Of a DNA stretch of 64,000 nt, positions 1 to 64,000 are shown in pieces. A program made the position numbers and the translations under genes. The DNA comes from Imbricaverruca yamaguchii (lineage: Eukaryota; Arthropoda; Thecostraca; Neoverrucidae). The notes under the pieces were generated by a model. It ran no database searches and was not told the DNA's origin. It saw nothing but the letters and a program-made list of their open reading frames with translations. The DNA is taken from contig JAOTOL010001642.1 in NCBI GenBank assembly GCA_034440575.1, positions 3,102,501 to 3,166,500 on the forward strand, read 5' to 3'. Numbering within the stretch: position 1 is the stretch's first letter; every line of letters starts with the position of its first letter.

Positions 1-206
1 GCCCACGTCGGCATATCATGGCTGACGTGTCATGGTCGATAGGCGGCCGAGGCAGGTCATGAGTCCTAAATCTGCCGACAGTGGCGTGCATGATCATGCG
101 GTCGACGCGGCCTGACACACCGGAGCACCATAAAACAGCCGCGCGTCACACGTGTCGCATCGGCTGCGACGTGGGCCGCTTTTAGAACCACGTTAATACC
201 ACCACC

Positions 207-430
207 ATGACACCCGACGAGTGTCCGCCTGCTAAAGGCCGCCTCCGTGACACCTGACGGGTGTCAGACCGTTAAAGGCCGCCTCCGTGACACCTGACGG
301 GTGTCAGACCGTTAAAGGCCGCCTCCATGACACCTGACGGGTGTCAGACCGTTAAAGGCCGCCTCCATGACACCTGACGGGTGTCAGACCGTTAAAGGCC
401 GCCTCCATGACACTCTATGGGTGTCCACTC
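207..430. repeat. 40-bp minisatellite, about 5.5 copies
   Basis: Five near-identical 40-bp units follow each other from 207, then decay after about 406. Each unit holds a short inverted repeat (GACACC, spacer TGACG or similar, GGTGTC), so single strands could form small hairpins. No exon edge is recognisable beside it. Confidence 0.9.
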
Positions 431-487
431 GTTATTATAAATTCGATTCGAAAGTCAACTCGAGACACTACTGCCTTGCTAAATGCT

Positions 488-782
488 GTTGGTGGTGAAT
501 GGTCACAGGTATGTGCGCCTGGCATGGTGAATGACCGCAGGTGTGTACGCCTGGCATGAATAATAGCCACATGTATGTGCGCCTGGCATGGTGAATGGCC
601 ATAGGTGTGTGTGTCTGGCATGGTGAATGGCCACAGATATGTGCGCCTGGCATGGTGAGCGGCAACAGGTGTGTGTACGTGGCATGGTGAATGGCCACAG
701 GTGTATGTGCCTGGCATGGTGAGTGGCCACAGGTGTGTGTACCTGGCATGGTGAATGACCACAGATGTGTGCGCCTGGCATG
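488..782. repeat. 30-bp minisatellite with donor-like motifs, about 10 copies
   Basis: About ten degenerate 30-bp units built around GGCATGGTGAATGGCCACAG followed by GTATGT or GTGTGT. Most copies therefore carry a CAG/GT junction that resembles a splice donor on the plus strand. Open reading frames on the minus strand through it are artefacts of the repeat. No flanking exon is recognised. Confidence 0.85.
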
Positions 783-2524
783 TGTGGAGAAGCACTCCAC
801 TCCTTTGCGTGACATTTCCCTTTTAAATCATGGGTATAAGTGGGAATCCATTTAGTAGATTGAGCGAAAGTTCACGAGCATGTTCGGCAGCAGACTTGGA
901 TCTTGCATGAACAGCTCCGAGATTCGGCCCGTGTTCGTGTGTTTTGACTGCAAACTGTTCGACAGTATTTGCTTCGCAAATGTTATCGTTTGGCAGTGAA
1001 TCAGAGTAGATGCTATGCAAGCGTGTTCGGCTAACGCACTGAATAGCAGTGCGTTAGCCGAACATGCTTGCTCACGGCTAACGCAGTGAATGCATGGTAG
1101 TGACTGAAGTTTGTTGGCAGTGAAAAGGATTGCAAGCCTATTCCGATTATCTTTCATGCGACATCGATCATACAACTATGCTGGATGTTAATTTCCTCCA
1201 GGGCGCAGTCACTAATGGTCGAAAGTATCCATAATTGGATCGAATAGGGATCAATGGAAGTAGCCCACGGGTCCGGCTTATTTGCTTGCGTCTGCTACAT
1301 CTCGACGCTGTTTGTGTAATTGTCTTCGCCGCACATTGCCATCTAATTATATGTGATTTATGCACGTTATCGTCGCTGTAGGCCCGGTGTAATGCATCTT
1401 AGTGTTGCAAGTAAGCTATGCCGTGTTCCGGCCTCCTCAAATAGACGCTTTCTTTGTTCTCTGCGATTACTGGCATTTCTGAATAATATGTGTTGCCGCG
1501 GAGGGTGTTAGTCTTAATTAGCTGAGCGTCTCCAAAGCCAGCTGGTGGTGGCGCTTCCCGAGCGGCGCTGGCGACACCCGTTCACCGCTTCCGGTCGCGC
1601 CTCACCGCCACCACCCACCCGATCGCGTCAGTCATCGTCGACCGGCCGGGTCATTGGCCTCGCCGCGATGTCACGTGACCCGGCCGAGTGGTGCCGCCGC
1701 GACACGCGGCTGATCACGTGATGTTAGGGTCGAGCCGTCTCGGTGCCTCGCTGCGACTAGCTGGTGTTCGGGCTTGGAATACTACCGGACGGGGAGGGAG
1801 GCCGTCGCGACGCCCGACATTATCGATCCAGCCGCCAATTTGAGGGGCTGATTGATGCTGATTTGAACCGAACGCGGGAGTCTTTTTATAGATGAAGGGA
1901 CCACTTTGCTGAGATAATTTCGAGTTGAGCCGTTTCTTTTGACGGAATTGCCCCAGGGGCCCGGTGACATAATTTGATGCCGATATCCCTATTATTGGTA
2001 GGAGGGTGTGTGCTGTTACATGTGTCGTAAATTGTTCCGGAGAGCGATAGGGAGCTCTGGCCAGATGGTGTCCACTGAATGACATGTGTGAACTGTAAGC
2101 TGCCAATATCCGTAAAAACTACCTTGTCTACTTTGTCTACACATCTACCTTACTCGTGGACCATAATATTTCTTATACAACACAGAATATAGCATGAAAC
2201 ACTCATTACTCTTGGTATGTCTACATTTTATGATGAATTCACCCCTATCACAGCTCAAACATTCCGAAGCGTAATTCTGCTATGGAGCAGCTAGCAGTTG
2301 AGACCTACTTCCTGGTATGGTCGTAATGTAAACATTACATCAGTTCACGCGTGAAGGCCTGTGCGACAAGAATTTGCGACACTGCATAGGCGTCCGGCAC
2401 TACATACATGCTATACATGCATTACACGAACTACATGCTGGACGTCTGGTGCTTCGGCATGGTCTTGGCCTGAGACGCGGCATCCAGTGGCGTGTATAAT
2501 CGGCGGGTGTCGCGCCTTACCAGA
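783..2524. other. No gene recognised; contains one long hairpin
   Basis: I see no exon with family similarity here. The stretch includes the inverted repeat at 1017-1071, a GC-rich patch at about 1540-1720 and otherwise unremarkable sequence. It may be intron or upstream sequence of the semaphorin gene. Confidence 0.5.
1017..1071. repeat. Inverted repeat, 25-bp arms, 5-bp loop
   Basis: The left arm 1017-1041 and right arm 1047-1071 are reverse complements at 24 of 25 positions, around the loop AATAG. A partial third copy of the arm (CGGCTAACGCAGTG) follows at about 1075. This could be a hairpin remnant of a small DNA transposon or a cruciform-forming site; no terminal repeats or target-site duplication are obvious. 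Confidence 0.85.
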
Positions 2525-2735
2525 GCAGCTGTGTCGGCAGCTGTGGCGACAGTTGTGGTGGCAGCTGTGGGGACTGTTGTAGCGGCAACTGTGGCAGCTG
2601 TAGCGGCAGCGGTGGCGGTAGCTGTGGTGACAGTTACAGCGACATCTGTAACGGCATCGGTGGCGGCAGTTGTAGCGGCAGCTGTAGCGGCAGCTGTGGC
2701 GGCAGCTGTAGCGGCAGCTGTTGCTGCCGGCGTGG
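2525..2735. repeat. Degenerate GCAGCTGTGGCG-type repeat
   Basis: A run of degenerate 12-bp and 6-bp units of the GCAGCTGTAGCG type. It gives alanine/valine-rich reading frames on plus and cysteine/arginine-rich ones on minus, neither with any sign of being a real protein. Confidence 0.8.
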
Positions 2736-5642
2736 GATCGCTGCTCCGCCGTCCGTGCCGATCTCATCACACGGGGCCGACCAGTCTGCTCCGGCGCGCC
2801 AGACGCAGGAGCGCCGCCGCCGACCGGGCAGTGTCCGGCGCACCTGCACGGCGGACGACGCGCCGGGGCGCCGCTACAGCAACGCCCCGGTGTCACGCGG
2901 ACGTGCTGTGGCCCGGCCCGTGCCGCCGCTGTTCGTGCGACGCGGCCGGCGCCGCCGAGGATGCTGTGCCGCAGTGGCGGGCTCTGGCTGGTCGTGACGT
3001 CACGGCGGTGTCGGACGCCAGCGCTGATGCGGACGGCGGGACAATGGCGCCGCGGCCGGCCGTCCATTACCGCCAGAGGGCTGACTGAGTCGCGCCCTAG
3101 TCGCGTCGCTGGGCCACCCTGTGATGACACGCCGACAGGGAGCGGCAGCTGCCGACAGAAATCAATGGGCCACGATGCTCCTGAATGGGGGGGGGAGGGT
3201 GGACGCGTCACAGAAGCGCGCACAGAACGGGACAGCCGAACGGAAGTGATACATTTGCTGGACCTGGAGAATGCTACCGCCGTCGCTCTATCTTCGGTCC
3301 TCGCGAATGAGCGCCGATGTGTGTGACGAATAATCGATGGCGCGTGGAGACGTCGACGCGGCGCGGGTCGAGTTATCTGTCGATCCTGGCGCGTGACGCC
3401 GCCGCGGTTGGTGGCGTCACGCGCCTGGCGCCGGCCCAGCCGCGTGACGCCGTCGGCTGCGTCGCCGGCGACGGCGAAATTTCCGCCGCTTGTCACCGAC
3501 AAACACGTGACTAAACAGCGCTGCGCCGCGCCGCGGCGGGCGGCGGCGGCAGCCTCTGTGCGCCGTCAAAGCGTCTCATTAGCCGCAGCGCCGGCCCCGC
3601 CACGTGCCGGCCGGAATAGTTAAGTGGGCCGATATGGTGGCCGTCACTCCGTCAGAGTGGCGGCCGGGCGGCGTGCCCCCGAGGCCGGCGTGCCCCCGAG
3701 GCTGGCGTGCTCCTCAGACGTGCTCTTCGGACGACTCGGCGGCAGAGCGGGCCGACCGCCGGCCGCCGGCCGTCGCTCTGTCCGCTCGGCGCGGCTCGTC
3801 TCGAAAGATGTGCAGATTTATACGGGCGCGCTTTGTTCCGGCACTTAGCTATTCCAAGATGTGCTCGAGGGTGTGTCGCTGAGGGACTTTTGAGGGATCG
3901 CCGATGGATGTACGACTCCGCTGAGGAATGGCTGGAGGAGTGAAGAGTGAGACGGAGCCGGAGTAGGGCAATTCCCCACGTCTGCGATTAACTGGGTCGA
4001 AGCCTGCCTAGATTATGTTTCCCCAAACGAGGTCATAGTTTGCGGTCTTCCTTCGTTGGCTAGTTATATCTTTCGAGCTCCGCTCACTTATGCATCATTG
4101 ATGTGTTAATGTCTAAAGTGGCAACGATTCATCATTTATCCGATTCCATGGAACCAAATTACCAGTGCATTTGCCATTTATCTGAAATGTCTGAACTTAA
4201 TATTAACCGCCGGACTAATGTGATAAACACGTCAACTGTACGGTCGTTATTGTGAATGCATGGCAAGTTTTGCAAAGGAGGGGGAAATTATCATTTAAAT
4301 ATGTATAGCTTATGCGTGCCGGGAAGGAGGGTCATGCGAGACATCTTGCGTAATAGATCGGATTCCTGTCATATCAAACTACCTGTCGCTTCAGACAATG
4401 GCTCCCTCCGTATTTAGCTGAAGGCGATGCCGGTTTCTGACAGACGCATCATCCCTCCAGCTGTTTGACAGACTAGCAGTGTTCAGCTCCGAACGTCATG
4501 TCCCCCGCCTGAGGTGACTTCATTTGGGGTTCGCTCATCCCTGACTCTCCCCCCCCCGCACCTTCCCCCACCTCACCCCACCTTCCCACATCCAGCATTT
4601 GCAACGTGTCTTATGTCGTATCGCGTCGTATTAAAACACGGAATTATCTTCATAAAGAAACAAAAAATGTTGCAGCTTTTAATCTGTACGGTCAGTCAGC
4701 AGAACACCTGAAGAGAGCTCGGTATTCATACTACCATTATGGGTCGTATAGAGACAACAAGATATACCACGGTAATTAAAACACGAAGTATTAAGCTGTT
4801 AATATAGACACATGACAAAATATGCGACATCTAAAATTGCAAAGTGCTGCAGCTCTTGAAGCGTGCCTTGGGGATGGCGGACCGACATGAAGCATGCACG
4901 ACGCCACGTCTGAGTCTGAAGGGCGACGCGCGTCACGTCCGCTGGCAATTACTGCAGCCTGAGTCTGACCGGCGACGCGCGTCATGTCCGCTGGCAATTA
5001 ATGCACGACTGCAGAGCCGGCCTCCGCGACCCTACCACTTCGCGAATGACTTAGCCGTGGCCGACGTACTCCGATCGTCTACCGTGCACGCGCGGTTGGT
5101 TGGCTGCGACTCGTGAGCGACGTCCGGTGTCACTCGAGTCAGGCCAGCTCCGTCTCCGGCACGGCCAAGGCGTCCTGCAAGAGAGGGCGGCGTCCCGCTC
5201 ATGTCTTGCTGACCGTTCGCCTGCCTTCAATCCGGATATTAATGTCGGCCGAAGCCGGCGCCTAAATCACGCAGCCGGACGTGAACGGCGATAGTTTGGA
5301 TTTCTGCGCGATTAGATATTCCACGGCGAAAATCTATAAAGCGGCCGCGGCGGCCCGCGGGGAAATCGCCCGAGTACCGCGGCGCCGTTTGCCGGACGTT
5401 TTTACAGGCGGCGTGCCGCGGCGCGTCGGCCGCCCCGCGGCGTTAACGGCGCACGAGATGAATCTGGCCGGGCGGCTCGGCCGCCACTCTGCGATCACGG
5501 TGTCTTTCAGGATGATTGTCGCCGGCACGGAGGTGCCCGCGCCCTCTGCGAGCTCGGTGGGGGAGTGGGGGAATGGGGGATTGATGCCGTCTGTGTGGAG
5601 CTCCCGTTCAGTGGTGTGAATGCGTCTGCCCAATGTGCTGCG
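2736..5642. other. GC/CpG-rich stretch, no gene recognised
   Basis: CpG-dense blocks lie at about 2740-3960 and 4900-5560, separated by AT-richer sequence. A TATA-like CTATAAAG occurs at about 5333 in front of a GC-rich run. Many frames stay open because of base composition, but no domain is recognisable. A promoter-type CpG island is possible, without further support. Confidence 0.35.
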
Positions 5643-5890
5643 TCAGGGATCGATGGCGAAAGGTCCACGTCCTTGGCGTGCCCGGTAGTCTCTCGGGCCC
5701 CTGTATCCGGGTAGTCTCGTGTCCCGGTAGTCGCGTATCCCGGTATCCAGATAGTCTCGTATCCCTGTATCCTGGTAGTGATGTATCACGGTATCCCGGT
5801 AATCTCTGGTATCCCGGTATCCTGGTAGTCTCTCGTGTCCCGGTATCCAAGGTAGTCTCTCGCTTGCCGATATCCCGGTAGTCTCGTATG
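5643..5890. repeat. Degenerate short repeat of TATCCCGGTAGTCTCG type
   Basis: About 13 imperfect units of 14-26 bp made from the words TATCCCGGTA and GTCTCGT. No splice-site or exon sequence is recognisable in the unit. Confidence 0.75.
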
Positions 5891-6689
5891 TCGCTTTAGC
5901 GAAAGCATCATTCACAATGCTCCATCCTGTTTGTGTTTTAGTCGTCGGAAAGTGAAGTCTCAAAGCAGCCTGAAGTCGCATGCGCAAGGTTCTCCCGACC
6001 GTCCGCCCTGGCTGCTCTGCTGGCATGTTTTCCATGCGTTATCTGAATTATTCATATCACATCATATTTACATCGTACGACACCGATCCGTCATCATCCA
6101 CACTTGAGTGTCAGCGGTCGTAGAACCTGTTCCGGTGTGTTCAGCTATCAGAGGAGCACGCCGCCGCACCACGAGGCGCGGCTCCTCGGGGCCATGATCC
6201 GGCCGCAGCGTCGCTTCGACACGCGGCCCGGGGCTAGTCAGGCACGGTGCATACAGTGGAGCCACTCGGCGCCGCCGCAACAGCACCGGCCGGCCGGCGA
6301 GCCGCAGGGGCGTGATCGGCGCGCGCGTCGGCCGACAGACGCGGCGGCGGCGTCGTCGTAAACATCGACGTCGACGTGCGGGACAGACGTCTGCCGTCGG
6401 CCGGCGGCGTCTGTGCCGAACGACTGTCGTCGGCCGGCCGGCGCGCCGCTTATGGTTAACGAGCCGGACCGGCGCGGCCGGCTGACGCCGCGTCGGCCGT
6501 CGAGACCGACGGGCCGACGCGGCGCCGACTGGTCCGGTCACCGCCGCCTGCTGATGCGGGGTCACCGCCGGCTCGACCCAACGGTCGACTCTACTCGACC
6601 GCCGGCTCGACTCGACCGCTGGTCCCGGCTCGACCTTGTCAGAACGAATGGGCGCTAAGTGATCATGGGGATGCGCGCTGTATGAATGA

Positions 6690-6740
6690 AGCAGTCGATG
6701 CGCCCCTGAAGCCCAAATAACCAACCAACTAAGTGATCCT
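6690..6740 (+). mobile_element. SINE 3' tail fragment
   Basis: The block around 6695-6735 reads GCGCCCCTGAAGCCCAAAT followed by AACCAACCAACTAA. The same word order recurs at 33861-33900 (+), 56245-56290 (+) and, inverted, at 34213-34300. It is taken as the conserved tail of a dispersed short element. The 5' end cannot be placed. Confidence 0.5.
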
Positions 6741-9700
6741 GGGGTCAGCGCGCCCGTAATCTCAAATGCTGAATAAATCGAATCAATCGCGGGAGCGACA
6801 GTAGCCGAACGATGCGGTGCGTTGTTCTGTCGGTCATCGAATTATGTTCCAGCATGCCGTAAATATGGTTGGTCACTTGGAACGTAAGCTGTACCTCTTC
6901 ACAACAATTATTTGCAGGAAATACTGCACCGTTTCACATATAGGCGGAACGTGGCACTCTGCCAGCTTGACCACGGGCCTGTGTCCGAGGACAGGAATTC
7001 GCGTTTGCGGTCGTAACGTGACCATTTACCCTGCAGCCATGAGGTGAGAGAGACTCGTCTATGCTGTCATTGCCTGGCATGCCTCAGTCGGACAAAGAAC
7101 ACTGGCAGTTCAGTGAGCAGGCTACTGCTGGATTTCTGTCAACAAGAAGCAATTAATCGTGATGGATTTTGAACTTCGGCAACACAGAATGAGCTGGAAA
7201 GCCTGGAAGGGGCTCTATCGCAGTGGGTGTAGCGAAAGGTGAAGTGATTATGATGTCAATGGGGCATTCTATTGCACTTAATTAATACCAATTGACTTTC
7301 CAAATTTATCCTTCCTTGCTTAGTTCAGATTGATCGACGACTCGATTAATTACTTGACAAAATTACGCCTATTGCATGAAGAAAATCAAGTTGTTGGGTG
7401 TACGTCATTTGCAGTATGGCATACATTATTATGTTGTGGTTTATTTTGTGCACTATGTAGCAAGTGAGACATTCATGTTTCTGTGCAGCTAGGTTATTTT
7501 TAGAAGCGGATACAATCCAACGAAATTTACAATATTTTACAAGGCTTTTGGTTTGTGTTGCTTCAGCACGAAATGCAGCCGGCCCATCGATCATGCTTTG
7601 CGTGAATCCACATATTATGATTTGAAGATGGAGCAACATTTAATTCCATATTTTGTATCTTGGATTGCAGCAGCATTAGCAGCGCAAAAATTGCTCATTG
7701 GGGCCGGTGGACGTCTAGTACTGGACTTCACTTCACAGGACCAAGGTCATTCTAGAACTTCTGCCCACACGAAGTTGATCGTGCGAAGTTCGGGGGACCG
7801 GCATTCCGGGAATTTATATTGGACCAAAGCTAAACCGACTTCGATTCCATACTTTTGAGAGCTCTCGCCAACAATGACCAACCAATTTACACGAACCGGG
7901 ATCGTTTACCAGATCAAATGGCCTGGATACATTAACGGGGTGTGTGTGCGTTTTGAACCACTTTCAATGCTTCTGTATCCTACCCAATTTCGTCTCCCTG
8001 TAAAAGCGCGAGTTGTTGCCACTGCATTGCACTGCACTGTACTGCATTGCACCGATGCATTGCAGTGGTGTAATGCTTTTATCTCCTGCACCAACACCAA
8101 TGAACAACTGGACGTTATATGCAAATTCATGCATTGAATTAGCTCGGATGTCATGCGAGTATAACAATAAGTCAATATACAAACCAGTGGCGAATGCCAT
8201 TTTCTGCATGCAATAATGTAAAAATATACGTAGGATGGCTGTTAGATGTGGCATGGATATGGAGCGGTTATGAAGGGATTCTGCTGAGTATAGTACATGA
8301 TGAATGTACTGCATGTAGCGGCCGTTCTGGACCCATTCAAATTGTCTCACTCCTCAACAATATTGCAATAGCATAACGATGGATTCGTGAGCCATCACCG
8401 ACGCACGGCACGGGGTTTTCGAATACATAAACCGACGCCGCTGAAAGTGTCCACCATGTTCTAATCCGCCCGCGTTTAGTGACAGTTGTTAAATGCTATG
8501 GGATGACTGCTGAAAGGCAAGGAGACGTACACAAAAAATGTGCTAACTCGATCAATGTCATGCTGTTTCGTAATGAGCAGTTTTCAATCACAAACCCGCA
8601 CGTTCTCAGGTAAATACATTAAACTCTAATGTATTAGTTATACATGTGTAACAAACCTTCTTGTGATACTTCTATATTTAAATAATACAATAGTATCGCA
8701 CATGTTTCATCTAGCGTTTTTCCTTTTCAACAGAAACTCAGGCAGTCCATGTTAGTTCTACGTATTACTAAATGGTTCTGGGAAAGGAATGTTGGTGTCC
8801 GAATCTAAAAAATGCACTTCACTTTGACGATATTTTTTTAAAAGAATGAAACAGCAAAATTCCCTTTCCAGGACATGTGTAATAATTATTTTTCATGCCG
8901 TCGTTTGATCAACTTCAACGGATGACGAATTAATACTGCATTGTTTTAGGTTCTTCGTAAAAATCAAGTCATCAAATATACAAATAACACGCAGGAATAA
9001 ATGCGATATCGTGAAATGTAATCAAATGCAAAATAATGCCTAATATAATCGAAACGTCTTACTGGAGGATGCCGAGCATCCTATATCCTGCATCCTAGAA
9101 TAAGCCACGTAACACGTAATGGTGCTTTGACGGTATGTGAACTGCATTTTTGTATATTTCAACTAAATTATCTGGACAATATATCTGACAGATCATGATA
9201 TGCCAGATATATGCCCTCCATTGGCGATGCCGTATTTGAGCTATCCGTAGATTCAGGGCCTCGGGCTGACCTGCTGAGTGAAAGCATTTGAAGCTGCAGC
9301 AGCCTGGCACTAATGTTTGGCTGCGTTGTGCAGTAAAATAATGTTACCAATCGCAGTACGCAAGCATCAACTAAGCAGTATGTGGTTTGGTATATATTAA
9401 ACCAAGAGTGGTTTAAATATTATATCTAAACCACTCGTCTAAGACTCGTGATTGAAATGTAATGTTAGTTCCAGTCAGGATTGATTTAATAGTTTCATCT
9501 CATGCCGGCTTTTACGTTAATTTTATGAGTATTCCGGGTTAACTGTCAGTACAGTTGTGTGGAATGAATTGCAAATGGACTGTTTCTAAAGATTATTCCA
9601 CCCAGGCACTGTATAATGTAAAGGTCATTGTATCGTACGATTACCGCTCACCGTGTGATGAATACATACTGCTGTTAACCACGGTTTAGCACGCGACCGA

Positions 9701-9899
9701 ATGTGAACCGCACTTTCCGGAGTGCGATACTTTTTGCTCCCTCTCTTTCTTGATGGAAATTTAGTTCGAATTCTTGCTGGGGTGGCTTGAAGAACCAGGG
9801 TTGTATTGCTAAGCAGAGCTGGTTGCGTGTCCCGCCACACGATCTATGAATTCCAGTACAACGGCGAAATTTTGTCCAAGAGTTTAATGCGCCGTCAAG

Positions 9900-10108
9900 C
9901 GCCGACACGGCCTTGAGTAGCTCGTCCCCAGCCTCATGTGACCAGCTGCCAACTGACCCTCCCAGCCTGCGCCGACACGGCCTTGAGTAGCTCGTCCCCA
10001 GCCTCATGTGGCCAGCTGTCAACTAACCCTCCCAGCCAGCGCCGGCACGGCCTTGAGTAGCTCGTCCCCAGCCTCATGTGGCCAGCCGTCAATTGACCTT
10101 CCCAGCCT
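9900..10108. repeat. 70-bp tandem repeat, three copies
   Basis: Three head-to-tail copies start at about 9900, 9969 and 10039 and differ at only a few positions. The unit is GC-rich inside AT-rich surroundings. No similarity to any exon edge in this window was seen. Confidence 0.9.
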
Positions 10109-10819
10109 GCTGCTAAACGCGAGCGCGTGAAGCGACTCGAACTAGGTCTATTAAACCGTGAGTGAGTGGAGCTTTTTATTTAAACCATGAGCCATAGGAA
10201 GGGGATGCAATTAAAATGTGCCAACTCACGAGTGACTTAATTTGATCCCATGGTAGCTTTCGTGTGAATTTTACTTTTATTCCAGTTCAGCTGTCAGTCC
10301 AGCGGCAGGGAACGAATAGCAAATGCACTGGCTCTACATGTTACTGAATTTAGACACTGTATAATATAAAGGTTATTGAACCGTACGATTAATACACCAG
10401 CACGATTAATACAATAACACCAGCTAAGGTTGTCATTAACATATGTTGTTAAACTACGGTTTTCCAAAAGTACACGACCCAAGAGTAATCATACTTTCTG
10501 GCGTGTGATAAATCAAGTTGATCCCACACCAAAAAGCAGACATACACTTTGCCTTGCGTGCTGAAGACGTTCCTTTCAGTTCTATGGATTAACAATGGAA
10601 ACATGGGAAATTAGCTGTTCTACGGCTCGTGGTTTACTTTAAGCGTTCCAATCACTTGTGGTTTAATATGTATTATCCCACGCCAGAAAGTACAGTTTAT
10701 ATTCAATTCTGTGCTTGTGCAAAACTGTGCTTTAGCAGTATGTCTTAAGAGCACGGTGAATGTGAATCATATCTTGCAATGACCTTTATATTGCACAGTG
10801 CCTGAGTGTAATCACCTTT

Positions 10820-10850
10820 AGAGAGAGAGAGAGAGAGAGAGAGTGAGAGA
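10820..10850. repeat. (GA)n microsatellite
   Basis: About 15 GA dinucleotides with one T interruption. Confidence 0.95.
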
Positions 10851-13800
10851 GTCCATTTGCTATTAATTCCTCAGAACTGCACTGGTAGTCGAGCTGGAAA
10901 ACACACAGTTCACTTGAAAGCCGGCATGCTTTAAATTATTAAGACAATCGTGAGTGGAACGATTCATTTTAACCATGAGCAGTACACCAGTGGTTTAACT
11001 AGCATAGGTAACTCATTCATGGTTTAATATATCGTAAACCACATGAGACTGAACATATTTCGGTGTACTGCTTGTGGTATGATTGGTTTGCCTCACGTCG
11101 CGACTAACAATTGGGATGGAAAGCCAATCCAATGCAGCTTTGAATGCTTCCACTCAGCAGGTCAGCTCTCAGACGGTATTGCCAATAAATGGTAAGCGTC
11201 GGGCAAACTATCATCTGTTGGATACATTGCCCAGATAATGATGTTCAAATGCATAACATTGCCTTTCTCATAGCGTTAAAACACCATTGCGTGTTACGTG
11301 GCCTTTTCTAGGATGCAGAATACGTGGCTGGAAATATGTCATTGTGCACTTTTGATAGGCATACTCCAGTGAGGCGTTTCAATTATATTAGGTGTTTAAG
11401 TGCGTTTTGCTATATATCATTCATTCCTGCATATTATTTCTATTTTTCCTAACTTGTAATTTGAGCCTAATCAGTGTAGTGTTTGGTCGCTTATATATTC
11501 CATCCATTGAAGTTAAGCAAACGATGGTATGAGAAATACCTTACTAAGGTTGTGCTGGAGACATAACTTCCGTCTAGTTATAAAGCATAATTTGTACTCG
11601 ATCTTCTATCTCGTGATAAGTTTGCTTTAGACGTCGGCATCAAAATTCCTTTCCTAGCACCGTTGCTAATATATAAATCTGGCGTGGATTACCTAGGTTT
11701 CTATTGAAAGGGAGAACTTCGTAGTGAATAATGTGTGATGCTACTGTATTTTAATCAAGTTGTTCCCAACAGTGTGGAAAATGTGTAATGGAAAACTGTT
11801 CATAGTGAAACAGCATGACGTTTTCGGGTTAGCATCCTTTGTCCTTTCAGCAGATTCCTTCAGTCTTTTGCTTCCTTCAGTCGCTCTCACTGTACTCGGG
11901 TGGTTTAAAACAATGGCGGGCATTTTAACGGTGTCGGTTTACATATTTGAAAAATCGTACCGTGCTTCAGTTAACATGCACTATTGCCTTTCATGTTAAC
12001 CTTTTTATTCGTCGTGTGGCATCCAGCTAATCCGATGCCTCCCGCCGTCGGTGTAGATTATCCTATGACGTTCAGTTGTCCGCTGTTTGCTCTATGTCGA
12101 CCATGACTCAATACATGGATAAACGCAATGTATTGACCTTGCGTAGTAATGGATGTTGGTGCAAGATATAAAAGCATTCCCCATTGCAGTCGTGCTATGC
12201 AGTGCACTGTCGACAACGCGTGCCTTTTACCAAGAGACAAAACCGCGTAGAATTCATAAGCATCGGAAGTGGTCCAATATACACACACACAGCGTTGATA
12301 TATCCATGCAATTTAGTCTGGTGAACGATCCCGGTTGGTGCGAATTTGTTGGTCATTGTTCCCGACATTTCTTAAAAGTACGGCAATGAAGTCGATTCAG
12401 TTTTCCCACAATACACATTTCCGAAATACCTGTCGCACGAACTTCACTCGATCGTCTTGTGAGCAGAATACTATAGTATGAGCTTGGTCCTGGAAAGTGT
12501 ATTTCACTGGCCCAATAGAGCGTTATTTATGCTCCCCATGCTGCAATTCAACATAGAAATATGGCATTTAATGTTGCTCAGTCTTCAAGTAATTAAAGGT
12601 GGTTTTGCACCAAGAATGACGGACGGTCCAGTTAGGTTCCGTGCTGAAGCAATATAAACTGAACACTTCTCAGCGTAGGATTGCTGGGTTTTATCCGCTT
12701 GAAGAAATGTTTTAACCACACAGAAATAGAAATATGTTGCTTGCTATGCAGTGCACAACAAATACAATAATATAATAATATATCACACATTATATGACGT
12801 ACGACCAACACCCTGTTGTCTCATTGAAGCAGGCGTAATTTAATCAAGTAATTAATAGATTTGTCAATCAATCTGAATTAAGCAAGCAAGCGCTGCTCCG
12901 ACAGCTCAGTTGATTTTAGCGCGGGACTGCTCTGGTCTCCAGTTTCGGCAAGATATGTTGCCCAAGTATGAAATCCATAGCGATCAATTGTTGTTTGTCG
13001 ACAGGAGTCCAGTGGTAGCCTGCTCATCGAACTACCAATGCTCTTTGGCCGACTGAGGCATGTAAGGCTGGAAAGGCGCATTCCCGTGTTTCCCACTTCG
13101 TGGTTGGAGGTAAAATGACCACGTGACAACCCCACAGCGAATTCCTAAGGTTGGGAAATTGGCCCGTGGTCAATCCGGTAGATTGCCACGTAACACAACT
13201 GTGAACCGGCACAGCATAAGCATGACCAATAATTGTTGCGAAGCGGCACAGCCCACGATTCTGGTGGCCAGCGGTGGCAGAGGTACACTGGAACATACTT
13301 CGGTGGCCGACTGTACAATAACCGAGATAATTAGCTGGCGTATCTGGCGTACCTACCACACCCTGCGACCGAAACCTGAGGTTGCCGTTTCACGCGGCGA
13401 CCGGCGGCGCCTTGGCACGGCCACGGTCGGCTCGGGATGCCATCCGAGAGCGGTGAATGCTGACCGGCGAACTGTGTGAATGCTCACCATTCACTGTTGG
13501 CCGGACATGGCACCACGGTGCTACGCACGGCACGACTCGGTGCTCGACGTTTGACGCCGATGACGCTGTGTCACGTGACCGCCTAGCGTCGCACAGACGC
13601 GACGGAGGTGTGAGGCGTGAGCGCGCGCGCGGGGTGGCGATGTGCGCAGTCACGTGTATCTGGCCGGCGAGCCGAGATCGATCCCAGCGGCCGATACGGG
13701 GGCCGCGTCTGCAACCAATTTCGCCAGATGTTATCCGGGACGATAAATTATTATTTATTGCAATTAAGCCGGTGCTTTCGTTTGTGGACAGCGGGATGGC

Positions 13801-14399
13801 CAACAAATCACAGCCTGCAGCTTAGAAGCTTAGAGCTTCACATTCAAACGCCCAATAGGAGTGGTTGCAAAATACTTATTAATAATGGTATTGATGACCT
13901 CATCTGATGCAATGTGTAAGGAGCATCTCAACAACCTGTCACGGAGTTGGTGCTGTATCATCTTTGCTGATGTTTGTCCAATACACATCCTTCCCCTCAG
14001 CCCCCCTCTCAAATGCATGCACTCTGGGCTGCGGTCCCAATATGGTTCCTAGAAGTTGTTGCGCTCACAATAACATCATCGAAGGAAGGTCACTGCATCC
14101 GGGTAGTATTTGAATCATTTACAATGCATAAAGAATGCATAGGAAGGAAACGCCAGAGCTACCGCAGTAGACTACAAAATGCTGACAACATTTGGTTTTT
14201 CATCCATTGGAAGTGTACTTGACCAGCCAGTACTCTCGTCGTTACATGAATCTGGCACACCTTTCCACCTCCGCACACCTGTTACGTCGCCGGACTAGTT
14301 TTATCACCATTCTGCGACATGGATAGGAGAATCGGACCGATTTCTGTGCCGTTGGAGGATGAGCCTGATCAGTGTTATCCAACGTCGACAGACCAACCT

Positions 14400-14664
14400 G
14401 GGCAGCGATAAGACGAATTTGAACTGCGCACGGCCGAACCTGACCAGCCCTTCCTCCCGTCGATGGACGTACCTGACAAACCTTCCCTCCAATCGACAGA
14501 CATACCTGACAAACCTTCCATACCGTCAATGGACGAACCTGACAAACCTTCCCTCGCGTCTACAGACGTACCTGACAATCCTTCTCTCCCTTCGATGGAC
14601 GTACATGACAAACGTTCCGTGCCGTCGACAGGCGAACCTGACCGACCTTCCCTCGTGTCGACAG
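14400..14664 (+). repeat. 33-bp acceptor-edge array of Sema2a
   Basis: About seven 33-bp units lead directly into the exon that starts at 14,665. Each unit has the first ~18 exon bases (RYGAACCTGACNAACCTN type) preceded by acceptor-like GTCGACAG or TCTACAG. Some copies have lost the AG (CGATGG). The unit is eleven codons and the exon frame stays open back through the array, so upstream acceptors could add eleven-residue blocks without shifting the frame. Confidence 0.9.
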
Positions 14665-14935
14665 GCGAACCTGACCAACCTGCCGCGCACCGAGTTCGTG
14701 CCGGGTATCGGCAACGGGATCGCCAAGTGTCCGTTCGACCCGGACGACAACTCGACCGCCGTCTGGGTAGAGCACGGCAACCCGGGCGGCCTGGCCGGCC
14801 TCTACTCGGGCACGGTGGCCGAGTTCACCAAGGCCGACAACGTCATCTTCCGCACCGACCTCTACAACCTGACCACCAAGCAGCGCGAGTTCATGTTCAA
14901 GCGGACCATCAAGTACGACAGCAAGTGGCTGGACA
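14665..14935 (+). CDS. Sema2a: Semaphorin-2A, first visible exon (Sema domain)
   Basis: Encodes 90 codons plus one base of the Sema beta-propeller. The exon opens ANLTNLPRTEFVPGIG and includes IAKCPFDPDDNSTAVWVEHG, LYSGTVAEFTKADNVIFRTD and FKRTIKYDSKWLD, which match the fly Sema-2a family block by block as I remember it. Acceptor is GTCGACAG/GCG and donor is CTGGACA/GTAAGT (phase 1). N-glycosylation sequons NLT, NST and NLT are visible. Sema-2a is a secreted repulsive guidance cue read by plexin B. The signal peptide and about 150 N-terminal residues are missing, so this is an internal exon of a partial gene. An exon-edge array lies immediately upstream. Confidence 0.96.
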
Positions 14936-15094
14936 GTAAGTGATGCGCTCGCGGAGCGGGTTGGAAGAGCGCGCCTGCGACGAGCTGCGGTGTCGTTTGG
15001 CGCATGGTGGAGCGTGGTCCTGTATGACATGGTACTATGTGGTGTAATCTGGCCTGTGTGGCAAACTTTGAGCTGGCAGGATTGTGGTAATCTG

Positions 15095-15285
15095 CGGGTG
15101 AGTAGTCCAGGTGCAGGGTGTTCGCCTCCCAAGCGAAAAGTTGTGGGGTCGAACCTCATTTATCGCTGCTGTTTGCCCACGACCAATGAGCATGAGAGAT
15201 TGGCAAAATCAATCGTGATGATGAATGGCTAGATGACCAAGTTCGTCAACTCGTCGTTGAACTAAGTAACCAACCAAGTATGATG
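15095..15285 (+). mobile_element. tRNA-derived SINE candidate
   Basis: An anticodon-arm-like segment (TTCGC, loop CTCCCAA, GCGAA) is followed by a B-box-like GGGTCGAACCTC at about 15,151. A tail GAACTAAGTAACCAACCAAG ends near 15,280. Head and tail together suggest a roughly 190-bp tRNA-derived SINE, in the intron after the exon ending at 14,935. No target-site duplication was established. Confidence 0.5.
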
Positions 15286-16357
15286 ACCTTAGCAGCCCGC
15301 CATACTTGGTTGGTGGCTTGCTGAAGTTGTTGGTGCAGTTTTGGCAGTGCAGTTGTTATTTCGCCGCCGGTTGCGCCGCCACATAGCTTTAGCGGTGATG
15401 AACACACTGACTCCTATCACTGTTGTTGCCAGTAGGGCGGTAGATCGGTCATCTCGTAGTGGCAGCAGTGGTGGCAGGCAGCTGCTCATGTCATTTACGG
15501 TACGGAGTATTCACTGCCTACCTGCGACCCCTGGCATTGGCTGTACTCGAGCATGACGTTTTATATCAGAGTTTCATCCCACATGCATGTGCGTTGTTAA
15601 ATATGGCGTTGCTTTGTGTAGGTATATCATCCCATATGTGTATACGTTGCTCTCGTTGTGGCTTTGTGCGCTCGATCAGCTGGTATTCAATAATAACCAA
15701 GGTTTCAACGACCGGTGTCCTTTTATTTAATCGATTAAGCTCTGGGCTTGTTCTCAGAGACCATTTACTCCCAGCTGCGGTGTTAGCTACAACTTAGGTT
15801 CCATTGTAAATTGCACAAATGATTCCAAGAATACCGGCCGGCCTGGGGTATCGTTTGAACACGGCGCCGACGCTCCATACCGCAGCTACCCGCTGTCGTC
15901 GCTAGCACGACTGAAATCTGAGCAACGTTTGCGCCACGCGGTGTCCATTGGGCCGGCGGAGGAGAGACGGTGTAAACGCCTCTGGCAGTGTCCTCTCGTG
16001 CCGCGTCGTCAGCCGACGCAGAGTTGTTCAAGAGTCTCGCCGTATCGAGATTGTTGGTGTGTGTTTTCCCTGCCTTTGTCGCGAGTCAGTTGCATCAATG
16101 GCCTCCACTCAGCGGCGATACAGCGTCGATTTCGATGTTTAGTGTCGGTTCTCGGCGGTAGTTTTTCCAGAGTTTGGTGTTTGAGTTGCGCTTAGGGTCG
16201 CTTTGCTGTGCTAGTATGCCCTCGTCACCACACTCGACTTCATTCAGGTTGTGCAAAAGAAAGTTGACGAAGGTGATTAGTGCAATAGTCAGGTCGGCTC
16301 TGCATCCGGTAGATCGGCGTGCCAATTTCGCGTGGCGTTGGGTCGTTATCGTGGGGA

Positions 16358-17010
16358 TTGTCCGCAGCAGCCGACTGTGTCGTCATTGCGGGCGTGTCCT
16401 GTTTTGTCATTATTGTGGGCGTGCCCTCTTGTGTCGCTGTGGGGCGTGTCCCGTCGTGTCGCTATTGTGGTGCGTGTCGTGTTGTATCGTTAGTATGGGG
16501 CGTGTCGTGTTATGTCGTTAGTATGGGGCATGTCATGTGTCGTTAGTATGGGGCGTGTCGTGTTGTGTCGTTAGTATGGGGCATGTCATGTGTCGTTAGT
16601 ATGGGGCGTGTTGTGTTGTGTCGTTAGTATGGGGCGTGTCATGTGTCGTTAGTATGGGGCGTGACATGTGTCGTTAGTATGGGGCGTGTTGTGTTGTGTC
16701 GTTAGTATGGGGCGTGTCATGTGTCGTGAGTATGCGGCGTGACATGTAGCGTCGTCAGTATTGGAGGTGTCGTGTGTCGTTAGTATGGGGCGTGTTGTGT
16801 TGTGTCGTGAGTGTGGGGCGTGACATTTAGCGTCGTTAGTATGGGGCGTGTTGTGTTGTGTCGTTAGTGTGGGGCGTGACATTTAGCGCCGTTAGTATGG
16901 GACGTGTTGTGTTGTGTCGTTAGTGTGGGGCGTGACATTTAGCGCCGTTAGTATGGGGCGTGCCACGTTGTGTTGTTGACATGCGGCGTATCCACTGCAG
17001 CCGACTGTGC
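16358..17010. repeat. ~27-bp intronic array of TTAGTATGGGGCGTGT type
   Basis: About twenty degenerate units of roughly 22-32 bp. The array is flanked on both sides by CAGCCGACTGTG (near 16,366 and 16,996). That word and the unit core TTGTGTCGTTAGTATG resemble the start of the next exon (CCGCAG/AGCCGAACTTTGTGGC, then GTCGTATG), so it may be a diverged acceptor-edge array. The link is weaker than for the other arrays. Confidence 0.75.
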
Positions 17011-17068
17011 TCCTATGTGTTGAGCCTATCGTCGTGGCGAGTGACTCATTTCGCTGTTCCTACCGCAG

Positions 17069-17171
17069 AGCCGAACTTTGTGGCGTCGTATGAAATCGGA
17101 GAGTATGTCTACTTCTTCTTCCGCGAGACGGCGCTCGAGTACATCAACTGTGGCAAGGCCATATACTCCAG
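17069..17171 (+). CDS. Sema2a: Semaphorin-2A exon (Sema domain)
   Basis: 33 codons joined in phase 1 to the preceding exon, giving WLDKPNFVASYEIGEYVY followed by FFFRETALEYINCGKAIYSR. This is a highly conserved stretch of class 2 semaphorins. Acceptor CTACCGCAG/AG, donor TCCAG/GTGAGA (phase 2). The last ~35 exon bases and the donor are repeated twice in the intron that follows. Confidence 0.97.
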
Positions 17172-17330
17172 GTGAGATCTAGTCGGCCACATCAACTGTG
17201 GCAAGGTCATAAACTCCAGGGCTATATGATCAGCATGGTCGAAGCGCCCTAAAACCTCATATACTCCGGGTGAGATCTAGTCGGCCACGTCAACTGTGAT
17301 AAGGTCATACCCCAAGTGAGATCTGGTCCG
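17172..17330 (+). repeat. Donor-edge duplicates of the preceding Sema2a exon, one interrupted
   Basis: Two further copies of the exon end (ATCAACTGTGGCAAGG..CTCC) plus GTGAGATCT follow the true donor at 17,172. The extra donors sit at about 17,270 and 17,316. The first copy is interrupted at 17,222-17,257 by sequence containing GGTCGAAGCGCCCTAAAACC, which resembles the SINE tail seen elsewhere. The second copy is decayed. Confidence 0.85.
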
Positions 17331-19210
17331 CCACTGCATGTGCGACGACGCAGACGGTGACTCGCTGTATTGGTGAGGTGTTCGCGTGCGAGCAATGGAG
17401 TCGCATACGCGAATTGGGAACTTGAGGTCGTGTCGAATGCGTTGTCGTGACACCACACTGGAACTGCACTCGCTCGTTATTCAGACAACGAGGGTCTCGC
17501 TAGTGCTCGTTATTTGTTGCGGTGGGCCCAGCTGGCCACTCGACAACTTCGTGGGGTGTGCTGCCGCATTGGCGGGTCGTTAAGCGTGCGGTTGAATACA
17601 TACTTGTTGGGCTAGTTCACAGCAAAATGGTAGCATCACGAGATACGTCACAAGCTTTTATATGTGATGACGTTAAGCCATTTAAACAGCTTTTCGAAGT
17701 GTATCCGTTTATTTAAATAGTTATCTTTTTGCGACATCCACGCCTTGTCCATGTTTGTGCCCTTGCCTGTGTTATAAGCACATTACCAAACGGCATGTGA
17801 CGCATGCACCAAACGACATGTGTCCGTCGTGCTGGATAAGCGGCTGCCTTCCACATTGCTCCGGTAGAACAGCTGTTTCATCGTATTACTGTTGATGCAT
17901 ATTTATCATCGTCATCCTTATTGGAAGCTGTGACTAGTCTTAGATTTATGCCCGGAGGTTTCACGGGTAGAAAATCCATCTGGATCAAGCAAAATAAACA
18001 CCTTGCCGTGTTTGATTTAAGATGTGTTTTTTATGTTCAGTTGATTCGAGTTCACAGTCGAGATCGGGTTCTCTTGTTTTGTGCAACTGTGACGTTCAGA
18101 AATGATCCGGAAGTACCGACCTGTGAGTGATGGTATTTCAGATCCACAACAGCATCACGTCCCCATAACCGTATCACACTGCACTTGCACCCGTCCCCCG
18201 ACCCCTCGTCTGTCCTTTTAGTATATGCCTATTCGTCATCAATCTTCGTGATATCCACTTTATTGGGCACGTAAAGTATCTCCTGTAATACAAGTATTTC
18301 CATCTCCTGTAATATCGTACTTTCTCGCAAACTGCCACGTCTGTGGCTGCTGCCATGTTGCCTGCCGCCGCGCCGTCGTGGTTCCGCCAGCCGACACCAG
18401 GGCGGCGCGGCCGGCGGTTTTGACCGACGCGGCCGGGTCGGAGTCGCGCCGCTTCAATAGGCTAATTCGCGGCGCCTCCATTACGGACGGCACGCCACCT
18501 GTCTGCCGGAAGCGGCAGTCGCGGCGCTTTTCTGGTGACGGGGTCACGCATGGGGTGGCGGTCGGCTGACCCGCCGCCGCCGCTGCCCGAGAGGTCGCCG
18601 CCGCCGCTGCCGGCCCGCCGGCGGCACTGACGGCTTCCGACGGGTGCGTGGGTTGGGGATTTCCGATTGGCCAGAGATCTCCGAGAACGTCGCGGCCGGA
18701 CACAGGGCGCTTGTCTCCCGACGTTCAACGACGACGACACCGACGCGGAGACGCAGCGCGTGAACGCGAGCCGCAGCATGTCTGCCGCCCGGGTGGACTG
18801 TTTTCGACGCACATGTTTGGGCACCGACTGCACGCGTGCCCCGGTTACGAGAGAATCGCATGCGAGGCGGCAGTGTGTCGCCAATGGCGGCTGCTTATCA
18901 CTGAACGAACAACAGCGTGACAACACGAGCAGGCCGTGATGAGGCCGTCGGCAGCGTCAGTAGGGCATCGCCCATGCTATTCGCATCGTCCGCAAGCTCG
19001 TCACCGAGGCGAGGAGCATGTTCTGGCGCCGGCCGGTTGCGGCGGTAATCGGCGGCTGGCCGCATTACTGCGGCGTACTCAGCGTCAAGTGTCGCCCATT
19101 GTTCAGTCCGGTTTCTCACGAGTCGTGCCAATCGTCACGATATTTTGTGGGACGCCACGATGCTTGGCGGGATTGTGCTTGTGTTATGTGGTGCTGTATA
19201 TCGCGTGTGC
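17331..19210. other. Intron, nothing further recognised
   Basis: Intron between the exons ending at 17,171 and starting at 19,896. A GC-rich block lies at about 18,360-18,900 with several open frames on both strands, none with a recognisable domain. Confidence 0.5.
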
Positions 19211-19218
19211 TTATGTGA

Positions 19219-19890
19219 TGGTCTCTTGCAGGGTGGCTCGTGTATGGTCATGTGATTTGTTGCAGGACGGCTCGTGTATAGTCATGCAATCGTCTGTGGC
19301 GCGGTGGATCGTGTTTGGCTATGTGATTGTTTGTTGCAGAGTGGCTGATGTGTGGTCATGCAATAGTTGCAGAGATTCTTATGTGTGATTCTTCGATTGT
19401 CTCCCGAGGGAAGTCACGTGTGTGGTCATGTGATGGTCTGTTGGAGTAGCTCATGTGTGATTAGGTGATGGTCTGTTGGAGTGGCTGATGTGTGGGCATG
19501 TGCTGGTCTGTTGGAGTAGCTCATGTGTGATTAGGTGATGGTCTGTTGGAGTGGCTCGATTGATGTGTGTGTGTGTGGTCATGTGATGGTCTGCTGGAGT
19601 AGCTCGTGTTATACGTGTTATATGTGTGTGACCCGAATGGCTCGTGCGATCAGCTCATGTGATGGTCTGTTGCAGGGTGACTCGCGCGTGGTTAGGTGAT
19701 GATCTGTTGGAGTAGCTTGTATGTGGTTAGGTGATGATCTGTTGGAGTAGCTTGTATGTGGTTAGGTGATGTATGGTCTGTTGCAGAGTGGCTCATGTTT
19801 GGTTAGGTGATGGTCTGTTGCATAGTGGCTCATGTTTGGTTGGGTGATGGTCTGTTACAGAGTGGCTAATGTGTGTTTTTTATCTTCTGT
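19219..19890 (+). repeat. ~36-40-bp acceptor-edge array of Sema2a
   Basis: About 17 degenerate units of the form GTCTGTTGCAG + AGTGGCTCATGTGTGG + TTAGGTGATG end at the true exon start 19,896, where the sequence is CTGTTGCAG/GGTGGCTCGTGTGTG. So the unit holds the acceptor and the first ~16 coding bases. Copies near 19,225-19,340 keep TTGCAG; many central ones read TTGGAG, a weaker acceptor. Confidence 0.9.
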
Positions 19891-19895
19891 TGCAG

Positions 19896-20023
19896 GGTGG
19901 CTCGTGTGTGCAAGAAGGACACGGGCGGAAAGAATATCCTGAATCAGAACTGGGCTACCTACATCAAGGCGCGGCTCAACTGCTCCATCCCGGGCGAGTT
20001 CCCCTTCTACTTCAACGAAATCC
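19896..20023 (+). CDS. Sema2a: Semaphorin-2A exon (Sema domain)
   Basis: 42 codons with a split codon at each end, giving [40 protein letters not shown] and NEI. RVCKxDxGGxxxL..[25 protein letters not shown] is a hallmark run of semaphorins. A glycosylation sequon NCS is present. Acceptor TTGCAG/GGTGG, donor ATCC/GTGAGT. The exon start has been amplified upstream. Confidence 0.97.
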
Positions 20024-20099
20024 GTGAGTTTATTGTGCTGTCGTGTGCTTCGTTTCAGGTGCTGCATTGCGTGGCTTATATGAGTAGAACTGGTGGTCA

Positions 20100-20300
20100 A
20101 TTTGCGGTCGATCATGTGCCCTTATCACCATCAGCGTCACCGTCACTGCTTCCTCGCAGTAATGAACATATTTTACCACTGTCGCTACCACAGATGTCAT
20201 TATCGTCATCATTTTCGTCATCGTCACCGTCGTCGGCACCGCTACTGCTACCACTGTCACCGTAATCATCACTGCCACCACCACCGCCACTGAATCATCT
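20100..20300. repeat. Degenerate CAC/TCA triplet-rich tract
   Basis: About 200 bases rich in CAY and TCA triplets (TCACCATCAGCGTCACCGTC style). Both strands stay open in several frames for this reason alone. Confidence 0.7.
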
Positions 20301-20361
20301 ACATCTACCTGCAATGTCGCGGTCGGAGCTAGTACTGGAATTTATCGGCGTGGCGATCGGA

Positions 20362-20535
20362 TCCCGATGTAGCTGGCAGTGTACTGTTCACCATTGAATC
20401 TCGATGTAGCTGCCAGTGTACTGTTCACCATTGAATCCCGATGTAGCTGGCAGTGTACTGTTCACCATCGAAACCCGATGTAGCTGCCAGTGTACTGTTC
20501 ACCATTGAATCCCGATGTAGCTAGCAGTGTGCCGT
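20362..20535. repeat. 37-bp minisatellite, about four copies
   Basis: Units of the type TCCCGATGTAGCTGGCAGTG followed by TACTGTTCACCATTGAA repeat from about 20,362. I could not tie the unit to an exon edge. Confidence 0.9.
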
Positions 20536-21469
20536 CGGCGATCGGATACAGACGGCGTTGGCAGTGTACTGTTTACGGTCGGATCCCTGTGTGCCTGGCG
20601 GTGTGCTGCCGACGATCGCTGTCCGCCTGGTCAGCTGGCGCGCGTCGTGTGCGTGGCGCGGCGCAATTATTGCCGCCAATGGCGGTCTGCAGCGAGCCGG
20701 CTGCAGTCGACGGCGGCTCGAGCCATCTGGCCACCGGTGTAATGTGTGCTGACTGCCAGACACCGGCACTCAGGACGCGTCGTCGTCGCTAGCGCGCAGC
20801 CCCGTCCCCGGCGATTTCCCCGGGCAGGCACGTGCTGGTACCCCCTCGCTCAGATCCGGAAGTATGTGTTTTCCATCCAGACCTCACTCACTCCGCTGCA
20901 TGTGATGGATGAAGGCCCGCATGTGTCGGGCCAGGCCGGAGATGGCGCAGGAGGCGCACGAGAGTTGCCCCGACCGCTGAGTGTGGACCCCTTGAAATCG
21001 TCGGACAGGCGGTGGCGACGGCCCGGGAGTAACGTCGACCCGATACGCACTCGCGGCCGACGGCGGAAGAGGCTCGCGTGCGTCATCCGTGTCATGTCTG
21101 CGTGGGACTGGCACGGCCGTCGAGGGCCTCGCGGCGCGGTGACCTGGCACCGGCCGGGCGGCGCCCGCTCGTCGGCACCAGGTCTGACGGACCGGCGCGC
21201 GGCCGCCGTGTGGTGGGGCCGTTTCCAGCGGGCGGCGGTGGCGGCGGCGGCGGCGGCGCACGCGGCCGTGCCCTGTGTGGCGGCCGTTAGCCGGCGGCGG
21301 CCGGGCCGGCCCGGCGCCGGTTATCGTGGCCGCCGGCCGATTGCGGGTCGTTAGGCGGCGCCGCCGGCCCGGCGGCGTACCGTGCCGGCGGCGCGGCGAC
21401 GCCGGCCGCGCGCCGCATCGATCTGGCCGCCGGACCCGATCGGAATCGCGCCGCCGACCGGCCGGCGGA
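20536..21469. other. GC-rich intronic stretch
   Basis: Intron between the exons ending at 20,023 and starting at 22,350. Composition is strongly GC-rich with simple GGC runs at about 21,230-21,260. No exon recognised. Confidence 0.5.
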
Positions 21470-21750
21470 CTTTGCCGAGCAAGGCTTGCAATTGTGGCTT
21501 TGCGCGGCCGACTTCGCAACTGCGGCTTCGCTGAGCGGTTCGGAACTGCGGCCTTGCGCCGCCGGCTTCGTAATCGCGGCGGTGCGGAGCAAGCTTTGGG
21601 AATCGCGCCGCTGCCCGGTGAGCTTGGGAATCGCGCCTGTGCGCAGCGAGCTTCGGAATCACTGCTCGTGAAGCCGGCTTTGGGATCGCCACTCGCGGTT
21701 GCGACATTCGAAATCGCGGCTCTGCGCAGCGAAGTTCCCAGTGCTATATA
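21470..21750. repeat. Degenerate ~30-35-bp GC-rich repeat
   Basis: Imperfect copies of a unit with the words GCTTCGGAATCGCGG and TGCGCAGCGAGCTT. Divergence is high and copy number cannot be fixed by eye (about eight). Confidence 0.65.
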
Positions 21751-22349
21751 TTCTCTGCGGCTCGGTATCGGCTCCACGTAACAGCCACACGGCCTGTAAT
21801 ACGGCTCTCGAGTCGCGTATAGTCAGAGCAGCGTCTCTCCATTTACGCTCTTTCATACTCCGAGTGCGCGGCCTTGTCCAGTCGTCCTGAATCCGAATGG
21901 TGCCGCTCGCCGGTAGCGGCAGCTGGCTCGTCGGGACGGGACAAAAACACGCACATCGTGGCTCGATCCTCCACCGACGCTCCCGTAATTCCTGCCCCAC
22001 TCACCTGGATCGGGCGGCACGCCGGTATTTGCCGCTTTGTTGCCTGCAATCAATTACCGGTAATTGGATCGAGAGGTCCGCCTGATTCACAAAACGCTCC
22101 CGTCGAATGGCGACGGACACCGCCCGTTGCAGCGATGGGATTTGTTTGCGATTGATTTCTGAGAGCCGGTGCACCGGTCGCCGACCGACTCCGTGCCGTA
22201 CCGTAACGTGAATGCACGTGTGAAGAGCCGTGTGAAGAGCCGTGTGCCACCGAACTTCGCCGCACACCGAGAAGTTCCCGGCACGGTAAGCGGTGCGCTC
22301 GCTCAGCTGACGCTTTGTGGTTGTTCTGAGTGGATCGGTGTGCTTGCAG

Positions 22350-22462
22350 AGTCGATCTACAAGGTGCCCGGCGACGACACACAGTTCTACGCGGTCTTCA
22401 CCACGTCGATGAATGGGCTGATGGGCTCCGCTGTCTGCTCGTTCACCCTAAGGGACATCCAG
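22350..22462 (+). CDS. Sema2a: Semaphorin-2A exon (Sema domain)
   Basis: Completes a split codon to Q and encodes SIYKVPGDDTQFYAVFTTSM then NGLMGSAVCSFTLRDIQ, ending in phase 0. Matches the family run in which a threonine-rich FTTSxNGLxGSAVCSF strand is nearly invariant. Acceptor GTGCTTGCAG/AG, donor ATCCAG/GTGCGT. Confidence 0.97.
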
Positions 22463-22816
22463 GTGCGTTGTGTAATTTTGTACGGCGCACCGACAGCGCT
22501 GAGTTGCAATTTCCTGCATTCAGGCAGCGTTTTGTTTATGTATCCCGTTGCGTGTTTCTAGCGTGGGCGCTGGCGATTTTGCATTTGTTCTAGTTGTGTA
22601 TTTGTGGTGAGTTGCCGACATATTATACTGGCGGAAGCTACGCTTGTCGTGGCGCTGTGTTGCTTTGTTATTCATCTGTCCCATTTGCGTAATGCACCAC
22701 AGCATGTGAAGTTGATCGTGATAGCGAGCAGAGTAAGCACTACAGTAATCCACGGCAAATTTCATTCAGGTATGCTGTGTGTTAACACCGAGACGTTCCG
22801 TTTTGATGTGTGCCCT

Positions 22817-23872
22817 TGTCCCTATGGAGGACTTCCAGTCGTGTTGTGTCCATGTCGCCATGGAGAATTTCCAGTCGTTTTCTGTGTCCATGTCACCATG
22901 GAGACGGTTAAGTTGTGTTGTGTGCCCATGTCACCATGGAGGATCTTCAGTTGTACTGTATATCCATGTCACCATGTATAACATTCAGTTGTGCTATATG
23001 CCCATGTCACCCTGAATGACATTCAGTTGTGCTGTGTATCCATGTCACCATGGAGGATGTTCAGTTGTGCTGTGCATCCATGTCACCATGGAGGATGTTC
23101 AGTTGTGCTGTGTGTCCATGTCACCATGGAGGGCGTTCAGTTGTGCTGTGTATCCATGTCACCATGGAGGATGTTCAGTTGTGCTGTGCATCCATGTCAC
23201 CATGGAGGATGTTCAGTTGTGCTGTGTATCCATGTCACCATGGAGGACGTTCAGTTGTGCTGTGTATCCATGTCACCATGGAGGACGTTCAGTTGTGCTG
23301 TGTATCCATGTCACCATGGAGGACGTTCAGTTGTGCTATGTATCCATGTCACCATGGAGGACGTTCAGTTGTGCTGTGTATCCATGTCACCCTGGAGGAC
23401 GTTCAGTTGTGCTGTGTATTCATGTCACCATGGGGACGTTCAGTTGTGCTGTGTATCCATGTAACCATGGAGGACGTTCAGTTGTGCTGTGTATCCATGA
23501 CACCATGGAGGACGTTCAGTTGTGCTGTGTATCCATTCACCATGGAGGACGTTCAGTTGTGCTGTGTATCCATGTCGCCATGGAGGACGTTCAGTTGTGC
23601 TGTGTATCCATTCACCTGGAGGACGTTCGTTGTGCTTGTTCCATTCACCATGGGGCGTTCGTTGTGCTGTGTATCCATGTCGCCATGGAGGACGTTCAGT
23701 TATGCTGTGTATCCATCTCACCATGGAGGACGTTCAGTTGTGCTGTGTATCCATGTCACCATGGAGGACGTTCAGTTGTGCTATGTATCCATGTCACCAT
23801 GGAGGACGTTCAGTTGTGCTGTGTATCCATGTCACCATGGAGGACGTTCAGTTGTGCTGTGTATCCATGTGA
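22817..23872 (+). repeat. 38-bp minisatellite, ~27 copies, probable donor-edge array
   Basis: Units of the form CCATGTCACCATGGAGGACG + TTCAGTTGTGCTGTGTAT repeat with little divergence. The first copies (about 22,817-22,850) read GGAGGACTTCCAG then TCGTGTTGTGT. The exon end upstream reads AAGGGACATCCAG then GTGCGTTGTGT. The array therefore looks derived from this exon-intron junction. The donor GT has become TC, then TT in later copies, so these are dead donors. Long reading frames through it (up to 306 codons) are repeat artefacts. Confidence 0.85.
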
Positions 23873-25274
23873 CTTGTCCTGCACCGTGAATTGCCTTCGA
23901 CCAGGCGAAGCATGTCGTGAGCCTGCGCTACTATGAACAGCATACATTGCTATAAGTGCGCTGTTCGAGTGGTGTTCGTCGAACATTTAACCCACCTTGT
24001 TCCGATTACAGGAAGGCATTGTTTCCGTTATGTGAATTTATACTTGGAACGGAAAGCATAACTCTTCTGATATTTGCATTGCTCTCATCAGGCAAGCCAT
24101 AGAGCGCTATTAAACGAGACGTCGTCGCTGAAACAGGCTACTTAAGTGCAGCATCAAAGATGCTCCATTGTGTTCAGAACAATTATTGTCACGTCGGCTC
24201 ATGGCATTCCCTACATTTCCTTTGATGTTCGGCAGGAATTGTCCCTGTTCGTGTGTATATTATTTCAGCGGCGTCGGGTTCAACAGCCTTCCACCGCCAT
24301 GTTCGTATAGCCATGAGCTTCATCGTGTATCAAACCAAGGCAGGTAGATTATGCGTCTGCAATTTCCAGCGGCGGCACGTGGTGCGATCTATCTACCAAA
24401 CCAGTCGCCCCCGGTGGTGTGGTGCTGTGACGTCGCTCTGACGTAGTCGGACCGTGTCGGTGATGTGCGCCGGCGAGGTGACTTCGTGGCCCCGGCTCAC
24501 GGAGCGGCGCCGACACGGCCGTACCATGGCGCCGGGTACACGTGTTGGTCCCCGGTGCCGGTGAGACGTTCCACTGGGGCGCGCGGGGCGGTGTCGACGG
24601 CGCCTCGCAGTGCGGTCGTCGCCGGTACGGCAGACGTGACGCATCAATATTTAACGACGCGGTCGGGCCGGCTGGGGGCGGCCGTCAATGTTTGATCACG
24701 GGAGACGTGCCTGACCTTCCGACACGGGTCGGCGTCCCAGCGTGACCGGGCGGCTCGCGACCTCCCGCCGACCTTCTGCCGACGCTCCGCCGACCCGCGC
24801 CATCCATCGGCCGCCGACTTTGGAAGTGCTGCAATCTGCCGATCTGCAATTGACTTATTTCCCTCTGGGGTATCTACTGACGCTTGGGATTTCTGCAAAC
24901 ATCCGGGAGCCTCGCCGACTTCTGAGATGTCTACCAGCCTGCGATACCATCTACTGCCGCTGGCAACAGCTGTTAATCTCCGCGATTTCTACTTGCCATG
25001 CATCACCAACTGCCAATTGCAGGGTTCCAATGACCTCTGGGGTACCTGCTGGCCTTGTAATTAGGCGACCACCAGGGAACGCGCCATCCCCGAGGAGCAC
25101 CGCCTGACCACTTAAATCACACCCACCTGCACTGCGCTCTCGACGTCCGTGACCAACCCCTCGAGACCCGGATCGTTCTCGCTCCCTCCCGCGTGTGGTA
25201 CCACCAGGTGACCGCCACGACCGCGGTTGACCTTAGGCTCCCGGCCAGTCTCCTGACCCGGCGTGTGTCCCCAG
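23873..25274. other. Intron, nothing further recognised
   Basis: Remainder of the intron before the exon at 25,275. A GC-rich patch lies at about 24,400-24,800. No exon or RNA gene recognised. Confidence 0.5.
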
Positions 25275-25398
25275 CGGGCGTTCGACGGCAAGTTCAAGGA
25301 GCAGAAGACTTCCAGTTCGGCGTGGCTGCCCGTGAGCCGCTCGTCGGTGCCGCGGCCGCGGCCGGGGCTGTGCGTCAACGACACCCAGGCACTGCCAG
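25275..25398 (+). CDS. Sema2a: Semaphorin-2A exon (Sema domain) with amplified 3' edge
   Basis: 41 codons plus one base: RAFDGKFKEQKTSSSAWLPV, SRSSVPRPRPGLCVNDTQAL and P. FDGKFKEQxSxxSAWLPV..VPxPRPGxCVND is diagnostic of semaphorins. Acceptor TGTCCCCAG/CGG; first donor CTGCCAG/GTGAGT at 25,399. The next exon (30,437) completes the codon to D, giving LPDTVLTF as in the family. This 3' edge has been tandemly amplified, so the true 3' end may vary between ten donors. Confidence 0.96.
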
Positions 25399-25905
25399 GT
25401 GAGTCGCTCATGGGACCGGGCCAGTGTGTCACCGACACCCAGACACTGCCAGGTGAGCCGCTCATGGGACCGGGGCAGTGTGTCACCGACACCCAGACAC
25501 TGCCAGGTGAGCCGCTCGTGGGACCGGGCCAGTGTGTCACCGACACCCAGACACTGCCAGGTGAGCTGCTCGTGGGACCGGGCCAGTGTGTCACCGACAC
25601 CCAGACACTGCCAGGTGAGCCGCTCATGGGACCGGGCCAGTGTGTCAACGACACCCAGACACTGCCAGGTGAGCCGCTCGTGGGACCGGGCCAGTGTGTC
25701 ACCGACACCCAGACACTGCCAGGTGAGCCGCTCATGGGACCGGGCCAGTGTGTCACCGACACCCAGACACTGCCAGGTGAGCCGCTCGTGGGACCGGGCC
25801 AGTGTGTCACCGACACCCAGACACTGCCAGGTGAGCCGCTCATGGGACCGGACCAGTGTGTCACCGACACCCAGACACTGCCGGGTGAGCCACGGCCGGA
25901 CAGGT
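25399..25905 (+). repeat. 54-bp donor-edge array with ten in-frame GTGAG donors
   Basis: Nine further copies of the exon end plus donor follow at exact 54-bp spacing. Donor G positions are 25399, 25453, 25507, 25561, 25615, 25669, 25723, 25777, 25831 and 25885. Each reads CTGCCAG/GTGAG, the last CTGCCGG/GTGAG. The exon frame stays open through the array, to 25,970. Each extra unit would encode 18 residues, GEPLMGPGQCVTDTQTLP, echoing the exon's GLCVNDTQALP. Copies resemble each other more than the exon, a sign of homogenisation. Confidence 0.96.
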
Positions 25906-28900
25906 GTGTCGACAACACTGCAGGTGGACCTCTGGGGGTGCTCAGTCGTCCGTTGTATGTCATTCCTTAGCTTGTTTTAGTTTCTTTGGGATATTCTATC
26001 CGTCTGTATAGCTGCACAGCGACTGCATGGCTTTCGGGTTCTTTATGTGTGATCGAGGTGTAAGTATCTACCACAGCCTACTTGTGTCATCCGAAGCGCT
26101 TCAGCAGCATAGCCTTGTAAATTTGGTGTCCCCCCCCCCCCCTCTGATGAATCAGATGACGTGTTCGCATTCGGACAATGGACACGTTTGCCAGCATTAA
26201 TTGGCTACCAGGATTATCGCAAGTGGCGATGCCGCTATCAAACATCGAGTGGTGACTCACCATCGTCCGACTGTGAAAGTCAATATCTTCCTCTATATTG
26301 GCAAACAACCAGACATGCTTGCGCTGCAGCTACCAGCCAAAGCCTGAGGCCAGATGCCGAGACTGTGTACAGCGCAGACACCGTCCACTGACACGGAACA
26401 GATGTTACTGCTGAGCGAATGGATAGCCAATGGACCTACCGCTTGATGTGTTTTCCGCACGGACGATTGCGGCGCACATGAAGCGCAGAAGATCAGTGAT
26501 GTCTCCTCCTCGACGAGCGCGCCCGGCAGATATATGGATGGCATCCTCTGGTCGTGACAAATGTGGCCGGGTTATAAGTGGGCAGACTCGGGTCCATCTC
26601 TCCTGCTCAGCGGGCGGTGATCGATCCGGTCTGTCGCTCTCCCGGTGGGTCTCTGAAAACTGCCGGCTATGTTTCTGGCGCACAGATTTCGCACCTGTCC
26701 GCGGCTTCTTAGTTCACCTGTAGTGTCTGTATTGTGCCCAGCTTGTACTGGGAGGGTTTTGGCAACAACGGTCTCTTATTAGTGGCAGCTTGGACCGCTA
26801 TTACTTGCTGGCAAGGCTTATAGCTGTTCAAAGCACCCCTGCAGAGGTGTTATGAGCTATGGTGTGCTTTGAGGGCGACCCAGGTCGCTCCTACTGTGCT
26901 CCTGACTCTCACTCGTGTGCCTGTAGTTTAATCGTATTTGCATCTCGTCTGATTTCCTCAGTTCGTCAGGTGGCTACGCTGCGTCAGAGCATACTACTAC
27001 TCGGCAATGCATAGTTATCTGCACGAATACGCGGTTAATGCACGATTAGGTTGCATATCAGCCTCACGGGAATATGAAGGCACCTTTTCGATCAATGATT
27101 CCCAGACAGACATCGGCAACCTCGCCAAGAAAATCTATGTTATCGGTGCGAGAATCCCGAGACCGAGAGCTATTTCATATCGCTCATCTGGGTGATGCCT
27201 CCACATTTGCCGAAAAGTGGTGGAGGGAGTAGTCCTCCCCGCGCGCTAACTTAGCCCAGCACCCATCATATCTGTGAGTATGTGCAAGGTCATCGGTGTC
27301 ACGTCAGTCGATTCCCAGTTGGCGCAGCTTGCCCCTTTTGCTGTTTATGGCCTCGACCTTTCGTAGCTGCAATATCAGACCCGTTTGTTTGGCACGTGCT
27401 GCTATTCCGAGAACGCCTCCTTTGGAGATTGTTCAAGCACAAATTGAGATCATTTTCTTCTGTTGAAAGAAAGAGGATGTAAATGTCGTCTGAGTTCGTA
27501 TCTCGGCTTTATGGAAAACGCAACTATGCCATGACTTCTCACGGATATATACAGAATGATTTCAATATAATTTTGGGGTTGGATACTATTACGTCTGCCG
27601 GTCGGTTATTGGAGCTTCCATTCTGCCGAAACACTGATTAACTTTAACTGCTAAGCTCTATGCCATCTTGAAAGCTGTTGGTGTTGTCCAGGGTGCGAGT
27701 CGCGTGCGTTGAGCACGCGACTTGCACCAATTCCTTAAGTAGTCTTTTAGCGGTGCATTCATTCAACCAGAATAGCCGACTAGATCGGTTGTGTATGTCA
27801 CTATCCGAGTTGTGGGATCCTAAAATAGCCCGGGTAATGCAAATGTCTCGCTGGATCCTCGGTAACCTCGAACGGGCGGGAAATTGTATTGCCAAAAGTG
27901 CAGCCAGAAACAGCGGAGACATGTCCTAACCACTTACTCCAATATATTTATGTCCTTTTTAGTCGTCTATACGGTCAGAATGACAAAGAGCTTGGAGATA
28001 CAGCGTCGTAAGCTAGAAGTTTTGAAGCCGACACTATGTCTGTGGCGATCGTCAAGCCAGGCCTCGCGACCAAGACTTTCATTCTGCCATTTGATGTCAT
28101 GCCTCAGCGACACATGGGCATGTGCTGACTTAGGCTGACAGACTGTTATGTTCACGTTGTTCTGCCCTGCTGGCAGTGCATTTTGCTGCGGTAGTGTGTT
28201 CACCGCTGGAACCTTTGTGCAACCTAGTGTTTTGGAAGGGTGAACGCCGATGCCCCCTTGCGAACGTTACTGGATGGTGATTTGGAGGTCGTGGCGTCTG
28301 CGGATCTTTGCATTCCTCCCACAAGCAAGCTGTGACGTGATATGTCGCTCATAATAATCAATATTAATCGGAAATAATGAAGCTTTAGGTTGATTGGGGG
28401 CACGGTGGGGGACACAAGATAGTCTTAGTTGTCGACCCGTCCCTGGGTTCTAACTCATTGTCACCATACCAAAGTTTAGGCTGTTAAATCTCCTTCTTAC
28501 TGAGTTCCGATGAGAATACCAGTATTTCCAATGTGCTATTGGTGTGGAATTAAATTAGAAATTAAACATTGTTCGGAGGTCAGATTGTTGCATGAATTGC
28601 CCGCAATGCAAGCTTCCCCAGTTCAGAGCAAATTTGGGTAAGGAAGCAAATTTGTAGCTAGGTGTTTTTCAGCATAAAACGCGCGGGCCGTCATTATCTG
28701 CCATTTCGCAGATAATAGCGGCCCGCCATTATTTCCGAAATTAATATCGAGGCCTGCTTTCGACGTAAAAATTCAGATGTTTCCTGTTAGGATAATGATC
28801 TGCCAGTCTGGTTTTCCTCTTGCCCAGTCGCAAAATATGCGCGCCAATTGTAAAGCGTTAGACCATATCGTGCTCATTAATTACTTTTTTCCTTCGTGTA

Positions 28901-30436
28901 TCACATTTTGAAAGCATAGAGGGAGTATGTGGGCGATTGTTCCTTAAGTAGTCTGAACACTATCTGGGACATTGCTCAACCATATATGGAGTGCATTGAC
29001 GCTCACTTGTGTGCGTGGCGTCAGAGAAGCGCTGCCTTTTATCCTGATGTTTTGCTTGCGTGCGATGGATCCCTCTAAGGTATGTGATATCCCCACGGCA
29101 CTGAAAGCAAGCTGGAAAGATTACCTTCCGAGCCCAATAGTCTATCTATGATTTACGCTAAGGTGGAACACCGCTTCCCGATGGGCATTGGAAGACTCAA
29201 TAATTCAACACACAGAGTGCCTTTTCTTACAGACTTTCTTCCAACTTTGTAGAAGGAAATAGTTAGATTTAACGACAAACAGCACGTTTTTGCCATCCAA
29301 AGTGTGCGGCAATTCCCTACTGTGATTATCTGCCCCACGTTTGACCATCTCATCGAACTTCCGTGTATAACGTAGATTGGCGCTGACTTGTTATACTGTT
29401 GGGTAGTAATGCTCTCTACACTTGTTCTGGAAGTGTTGGTGCTGCAGGGTCTCTTTTGGTGTCGAACGGTCTCAAATCCGGCTTGTCGCGTCCATCTCTT
29501 CTCAATTTGGAGAAAACTCTTCAGCTGAATGACAAGGCGTGACACCGAGGACGAAACAGCTGACATATCCTGGAGTAGCTCACCTTGGCGGTATAGAGGT
29601 GGCGGTAGGGAGAATGTTTCTCGTCTCGATGTCGGCAGATTGGGAATGCAGACTCAATCGAAGTTGCCGTAGCAGTGGAAATTATTTGCAAGTATTTCCT
29701 TGTGTCGTGCGTATGTTGGGCGGCTGGCTTGGGTAAATGACCATGCGCCGTGCGATTTCATATATGTCGTAGCATTTTTAGACATGATTTTGTGAGTTTT
29801 GACTGCTGTTGATGGAGGCTAGTATTTTTTATTGCTGGCACGCTAATGTACGGTAACGTGTGCGGCCAATCGTATTGTTTCAGCGTCATCAGTCAAGTGT
29901 TATCCTTCCTGCCGATGGTGTGCTTGGATACAGTAAATTCAGCAATGTCGCCCTCTTACGCGTAACAACTCATTAACTCCCGTTAGCATTTTTGGCGGCC
30001 CATCACCTACTTCCTCGTCGAACACACTGAAACCCAGATGACCAGCTAATCAGCTTCACGGTGCTGATTGACTGGTTCAGGACTTCCACATAGCTCGAGG
30101 ATACTGGATGGCTGCATCAGATGATGCGTCCTAAGCTCCATAGTTTGACCGAAACGAGCTAGAAAGCTGTTCAAGAGTGTCGCCGTTTCCATACAACAAA
30201 CAGGTATCACCCGGATGCCCCAGCTGTTACCTTAAACCGAATGACTACGAGCTGTGATGTCGTCGTTCGGCACATGTTGCCGCTGTAGGACCGAAGCAGC
30301 CGAAGCGCCCCAAGCCCAAATCAGCACATGTTGTCACCCGGAATCGCTGTACGTCCCAGGCCGTCAGTGCCTACGACCTGACGTGACGCTTGTGACGTGA
30401 CGCTTGACTGTGACGTGACGCCACCTTGCTCCGCAG
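25906..30436. other. Long intron; poly-C tract and one hairpin
   Basis: Contains a poly-C tract at about 26,130-26,141, the hairpin at 28,683-28,726 and a SINE-tail-like word at about 30,290. Several 60-140-codon open frames occur on both strands without recognisable domains. Confidence 0.5.
28683..28726. repeat. Inverted repeat, 19-bp arms, 6-bp loop
   Basis: The arms 28,683-28,701 and 28,708-28,726 pair at 17 of 19 positions, with one two-base internal mismatch and the loop CATTTC. It could fold in the Sema2a pre-mRNA or be a mobile-element remnant. Confidence 0.8.
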
Positions 30437-30613
30437 ACACGGTGCTGACGTTCATCCAGTCACACCCGCTGCTGGACGGCGCGGTGGCGCACAACAACAA
30501 CAAGCCCGTGTTCTACAAGCGCGACCTCATCTTCACGCACGTGGTGGTCGACAAGGTGACGTCTGGCACGTTCGGCAGCACTCGCGAGTACACCGTCTAC
30601 TACGCCGGCTCCA
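30437..30613 (+). CDS. Sema2a: Semaphorin-2A exon (Sema domain)
   Basis: 58 codons with split codons at both ends: DTVLTFIQSHPLLDGAVAHN, NNKPVFYKRDLIFTHVVVDK and VTSGTFGSTREYTVYYAGS. Equivalent to the LxFIxSHPLMDxAV..NPVYYKRDLxFTKLVVDK blades of fly Sema-2a. Acceptor CTCCGCAG/AC, donor GGCTCCA/GTGAGT. Just upstream are short TGACGTGACGC repeats (about 30,380-30,425) that are not exon-derived. Confidence 0.97.
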
Positions 30614-33600
30614 GTGAGTTGTGCGGCCGCCGCCGCGCCGCTCGTCTCTGTCCGCCAAGCGCGCTATAGTTCCCTCGAGGAGGCTGAGCAGGATCATATT
30701 GAGGTCTTCTGGACGTCTCGGATGCCGGCTTCTCCGCCCTCTCGGGGAGCCTTACCAACGCCTTCACTACCGTCGGTTTTCGGAACCCACTCAGTAGCTT
30801 TTATACGCAGCGTAAATGACCTCTACGAGCCGATGCGTCTCGAGTTTGTCATCACGCACCGGGCTTATGTTTTCACCCTGATGTAAGGCCCGGTCCACTT
30901 GGTCTGTCAACGTTCATTCGTGTAGCTTTCCGTGGTTCTATTGATCTAAGCTCGCCCCTTCACCGTCTGACGAAACAATAATCGTGTTGCTGGTGTTCGA
31001 ACGCCGTTTATCGCTAGTGATACAACCTGCTTCCTGGCTGCCGCCGTTTTATGGGACCTGTCTGCGCCGTGAACGTAAACGTGATGAATAATTTGTCGCT
31101 CTACTCAGACTAGTGCTGTGACTTATGTGTTTTCTTTCGCTGGGACATTTATGAGTTCCGCTATCTGACGACGGGCTCTCCACAAATCTACGCAGTGCCC
31201 CAAAACAACAGCCAACGGATACTAAAAGCCTCAGATGAAATTAAATTGCGTTGTTTTGCTCCATTTCCGTTCGGATTGGCGTTATTTTACCGTATGTCTT
31301 TCCTACATTATGGAGCTGCATCACCACTAGCAGTTGCCCCGCACGTATGCCCGATCCTGCCTCATAAGCCACGTCTGGCTATGATATTAGCTCCACATTG
31401 TTGCCGTACCACTGGCATGCGCTTTGTCGGCGTACTTGTTTTTCTCCCTTTGCCGCGGAACTTGGCGTACGGATAGTTTTCCATACTCATGCCGTACTGA
31501 AACACGCGCCGTGATTTAATTAGCAAACTTGTGTCGATCCACCGTCGCCTGATGCCTGCTGCGAGGTGGGGGAAGTCGTGTGTGGCTCCTTACGTGTATC
31601 TGCCACGCGGGCGGATTTACGGGCAGCGAAGCGCGCTGAGACACAACTTCTGAAGAGTGCGTGTGTGTGTTCGTGTTAGGTTCGTCATGCTCTCGGCCTG
31701 TGCCGAGTCTCTCGGTGCTGCAGCAATTCCGCTCTCGATCGTGTAATTAATGCACAATGGTGAATGTGATGTAAAATGGCATGTGTAGGGTGATGAAGGT
31801 GGTATGGGGTGAACGTAAAATGGGCGTAGGATGATACAATGCAAACTAGCATACATTTATGATCATCCATATCCATTATAGCATACCTTTATGATCATTG
31901 TTTGCCGAAGCATCGTTGGCTAAGTATTCAGTTCCACTCACGTTTCATATTACTTTGGATGCTCTTCTATCTATGCTGGTTGAATTCTTGAATTTGTGAG
32001 GAATGTCGATTGTTTTAATTGGAATGATTTTATTGCAAACTTTCTTCAATTTCATCTGAAATGTTTTGAGCCTGCATCTCGTCCATTCTGTTATTAATAT
32101 TCCGAGGGTATGAAGAGGAACTCATGTTTTCCTTTCCAAGAAACACGTGTCTAATTGAAGTAAGTGATGGTGCCCATTAAAGCGAGTTGTGTTTTTGTGG
32201 CCCGACCTTCCGTTTATCATTCTGTATTTAATCTAATTTTCACTGTTTTCGCCCGTTGGAGACTGTTCGAATGCTAGTCCCATCGTCCGCCCTCATCCCC
32301 CTTCCCTCCTTGCGCTCATCTCTTCTCCGGTGTGCAGCAACCGCAGCCATGTGTGGCAATCTTCACGTCCGCCCTCTCCACATGCCTTTATCGCGCCCGT
32401 CTCACCAGTAGCCTGCAGCAACTTGGGCCATGTGTGGCAATCTTCACGCGGAGTTACACGCTTGTACGCAGCGACACTGCCCCACTACAGCCTGCGATCA
32501 AGGTTGAAGTGTACACACAGGTAGAATAGGTGTAGATGTAATAAAGTAGAATAGGCAGGCTGAACAGATTCTAACCGCATAGCGAGGATGATCGCGGATA
32601 CATTACGATAAACAGACATCAGCTGAAGGCTTTGGTCCGACATTTTTGTTTTCGTTTGCTGCCGGGCGAAATGCATGCTGGACTCCAAACATACTCGGAT
32701 GGACATAAGGGATGTTTGCCTGTGGACGGTTGAATGGGGGTGGCAGAGGGTCTGCCGTCTCTTGCCGCATCTTGTCCTTCTTTATGATTAATCCTGCGAT
32801 ACTGTGGAAGGAAAACTTCACTTGGGTTGCCCTTCGCCTTTATTCCAGGCCGCCAGTGATCCTCCGATGCTGGAGTACGCCATGTATTATGCAGGCCACG
32901 CCCCTGGTGGCGCTAACGGTGGCACTTGTGCACTTCGTGGTCCAGTTAGTGGCGAATCCCGATGACTTAGATGAGGAGGTTGGCCAATCCCCTCATGAAC
33001 ATAGATGAGGGGTTTGGCATCGTTGGCCATTTATTCAGTAAACTGATTCCACTGATCTTGTAGTTTGTCGCCTGAATACTTGTTGGTTTACATTAGGGTT
33101 GACAGTTGTTGCCACCAAATCTGTTTTACTGGTTTTTACCACTGGTAGGAAAGGACATCTTGAATGCTGTTCTACCAGTTTTTATCGGTAAGGGTCCTGC
33201 AAGTACTTTGCTTGATCTTGTCCAGATATATAGGACATACCTGTATGTATATCTAGAGGTGTCACGTATCATACAACGTGTATAATGCGTGGAAATAGAG
33301 AAAGTTGGAGCTCAAAATGTCAGAGGAAATGGTAACTTGGCAGAAATTTATCTCATTTTCTTGGCAGTTTCTTTTACCAGTTTAACATGCCGTTTTGTGT
33401 GTATTGCCGCTTTACCGGTCGTGACAAAAGCTAGTTTTCCCGGTAAACCCTACAATCCTGGTTTCTGTCTTGCGTGTTAGTTGTTGGGGTTTAATGCTGT
33501 CAAGACACTTGATGTGCATTTTGCTGTCACAGTGACAGTACGCGTACCTGTCTCCCAACACGTTGCTGACCTGACGTCATCACACTCAGCCGGAATGACG

Positions 33601-33641
33601 TCATGAGCTGGTCGTAATGACGCCCCACCGGTACGTTTCAG
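30614..33641. other. Intron, nothing recognised
   Basis: About 3 kb with no exon, array or RNA gene that I can support. Palindromic TGACGTCA words occur at about 33,573 and 33,596 shortly before the next exon; they resemble CRE sites but may be chance. Confidence 0.5.
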
Positions 33642-33766
33642 ACGACGGTCACGTGTATAAGCTGGTGGAATGGTACGACGCTCGGCGTAGCTCCCACTCG
33701 GCGCTGCTGGATATCTTCCAAGTGACGTCACCGCAAGCCATCCGACGGATGGCTCTGTCTCGCCGG
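33642..33766 (+). CDS. Sema2a: Semaphorin-2A exon (end of Sema domain)
   Basis: Completes a split codon to N and encodes DGHVYKLVEWYDARRSSHSA, LLDIFQVTSPQAIRRMALSR and R, ending in phase 0. Matches the last propeller strands of Sema-2a (GRxYKIVxxx..SKLLDIFEV..EAIxxMxIS). Acceptor GTTTCAG/AC, donor CGCCGG/GTGAGT. Confidence 0.95.
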
Positions 33767-33854
33767 GTGAGTACGGTTAAAAATGGACTAAAAATGGATT
33801 TGTCCCCGTGAATATATGTTGATGACGCTATCACACTATTGGCGATTTCCGGTT

Positions 33855-33905
33855 TCAACTGTTGGTCGAGGCACCCCTAAACCCAAATAACTGGCTGGTT
33901 GCAAG
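33855..33905 (+). mobile_element. SINE 3' tail fragment
   Basis: The word GGTCGAGGCACCCCTAAACC followed by CAAATAACTGGCTGGTT matches the tail at 6690-6740. Confidence 0.45.
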
Positions 33906-35437
33906 TCAGTCGTATTGTTTTGGCAAGTTTCGAGTCCGTGAGACATGCTTTCCACTGCGTTGTTGGTGCCGAGGATGTGCCCTGATGCTGCGTTGTGATC
34001 TAAGGCTGCACTGATGTTTCTTTATTGTTGATTCCATGACCTGTGCATCAATGTAGGCGGTTTACCACTGTCTAGAAAGCCAGTTTAAGCTTAGGTGTCA
34101 GAGTGGAAGCTTACTCTTGAAAAGATATGATAAGAGTGTAAGCATAATAAGAGTAAAGTATGAATATAGTGATTATTGAACAAGAATAAAAATGGTTTTC
34201 TGGCTGGAATATAGTCAGTTAGTTAGTTATTAGGGCTTTATGGCACATCGCCTACATTGGTCGTGTAGCGCCCACCGGAATCTAGTCCACCAAGCCTTCA
34301 ATTGGTGAACCAAAATGTTAGTCTATGCCATTTCCGTATTTCTTTAATGTTTTCCATTTGACAGTTTTTAAAGTTTGGAATCAGAAAGTGTTAATGGAAG
34401 GTTTGCTTGAAATATTATCAGCTGGGTACTCTTTTATACCCAAGCCAGGAGCATTTGGTCAACTGCTGCAGCGTTGTGTAGCGCGTTATGTGGAGATCCC
34501 GCACTGCTCTGGACGCTCACGCGTGATTCCGCAACACTTCCCACGATGGTAATGAAGAGGGAATGTATTGGCTGCTTGTCATTATCAACCAATTTAACGG
34601 GCAATGGTGTGATTCCTTCGGCACGATCAGTTAACGAAGTGAAAATGTTGCAAGTTGACCGCAAGTTATCGACTAGGTTGGTTCCCAAGGTTGTCAGGCT
34701 TCATGTTCCTTGTTCATAGACCCTTTAACAAAGAGGCTGGTGCAGATGCAATCCCTGAAGCACCTACCGTGAGATGCTTGAAGCGTATGTCATAGTACCA
34801 CCACAAATTGAATATCTGAGCGTTATCATCCAAGGCTTAAAGGCCCTGGTAGTTGATGGGCCTTGAAGCCACAAACCATCACTGGAAGCTGGCGTGTTTT
34901 CCACTCATGTCACCCTTTTTGGAGATGTCTGCGTCCTAATTTGTTGGGAACCTGTTGAGAAGCAGGGTGACGTATGCTACATAGTGGTTTTAAATTTTTC
35001 CGGTACCCTCATGCTATTGTTCCTGAGATCTTTCTCTGCGACATGGAGCATTTATGGAGACCTTTTCACGTGGACGCAAGCATATCGGTCTTCGTTCCTC
35101 TGCGTTTCGAGGTCGCAACCCAGAAGCGGATACTTTGTTCGTCCAGGTGCACTTCTGCATCTCTAGCACAGAGGAAGCTTCAAGATCGAAACGTCCGCCT
35201 CTGCGCCACCAAGTCTTTGAGACAAACGAGTAGTGACGGATCCGATCAGTTCGTGAATAATAACCTGCAGCTTACAGGTCACGCTACACCCATGTAGGGA
35301 ACTCCGTCTGCCTGGTGGTGTGCCACCCAGAATGACCGATGCGTCTTGCACGGTCGTGCAGCTGTTGTGCAGGACACGTGTGTGCAGCTCGCTCACCAGT
35401 GGGCGGCCGACGTGACTGTGCACGCTGTGATCGGCAG
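33906..35437. other. Intron with a second, inverted SINE tail
   Basis: Apart from the inverted SINE fragment at 34,213-34,320, no feature is recognised. Confidence 0.5.
34213..34320 (-). mobile_element. SINE fragment, minus orientation
   Basis: On the minus strand the block reads GGGCGCTACACGACCAATG, later GCCATAAAGCCC, then TAATAACTAACTAACT. The tail resembles the other copies, here in the inverse direction. The tandem AACTAACTAA end is typical of SINE 3' ends. Confidence 0.55.
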
Positions 35438-35589
35438 CACAAGTCGCTGTACGTGTCGTCGGACGCCCAGCTACGTCAGGTGCACCTGGAGATGTGCAAC
35501 GGCCGCTTCGACAACTGTCTGCGCTGCGTGCACGACCCCTACTGCGGCTGGGACAAGACGGCCCACGTGTGTCGGCCCTACACGCCCGG
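35438..35589 (+). CDS. Sema2a: Semaphorin-2A exon (PSI domain)
   Basis: 50 codons plus two bases: HKSLYVSSDAQLRQVHLEMC, NGRFDNCLRCVHDPYCGWDK and TAHVCRPYTP, with G completed by the next exon. CxxCxxxPYCGWD is the PSI signature that follows the Sema propeller. Acceptor GATCGGCAG/CAC, first donor CCCGG/GTACGT at 35,590. Its 3' edge has been amplified into a 34-bp array. Confidence 0.96.
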
Positions 35590-35845
35590 GTACGTGCCAC
35601 GTGTGTCGACCCTACACGCCCGGGTACGTGTCACGTGTGTCGGCCCTACACGCCCGGGTACGTGTCACGTGTGTCGGCCATACACCCCCGAGTACGTGCC
35701 ACGTGTGTCGGCCATACACGCCCGGGTACGTGCCACGTGTGTGGACCATACACGCCCGGGTACGTGCCACGTGTGTCGACCCTACACGCCCGAGTACATG
35801 CCACGTGTGTCGACCCTACACGCCCGGGTACGTGCTGTGTGTACA
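35590..35845 (+). repeat. 34-bp donor-edge array with eight GTACGT donors
   Basis: Seven extra copies of the exon end (CACGTGTGTCGGCCCTACAC + GCCCGG) and donor follow. Donor G positions, all 34 bp apart, are 35590, 35624, 35658, 35692, 35726, 35760, 35794 and 35828; the seventh reads GTACAT. The unit is not a multiple of three, so only the donors 102 and 204 bases downstream keep the frame. Extension by 102 bases has no stop. Confidence 0.95.
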
Positions 35846-35934
35846 CGACATGGTGCACTTGCACGTATCCGTCGTGTTTGGTCGCGGTGGGTGGGATTAA
35901 GTTACGGCATGACTCCTTCATGCGGGGTGGTTCT

Positions 35935-36745
35935 TTGGTGTAGTGTAGCCAGCTGTAGCCGTTGGCGTGCGGCTGTGATAGTGTAGCCAGCTGTAGCTGC
36001 TGGTGTGCGGCTGTGGTAGTGTAGCCAGCTGTAGCTGCTGGTGTGTGGCTGTGATAGTGTAGCCAGCTGTAGCTGCTGATGTACGGCTGTGGTGGTGTAG
36101 CCAGCTGTAGCTGCTGGTGTGCGGCTGTGGTAGTGTAGCCAGCTGTAGCTGCTGGTGTGCGGCTGTGATAGTGTAGCCAGCTGTAGTTGCTGGTGTGCGG
36201 CTGTGGTAGCGTAGCCAGCTGTAGCTGCTGGTGTGCGGCTGTGGTAGTGTAGCCAGCTGTAGCTGCTGGTGTGCGGCTGTGGTAGTGTAGCCAGCTGTAG
36301 CTGCTGGTGTGCGGCTGTGATAGTGTAGCCAGCTGTAGCTGGTGATGTACGGCTGTGGTAGTGTAGCCAGCTGTAGCTGCTGGTGTGCGGTTGTGGTAGT
36401 GTAGCCAGCTGTAGCTGCTGGTGTGCGGCTGTGGTAGTGTAGCCAGCTGTAGCTGCTGGTGTGCGGCTGTGATAGTGTAGCCAGCTGTAGCTGCTGGTGT
36501 GCGGCTGTGGTAGCGTAGCCAGCTGTAGCTGCTGGTGTGCGGCTGTGGTAGTGTAGCCAGCTGTAGCTGCTGGTGTGCGGCTGTGGTAGTGTAGCCAGCT
36601 GTAGCTCCTGGTGTGCGGCTGTGATAGTGTAGCCAGCTGTAGCTGGTGATGTACGGCTGTGGTAGTGTAGCCAGCTGTAGCTGCTGGTGTGCGGCTGTGG
36701 TAGTGTAGCCAGCTGTAGCTGCTGGTGTCCTCCTGTGGTAGAGTA
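35935..36745. repeat. 38-bp intronic minisatellite, ~21 copies
   Basis: Units of the type GTGTAGCCAGCTGTAGCTGC + TGGTGTGCGGCTGTGGTA repeat with few changes. No exon edge in this window matches the unit. The 288-codon minus-strand frame through it is an artefact of the repeat. Confidence 0.95.
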
Positions 36746-37239
36746 GCGGGTACGCTGCAAATGTGCCAACACTTGACTAACCAACAGTAAATTTGGCCCC
36801 AGTCATTTCCGGCGCAATGTTCACTTCAAAGCGAAGCTCTTCGTCTATCCTTGACACTAATTAAGCAGTATATTGCAGCAGCTAACAGGTGGAAGCATTG
36901 GTGAACTTGTGGTCGTTTCACTCAAGGTTGTTCGTGCGGCTTCAGTGCAGACGTGTCCAAGCATTGTCTTCGGTTAAATCTGGAAGCATGGATAAATCGT
37001 AGTTTTCTATGGAAGCTGTGGGACATTAAACGGCTAATCCATTTATTTGGAGAGAAGCTGATTGGCCAAATATGTCACTCATGAATGGCGTCATTAACTG
37101 ACTGAAGCGCAGGCATACATTTTCTTCCCGTGTGCTTCCAGTGATGAAATAATGCACGTTACACATTTATGATCACACGTTTGATGTAGGTGGCCTTCGG
37201 TTGGGTCAGCGAGAGCGCGTGGTGTGACAGTCTTCGGAT

Positions 37240-38467
37240 GGCATGTAGCGTGTTCACACTTCCTCGGCTCACAGCCGCGAGACGCCACCAGCTTCGAGGC
37301 GGGTGTTCCGGTGGTGATCTGATCTGGCATAGCCTGTCCTTCGATCCCCTCGGCAGTGCGCTGCAGGACGTCACTGCTTGGAGCCAGGTGTTCGTGTGAT
37401 GTGAAGTGATGTAACCCTACTTACAAGCCTCTCTCTGCATGATGCCGCAGAACGCCACGAACTCGAAATATGATGTTCTGGTGATCACCTGCCCTGACGT
37501 ATGGCCTTCCAAGAAGGTTGCTACAGGACGTCGCCAGTTCAGGGTCTGGTGTCGTGGTAGTCGCCCGGTCTGACCTGGTCTGACGTATGGCCTTCCAAGA
37601 AGGTTGCTACAGGACGTCGCCAGTTCAGAGTCTGGTGTCGTGGTAGTCGCCCGGTCTGACCTGCCCTGACGTATGACCTTCCAAGAAGGTTGCTACAGGA
37701 CGTCGCCAGTTCAGAGTCTGGTGTCGTGGTAGTCGCCCGGTCTGACCTGGTCTGACGTATGGCCTCTTTGGTATGTTGCTGTAAGACATTAGTTCGGAAT
37801 CTGGTATTCTGCTGATGGCCTGATGCGATCTGACCTGAACAGGTTAAGACGTCACCAGTTCTGGGTCCGGTGCACCTGTGACGGCCTGACATGACCTGAC
37901 CTACGACCCGCTCGGCAGACTGCTGTAAGACGTCACCAGTTCGGAGCCCGGCCTGTGTGACAGCCTGACCTGATCTGAACTATGACCCGCTCGGCAGACT
38001 GCTGTAAGACGTCACCAGTTCGGAGCCAGGCCTCTGTGACAGCCTGACCTGAGCTGACCCATGACCCGCTCGGCAGACTGCTGTAAGACGTCACCAGTTC
38101 GGAGCCTGGCCTCTGTGACAGCCTGACCTGACCTGACCCATGACCCGCTCGGCAGATTGCTGCAAGACGTCACCAGTTCGGTGCCTGGCCTCTGTGCTGA
38201 CCTGATCTGAACTATGACCCGCTCGGCAGACTGCTGCAAGACGTCACCAGTTCGGAGCCCGGCCTGTGTGACAGCCTGACCTGACCTGACCCATGACCCG
38301 CTCGGCAGATTGCTGCAAGACGTCACCAGTTCGGAGCCCGGCCTCTGCGACAGCCTGACCTGACCTGACCCATGACCCGCTCGGCAGACTGCTGCAAGAC
38401 GTCACCAGTTTGGAGCCTGGCTCTCTGTGACAGCCTGACCTGACCTGACCCATGACCCGCTCGGCAG
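37240..38467 (+). repeat. ~79-bp acceptor-edge array of Sema2a
   Basis: Each unit holds GACCCGCTCGGCAG, then ACTGCTGCAAGACGTCACCA, GTTCGGAGCC and CTCTGTGACAG, which is the acceptor and first ~45 bases of the exon at 38,468. AG-flanked starts lie at 38156, 38230, 38309 and 38388 (74-80 bp apart). Older copies at 37,500-37,750 (GTTGCTACAGGACGTCGCC) and 37,270-37,390 are more diverged. Use of the upstream acceptors runs into in-frame TGA codons. Confidence 0.93.
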
Positions 38468-38647
38468 ACTGCTGCAAGACGTCACCAGTTCGGAGCCCGG
38501 CCTCTGTGACAGCTCGGTGATGCGTAAGAAGCTGAGCGCCACGTGGGGCCAGTCGCTCCACCTGGGCTGTGACGTCAAACTGCCGCGCGCCATGGACCAG
38601 CGCGAGGTCACCTGGTACCTCTGGAACAAGGAGAACGGCCGACACAG
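38468..38647 (+). CDS. Sema2a: Semaphorin-2A exon (PSI-Ig linker and first half of Ig domain)
   Basis: Completes G, then 59 codons: LLQDVTSSEPGLCDSSVMRK, KLSATWGQSLHLGCDVKLPR and AMDQREVTWYLWNKENGRH, with R completed by the next exon. Fly Sema-2a has the same order (LLQDV..xxICDSSVLKKK..GQSVHLGCFVKxPE..xEQVTWY). Acceptor CTCGGCAG/A has a poor pyrimidine tract; donor CACAG/GTAACG. The first Ig cysteine (HLGC) is present. Confidence 0.96.
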
Positions 38648-39263
38648 GTAACGCGCGTCAGATGTCTCCTCTGGAGAACAGAGCACGATGAGGAAACCGA
38701 CATAATGCGTCCAAATATGTTTATTTTGGCATCAATTGTAAATAGGAGCCCAATTAGTGTCCATCCCTTGTCTAGTATAATCTATGAATTTAGCTAGCAC
38801 CCCTAACCTCAGAACTAAAAGTGTCCAGAATGAATAAGCGCGTGGCATAATTTGAGTGTCATTCACTGGTGGCAAGCTTGTTGGTTGTGGAGTCTGGCCA
38901 GCCCTATATTTGTTTTCACCATCGTTCGCTGTCCTCCGTCATGACTTGTTCAGGGCTTGTCAAAGCGAGCCGAAGTATAAGCCTTTTCTGAAATGTATCT
39001 AGCAGATCAGAATCCAGCTAAGCACTAAAATCTTCCCAGAAGCTATATTGGTATCATCAATTGTGTCGTCCAACATGTAATGAAGCACTTTGTGAAACTA
39101 TATTGCGCAAATGCGACTCGCACACAACAGTATAATGTATATTTTGTGTCATGCATAAGTACACCGTACCACGTTGATACTTAATGTGGCAATCGTAGCT
39201 GCGTTGTACTTCTCAGCCATTGCCAGGCAACAATTGACATGGTCTTATCTATCGATATATTCC

Positions 39264-39333
<70 letters not shown>

Positions 39334-40282
39334 TATATATATATATATTTATTTTTATATATATCCCGTTACTTATTTTTTCACTTAGGTTTATGCATTT
39401 GGTCATGCTGAACCGAAATGACTAACTCCTCGTGCGGCAGCGAAATACTGTTCTAGCTAGTGTGAATGTGTTCAGTGGGCGGTATTTACTTTTCGCTCGA
39501 TGTCTCGGGCTTTGTGTTTTATGAGCTAATGTAAAAATACCCGCTGAATGTGTCTGTCCTTCAGGTAAAATTTGAATCTTGAGGCTCACAGAATAAGCCT
39601 GGGGCTTTCCGTAATGGGTTTGTGCTGTGTGCGCGCCACCTTCCAAAATGTTCTTAGACAAACTGATGATGCAGTTTTTCCTAAGTTCACAATCCCAGCG
39701 ATGCGTTTCTTCTTTACCCAATCGCAGGCATTGACTAACATCGTCATGAAGTATCAGTGATCTCTCAACTGGGTTGTTTTCTCACTACAGCCCGCTGACA
39801 CGAACATGCCACTTCTCACCACAACCCGCTCCTGGTAACAACGTCCATAACCCCAGAGGTTTTATGTTGTTGCTGTCTCGCCTTTCTGTTTATTCGCTAG
39901 TACCATTTTTCATCTGGGACTACAATAGTTTGCTCCCGGCTCCTCCTTTGTACCGGGCGCACTATCTTGTCAGTGCATCGGCCCACGTTTATCAAAGTGA
40001 TGCCTTGCCTCTGTGTATAATCGTTCGTCCCTTTTGATACGTTGTATTTTGCATGCGGGTATTTGTGTTGCCTAAGCGTTTGTTTTACGATAGTGCTCTT
40101 TATTCCTCCGTCTGACAACAGCTAGATATTGCCGGTGCTGCTGCGTTACTGCAGCCATGCAGATTGTCACTCTGTTCCAGAGTATTCGTGGCTCTCCCTG
40201 TCTCTACCTCTACCTCCATCTCCACCATCTCGCCCTCACCTTCCGGTTGTCTGACTCCGATTGCCGCGCCTCTGTCCGTCAG
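38648..40282. other. Intron with (AT)n tract
   Basis: Contains the AT microsatellite at 39,267-39,363. Nothing else recognised. Confidence 0.6.
39267..39363. repeat. (AT)n microsatellite
   Basis: Nearly 100 bases of AT dinucleotides with a few interruptions near the 3' end. Confidence 0.95.
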
Positions 40283-40454
40283 GATCGAGTGGAGTCCCGA
40301 CAAGTACGTGCGCACTCGAGAGAACGGTCTGGTGGTGTTGACCATGTCCGAGAACGACGCCGGGAACTACGAGGCGCAGCTGGGCACCGACCTGCTCTGC
40401 ATGTACAGCATCACCGTCGACGTGCACCGCTGCTCTGCGCCAGACAAGTCTCAG
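40283..40454 (+). CDS. Sema2a: Semaphorin-2A exon (second half of Ig domain)
   Basis: Completes R and encodes IEWSPDKYVRTRENGLVVLT, MSENDAGNYEAQLGTDLLCM and YSITVDVHRCSAPDKSQ, phase 0 at the end. Matches the Sema-2a Ig domain (YSPTKYIxTxExGLVVxxxNExDxGxY..). The usual Ig signature DxGxYxC reads DAGNYEA here: the second disulphide cysteine is alanine. Nearby cysteines are LLCM and HRCS. Acceptor TCCGTCAG/G, donor TCTCAG/GTACGG. Confidence 0.95.
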
Positions 40455-40880
40455 GTACGGTCGGCTGCGTCAGATCAGTCGCAGGTGCTGCCCCACCCTA
40501 CCCCGTGCTAAATATGTCTCGGGTATGGTCCGCCACACCAAAGAAGCCTCAGGAGCGGTCCTCCACGAAGATCAGTCTTAGGTACTGCCCCCCTTGCTAC
40601 ATCAGTTTCAGGTATGGTCCGCCCCACCAAAGAAGTCCCAGGAGCGATCCTCCACAAAGATCAGTCTTAGGTACTGTCCCTTCCCCGTGCTACGTACATC
40701 TCCGGTACAGTCCGCCACATCAAAGAAGTCTCAGGTTCGGTCCCCCACGAAGATCAATCTGAGGTGACTGCATCGTGGCAGATAGGCATCAGGTAGAATC
40801 CACCGCAGCAGATATATCTCAGGTAGGATCCATCGGTAGATAATTCCCAGGTAGGATCCACGGTGGTAGATAAATCTCAG
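40455..40880 (+). repeat. Diverged donor-edge array of Sema2a, ~14 copies
   Basis: The exon ends GACAAGTCTCAG/GTACGGTC. The intron then repeats AGATCAGTCGCAG/GTGCTG, ATATGTCTCGG/GTATGGTC, AGATCAGTCTTAG/GTACTG, ACATCAGTTTCAG/GTATGG, AAGAAGTCTCAG/GTTCGG, ATATATCTCAG/GTAGGATC and others, spaced about 25-45 bp. Many still look like donors; some read CAG/GAGCGG and are dead. Confidence 0.85.
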
Positions 40881-41084
40881 TAACGGGTGTCAGTCTAAGG
40901 CACTGTCCTTCGCGGCAAATCCGTCCGAGACTCTGGCTTCTGCAATAGGTAAGCTTCAGATGCAACGCATTGTGAGTGCTGATGCAGCCTGCATGGGAAA
41001 TCTGAGAGACGTAGCATTTCCAGTATAGCAATGTCGCTGTAATCCTTGTTTTCGTATTTGATATGCTCATGTCCATAGTGTAAT

Positions 41085-41281
41085 GGCGTCCTTACTGACC
41101 ATGTGCCTGGTTGGTGGATGCATGTTCATACAGTGCTCGCACCCTTGCTGACCAAATGGTTGGTCGTGCACATGCACACAGTGTGCTCGCACCCCAACTC
41201 ACCACATGCCTGGTTGGTGTGCATATGTCCAAAGTGTTCCCGCATCATTACTGACCACATGCCTGGTTGGTATCACCGCAG
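41085..41281. repeat. ~50-60-bp degenerate repeat abutting an acceptor
   Basis: About 3.5 copies of a unit with CTGACCACATGCCTGGTTGG, then TGTGCATATG and CAGTGTTCGCAC words. The last partial copy runs into the acceptor at 41,280-41,281 (TATCACCGCAG). Exon sequence itself is not visibly included. Confidence 0.75.
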
Positions 41282-41365
41282 GACTATCAGAAGATCTACT
41301 CAGACTGGTGCAGCGAATTCGAGAAGTACAAAAGTGCCATGAAGAACTGGGAAAAGAAACAAGCG
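41282..41365 (+). CDS. Sema2a: Semaphorin-2A exon (C-terminal tail)
   Basis: 28 codons, phase 0 at both ends: DYQKIYSDWCSEFEKYKSAM and KNWEKKQA. Nearly identical in pattern to the fly Sema-2a tail (DYQKIYSDWCxEFEKYKxAMKxWEKKQA). Acceptor CACCGCAG/GAC, donor CAAGCG/GTACGT. There is no transmembrane segment, as expected for a secreted class 2 semaphorin. Confidence 0.97.
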
Positions 41366-42034
41366 GTACGTGATATTTGTATTATCAGTTTTTATTTTAC
41401 TTCAATAATATAACATAATTATTCAATAAATATCACTTATTTACATCTGGTTCCAATTACTGTTGGTCACTACGGGATATACAATTACGATCACGGCTAG
41501 TTGAAGCGCGTGGTCAAGCATGGTTTTTTAGGAAGATCAGTTTAAATTCAATTTCGGGATCGTCAGTTAATATTTTTCTGGTAAGGTGCAAAATGACATC
41601 ACGTCGACTTCGAATTATTTGTTTATAACATCACCACCCCACCAGAACACTTTCGAGGTGCAGTTGATATAAACGCCGCCGGTGGTGGCACGGTACATGG
41701 AGGTGATGGAAAGCCAGCAACTCCAGCAGTTCACTGAAAGCCTTGTGGATTCTGCTTTGTGTCGGTTGCGTGTTTTCAAGCTCTTCGTTCACATATTCGC
41801 ATTTAGAACTTCACTGACAATTGAACTCGCCTAGATTATGAAGCCTGAAAATCAGGCCATAACCATTTCCTATCGCATGACGCTTATCTATTCTATCGAA
41901 AGAACATCGGACACATACAGACTGTGTGAATGTGCGGAACCGTTTCGTCCTTTGACGCGATCAACGCATCAATCAACACGGGTTTTGGCGTGGCCACCGC
42001 TAGACTCATTGGTGCCCGGCCACCACCTGCTATT

Positions 42035-42500
42035 TGTTGGTGTGGTCCAACCCCGCCTGCTATTTGTTGGTGTGGTCCGACCCCGCCTGCTATTTGTTGG
42101 TGTGGTCCGACCCCGCCTGCTATTTGTTGGTGTGGTCCGACCCCGCCTGCTATTTGTTGGTGTGGTCCGACCCCGCCTGCTATTTGTTGGTGTGGTCCGA
42201 CCCCGCCTGTATTTGTTGCTTGGTTTTCTTGTTTTTTTCGCTTTGTTGTTGTCCGCTTTTTGTTGTTGTCGTTATTTTTTGTACCCGTGTATTTGTTTGT
42301 GGTCAGCTGTTTTGTTGTGTGGTCACCGCCTGTTTTGTTTTGTCCGTTTTTTTGGTAGTTTTTTTTGTCTGTTTTGTTGTGTGGTCCGACCCCGCCTGCT
42401 ATTTGTTGGTGTGGTCCGACCCCGCCTGCTATTTGTTGGTGTGGTCCGACCCCGCCTGCTATTGTTTGGTGTGGTCCGACCCCGCCTGCTATTGTTGGTG
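42035..42500. repeat. 30-bp intronic array in two blocks
   Basis: Six units of CTATTTGTTGGTGTGGTCCG + ACCCCGCCTG lie at 42,035-42,208 and about four more at 42,383-42,495. Between them is T/G-rich sequence. Long frames on both strands through it are artefacts. No exon edge matches. Confidence 0.93.
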
Positions 42501-43099
42501 GGATTACACCCACCCGGAAATTTGGTAAGCTTTGAGAAATACCATATCTTCCTGAAGTTTGCCAGTTGCTGTATCAGGATTGGGCTGTTGGGCTCGCCCG
42601 AGAGTACCGCCAATCACGAGTCCACCTGGCGGGTCTCCGTCGCGATCAATGTCACCATAGCCCGACTGCCTGCCCGACTGCCTGCCTGCCTGACCTGTCT
42701 TTAGAGATGTGCCTTCCTCGAAGATATTGTGCACCTGTTGCGATCTGCGTAGCATTGTTTATTACAAGACGGCAGGCAAGATTTTTCCCTTCCACCATAC
42801 TGGTGCAAGGCGACCAGCTTCATCGCGGCTTTGGTTGCCAGTTGCTGAATGAAACGCTTTCTCCAGTAATATCCAGCAACGGCCAGCAGTGGTCATCGGT
42901 CCGGCAGGAAAGCCGACCCGAAAAAGCGTACGTGTATAGGGCCTGCTTAATCACCTAGCATTATTTAACCGCAGAAAATAAGTTGTTTGTTGTACAACAG
43001 TCGGCTGCTTGTATCTGCGTTAGACATGATTGCAGAAACAATGTAAGGGCATAGGCTGAGTTTTCGAGCAGTTAAACACATTTTAGCCGTAAGGATAAA

Positions 43100-43300
43100 A
43101 CCGAACAAACGTCGGGGCTCCAGAACCATCAGTCTAGCACGGTTCGTGGTTGCGGTTTTTGCGACACACCAAGCGGCGGAGATCGTATGGAGTCCTCTGC
43201 CCCTCACCCTGGTAGGAAGGTCTGGCACCGTGGGAAGTCGACCCCCCCCCCCCCCGCATGCCGGACGTTCAGCTTGACCACTAAGCTACCGATGCCATCC
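43100..43300 (-). mobile_element. tRNA-derived SINE head, minus strand
   Basis: On the minus strand, from about 43,300 downward, it reads GGTAGCTTAGTGGTCAAGC, an A-box of RNA polymerase III type. A poly-G tract follows, then GGTCGACTTCC, a near B-box. This is the tRNA-like head of a SINE. The poly-C on the plus strand is at 43,243-43,256. The 3' end is not placed. Confidence 0.6.
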
Positions 43301-43604
43301 AGAACCGCAGTTCCCGAGATCCGAGTTTGTATGCGTTAGGTGGGAAGCGGGGTACGGGGAGGGGGTGTGGACTGCGACATTGACAGAAAGCAGTCGCGGT
43401 CTTGCATCTCCAGCTTCAAAGTCGTCCTTGCGCCCCTGGAGTTGGTCCCCACCTTGAAGCTGAAGTTAGTGACGGCACTGAACACAGGTCGCTATCAGAC
43501 CGTGCACTTTTGAAGGAGCTTAACGAAGCTCGTTCAATTGCTAAATCATTTGATACCTGAGCGACTGCACTCGTGTAAACAAAAGGAAATGCAGCATTCA
43601 GTAG

Positions 43605-43690
43605 CATTGTTTATCTGTGTCTGTCAATGGTTTAACGCCGCAGGCAGAACCAGAGTGTCAGTCCGAACTCACATCCCAACGAGGATTATC
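43605..43690 (+). repeat. Duplicate of the last Sema2a exon's 5' part
   Basis: The stretch TTATCTGTGTCTG..GGTTTAACGCCGCAGG, then CAGAACCAGAGTGTCAG and CACATCCCAACGAG, is repeated at 43,687-43,780 as part of the true terminal exon and its acceptor region. The upstream copy lacks the TGTTTTCAG acceptor and ends before the stop. Confidence 0.9.
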
Positions 43691-43730
43691 TGTGTCTGCC
43701 AATTGTTTAACGAGCGGCTCGTGTTTTCAG

Positions 43731-43808
43731 CAATGCCGCAGCCAGAACCAGAGCGTCAGCCCGAACTCACATCCCAACGAGATTTACCAGCGGTCTCCTT
43801 TGATATGA
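43731..43808 (+). CDS. Sema2a: Semaphorin-2A terminal exon with stop
   Basis: 25 codons and TGA: QCRSQNQSVSPNSHPNEIYQ then RSPLI. Joined to KKQA of the previous exon in phase 0 it matches the fly C-terminus KKQAQC..QNxSxxxHPNEIxRxP. Acceptor GTGTTTTCAG/CAA. The exon has been partly duplicated in tandem just upstream. Confidence 0.94.
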   Translation, partial: QCRSQNQSVSPNSHPNEIYQRSPLI

Positions 43809-44550
43809 GTGCCTCGATGACGTCACGGTAGCGCGTGCGCGTGAACGAATCAAAATGGCGGCCGCGTACGAGCTGCCGCGAACACTCAATACAGACTCCA
43901 ATGTGAGCAATAAGTTCAATCTCCGACGTGCAGCTCTCGCCACTGAATACTCCAACCCGACGCCCTTGCTGTGATGAATGAAACTTGTGTTGCGATTGGC
44001 TGCCACTAGATGGCAGCACCACCGTGGATTCTGCACGCCGTGGACAGATTTCGGTGCAGGTTCGGCGCGGATCGTCGCGACGCGCTATGAGAGAGCACTC
44101 CGCGATTGCGGTGCCGCGGAACACGGCCGATGGTTGTCGAGAGGCGTGCATCGCGTTGCAATGGCGTACGTGTACAGCCGTGGTTTTGTATGGCCTTGTT
44201 TGAACATGTGACCGCACTGAGGCGTGTTGATCCTACAATCAGTTCTCCGTGCGTAGCTGGTTTGGTTTCGCGCACATGCTATCAGTATTGTCTTCCATGT
44301 GACTTACTTTGTAGTTCCGTCGATGTGTGACGGTGTGGGTCGACGGCAGCCGTGCTCCGGAGATTTTGTTGGACCCGCCAAAGCGCACGACTCGCAGCTG
44401 TGCGCGCGTACCTTTCATTGATTGGAATTGCCGCACTGTTTCCTTTAGCATATCACGAAGAGGGCTTTGTGTGAAGCGTGTGTGCCAGAGTCTGTTGTAC
44501 ATACCTTCTATGTATGGAATGGTGATCTGTACAGGAAATGACTTCATAAT

Positions 44551-44556
44551 AATAAA
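44551..44556 (+). promoter_or_regulatory. Candidate polyadenylation signal of Sema2a
   Basis: AATAAA, 743 bases after the stop. Chosen only because it is the first canonical hexamer noticed downstream; no cleavage-site evidence. Confidence 0.3.
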
Positions 44557-45536
44557 TCTCATCCAATTTTTTAGACCTGATATATGCCCATCAGCACCAC
44601 TAGAGTTTTCACACAGAGAACTCCGAGTAAAGACAACCGTACGTAGAACATTTATGTATGCATCGAAGCTAGACTTGGATTAAGATGGTCGCAAATATTG
44701 CGCAAGAGTGCCTCCAGAAAACAACTCATTCACTTCCTCCGCGTGTTTGGATGCTCGTTAGTAACCAGTCACTGCAACTGTAATACAGCTTTTACTTTTA
44801 GAAGATCCATCCAGTAGCGGTGATGCCAGATGCGAAGGAGTCTTCACGGATGCTGTTCGATGGGCGAGCGAGTGATATTATGATTCAATATGGGCACTGG
44901 TGAATATATTGTACAACGATCGAAATGCAAATTCTTTATGGTTTAACGCAGTCCACCTTCCCGTATCTCGTCATGTCATTTATGATCGTAAGTTCCCTTA
45001 ACTAAATGCGCTTTCTTTTTTGCAGTTTTGGGCAACATTAGAGCAAAACTGCATTAATGATTTAGTTGGTGGTGACTGGTGACAGAAAATATAGAAGAGT
45101 TCCCTATCTCAAGCTGATCGTCATGCTTCGTTTCTGCGAAGATCATCGTAATTGTTCAACGAGCGATGTGAAAGGAGAAACTGAACATAACCGAAAGCTA
45201 TGTGCGAGAACAATTTCTCACCGAGCTGATGTTTCTTCCCATTATTAGCATTCCCTGTTGTGGTCAAGTTCTCACGTACTTGAGGTTTCAGAGGCTATTC
45301 CCACACGAACTTGAAGTCTTGGAGCGAATATGCACTTGCGGTTTCTGTCAATTACTCATGGCCAAGAAACTGACGGCAGCAAGCAACATGGACATGATTA
45401 ATGATTGAGCTGTTTTTAATTTTGCATGTTGAAGTTTTGCTACGTGCATGCGGGGCCGGGTCGGAAAGAAATCAAAGGTGTTGGGGTGCAAGTTCCTTAT
45501 TGGAAACAATGAACATCGAAGCATTGTGTGGATGTA

Positions 45537-45537
<1 letters not shown>

Positions 45538-45606
<69 letters not shown>
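45538..45606. repeat. (AT)n microsatellite
   Basis: An uninterrupted run of about 34 TA/AT dinucleotides. Confidence 0.97.
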
Positions 45607-45609
<3 letters not shown>

Positions 45610-48600
45610 TCCATTAGGCTTCACTTTGGGAAGCTTGAACACATTGTGAAAATAACGTTCCAATAATACAGGAAGCAGATGGAGAATGTTGCTGCTTTGT
45701 TCCTGGTTACACGCGACTGAAAGTAGGCCAATGGTTTGTTCCTGATCCAATGAATGCCTGAGGGTGTGTAAACCACTAATCAAAATCTCAGAGCACCGGG
45801 ATTTTTACTCCCCAAGTCTGGAGCCTGGCGAGTGTTTTGATGATCCCCAGTATGACATTAAGGGGATGACAGATTTGTGATCTTTGTCCATCATGTGTAG
45901 CTGATCAGTGCAGTGGCGATATTGTGGTATATACACACGGGACGAAGTGGGCTTCAGGCACTTGTTGCGCGGAAAGGGCCACCTCGACCTGCAGAAGGCT
46001 GTTGATATTTGTTGTGCAGATGAAAACGCACACAAACTGCACTGATATTTTCGATCGGCTGGTGCTGAATGGCCGTCTGTTGGCAGTCGGCGACCAAGCC
46101 GGTCGTCTTGATGGGATAATACCGCGCACGCTGCGGTCGTGTCTCGTGCTACCCCGAGCCCAGACAGCGGGGCGAATTCGATTTTGAAGAAAAAATAATA
46201 CCCGGAAAATCCGGGAGATTAGTTGCTTGTAAAATAATCACTTTTAACCCGTCACGGTACGTCAGCCGAGTCAGCAGCAACATAATGTTTGCAGATGGCC
46301 AGTAGAAACTCTCAGCAATTATCTATCAATTATATCTGTCTACCGCTCGACACAAATGTCACCTCCTGTATATCGCTTGGTGGTCCCACACGCATTGTTG
46401 GAAACTGGTCGGGCACGTCACCGTGGGACGAGATGGCGCTAGTGTCGCCGGCGCCGCGGCCGACACATCTCCGTTGTCGTCATTGCGGCGCGGCAGTGGC
46501 GCCATGCGTATTCGTCCGACGTAAGCGAGTCACTTTCAAATCTGCGAGTTCATAGTATAATGACAAGATCTGTCGGTGGCGTTTATCGGGACGGCAGGCT
46601 AGTGATCACCTGTGTAGTTGCCGTTGAAACATTGAACGTCATTCTGAACACTGAAACAACGCTCGAACATATGTTAATGCTCCCGCCCCCTCAAAAAAGG
46701 AAGTCAGAGCGGGAGCGAGAACGATATTTGACGCAGGGCATGGAAGCAACGTCCCCCGTTAGTGCGCTATATAATCCATGGATTAATCAGGGTGCACATA
46801 TGGATCGGCACGGTAACGGCCGATGAACCCCAGGAGGGCCTCCAGAACTCCGGTACAGCGCTACAGCTAGCGATTGTGTGACAAACTAGGCTAAAGTAAA
46901 GGTGGTAATGTCCGGTGGGAAATCAGTAATGAATCAAGTTCACTATTGACTAAATGTGTGTTGGGAACACCGATATCCGATAAATTGCGTGGTGTAATGT
47001 AATATTGTAATAACCGAAAACATAAATGTTGCAGTGGGTAGGAGGACGTTGTTAAGGAGAGCTCATTTGCCTGCCTGTCACACGTTTCGGGTAAGGATTC
47101 TAAATTTATGACTGACGGCATCGATCTTGTAGACGCTCATATACCGTCGAGCAGTGGCGGTGATTATAATGACCGATGGTAGGGCGGTAACGTATCAACG
47201 TGGAACTGCCAATTGGTAATCATAGAGCATTGGGAGCCCGTTCAAGTGCATTCAGAGAGCATTCAAGTAGTTATTCTATGTTATGGCCATATTCGGGCGC
47301 GGCCTCTAAAGCGTAATGAATGGTTTTATTGCACGGTTAGAATCACACTTCTTATGTCTCTTCAGAGCCTTGCAGCATTAGCGAGGCTTTCAGTTGCAAA
47401 GTTAATGAGCGAGGCCATTAATTTTGCTAATTAACAATTAATGCGGCCTATGATAAAAATCCTCACCAACAATGAGAAATGGGAATGCAATGGCACGCAG
47501 TCAGATATCTACAAGATGTCGAAAAGTGGATGTTCCAGGCTGGGACTCACTGCCCTAAGGAGCGACACTTCCGTTCCCAGGTCCCCGTATTTAGGAGCGA
47601 CACCGCCCTGCGCAGGTCTCGTATTTAGGAATAACGCTACCATCTGGCAATCTCCGTTCGTAGATTAGATAACCGTAAATGCTGGAACCTTTCGTTGTAG
47701 CTTACCGACATACACACAAATAAGTGTCAGAATTGGCTGAATGCATGCATCAGATGAATCACGCAATATCGTTTGACTAAGTAAATAACCAGGTTATAGA
47801 AGCAATAGTGTAGCGAGCAATGATTATATCCATATGTGCAGCTCAGTGCGGTCCGCTGATGTATTGAAATTGATCGTGACTTGAAAATAGCAAACACCAG
47901 CTATGACGAAGGCGGAAGTAAGTAACATTGCCACCCGGTATTCGTGACATGATCAGGTATATGGTCCAAGTGGCCATGCTATTGTGGTTAGTGCCGGTCA
48001 TAACGTGCCTCGATTACCCCCCCTCCTACACCCAAATATGTACGACGGCCAGACGACGTGCTGCACCAGCCGCACGAAGGGACGACAAGCTAGACCAGGC
48101 TGGTTCGGCAGGAGGCAAGTGCATTCTGTTCCACCCGAATATTAGAGTATCATTTTACTACTGCAGATTGCTATTTCTCATGGGGGAGGAAAGCAATCAG
48201 CCAGCAGTGAGAATAAGGAACTCAACCAGGATTGTGAGGGAAAATGAGAGACGTATGCGAATATGTAATGAATGAAGCAGTTGTGTAAAACCGCTTATAC
48301 AAAGGACTACCACTTGGGAAGATAGCATTTATTTTGTAATTGACGCGATGGTTCCCGCTTTTGTGTGGGATGAGCAAGTGGACAGATGATAAATGGATTG
48401 CTGAAAAGTGGCATTTTGGGCGAGACGACTATGACTGAGCATGAGCGAACCTAATTAAATCGTAAAAGCTCTCTGAAATATATCCAACAACGCCGGGCAA
48501 GGCATGTATATCGATCGATACGGTCACAGATATAGATACAATCGATCGTCGTATCCAGTGCGATTGGCAGTGGAAATACATACAATCCGCGCACGCCCGA

Positions 48601-49346
48601 CCTATTGAAGATGGACGGTACACGTGACATTGTCATCGGAGCTGTGGATCAGTAAGTGGAATAAAATGGCACAGGAGCGCCCCGTACACACACTCGTGCG
48701 TTGTCAGAGCAGGACCTAAAAGCTTCCCAAGATTGAAAGAGTTCATGACAGTTGCAGTTTCTGCTACCACATGACCACTGACAACAGCGAAAACTGGAGT
48801 AGTGGTGGCGATAATGTTTCCCACGTCTCTCTCCACGATAAACAGGGCAGACGGGGATGCTAAATGGGCCACAGCCTTCGTCCCCTACCGGTGGGAGCCT
48901 TAAGAGGTTCACCTGGAAGAAAACACATTGGCCACAGGTCCTCTCACACCCTACAAACCTCCCCTCCCCGTTAGTGATGCTCAATCGGAGAGGCACCTGT
49001 GGGACATCTAAGTGCCCCCTGCACAACACAACACACACAACACCAACACGCTGGCGCTTGATCGAAAAAGGGAGATTCCCCAGTTTAGTTTCGGTTTCTT
49101 TTCTACAAACCGGAAAAACCACAACCAACTCGCCGAACCCCCCTCCCTTGCATCCACCCCACATTCTGTCGGCGACAGAGACCCCACAACGTACCGCACG
49201 AGTGCTCCCGATGTGCTCCTGTGGTATTTTATTCCACTTCCTGATCCGCAAATCCGACGACAACGACCGGACCACGGTGATGTAGCGGCCGCGACCCCCG
49301 GCGACGCTGTCGCCATCCAAGCCAGCGGTAACGTTTCTGACAATTA

Positions 49347-49610
49347 TTTATCGTGGAGCGTTGCGATGACTTTGGAATCGTCTTGAATCGGAGCAGCCTC
49401 ATACTCGATAGGCCTGAAGAGGATTTTTGCGGTCTCTCCATTTTGCAGCAGGGCTATGCGGTGGACAACCGCGAGGTGAAGGCGATTGCAGAGCTTCATC
49501 AGCCCAACAACATCACGGACCTCCGGTCGTTCATAGGACTCACTAGCCAGCTGGGGAGCCTCTCGACCGACATCGCCGACGCAGAATCATCGCCAGTGTT
49601 TTGCCCAGAT
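49347..49610 (+). pseudogene. Ty3/gypsy pol fragment (reverse transcriptase/RNase H connection)
   Basis: The frame reads RCDDFGIVLNRSSLILDRP, then GYAVDNREVKAIAELHQPNN and ITDLRSFIGLTSQLGSLSTD. That is the end of the RT domain and the conserved TxxxLRSFLGLxxQ hinge of Ty3/gypsy elements. The expected catalytic part upstream and RNase H and integrase downstream are not visible, so it is a short dead remnant between the two genes. Confidence 0.8.
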
Positions 49611-49794
49611 CTTGCAACATCAGGTGTTTGAAGGAAAAATCACATGAGTCTGCTTTTAGAGGCGGCGAGGGTGGCGCTAGTGGGGCCATCTATACTCAAC
49701 TTCGCTGATCTCCAACATTTTAATGTATTGCAGTCGGCGAAGGTTTGGGTATGCCCTCCCCCAGTGCCGTGGCCACTGATGCCGAGATGCGTGG

Positions 49795-49937
49795 AACATG
49801 GAATCTCGCTCGCATCACGGATGCCGAGATGCGAGATGCGTCTCGCTCACATCTCGCTCGCATCACGGATGCCGAGATGCGAGATGCGTCTCGCTCACAT
49901 CTCGCATCATGGATGCCGAGATGCGAGATGCGTCGAC
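49795..49937. repeat. ~58-bp tandem repeat, about 2.5 copies
   Basis: Unit of GATGCCGAGATGCGAGATGC + GTCTCGCTCACATCTCGCTC + GCATCACG, with an internal GATGCGA motif. Confidence 0.9.
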
Positions 49938-52095
49938 ATGGAAGTCGAACTCCCGGCCCGTGATTGGGCTGTTCAGAAGTGCAGAACTTAACTGGCAGAC
50001 CTACCTCATTTGAGACAGTTGTTCAGCATCGTCCCCTGTGCCCATCCTAGTGCACAAACGGCTCAACGAGATCGATACCCCCAGATTACAGAGTACGTGT
50101 GAGAAGCTATGTGCACACAGCTTCACGGTTCGCTGGTAGTCCGGAGCATCGAACGATCCCAAATGCGCTATCACGAGCTGCAGTGCAGCACGCAGTTCGC
50201 GAGGACGAATTCGCAGGGGAAGCAAAGGATGGCGAAAGTGTTTCAGGAAGGGAAGGGAATTAAAACCGTACGTTGTATGCCTCACATCAATCGATTGTGT
50301 TCTGCAATACGATGGAAGAGAACGTCGGCGTTCTTAGGAAGCGACTTCTTACCATACTTTTTGGAAGGGTACATGCGCCAACTTAGTTGCCTGTGGTACT
50401 TCTCGAAATACCGGCGGCTTTTGTGTAAGCCAACCGGGTACCATTTTAACGGGTATTATCCCCCTCTCAAAATATCGATGAAGCATTTTTCGTCATTCAA
50501 CAAGGGGAAAGCATGGAGCAACAAGGTCACAATTCACGAATGGCTATTGTCGTCTTCAGCAGGATTTCACCAGCCAACCGAGTTTCACGCCTAGAAGAAG
50601 AAAAATCTTGGGTTCTTTTACGATGATTTCAACCTCTTAGTTCATATAGCGTCGCTGAGCTTCATGCCTGAAAAGAATAGTAAACACAAACACATGAATG
50701 TCAACATAATATTTAGACTTGCATGTCGATTCAATACTGTTTCGCACATTGGTCAACAGATACCATACGTTCTCCCCGATCGCCCACAAAGCAAGGCAGA
50801 AAACTCGAGGACAGGTGGCTCAGGCCAATAATCAAGAAAGGGTTCTGTGGCATGGGCCTCACCGCTTCATCGATCCAGAGCAAATTGTCACTCACTCGCA
50901 GAACGTTCAAAACTTCACAAACGGGCTGATGAGACTGGGGACCAACTAATCCGGGAGAAGCACCGTCGTCACTGGATGTGTTCTGCTCTTTGGTGATTTC
51001 ATTGTAAATTGTCGGCCGATAACAGTGGCGGATAAAGTCCGATTTATTTAACTTCCGAGCTATCTGAAATGGCAAAGCTTAATGTGTCGCTTCAAGTGGT
51101 ACCACTGTCCACCAGCAGATTTGTCTCTCTTCAACACGCAGGGCAAGTTCCAATCTGGACTTGTTTCTCGACATGTGGGATTATTTGTGATCATAGGTCG
51201 ATTATCGTGGCCGTCGACCTCCCGCCCTTTCCAAGGGGTCCATTTGTGTTTGTCCCGTCCCTACAGGGGTGATAAGGGGTGATCAGTGCTGCTGCCGTCA
51301 CCAGCAGAATTGCACCTCCGTCGTGCAGCGACCACGTCCCCTGGCGTATCATGCGACACGTGTCGCACGTGGTGACCTGGCCCGTGGCGCGTGTCACTCG
51401 TGTGACTAGCTGTTGCCGACACGATCGTGGCGCGTTGTTCGCCGTTCATATCACAGCGCAAAGCGATCCACAGGTGGCATCGCCCTCCGGCCGGAGAGGG
51501 CGCCACCAGGCGGCATCCCTCTGGCGGCGGGCTCACTCGTCTGGGCGGGTGGACTCGCTGCTATCCCACGGGCTCACTAGTGTCACGCCGGGCAGCCGTG
51601 GGTTCAATGATTTGACTGCGGTCTCAGCCATATCAAAATGAGCTTTGTTTCTCGAATGATGGACGGCCGGCTCATGTAACGGAAGGCTGGCTCGTCTGGT
51701 GATCAGTTGGTCCTACTAGACGACAAATCCACACACGTCACGCATCTCGGAAGTCACGCATATCGCGGCGGGCTGCACCTAAACACACCCGACGCCGCGG
51801 GCGGGGCTCACTCCCGCGACGGTCGAGACCGTTATTCGAACGCCAGACGGCGTACAGATTCCTCGCGCACAAATGTTGACGGACTGCCTGAGCACCCAGC
51901 TACAGCTACGGCCATGCATCCTCTGAGCTGCAGACACCGGTACACTAGACCCCGGCTAGGCAGGCATGGCGGGAACAGCACAGACTTGAGGCCCGTCCGT
52001 CGCATCGTTACCATGACAACAGCCGGATGGCGAGGCGGCCCCATCAATCACGAACTCTCCAGTGGAAGATTGCCACCCGGGCAGCGGCGGGGTGT
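49938..52095. other. Intergenic stretch and probable RhoGAP 3' UTR
   Basis: The 3' UTR of the minus-strand RhoGAP must start at 52,095. A minus-strand AATAAA (TTTATT at 51,043-51,048 on plus) is a possible polyadenylation signal. No other gene is recognised; the frame 50,109-50,594 (+) has no known domain. Confidence 0.45.
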
Positions 52096-52223
52096 CTACT
52101 CCGCCACGATCTCGACACTGGACGAGTTCTCGCTGGCGTGGCAGCAGTGGATCACCCAGCGGCCGTTGGGGTTCTCATGGTAGCACTCCAGGATGGCCGC
52201 GTCGTGCTCGATCCGTCGCTGAC
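52096..52223 (-). CDS. conu: Conundrum/ARHGAP18-type RhoGAP, last exon with stop
   Basis: Read from 52,223 down: completes G, then QRRIEHDAAILECYHENPNG and RWVIHCCHASENSSSVEIVA, E, stop TAG at 52,098-52,096. NIGxR...(D)..L..xNPNxxWVI is the C-terminal signature of ARHGAP18-family proteins (human: NIGERCLDDD.. NPNAEWVI). Acceptor GTCGGCAG/GT, phase agrees with the previous exon. The tail after WVI is about 20 residues longer than the human one. Confidence 0.9.
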
Positions 52224-52965
52224 CTGCCGACCGCCGACTGACCTCAGGTTCGGCTCACGACAGGTCAATGGTCAATAGCTAAGTCTCCCGTTCACAGCCG
52301 CAAAATGAATGCAGAAATATCCGGAGTTTCGCATTCGTGAAATGTGCGCATTCATCCACAATTGGTTCGTGTTAGCAGGTCTGACTGGCAGAAATAGATG
52401 CAAACAATTCTGAGATCGCAGGTAATATTTGGATGGTGATAGTAGAAGAAATTAGCGTGAAAAGCATACATGTATTCACAGCAGCTTGTGGCGTTGAAGC
52501 ATTCATTTCCTTTTTGGGTTTTGTAGCCACCCAGACTGCATTTCTTCCGCAGCTACGAAGGGTCAGATTAATCCTATAGTGAAACCGCCGAATACATGGA
52601 GCGAAGTAGCCCCTCTGGTCGGCACCTGACGGCGATCAGGTTGACAAAAGGGTTCTTTGTGAGCCCATATGTATGTTGATAACATGCTATTCTGCTGATA
52701 TAAACATGATACAATAATATGCATATAGTAAAAAGAATAGTGAAAGTATTCTGCTGTTAACCAAGGATGATTAGGGGGCACCTAATGGCCAGGCGACCTC
52801 CAGTCTGCCAAGTATCCTCTGAAAGAAGCGCACCCTTTAAAAAATATTCATACTACCATATAAGCAGGAAATGAAAAGCCTCCAACGCCACCCTCCCCAG
52901 AAGCAGGGTACACCTCAACCTTCTCCGTGTCCGCAACAATACCCTGCATGATCGCCATTGCGTAC

Positions 52966-53066
52966 CTATATTGCCGCCGTGCTCGTAGAGAAAGTGTCTC
53001 TGGAGACAGGCGGCGGGGTCTCCGCCCAGACAGCTGGTGCTGCCGTCTGGCGGCGGCTCCTCGACT
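52966..53066 (-). CDS. conu: Conundrum/ARHGAP18-type RhoGAP exon
   Basis: Read from 53,066 down: completes R and encodes VEEPPPDGSTSCLGGDPAAC then LQRHFLYEHGGNI plus one base. FLYEhGGNIG matches the FLYEIGGNIG motif of ARHGAP18. Acceptor AGCCCCAG/A, donor ATATAG/GTACGC. The 5' boundary is chosen by phase with the preceding exon; the proline/glycine-rich first half is poorly conserved, so it is less certain than the 3' half. Confidence 0.8.
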
Positions 53067-53339
53067 CTGGGGCTGGAGCCGCGCCGCGTGCGCTGTCGGC
53101 CGCCCACCTCGGGCAACAGCAGCAGCTGCTGAACACACCTGCGGCGACGGACCGCGTCAGTGGCCCGCCAGTCCCTGATGTCTCGCTCTCACAGCACCAC
53201 ATCAGTTCATTCCGGTCATACCGCAGCCCCGCTGCCCAGCAGACTGACGTCGGTGTCACCTGCCAGAAGACGCCGGTCTGACGTCAGTCATGCCCCAGAC
53301 CTGCAATGATCCCCGCCAATCCCTCACCATTTTCGTGTC

Positions 53340-53430
53340 AGCCAGTTCACATCAGTTCTGCTTCAGTCACACATCAGTCCTGTTTCAGTCTCACGTCAGT
53401 CATGTTTCAGTCACACATCAGTCCCACATC
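53340..53430. repeat. Short degenerate repeat of TCAGTC words
   Basis: Imperfect copies of CACATCAGTCCTGTTTCAGT. Intronic in the RhoGAP gene; not recognised as exon-derived. Confidence 0.6.
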
Positions 53431-53794
53431 AACTAAGGGTCAATTCACTACCTGGGATCTACACACGGGCGCTATGGGTCGGCTCCTCCAACTCCTCATC
53501 CTTCACATTCCATGCCTGCCTGCCTGCTTCATCCACTTCATCGGCTAAAACAATCCTGGGCCCTTCCAACAATTTTCTTGATGATGCACTCTTCCTTGTT
53601 TGTGTGCAATCTGATCACGATGCAACACCGGCTCGCTCTCTACCACTACTAATGCGACCATGCCCATGGCCTAACTTAGCCAGCACATCCCGAATCGTCA
53701 TCTCACAACAATACCACGACCCCACCCTTAGACTGACCAGGCCGCCTCAACCGTAACGGCGACCCCATCTTATCATTTCGCCGGCCGCCATCTG

Positions 53795-54067
53795 ACCAGT
53801 GACCTGACCTGATGACCCGATCACCACATCCTCGCCTCGGATGCGACTCCACCCGACTTCACGGCGAAGCAGTGACCTGACCCGGCCGCCCTGTCTCCAG
53901 CCGCGACCTCGCGTGTGACCTAGCTTGACATGCGACCACCGCGTTCGACAGGAGCAGACCTGATCGGGCGGTGACTTGGCATGTTGCCTGACCACGCTCG
54001 CGACATTGTATGATGGACTGCATTGGCCTAGCGGAGAATTGACACGCGACCTGATGTGTGACCTGAC
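53795..54067 (-). repeat. Highly diverged donor-edge repeat of a RhoGAP exon
   Basis: On the minus strand the exon ends GACGTGGTCACCAG/GTCAGGTCAC. Further into the intron are TCACACATCAGGTCGCG, GGCCGGGTCAGGTCACTG and GATGTGGTGATCGGGTCATC + AGGTCAGGTCAC. The repeated AGGTCAGGTCAC words with GAYGTGGT upstream suggest old copies of this junction. Confidence 0.5.
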
Positions 54068-54237
54068 CTGGTGACCACGTCGCCGGCAGCCGCCTCGGGC
54101 GTCAGTTGGACCGGCCAGCTGGCCGGACTGAACTGGGGAGCAGTCACTCGAATCACCCCGTCTTGGAAGTCCATCTCGTTGTCAATCTTCCGCACAACCG
54201 GAGCCTCCTTCTTCCGCAGCGGCAACAGCTTTTTCAT
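54068..54237 (-). CDS. conu: Conundrum/ARHGAP18-type RhoGAP exon (after the GAP domain)
   Basis: Read from 54,237 down, phase 0 start: MKKLLPLRKKEAPVVRKIDN, EMDFQDGVIRVTAPQFSPAS, WPVQLTPEAAAGDVVT plus two bases. Human ARHGAP18 has AMKKLLKKMAYD and later DVPQGVIRVQAPHLSKVSMA with AIQLTEELKASDV, the same order. Acceptor TCTTGCAG/ATG. The donor CACCAG/GTCAGG is weak; alternatives four to fifteen bases further lie in the repeat that follows. Confidence 0.92.
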
Positions 54238-54551
54238 CTGCAAGACAATGCAATGTCACACGTTCTCACATTCTCCAATTAGTTGGGCTTTGGAGTTCAT
54301 CGATCAAGATTCCGTCTCCCCTCCCTCTGTCTCCGCTTGATCGACACAGTGAATACGCGTACCTTGCGTATCATTTATCGCCGAAGTTCAGGTTAGTAAA
54401 GGCTGCATGTCTCCCTGGTCTGGAGAACTGTAGAACTTGCCATGGTTTTGTTCGTGCAGACTGAAGGTACGCTCGAGAAAAATCCTCGTGGGTCCATATA
54501 TTGAAGAGGACTCCTAGCACGTAGCCTACTCTCTGCTAGGAAGTCACTCAC

Positions 54552-54704
54552 CGGACGATTGGACTCCTTTCGGGCTCTCTCCAGCTGCTCGGACTCGTAC
54601 TGGCTGCGCAGCTGGCGGATAAACTCGGCAGGAACCTCCCACAGCCGGTCACGGTGGCGCACGAGGTTCCGAACCACGCGTGACGTCACAGCGGCGAACT
54701 CGAT
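54552..54704 (-). CDS. conu: Conundrum/ARHGAP18-type RhoGAP exon (end of GAP domain)
   Basis: Read from 54,704 down, 51 codons in phase 0: IEFAAVTSRVVRNLVRHRDR, LWEVPAEFIRQLRSQYESEQ, LERARKESNRP. Matches EFVMAAGTANTMHLLIKYQK and LLWTIPKFIVNQVRKQN of ARHGAP18. Acceptor TTTGCCAG/ATC, donor CGTCCG/GTGAGT. Confidence 0.94.
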
Positions 54705-55183
54705 CTGGCAAAGCAGGTAAATTGTTTTTTAAGGCTTTGGTGGCAGCACACGTTATCGTCACATACCGCCCCATAAATACGATGCAAGCTGAGCGATAAG
54801 AATAATCCCTGTCAACAACGATTCTAAGCAACGGTAAAAGTATCTAATAAGTGATTGTTAATAATATGTGACGACTTAGCCCAATATCATCCCAGTCCCT
54901 GAAGCAAGGTGTAGCGGAGACGACGGGAGCTTAGAATCACGACCACGAATATTCATGGAACAACCTGCCTTGCATCTATATTCCATTCCATTAGTGTATT
55001 CCGATGCGAGTAACTCAACAGCCACATTGTTCACCACATAGGCCAGGATTTGCACCATATAGCACCAGACACACCAAGTCGCAAGTACATCAGGTCGCAT
55101 TTTACACCAGTGGCCACACCAGGTCGCGGTCAGACCAGGTCACACCCGGCGGCCCGGACCGCAGCAGGTCGCGCCGGACCCAC

Positions 55184-55915
55184 CTCGACGCTGATGTCCT
55201 TCTGCCGGCGCTGGCCGGGCCACAGCAGGTTGGGCGCCATGATCATGGACACGTTCTCCAGCGACATCTTGTTGCTCTGCTCGCGCTCGGCCACGGCGGC
55301 CATGAAGGCCAGCAGACGGCGCAGCACGGCGCGGTTGGCGGCCGGCAGCTGCAGGCAGAGCAGCGTCAGCGCGGCCGGCTGACGCGCCGGCGGCAGCGCG
55401 TCCGTGCCGTGGAACGCGTCCATGTTCTCGCCGGTGAGCAGCGGGCGCGGCAGCTCGCGCAGGAACAGCTTGACGAGCGCGGCCACGTCGGCGGCCGAGC
55501 TGCGCCGCAGCGCAGCGTCCACGTCGCCCGGCCGGCTGTAGAAGGCGGCGTCCACCAGCCGGCGCAGCAGCTCCACCTTCTGCTGGTGGCCGGGCACGCG
55601 CAGCAGGCCCTCCTCGAGCAGGCCGCGCCGCTCCAGGTGGCCGAGCACGCGCTCCAGCACCAGCGGCACGGGGCCGCCGTCCGGCTGCCGCAGCCGGTCG
55701 CGCTCCAGCAGCAGCGTCAGCGGCACGCCGAACACGCCGTCGGCGCTGCTGGCGCGCGTGCGCAGACGTTTCCGGCGCGCCTTGCGCCGGCTGTAGCTCA
55801 GCCCGTGCTCGTCGAACAGCGCCGTCAGCTCGATCAGCGCCAGCTTCTGCAGCCGCTTCACGTCCGGCTCGGAGAGGTAGTCGACCAGCGTGCGGCCGAG
55901 CCTGCCCTCCGTCGT
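55184..55915 (-). CDS. conu: Conundrum/ARHGAP18-type RhoGAP, main catalytic exon
   Basis: Read from 55,915 down, 244 codons in phase 0. Residues 1-40 hold LGRTL and LQKLALIELTALFDEHGL, typical of ARHGAP18/28/40. From about residue 60 the RhoGAP domain begins (GVFGVPLTLLLERD). GLLRVPG at about 103-109 carries the arginine finger (codon near 55,600). KLFLRELPRPLL is the second conserved helix, and NKMSLENVSMIMAPNLLW near the end carries the conserved Asn. All catalytic residues are present, so it should stimulate GTP hydrolysis by Rho-type GTPases. In fly, conundrum binds Moesin and acts on Rho1 at the cortex. The exon is very GC-rich; the plus-strand 423-codon frame across it is its antisense shadow. 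Acceptor CCCACAG/ACG, donor GTCGAG/GTGGGT. Confidence 0.96.
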
Positions 55916-56224
55916 CTGTGGGAGGGGGGGGGGTATTGCCACCGTCTTGAGCTTGGGGAGGGGAGATGCTGCCACCCTCTCTGGACTGGATGGAAAGCTT
56001 GCAACAGCCGATGCGCACCCACCCACCCACGAGCTGGGGTTGTCGGAACAGAGTTGAGCGCGCCAAACATAGTGCTCGTGATGGGGCCGGAGTTCCATGA
56101 AAACGCGTCGAGGTGCGTATGCAAGCCATTCGTGGGTCTACTCGTGAGTGTTCCATGTCAGACATGGTCCACTCAGCTCCCACATAATCGAGTGTCCTCG
56201 GTACCAGACATGTCCACCCAGCCA

Positions 56225-56295
56225 TGGGCGCGAATGATCAGATCTGGTCGAAGCGCCCAAATCCCAAATGACTAGCGAACTAACTGATCGAGTGA
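56225..56295 (+). mobile_element. SINE 3' tail fragment
   Basis: GGTCGAAGCGCCCAAATCCC, AAATGACTAGCGAACTAACT: same tail words as the copies at 6,690 and 33,855. Intronic in the RhoGAP gene. Confidence 0.45.
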
Positions 56296-56779
56296 ATCAT
56301 TTTTATCAATGAATTAATTCCACACAGAGGCTTTATCACCATTGGGATGATGAGACGTGATCTGTAATGTGTACCTGAATTATCACTTCACATGGTATTG
56401 TATTGCTTGGAAAGAAGAGACTTCACAATGGTTGCATTTCCCTCGTCATTAATTATTTTGTCTTTATGAGGCTCACGATCTTAACATTCATGTCAATGTT
56501 GGTTTTTGGTTTCGGAGAGTAAACCAAATACTTCGACTAATCACTTTTGTGTACCCTCACATGCGTTATGCTTGGGCTGGCCAAATATAAAGAGCACATT
56601 ACCACCTTACCCCGTTGGGTCTACGTCTAAACGACCAGACTACCACAGGCACTTAGTCGCCAGAGAACACCTTGGAAGCCCACAAGGTGCTAAGCCTGTC
56701 TTCCATATCTTCCATTCATTTCTAAGCCTCCATTCATTTTCTACAACGCAAATCGAAAAAAAATTGAACGTGACAGAAA

Positions 56780-56947
56780 GTGAGGAAGCCAGACAGACAC
56801 CGTGTCTCCCTGTCACATTTCCCCGCTCATCCGCTCCCTGCCCGCTCACCGTACTCCTGACTGGAAGTGAGGAAGCCGCCCCATTCCATGACAGACACCG
56901 CGTCCCCCTGTCACATTTCCCCGCTCGCTCGTTCGCTGCCCCCTCAC
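56780..56947 (-). repeat. ~90-bp donor-edge duplication of a RhoGAP exon
   Basis: Two ~90-bp copies lie next to each other on the 3' side of the exon ending at 56,948. The true junction reads GTCAGGAGCGCG/GTGAGGGG; the copy reads GTCAGGAGTACG/GTGAGCGG with its donor at 56,849-56,848. The rest of the unit (GACAGACACCG, CCCTGTCACATTTCCCCGC on plus) is also shared. Confidence 0.85.
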
Positions 56948-57117
56948 CGCGCTCCTGACGCCACTGGCGGCCTGCTTGACGGCGTCTTTGGTGTCGGACT
57001 TGGAGCCGGAGCGGACGCGCGGTATGTGAAGCTCGGACAGGCCACCGAGCTCGGTGCTGGACCGCTCCGACTGGTGTCGCACCGACCCGAGCGCGTGGAA
57101 CGACACCACCTCGATGC
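56948..57117 (-). CDS. conu: Conundrum/ARHGAP18-type RhoGAP exon (N-terminal half)
   Basis: Read from 57,117 down: completes G, then IEVVSFHALGSVRHQSERSS, TELGGLSELHIPRVRSGSKS, DTKDAVKQAASGVRSA, phase 0 at the end, running into TTEGRLGRTL of the next exon. A low-complexity, basic/serine-rich linker before the GAP region; similarity to the family is weak but both splice sites (CTGTGCAG/GC, GAGCGCG/GTGAGG) and both phases agree. Confidence 0.8.
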
Positions 57118-57173
57118 CTGCACAGGAGGAGCGCGTTGTCAGTGGCGAAGCGCAGCGCAGCGCAGCTCGTCGG

Positions 57174-57240
57174 CGGCCGTAGTAGATCTGCTAGTAGATC
57201 TGGTAGTAGATCTGGTAGTAGATCCGGTAGTAGATTGCCA
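57174..57240. repeat. 15-bp GTAGTAGATCTG repeat
   Basis: About 4.5 imperfect copies, upstream of the RhoGAP exon acceptor. Confidence 0.85.
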
Positions 57241-57344
57241 GACAGGAACCCCAGCAGCTGGCGAACTTTGGGCGAAAATGTATCGGTTTCAAGTTGGTGA
57301 CGTTTAAAAGCGAGGTGCTTACAGATCCACACCTCTTCCCACCA

Positions 57345-57545
57345 GCATTTAGTACTTACGCCTCCTTGTCACCATGCATTCAATACATAAGCCCCCTTTC
57401 CACCCTGCATTCAGTACTTACGCTTCCTTGTCACCCCGCATTCAGTGCTTATGCCCCCTCATCACCCCGCATTTAGTGCTTATGCCCCTCATCACCCCGC
57501 ATTCAGTGCTTATGCCCCCTCATCACCCCGCATTTAGTGCCGGTG
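57345..57545. repeat. ~31-35-bp minisatellite
   Basis: About six units of CACCCCGCATTCAGTGCTTA + TGCCCCCTCAT type. No exon edge matches. Confidence 0.85.
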
Positions 57546-57959
57546 AGCGCGGAAACACTGAGAGGAGTTAGTGGTCACTGGGTTTCCATGTTAGCAATTG
57601 CATGTCTGCAAAGATATCCGCACAGGTACGAACACCAAGCTACCGGTGATTGCGCCAGTGATGGTGAGCGCAGTACCACCTGCACATGGCGCTGCCTTCC
57701 ATTCCAAACAGCGACGGCTATGCCGCACATCTGTGCCCAGGAGCGTTCATTTCTGAAGATTATTGGGGGAGGGTACAATACATGGAAGCAAGATATTTGC
57801 CTAAATGGATTGGAGGTCACACCCTAGGGCACCATGATGCAAGTTTAAATTATTTGGGGATGGGGCAAAGCAAACATAATGGAGCACTTTCCCCCACAAA
57901 AGTATGCAAAACAGCTGTCAACTACAGCCAGGTAGCGAACTGTTCACCACAGCCGGACA

Positions 57960-59660
57960 ACAAACTGTTCATCACGGCCTGATAATAAATTGTCTACCAC
58001 ACTCAGGCAGCAGACTGTCCATCACACCCTGAGAATGAGCTGTCCACCGTAGCCTGAGAGTAAGCTGTCCACCACAGCCTGAGAATGAGCTGTCGACCAC
58101 AGCCTGAGAGTAAGCTGTCCACCATAGCCTGAAGAGTAAGCTGTCCACCATAGCCTGAGAGTAAGCTGTCCACCATAGCCTGAAGAGTAAGCTGTCCACC
58201 ATAGCCTGAAGAGTAAGCTGTCCACCATAGCCTGAAGAGTAAGCTGTCCACCATAGCCTGAAGAGTAAGCTGTCCACCACAGCCTGAGAATGAGCTGTCG
58301 ACCACAGCCTGAGAGTAAGCTGTCCACCATAGCCTGAGAGTAAGCTGTCCACCATAGCCTGAAGAGTAAGCTGTCCACCATAGCCTGAAGAGTAAGCTGT
58401 CCACCATAGCCTGAAGAGTAAGCTGTCCACCATAGCCTGAAGAGTAAGCTGTCCACCACAGCCTGAGAATGAGCTGTCCACCACAGCCTGAGAGTAAGCT
58501 GTCCACCATAGCCTGATAATATGAGCTGTCCACCATAGCCTGAAGAGTAAGCTGTCCACCATAGCCTCAGAATATGAGCTGTCCACCATAGCCTGAAGAG
58601 TAAGCTGTCCACCACAGCCTGAGCATGAGCTGTCCACCACAGCCTGAGAGTAAGCTGTCCACCATAGCCTCAGAATATGAGCTGTCCACCATAGCCTGAA
58701 GAGTAAGCTGTCCACCATAGCCTCAGAATATGAGCTGTCCACCATAGCCTGAAGAGTAAGCTGTCCACCATAGCCTGAAGAGTAAGCTGTCCACCATAGC
58801 CTGAAGAGTAAGCTGTCCACCGTAGCCTGAGAGTAAGCTGTCCACCACAGCCTGAGAGTAAGCTGTCCACCATAGCCTGAGAGTAAGCTGTCCACCATAG
58901 CCTGAAGAGTAAGCTGTCCACCATAGCCTGAAGAGTAAGCTGTCCACCATAGCCTGAAGAGTAAGCTGTCCACCATAGCCTGAAGAGTAAGCTGTCCACC
59001 ACAGCCTGAGAATGAGCTGTCCACCACAGCCTGAGAGTAAGCTGTCCACCATAGCCTGATAATATGAGCTGTCCACCATAGCCTGAAGAGTAAGCTGTCC
59101 ACCATAGCCTCAGAATATGAGCTGTCCACCATAGCCTGAAGAGTAAGCTGTCCACCACAGCCTGAGCATGAGCTGTCCACCACAGCCTGAGAGTAAGCTG
59201 TCCACCATAGCCTCAGAATATGAGCTGTCCACCATAGCCTGAAGAGTAAGCTGTCCACCATAGCCTGAAGAGTAAGCTGTCCACCATAGCCTGAAGAGTA
59301 AGCTGTCCACCACAGCCGGAGAATGAGCTGTCCACCATAGCCTGAGAGTAAGCTGTCCACCACAGCCTGAGAATGAGCTGTCCACCACAGCCTGAGAGTA
59401 AGCTGTCCACCATAGCCTGAAGAGTAAGCTGTCCACCATAGCCTGAAGAGTAAGCTGTCCACCATAGCCTGAAGAGTAAGCTGTCTATCATAGCTTGAAG
59501 AGTAAGCTGTCCACCACAGCCTGAGAATGAGCTGTCCACCAAAGCATGAGAGTGAGCTGTCCACCATAGCCTGAAGAGTAAGCTGTCCACCACAGCCTGA
59601 GAATGAGCTGTTCACCATAGCCTGTGAGTAAACTGTCCACCACAGCCATGGAGCAAGCTT
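57960..59660. repeat. ~26-bp minisatellite, 60 or more copies
   Basis: Units of AGTAAGCTGTCCACCATAGC + CTGAAG with length variants. Higher-order blocks are visible: the order of variants near 58,500-58,700 recurs at about 59,040-59,240. All three minus-strand frames stay open (up to 593 codons), a property of the unit and not a protein. No exon edge matches. Confidence 0.95.
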
Positions 59661-59823
59661 CCCACCAGAGCCGTGCAGCAAGCTGTCCACCACAGCCGGA
59701 CAGTAGGCTGTCCACCAAGGCAGCGAACTGTCCACTACATCCACACAGGTCATGCGCTAAGTCGCGCGTCCACCTGTGTGCACGTCGCACGTCTATCGCG
59801 GCAGCCCGCATCGCGCTACTCAC

Positions 59824-60017
59824 CTGAGGAATCCGCCGGTGTGGAGAAGTGCTTAAACTTGTAGTTTCCAGTTGTTTCGAACAGATTGAGGCTCTTGAGG
59901 GCACGATCGGTGGCGTCGGTTTTTTTCTGGCGCATCTGGACATCTTCACCGGCAGGAGACGATCCAGTATCGTCCTGGTCCAGGGAGATCCGCAGCACGT
60001 GCCGAAACTCGGGCAGC
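59824..60017 (-). CDS. conu: Conundrum/ARHGAP18-type RhoGAP, first visible exon
   Basis: Read from 60,017 down: one base, then LPEFRHVLRISLDQDDTGSS, PAGEDVQMRQKKTDATDRAL, KSLNLFETTGNYKFKHFSTP, ADSS plus one base. It occupies the place of the DVRDIF region of ARHGAP18. Acceptor CGTCCACCAG/G, donor TCCTCAG/GTGAGT; the phase matches the next exon (G then IEVVS). The start codon and about 115 N-terminal residues are beyond the window. Confidence 0.82.
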
Positions 60018-62740
60018 CTGGTGGACGAGGGCAACGTTCACTGTCTGGGTCATCACGTCTATGGTCATAGTGGCCAGCTTCTGATGTAATGGATAATGGC
60101 AATAGCACAACCACATTCGGCTTCCGGGTGGGGTTCAATCACACTGAGGGCGGGGCGATTTTCAAGCTTGAGGTGTGAGGCCCTGGCAGGTTTCTCTGTC
60201 AGCTCCCGCGTCCCACTCCTGTCTCAATGTAAATTAACTTATAATTTAGTGACTGATTCCGGGGCCCGAAAATCCTTCTGTGTTTTTACTTTGAACGGTC
60301 AAAACATTATTCAGCTTAGATTAAATTAGATTAATACTATCTCAACGCAGATGCATAGTTAACACGCACACGGTAGGAGGTAGGGTGACGAAATCGTCCC
60401 AACCCCTTCGTTCGTTTTGCCAAATCTCCAAATCTCCCAAAGTCAAGAAACTGACGAGTGTCGATTTAGTCTACCTAGAAGTAGGAACCTTGGACATATG
60501 ATAGAAAAGTAAATAAAAAGGTCAGTTGGAAATGTTGAAGTTATTAGCATGCAAATTCAAGCGTGCCGGAGGAAATATGTGAAAATTGACAGCGAGATAT
60601 GCGAAACACGCCTATTTCCAAGTACCATTGTCATATTGTTATGCTGGGATTCAGCTATGCTGGTTATGTCTAGCTGTGTTATGTTTCCCATCAAACGTGC
60701 ACATCAGTTAGACAAATGACGTTAAGGCATAAACACGAGAAATGATACCACATTTATCACAGACATAATTGACCTATTATCACAAAATTCACGAATGAGA
60801 GCTCCATATAGAGTCCAGCCACCACGTACATTCGGCGTTTCCAGGTTCCATGATCCGACATCAATGGATGGCGGGTTCGAACTCCCCTCCCCTCTCCTTT
60901 GTCCAGGATGAGCGATTTGTATTGGCTTTCCACTGCGCGTATAACATGAAACCCGCAGAATTTTATCTTCATTAGGTTCACCTCACCGCATTACGGGCAC
61001 GAAATCACTGTTCAAAAGCATTAATGGAAACATAAACTACTTTGTTGTGCAGTAAATAGCTTCATTTAGTAACAATCACTATCATCACGCAAAACAATTA
61101 ACCAACAATAAACGAAAAAATATTTCTTCTTTTTCAAAGGAAGAAATATTTTCCTGAACGTACGCTTAAGGAAGTGGTCTGACTTCGCCAGACAATCCTC
61201 AAAAGGTTGTTTTGCGTGAAGCTTCAGACTCGAGGTGCGAATGCCTACTGACCGTATCTTCAGACTCGCAGTGCGAATGCCTACTACCACCTACCAGTAC
61301 CTGCACTGACTAACCATTTTCAACCTCACTCCTTTCCTCCCGCGACTATTTAACCTGACGCTTTATGTAAACACCGCTGCTGCTGTGCAATATAGGTAAA
61401 GGAGCAAGTTACGTTGATAATTCCGATCAGAAGCGTTTCAAATAGATCGGCATGGCTGTTGCCTGAGAGACACCGCCACTCGCCCGCCGCCTGTTGGTGT
61501 GTGTGGTCAACAAATGAGGATATTTCCAGGAGCGGAAATGTCATCGTGCGTCAATGGATAGAGTCATCGTACGATGGTAAATTTATATTCTCGACCAGAC
61601 CAGGCATCTTCACTTCAGACTAGATTTTATTCGGTCCTCTTCTGAGATTCACTTTAAGCCACCGAGCGGTTTTTCAAAATTATGACCAAGGATAGAAATC
61701 CGGCATATCTTTCCGTTTGTACTTAGTATCGGTGAAGACAAGCAGCAGACTAGGACTAATAATTAGGAATGGCGATAAAAAATATAAAAGGGAGGCCGAA
61801 AACGTACTTCACACCCCCCCCACCCTTACAGTGGCATGGTTAAGTAGGCAGACACTTTTGCCTTGTGCATTCGATATGCATTTATCCCAAAGGCCATATC
61901 AGACGAGGAAGAATAAGATTTGCATGAACATGACTAGCAGCAAAGCACGTTTAAATGCTGGACTGTTGTAGCTCATCATCACAACTAGAACACAGTGGAA
62001 GCTGTTAAAATGGTTACTACTTTGTGAACACCGGACAGTAGCTCATCTTTGCCTATGACACTATACCAGGTGTCGATGCTAACTCGGATAGCATGAGCTT
62101 GTCAGTCAAATTGCGTGGCACCGCCAACAATACCAAAAGCTTATCGTATTATAGTCATATCTCAAGCTGTCGTTCCGCGGCCCAATTTCCGGACAAGGCG
62201 TTGGACGCCCTCTCTCCAGTGGGGCATGAAGACAGCCCACCAGGCACACTTCACAAGGCAGCGTGTGTAAACCATCGTCGCCACGGTCAAGCATGGAAAG
62301 CGTTGTGAAGTGCGGCTGGAATTACAATGCTGGAGGATTGAGACATGCGACATCGAAAGCGGCGACATCTGGAGAGAGAGATTTTGCCATGAGAGCCTTA
62401 CTTCGGAGACTATTACCCGGACATTAGACAACTGTGCGTAATGACACCGGCAGACGTAAATTTGTCAGATAGGCGTAATGGCAGGCAATGCTGAGAAAAT
62501 GTATTTCGGCAGCATCCGGAGCACAAGTCCCAGTCGCTTTTCTCATTCGCGAGTCATTTTTGGTCAATGCCTGTAAACAAAATATGGTCTTCATCACAGC
62601 TTACTAATGATATGCGGCAGCTTTCTTGTCCCACCGTTTCTGGTTCACATTCCTTGGCTGACCTCCCACACCGGATCACTTCCCCCTCCTCGCGTCACCT
62701 CTCCTGGCCAACAGCCCCTTCCAGCCAGCACCTCCCTGCT
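60018..62740. other. Probable RhoGAP intron, no exon recognised
   Basis: About 2.7 kb. A B-box-like GGGTTCGAACTCCCC at about 60,868 may be the relic of another tRNA-derived SINE. I looked on the minus strand for the preceding RhoGAP exon and did not find it. Confidence 0.45.
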
Positions 62741-62749
62741 CTCCACCCT

Positions 62750-64000
62750 CGCCCGCCCACCTGTCCCTCTACTGACCATGCGCGGAGCCCGCGTCTCCCT
62801 GTTCTCCACCCTCGCCCGCCCACCTGTCCCTGACCATGCGCGGAGCCCGCGTCTCCCTGCTCTCCACCCTCGCCCGCCCACCTGCCCCTGACCATGCGCG
62901 GAGCCCGCGTCTCCCTGCTCTCCACCCTCGCCCGCCCACCTGTCCCCCCTGACCATGCGCGGAGCCCGCGTCTCCCTGCTCTCCACCCTCGCCCGCCCAC
63001 CTGTTCCCTGACCATGCGCGGAGCCGCGTCTCCCTGCTCTCCACCCTCGCCCGCCCACCTGTCCCTGACCATGCGCGGAGCCCGCGTCTCCCTGCTCTCC
63101 ACCCTCGCCCGCCCACCTGTCCCTGACCATGCGCGGAGCCCGCGTCTCCCTGCTCTCCACCCTCGCCCGCCCACCTGTCCCTGACCATGCGCGGAGCCCG
63201 CGTCTCCCTGCTCTCCACCCTCGCCCGCCCACCTGTCCCTCTCCTGACCATGCGCGGAGCCCGCGTCTCCCTGCTCTCCACCCTCGCCCGCCCACCTGTT
63301 TCCTGACCATGCGTGGAGCCCGCGTCTCCCTGCTCTCCACCCTCGCCCGCCCACCTGTCCCTGACCATGCGCGGAGCCCGCGTCTCCCTGCTCTCCACCC
63401 TCGCCCGCCCACCTGTCCCTGACCATGCGCGGAGCCCGCGTCTCCATGTTCTCCACCCTCGCCCGCCCACCTGTCCCTGACCATGCGCGGAGCCCGCGTC
63501 TCCCTGCTCTCCACCCTCGCCCGCCCACCTGTCCCTCTCCTGACCATGCGCGGAGCCCGCGTCTCCCTGCTCTCCACCCTCGCCCGCCCACCTGTCCCTG
63601 ACCATGCGCGGAGCCCGCGTCTCCCTGCTCTCCACCCTCGCCCGCCCACCTGTCCCTGACCATGCGCGGAGCCCGCGTCTCCCTGCTCTCCACCCTCGCC
63701 CGCCCACCTGTCCCTGACCATGCGCGAGCCCGCGTCTCCCTGTTCTCCACCCTCGCCCGCCCACCTGCCCCTGACCATGCGCGGAGCCTGCGTCTCCCTG
63801 TTCTCCACCCTCGCCCGCCCACCTGTCCCTGACCATGCGCGGAGCCCGCGTCTCCCTGCTCTCCACCCTCGCCCGCCCACCTGTCCCTCTCCTGACCATG
63901 CGCGGAGCCCGCGTCTCCCTGCTCTCCACCCTCGCCCGCCCACCTGTCCCTGACCATGCGCGGAGCCCGCGTCTCCCTGCTCTCCACCCTCGCCCGCCCA
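62750..64000. repeat. 58-bp minisatellite, ~21 copies, running off the window
   Basis: Units of TGACCATGCGCGGAGCCCGC + GTCTCCCTGCTCTCCACCCT + CGCCCGCCCACCTGTCCC with small length changes. On the minus strand each unit contains GGGACAG/GTGGGCGG, a donor-like junction preceded by an open frame ARVESRETRAPRMVRD. All frames are open through the array (up to 432 codons); none is judged a protein by itself. Confidence 0.95.

What the first reader, a model, noticed from the sequence alone, without database searches (positions are those of the whole stretch)
14400..64000. A recurrent class of minisatellite made of amplified exon-intron boundaries
In two unrelated genes on opposite strands, tandem arrays use as their unit the last or first ~10-45 bases of an exon with the adjoining splice site. 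I see it at Sema2a exons starting 14,665, 19,896, 38,468 and 43,731 (acceptor edges), exons ending 17,171, 22,462, 25,398, 35,589 and 40,454 (donor edges), and at the RhoGAP exon ending 56,948. Units differ in length and sequence (33, ~38, 38, 54, 34, 79, ~90 bp), so this is not one transposon spreading. A process that starts tandem duplication at splice junctions, or selection that keeps only arrays sparing the exon, could explain it. It also fits the tandem-duplication model of intron gain. I know of no described system of this density.
Basis: partly seen in the sequence, partly recalled or inferred. Interest (0 to 1): 0.93.

Follow-up and report, generated by a model that had tools for sequence, protein, structure and literature searches.

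The report
Exon-edge minisatellites in a barnacle genome
In what is likely a barnacle genome, short stretches that include the edge of a gene's coding segment have been copied many times in a row into the neighbouring non-coding DNA, a structure already known from lancelets; in the genes sampled such arrays start near coding-segment edges several times more often than further away, which would mean these edges are hot spots for tandem duplication.

Summary
The observation largely holds: 8 of 35 splice junctions in two genes (Sema2a; a conundrum/ARHGAP18-like RhoGAP) are spanned by tandem repeats; shuffled DNA gives 0.03% per position. Protein matches point to a barnacle. Units come from exons: one unit encodes the exact peptide of three relatives' exons, differing from the exon here. 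The kind is known: "mirages" of amphioxus Adh3, globin, TnC and PGBD5; I saw no arthropod report in the rows my searches listed. Junction preference: plain coverage says no (23% against 26% of intron positions); counting each array once says yes. In 38 exons of one unrelated family, chosen blind to arrays, arrays start within -45..+60 bp of exon edges 4-5.5 times as often as at 60-300 bp, and 2-3 times above the most array-prone GC class. Exon-edge arrays show no sign of being older. I favour biased birth at exon edges, probably tolerated because splicing keeps the exon-attached site. The sample is small; a planned replicate could not be run.

The parts
14665..43808 (+). Sema2a-like gene, last 12 exons (14665-14935, 17069-17171, 19896-20023, 22350-22462, 25275-25398, 30437-30613, 33642-33766, 35438-35589, 38468-38647, 40283-40454, 41282-41365, 43731-43808); 5 more exons lie upstream of the window
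   Evidence: open joined frame and AG/GT ends; 95% to P0001, 84% Pollicipes pollicipes, 79% Amphibalanus; tblastn; upstream exons
52097..60017 (-). conundrum/ARHGAP18-like RhoGAP gene, 7 exons in the window (59824-60017?, 56948-57117, 55184-55915, 54552-54704, 54068-54237, 52966-53138, 52097-52223)
   Evidence: Pfam RhoGAP 1.1e-33; Pollicipes 68%; tblastn; splice sites
14438..14681 (+). 33-bp array ending 17 bp inside exon 1 (acceptor edge, S1A)
   Evidence: TRF; T=75; copies
17146..17334 (+). 2-3 decayed copies of exon 2 donor edge (S2D), offsets +98 and +144
   Evidence: T=42
19213..19908 (+). ~35-37-bp array with repeated TTGCAG|GGTGGCTCGTG-like acceptor of exon 3 (S3A)
   Evidence: TRF; T=20; 11 projected sites, 6 with intact AG
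22450..23870 (+). 38-bp array 330 bp downstream of exon 4; weak similarity to the exon 4 donor edge (S4D)
   Evidence: TRF; T=14.5; gapped score up to 18
25362..25891 (+). 54-bp array, 37 bp exon 5 end + 17 bp intron, 9 intronic copies (S5D)
   Evidence: TRF; T=87; unit 5 encodes the peptide of three relatives
35563..35835 (+). 34-bp array at exon 8 donor (S8D), 7 intronic copies
   Evidence: TRF; T=86
37846..38513 (+). 79-bp array, 46 bp of the unit from exon 9 start (S9A); more diverged 86-bp relatives at 37487-37765
   Evidence: TRF; T=83.5
40446..40880 (+). weak, decayed ~89-bp repeats at exon 10 donor (S10D)
   Evidence: TRF; T=14.5
41066..41271 (+). 53-bp repeat ending 10 bp before exon 11, not spanning
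   Evidence: TRF; block
43614..43777 (+). two-copy ~92-98-bp duplication including exon 12 start; splice site itself not shared (S12A)
   Evidence: tblastn; sequence; T=0
56795..56960 (-). two-copy 98-bp duplication over RhoGAP exon b donor
   Evidence: T=45, exon side 7
53790..54078 (-). weak decayed copies of RhoGAP exon e donor
   Evidence: T=17

Best explanation
These are minisatellites whose repeat unit is a tandemly duplicated exon-intron boundary, the same kind of structure as the amphioxus 'mirages', in a genome that is likely a barnacle's; they likely arise because short tandem duplications start several times more often near exon edges than elsewhere, and they are probably tolerated because splicing is predicted to keep using the splice site attached to the exon. 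Shown: unit content, units unrelated between introns, and an excess of array starts within about -45..+60 bp of exon edges in one independent gene family. Well supported by protein comparison: direction from exon to array. Inferred: that the excess reflects birth rate rather than survival; that the duplications form by slippage or microhomology-mediated repair (not tested); that decoy sites are ignored in vivo. A duplication [exon end | intron start] leaves the protein unchanged if the exon-attached site is used, so selection would not remove it; unequal exchange or slippage would then multiply the unit into the intron.
For: Copies through junctions at 8 of 35, null 0.03% per position. Direction: tblastn with a relative's protein hits array units as extra copies of exon edges; S5D unit 5 encodes PGQCVNDTQTLP as in P0001, Amphibalanus and Portunus, while the exon here reads PGLCVNDTQALP. 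Independent sample: 38 SNF-transporter exons chosen by HMM hit; automatic edges give 9 of 59 junctions spanned, collapsed background 5.6%, P=0.005; array starts per kb of uncovered DNA at T>=16: last 45 exon bp 3.67, intron 0-60 2.66, 60-150 1.33, 150-300 0.47, 300-550 0.78; near (-45..60) against 60-300 in the same loci 4.0x, 4.8x and 5.5x at three thresholds, P<0.001 each; contiguous 264 kb 0.94 per kb at T>=16; against the most array-prone GC class still 2.1-3.1x, P 0.006 to 0.0002. No sign that exon-edge blocks are older: median best-copy identity 0.975 (n=30) against 0.842 (n=234), P=0.075; they are longer, P=0.0002 (some SNF blocks are cut by locus ends). Splicing: P0001 (713 aa), whose longest contig is 3,379 bases, runs without insertion across every Sema2a join in the window, whereas the gene here spans about 121 kb; 37 of 47 decoy sites at seven junctions score below the authentic site.
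Against: Plain coverage shows no excess at junctions (8 of 35 against 26.4%, P=0.74), and the distance profile is flat both raw (20.5% at the junction, 20-31% in the intron) and when copy-weighted at the junction too (6.0% against 5.2-9.0%); I hold that a junction, one ancestral point, should not be copy-weighted, but that is an argument. Further junctions of the same genes: 1 of 15, with only 6 matching exon bases. The second SNF batch alone gives 2 of 28 junctions (P=0.44). At T>=40 the SNF junction excess is only P=0.035. At T>=20 the start rate at 300-550 bp is 1.18 per kb, above that at 150-300 (0.46). Only 14-17 near-edge array starts carry the SNF result; paralogous junctions are not fully independent. 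39 of 47 decoys keep GT/AG and 10 of 47 score at least as high as the authentic site, so correct splicing is not explained by decay. Pollicipes reads PGHCVNDTQALP, sharing the A of the exon here, so the history of that residue is not simple. No RNA from this species was available.
Confidence: 0.57

Rival explanations
1. No preference: the genome is simply full of minisatellites (15-22% of the 264 kb examined), and arrays meet exon edges at the rate expected by chance.
For: Junction coverage 8 of 35 against 26.4% of intron positions; SNF 9 of 59 against 22.9% raw flank coverage; flat coverage profile from the junction into the intron, raw and copy-weighted; 1 of 15 further junctions; 2 of 28 in the second SNF batch.
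Against: Raw coverage counts every copy of an expanded array while a junction is one ancestral point; per seed the background is 5-6%. Array-start density falls 4-5.5 fold from the edge to 60-300 bp in the same loci.
Confidence: 0.26
2. Survival or detection bias: exon-edge arrays are kept or seen longer because deletions reaching into the exon are removed by selection and the exon copy is conserved.
For: Exon interiors are depleted of repeats (2.7% against 26% of intron positions), so selection near exons is real; copies at S2D, S4D, S10D and RhoGAP e are decayed.
Against: The excess is as strong or stronger for the most regular arrays (T>=40); exon-edge arrays show no sign of being older and are longer; wholly intronic arrays at 0-60 bp are also in excess.
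Confidence: 0.12
3. The arrays are selected for: spare splice sites or a regulatory function in splicing.
For: 39 of 47 decoy sites keep GT/AG; the reading frame of exon 5 stays open over 237 codons through the 54-bp array, so decoy use would add peptide repeats.
Against: The 34-, 79- and 98-bp units shift the frame; no unit is shared between introns; 37 of 47 decoys weaker than the authentic site; the closest relative's protein carries no insertion at these joins.
Confidence: 0.03
4. The arrays are traces of intron gain by tandem duplication (Rogers model).
For: Units carry splice sites; the model is established elsewhere (PMC4974935, passages).
Against: Introns 2 and 8 are amplified at both ends with different units, intron 5 only at its donor; the model predicts the same exonic copy at both ends.
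Confidence: 0.01
5. Assembly artefact.
For: A similar amphioxus array appeared aberrantly assembled in a genome draft (PMC3087553, passages).
Against: Units carry different point changes; contigs here reach several Mb; junction-spanning arrays recur on other contigs.
Confidence: 0.01

Closest known systems
'Mirage' minisatellites of amphioxus (Adh3, globins BflGb6 and BflGb9, TnC, PGBD5)
   Same: Tandem units spanning an exon-intron boundary, at 5' and 3' edges, units 10-72 bp (Adh3) and 150-160 bp (globins), many but not all with AG/GT, regular mRNA reported (PMC3087553 and PMC3902484, passages).
   Different: Other phylum; here several per gene and counted against a background, with an excess of array starts near exon edges. 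Length and somatic instability, known at amphioxus Adh3, were not tested here.
[quoted passage not shown]
   Same: Tandem duplication that carries splice signals (PMC4974935, passages).
   Different: There a duplication of an exonic segment creates an intron; here the units lie in introns that carry different units at their two ends.
Dual-specific AGGT splice sites in tandem-repeat genes such as UBC
   Same: Repeat units with AGGT, as in the 54-bp array (PMC10809524, passages).
   Different: There the repeats are coding and the sites are used; here they lie in introns and use is untested.
Ordinary intronic minisatellites
   Same: Tandem arrays of similar period are common in this genome.
   Different: The unit holds an exon edge, so source and direction can be read.

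Membership tests
mirage (exon-intron boundary minisatellite) | tandem unit spans an exon-intron boundary | tested here: met
   8 of 35 junctions at T>=16; gapped copies
mirage (exon-intron boundary minisatellite) | both acceptor and donor edges can be affected | tested here: met
   3 acceptors and 5 donors in the window; both kinds in SNF genes
mirage (exon-intron boundary minisatellite) | many units keep AG/GT signals | tested here: met
   39 of 47 projected sites intact at seven junctions
mirage (exon-intron boundary minisatellite) | regular splicing is not disturbed | tested here: inconclusive
   relative's protein P0001 (longest contig 3,379 bases) runs through the authentic Sema2a joins; no RNA from this species, and whether the relative has the arrays is unknown
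mirage (exon-intron boundary minisatellite) | copy-number differences between alleles or cells | not testable with these tools
   one assembly, no reads
Rogers intron gain | both intron ends derive from one duplicated exonic segment | tested here: not met
   introns 2 and 8 have different units at the two ends; other window introns amplified at one end at most
Rogers intron gain | intron absent in close relatives | not tested
   no DNA of related barnacles reachable

The most novel reading that the evidence does not exclude
Exon-intron boundaries are mutational hot spots for short tandem duplication in animals with very large, diverse populations: in barnacles, as in amphioxus, a sizeable share of all splice junctions sits at the head of a minisatellite grown from the exon edge, and this process enlarges introns while leaving proteins unchanged.
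Probability: 0.4. Interest if true: 0.8.

Novelty: new member of a known kind. Interest (0 to 1): 0.5.

Why it matters
It moves a curiosity of a few amphioxus genes to what is likely a second phylum and gives it a number: 9 of 59 scored junctions in one gene family picked blind to arrays. If the excess of array starts near exon edges holds genome-wide, something about exon edges (transcription, GC content, chromatin, repair) promotes tandem duplication, and introns would have a growth route that starts at their ends. The array units can also preserve older or sister versions of exon sequence, a small fossil record inside introns.

Tried and rejected
Raw coverage as the null: kept and reported, but it counts expanded copies, so I added a one-seed-per-array background and an array-start rate. 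GC content explains part of the excess (start rate 0.44 per kb below 40% GC to 1.53 at 60-70%) but not all. A second blind family (Myosin_head, 72 exon matches) could not be fetched. Other genes of the neighbouring 200 kb were not annotated. SNF exon edges are predicted with a small scoring matrix (22 donors, 22 acceptors), not RNA-supported; hand-picked edges of the first 20 exons gave 7 of 38 (8 of 38), the automatic rule over all 38 exons 9 of 59, dropping 17 of 76 edges with a splice score under 4, at least one of them array-spanned (L040 donor, T=44.5). The GC-matched rates of 1.1, 0.95 and 0.6 per kb used were read between bins by eye; one search uses the highest bin instead. In the second SNF batch flanks are only 600 bases (one side longer in L046), which weakens detection beyond about 500 bp, so the 60-300 bp control was used. 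The uncertain acceptor at 60,017 was left out of the 35 and counted among the 15; the second donor choice at L015 was not scored. The founding Adh3 paper was not held; it is cited through PMC3087553.
Full report
What is there. The window holds the last 12 exons of a Sema2a gene on + and 7 exons of a conundrum/ARHGAP18-like RhoGAP gene on -. Sema2a is 95% identical to an unnamed protein (P0001), 84% to Pollicipes pollicipes and 79% to Amphibalanus, so the genome is likely a barnacle's. It has 767 Mb in 1,430 contigs, and the window lies on contig C1409. Five further Sema2a exons and three RhoGAP exons lie outside the window.

Is the pattern real? I scored every position for the best ungapped copy within 1.2 kb that runs through it. 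Eight of 35 junctions reach T>=16; shuffled DNA does so at 0.03% of positions. One further junction (54,068) passes weakly.

Direction. A relative's Sema2a protein finds array units as extra copies of exon edges. In the 54-bp array all nine units read Q and T where this exon reads L and A (eight of nine also read T for N); unit 5 encodes exactly the peptide of P0001, Amphibalanus and Portunus. Pollicipes reads H and A there. Among the 103 of 120 relatives in which a motif search found the stretch, T stands at the second place in 75 and A in 3; at the first place T stands in 44, Q in 27 and L in 9. The simplest reading is that the units were copied from an older or sister version of the exon. 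Units in different introns are unrelated, and introns 2 and 8 carry different units at their two ends.

More than chance at junctions? Three views. (a) Coverage: 26.4% of intron positions are spanned, junctions 8 of 35; no excess, P=0.74. The coverage profile is flat from the junction into the intron, raw and copy-weighted alike. (b) Counting each array once, because a junction is a single ancestral point while an expanded array fills many intron positions: background 5.0%, P=0.0003. This window was singled out for the pattern, so that P is not trustworthy alone. Further junctions of the same genes (14 outside the window plus the uncertain 60,017) give 1 of 15, with six matching exon bases. 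In a blind family (SNF transporters, PF00209; 97 matches; 38 exons fetched) the automatic rule scores 59 of 76 edges: 9 spanned against a collapsed background of 5.6% (P=0.005) and a raw flank coverage of 22.9%; at T>=40 6 of 59 against 4.1% (P=0.035). The first 20 exons give 7 of 31, the next 18 give 2 of 28. (c) Array-start rate, walking outward from the exon over DNA not yet in an array, which is uniform under no preference: SNF 3.67 per kb in the last 45 exon bases, 2.66 at 0-60, 1.33 at 60-150, 0.47 at 150-300, 0.78 at 300-550 (T>=16); at T>=20 the last value is 1.18, at T>=40 0.48. Near against 60-300 bp in the same loci: 4.0, 4.8 and 5.5 fold at three thresholds, P 0.0009 to 0.0002; in the window 2.3 fold (T>=16, P=0.047) and 3.8 fold (T>=40, P=0.014). 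The contiguous 264 kb has 201 arrays in 213 kb of uncovered DNA, 0.94 per kb at T>=16. GC raises the rate up to 1.53 per kb; against that highest class the SNF excess is still 2.1-3.1 fold (P 0.006 to 0.0002).

Birth or survival? Exon-edge arrays (n=30) have median best-copy identity 0.975 against 0.842 (n=234), P=0.075, and are longer (356 against 126.5 bp, P=0.0002; some SNF blocks are cut by locus ends). There is no sign that they are older, which speaks against mere sheltering or better detection of old arrays. I therefore favour biased birth; this step is inferred. The excess includes wholly intronic arrays at 0-60 bp, so it is a property of the edge region, not of the splice motif itself.

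Why tolerated? A duplication of exon end plus intron start leaves the protein unchanged if the exon-attached site is used. P0001's longest contig has 3,379 bases, far shorter than the 121-kb gene here, and the protein runs through every Sema2a join in the window without insertion, so a close relative splices at these sites; whether that relative has the arrays is unknown, and no such test was made for the RhoGAP gene. Of 47 decoy sites at seven junctions 39 keep GT/AG, and 10 score at least as high as the authentic site. How the right site is chosen is not shown; exon definition is the usual expectation (recalled).

Known or new? [quoted passage not shown] I saw no arthropod report among the rows listed: 5 of 5; 20 of 243; 15 of 3,693; 2 of 2; 3 of 3; 6 of 6; barnacle with minisatellite and intron: 0 papers; 2 of 2; most subscription papers are not in that library. 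The Pollicipes genome paper has no occurrence of 'tandem' or 'satellite' and the Daphnia tandem-repeat survey none of 'splice' in the main text (PMC8917513, PMC3152781, passages). High nucleotide diversity is reported for the barnacle Balanus improvisus (PMC8270832, passages); that amphioxus shares this is recalled.

Verdict. Real, of a known kind, apparently new to a barnacle in the literature I could search, with moderate evidence from one independent gene family that exon edges seed tandem arrays.

Noticed in passing
58015-59717: A 26-bp unit repeated about 66 times fills much of the RhoGAP intron next to exon a; the exon a donor is not spanned.
   Followed up: partly
62732-64000: A 58-bp array with strong C over G skew runs to the end of the window.
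   Followed up: no
25257-25967: The reading frame of exon 5 stays open through the whole 54-bp array (unit of 18 codons), so use of a decoy donor would add a repeated peptide without a frame shift.
   Followed up: no
G000:C1377:510515 and 524571; G000:C1156:843812 and 857258: SNF transporter exons occur as matched pairs on opposite strands about 14 kb apart on two contigs, which suggests inverted duplicate genes.
   Followed up: no
G000:C793:180019, C793:202693 and G000:C1256:13205: Three long, nearly uninterrupted SNF copies with open frames of 715-725 codons, unlike the many-exon genes.
   Followed up: no
G000:C1082:452662, C1376:1866589, C1138:564602: Myosin exon matches of 50-68 residues lie inside open frames of more than 1,000 codons, as expected if stop-free in-frame arrays adjoin them.
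   Followed up: no
39267-39364 and 45540-45606: Long AT/TA dinucleotide repeats.
   Followed up: no
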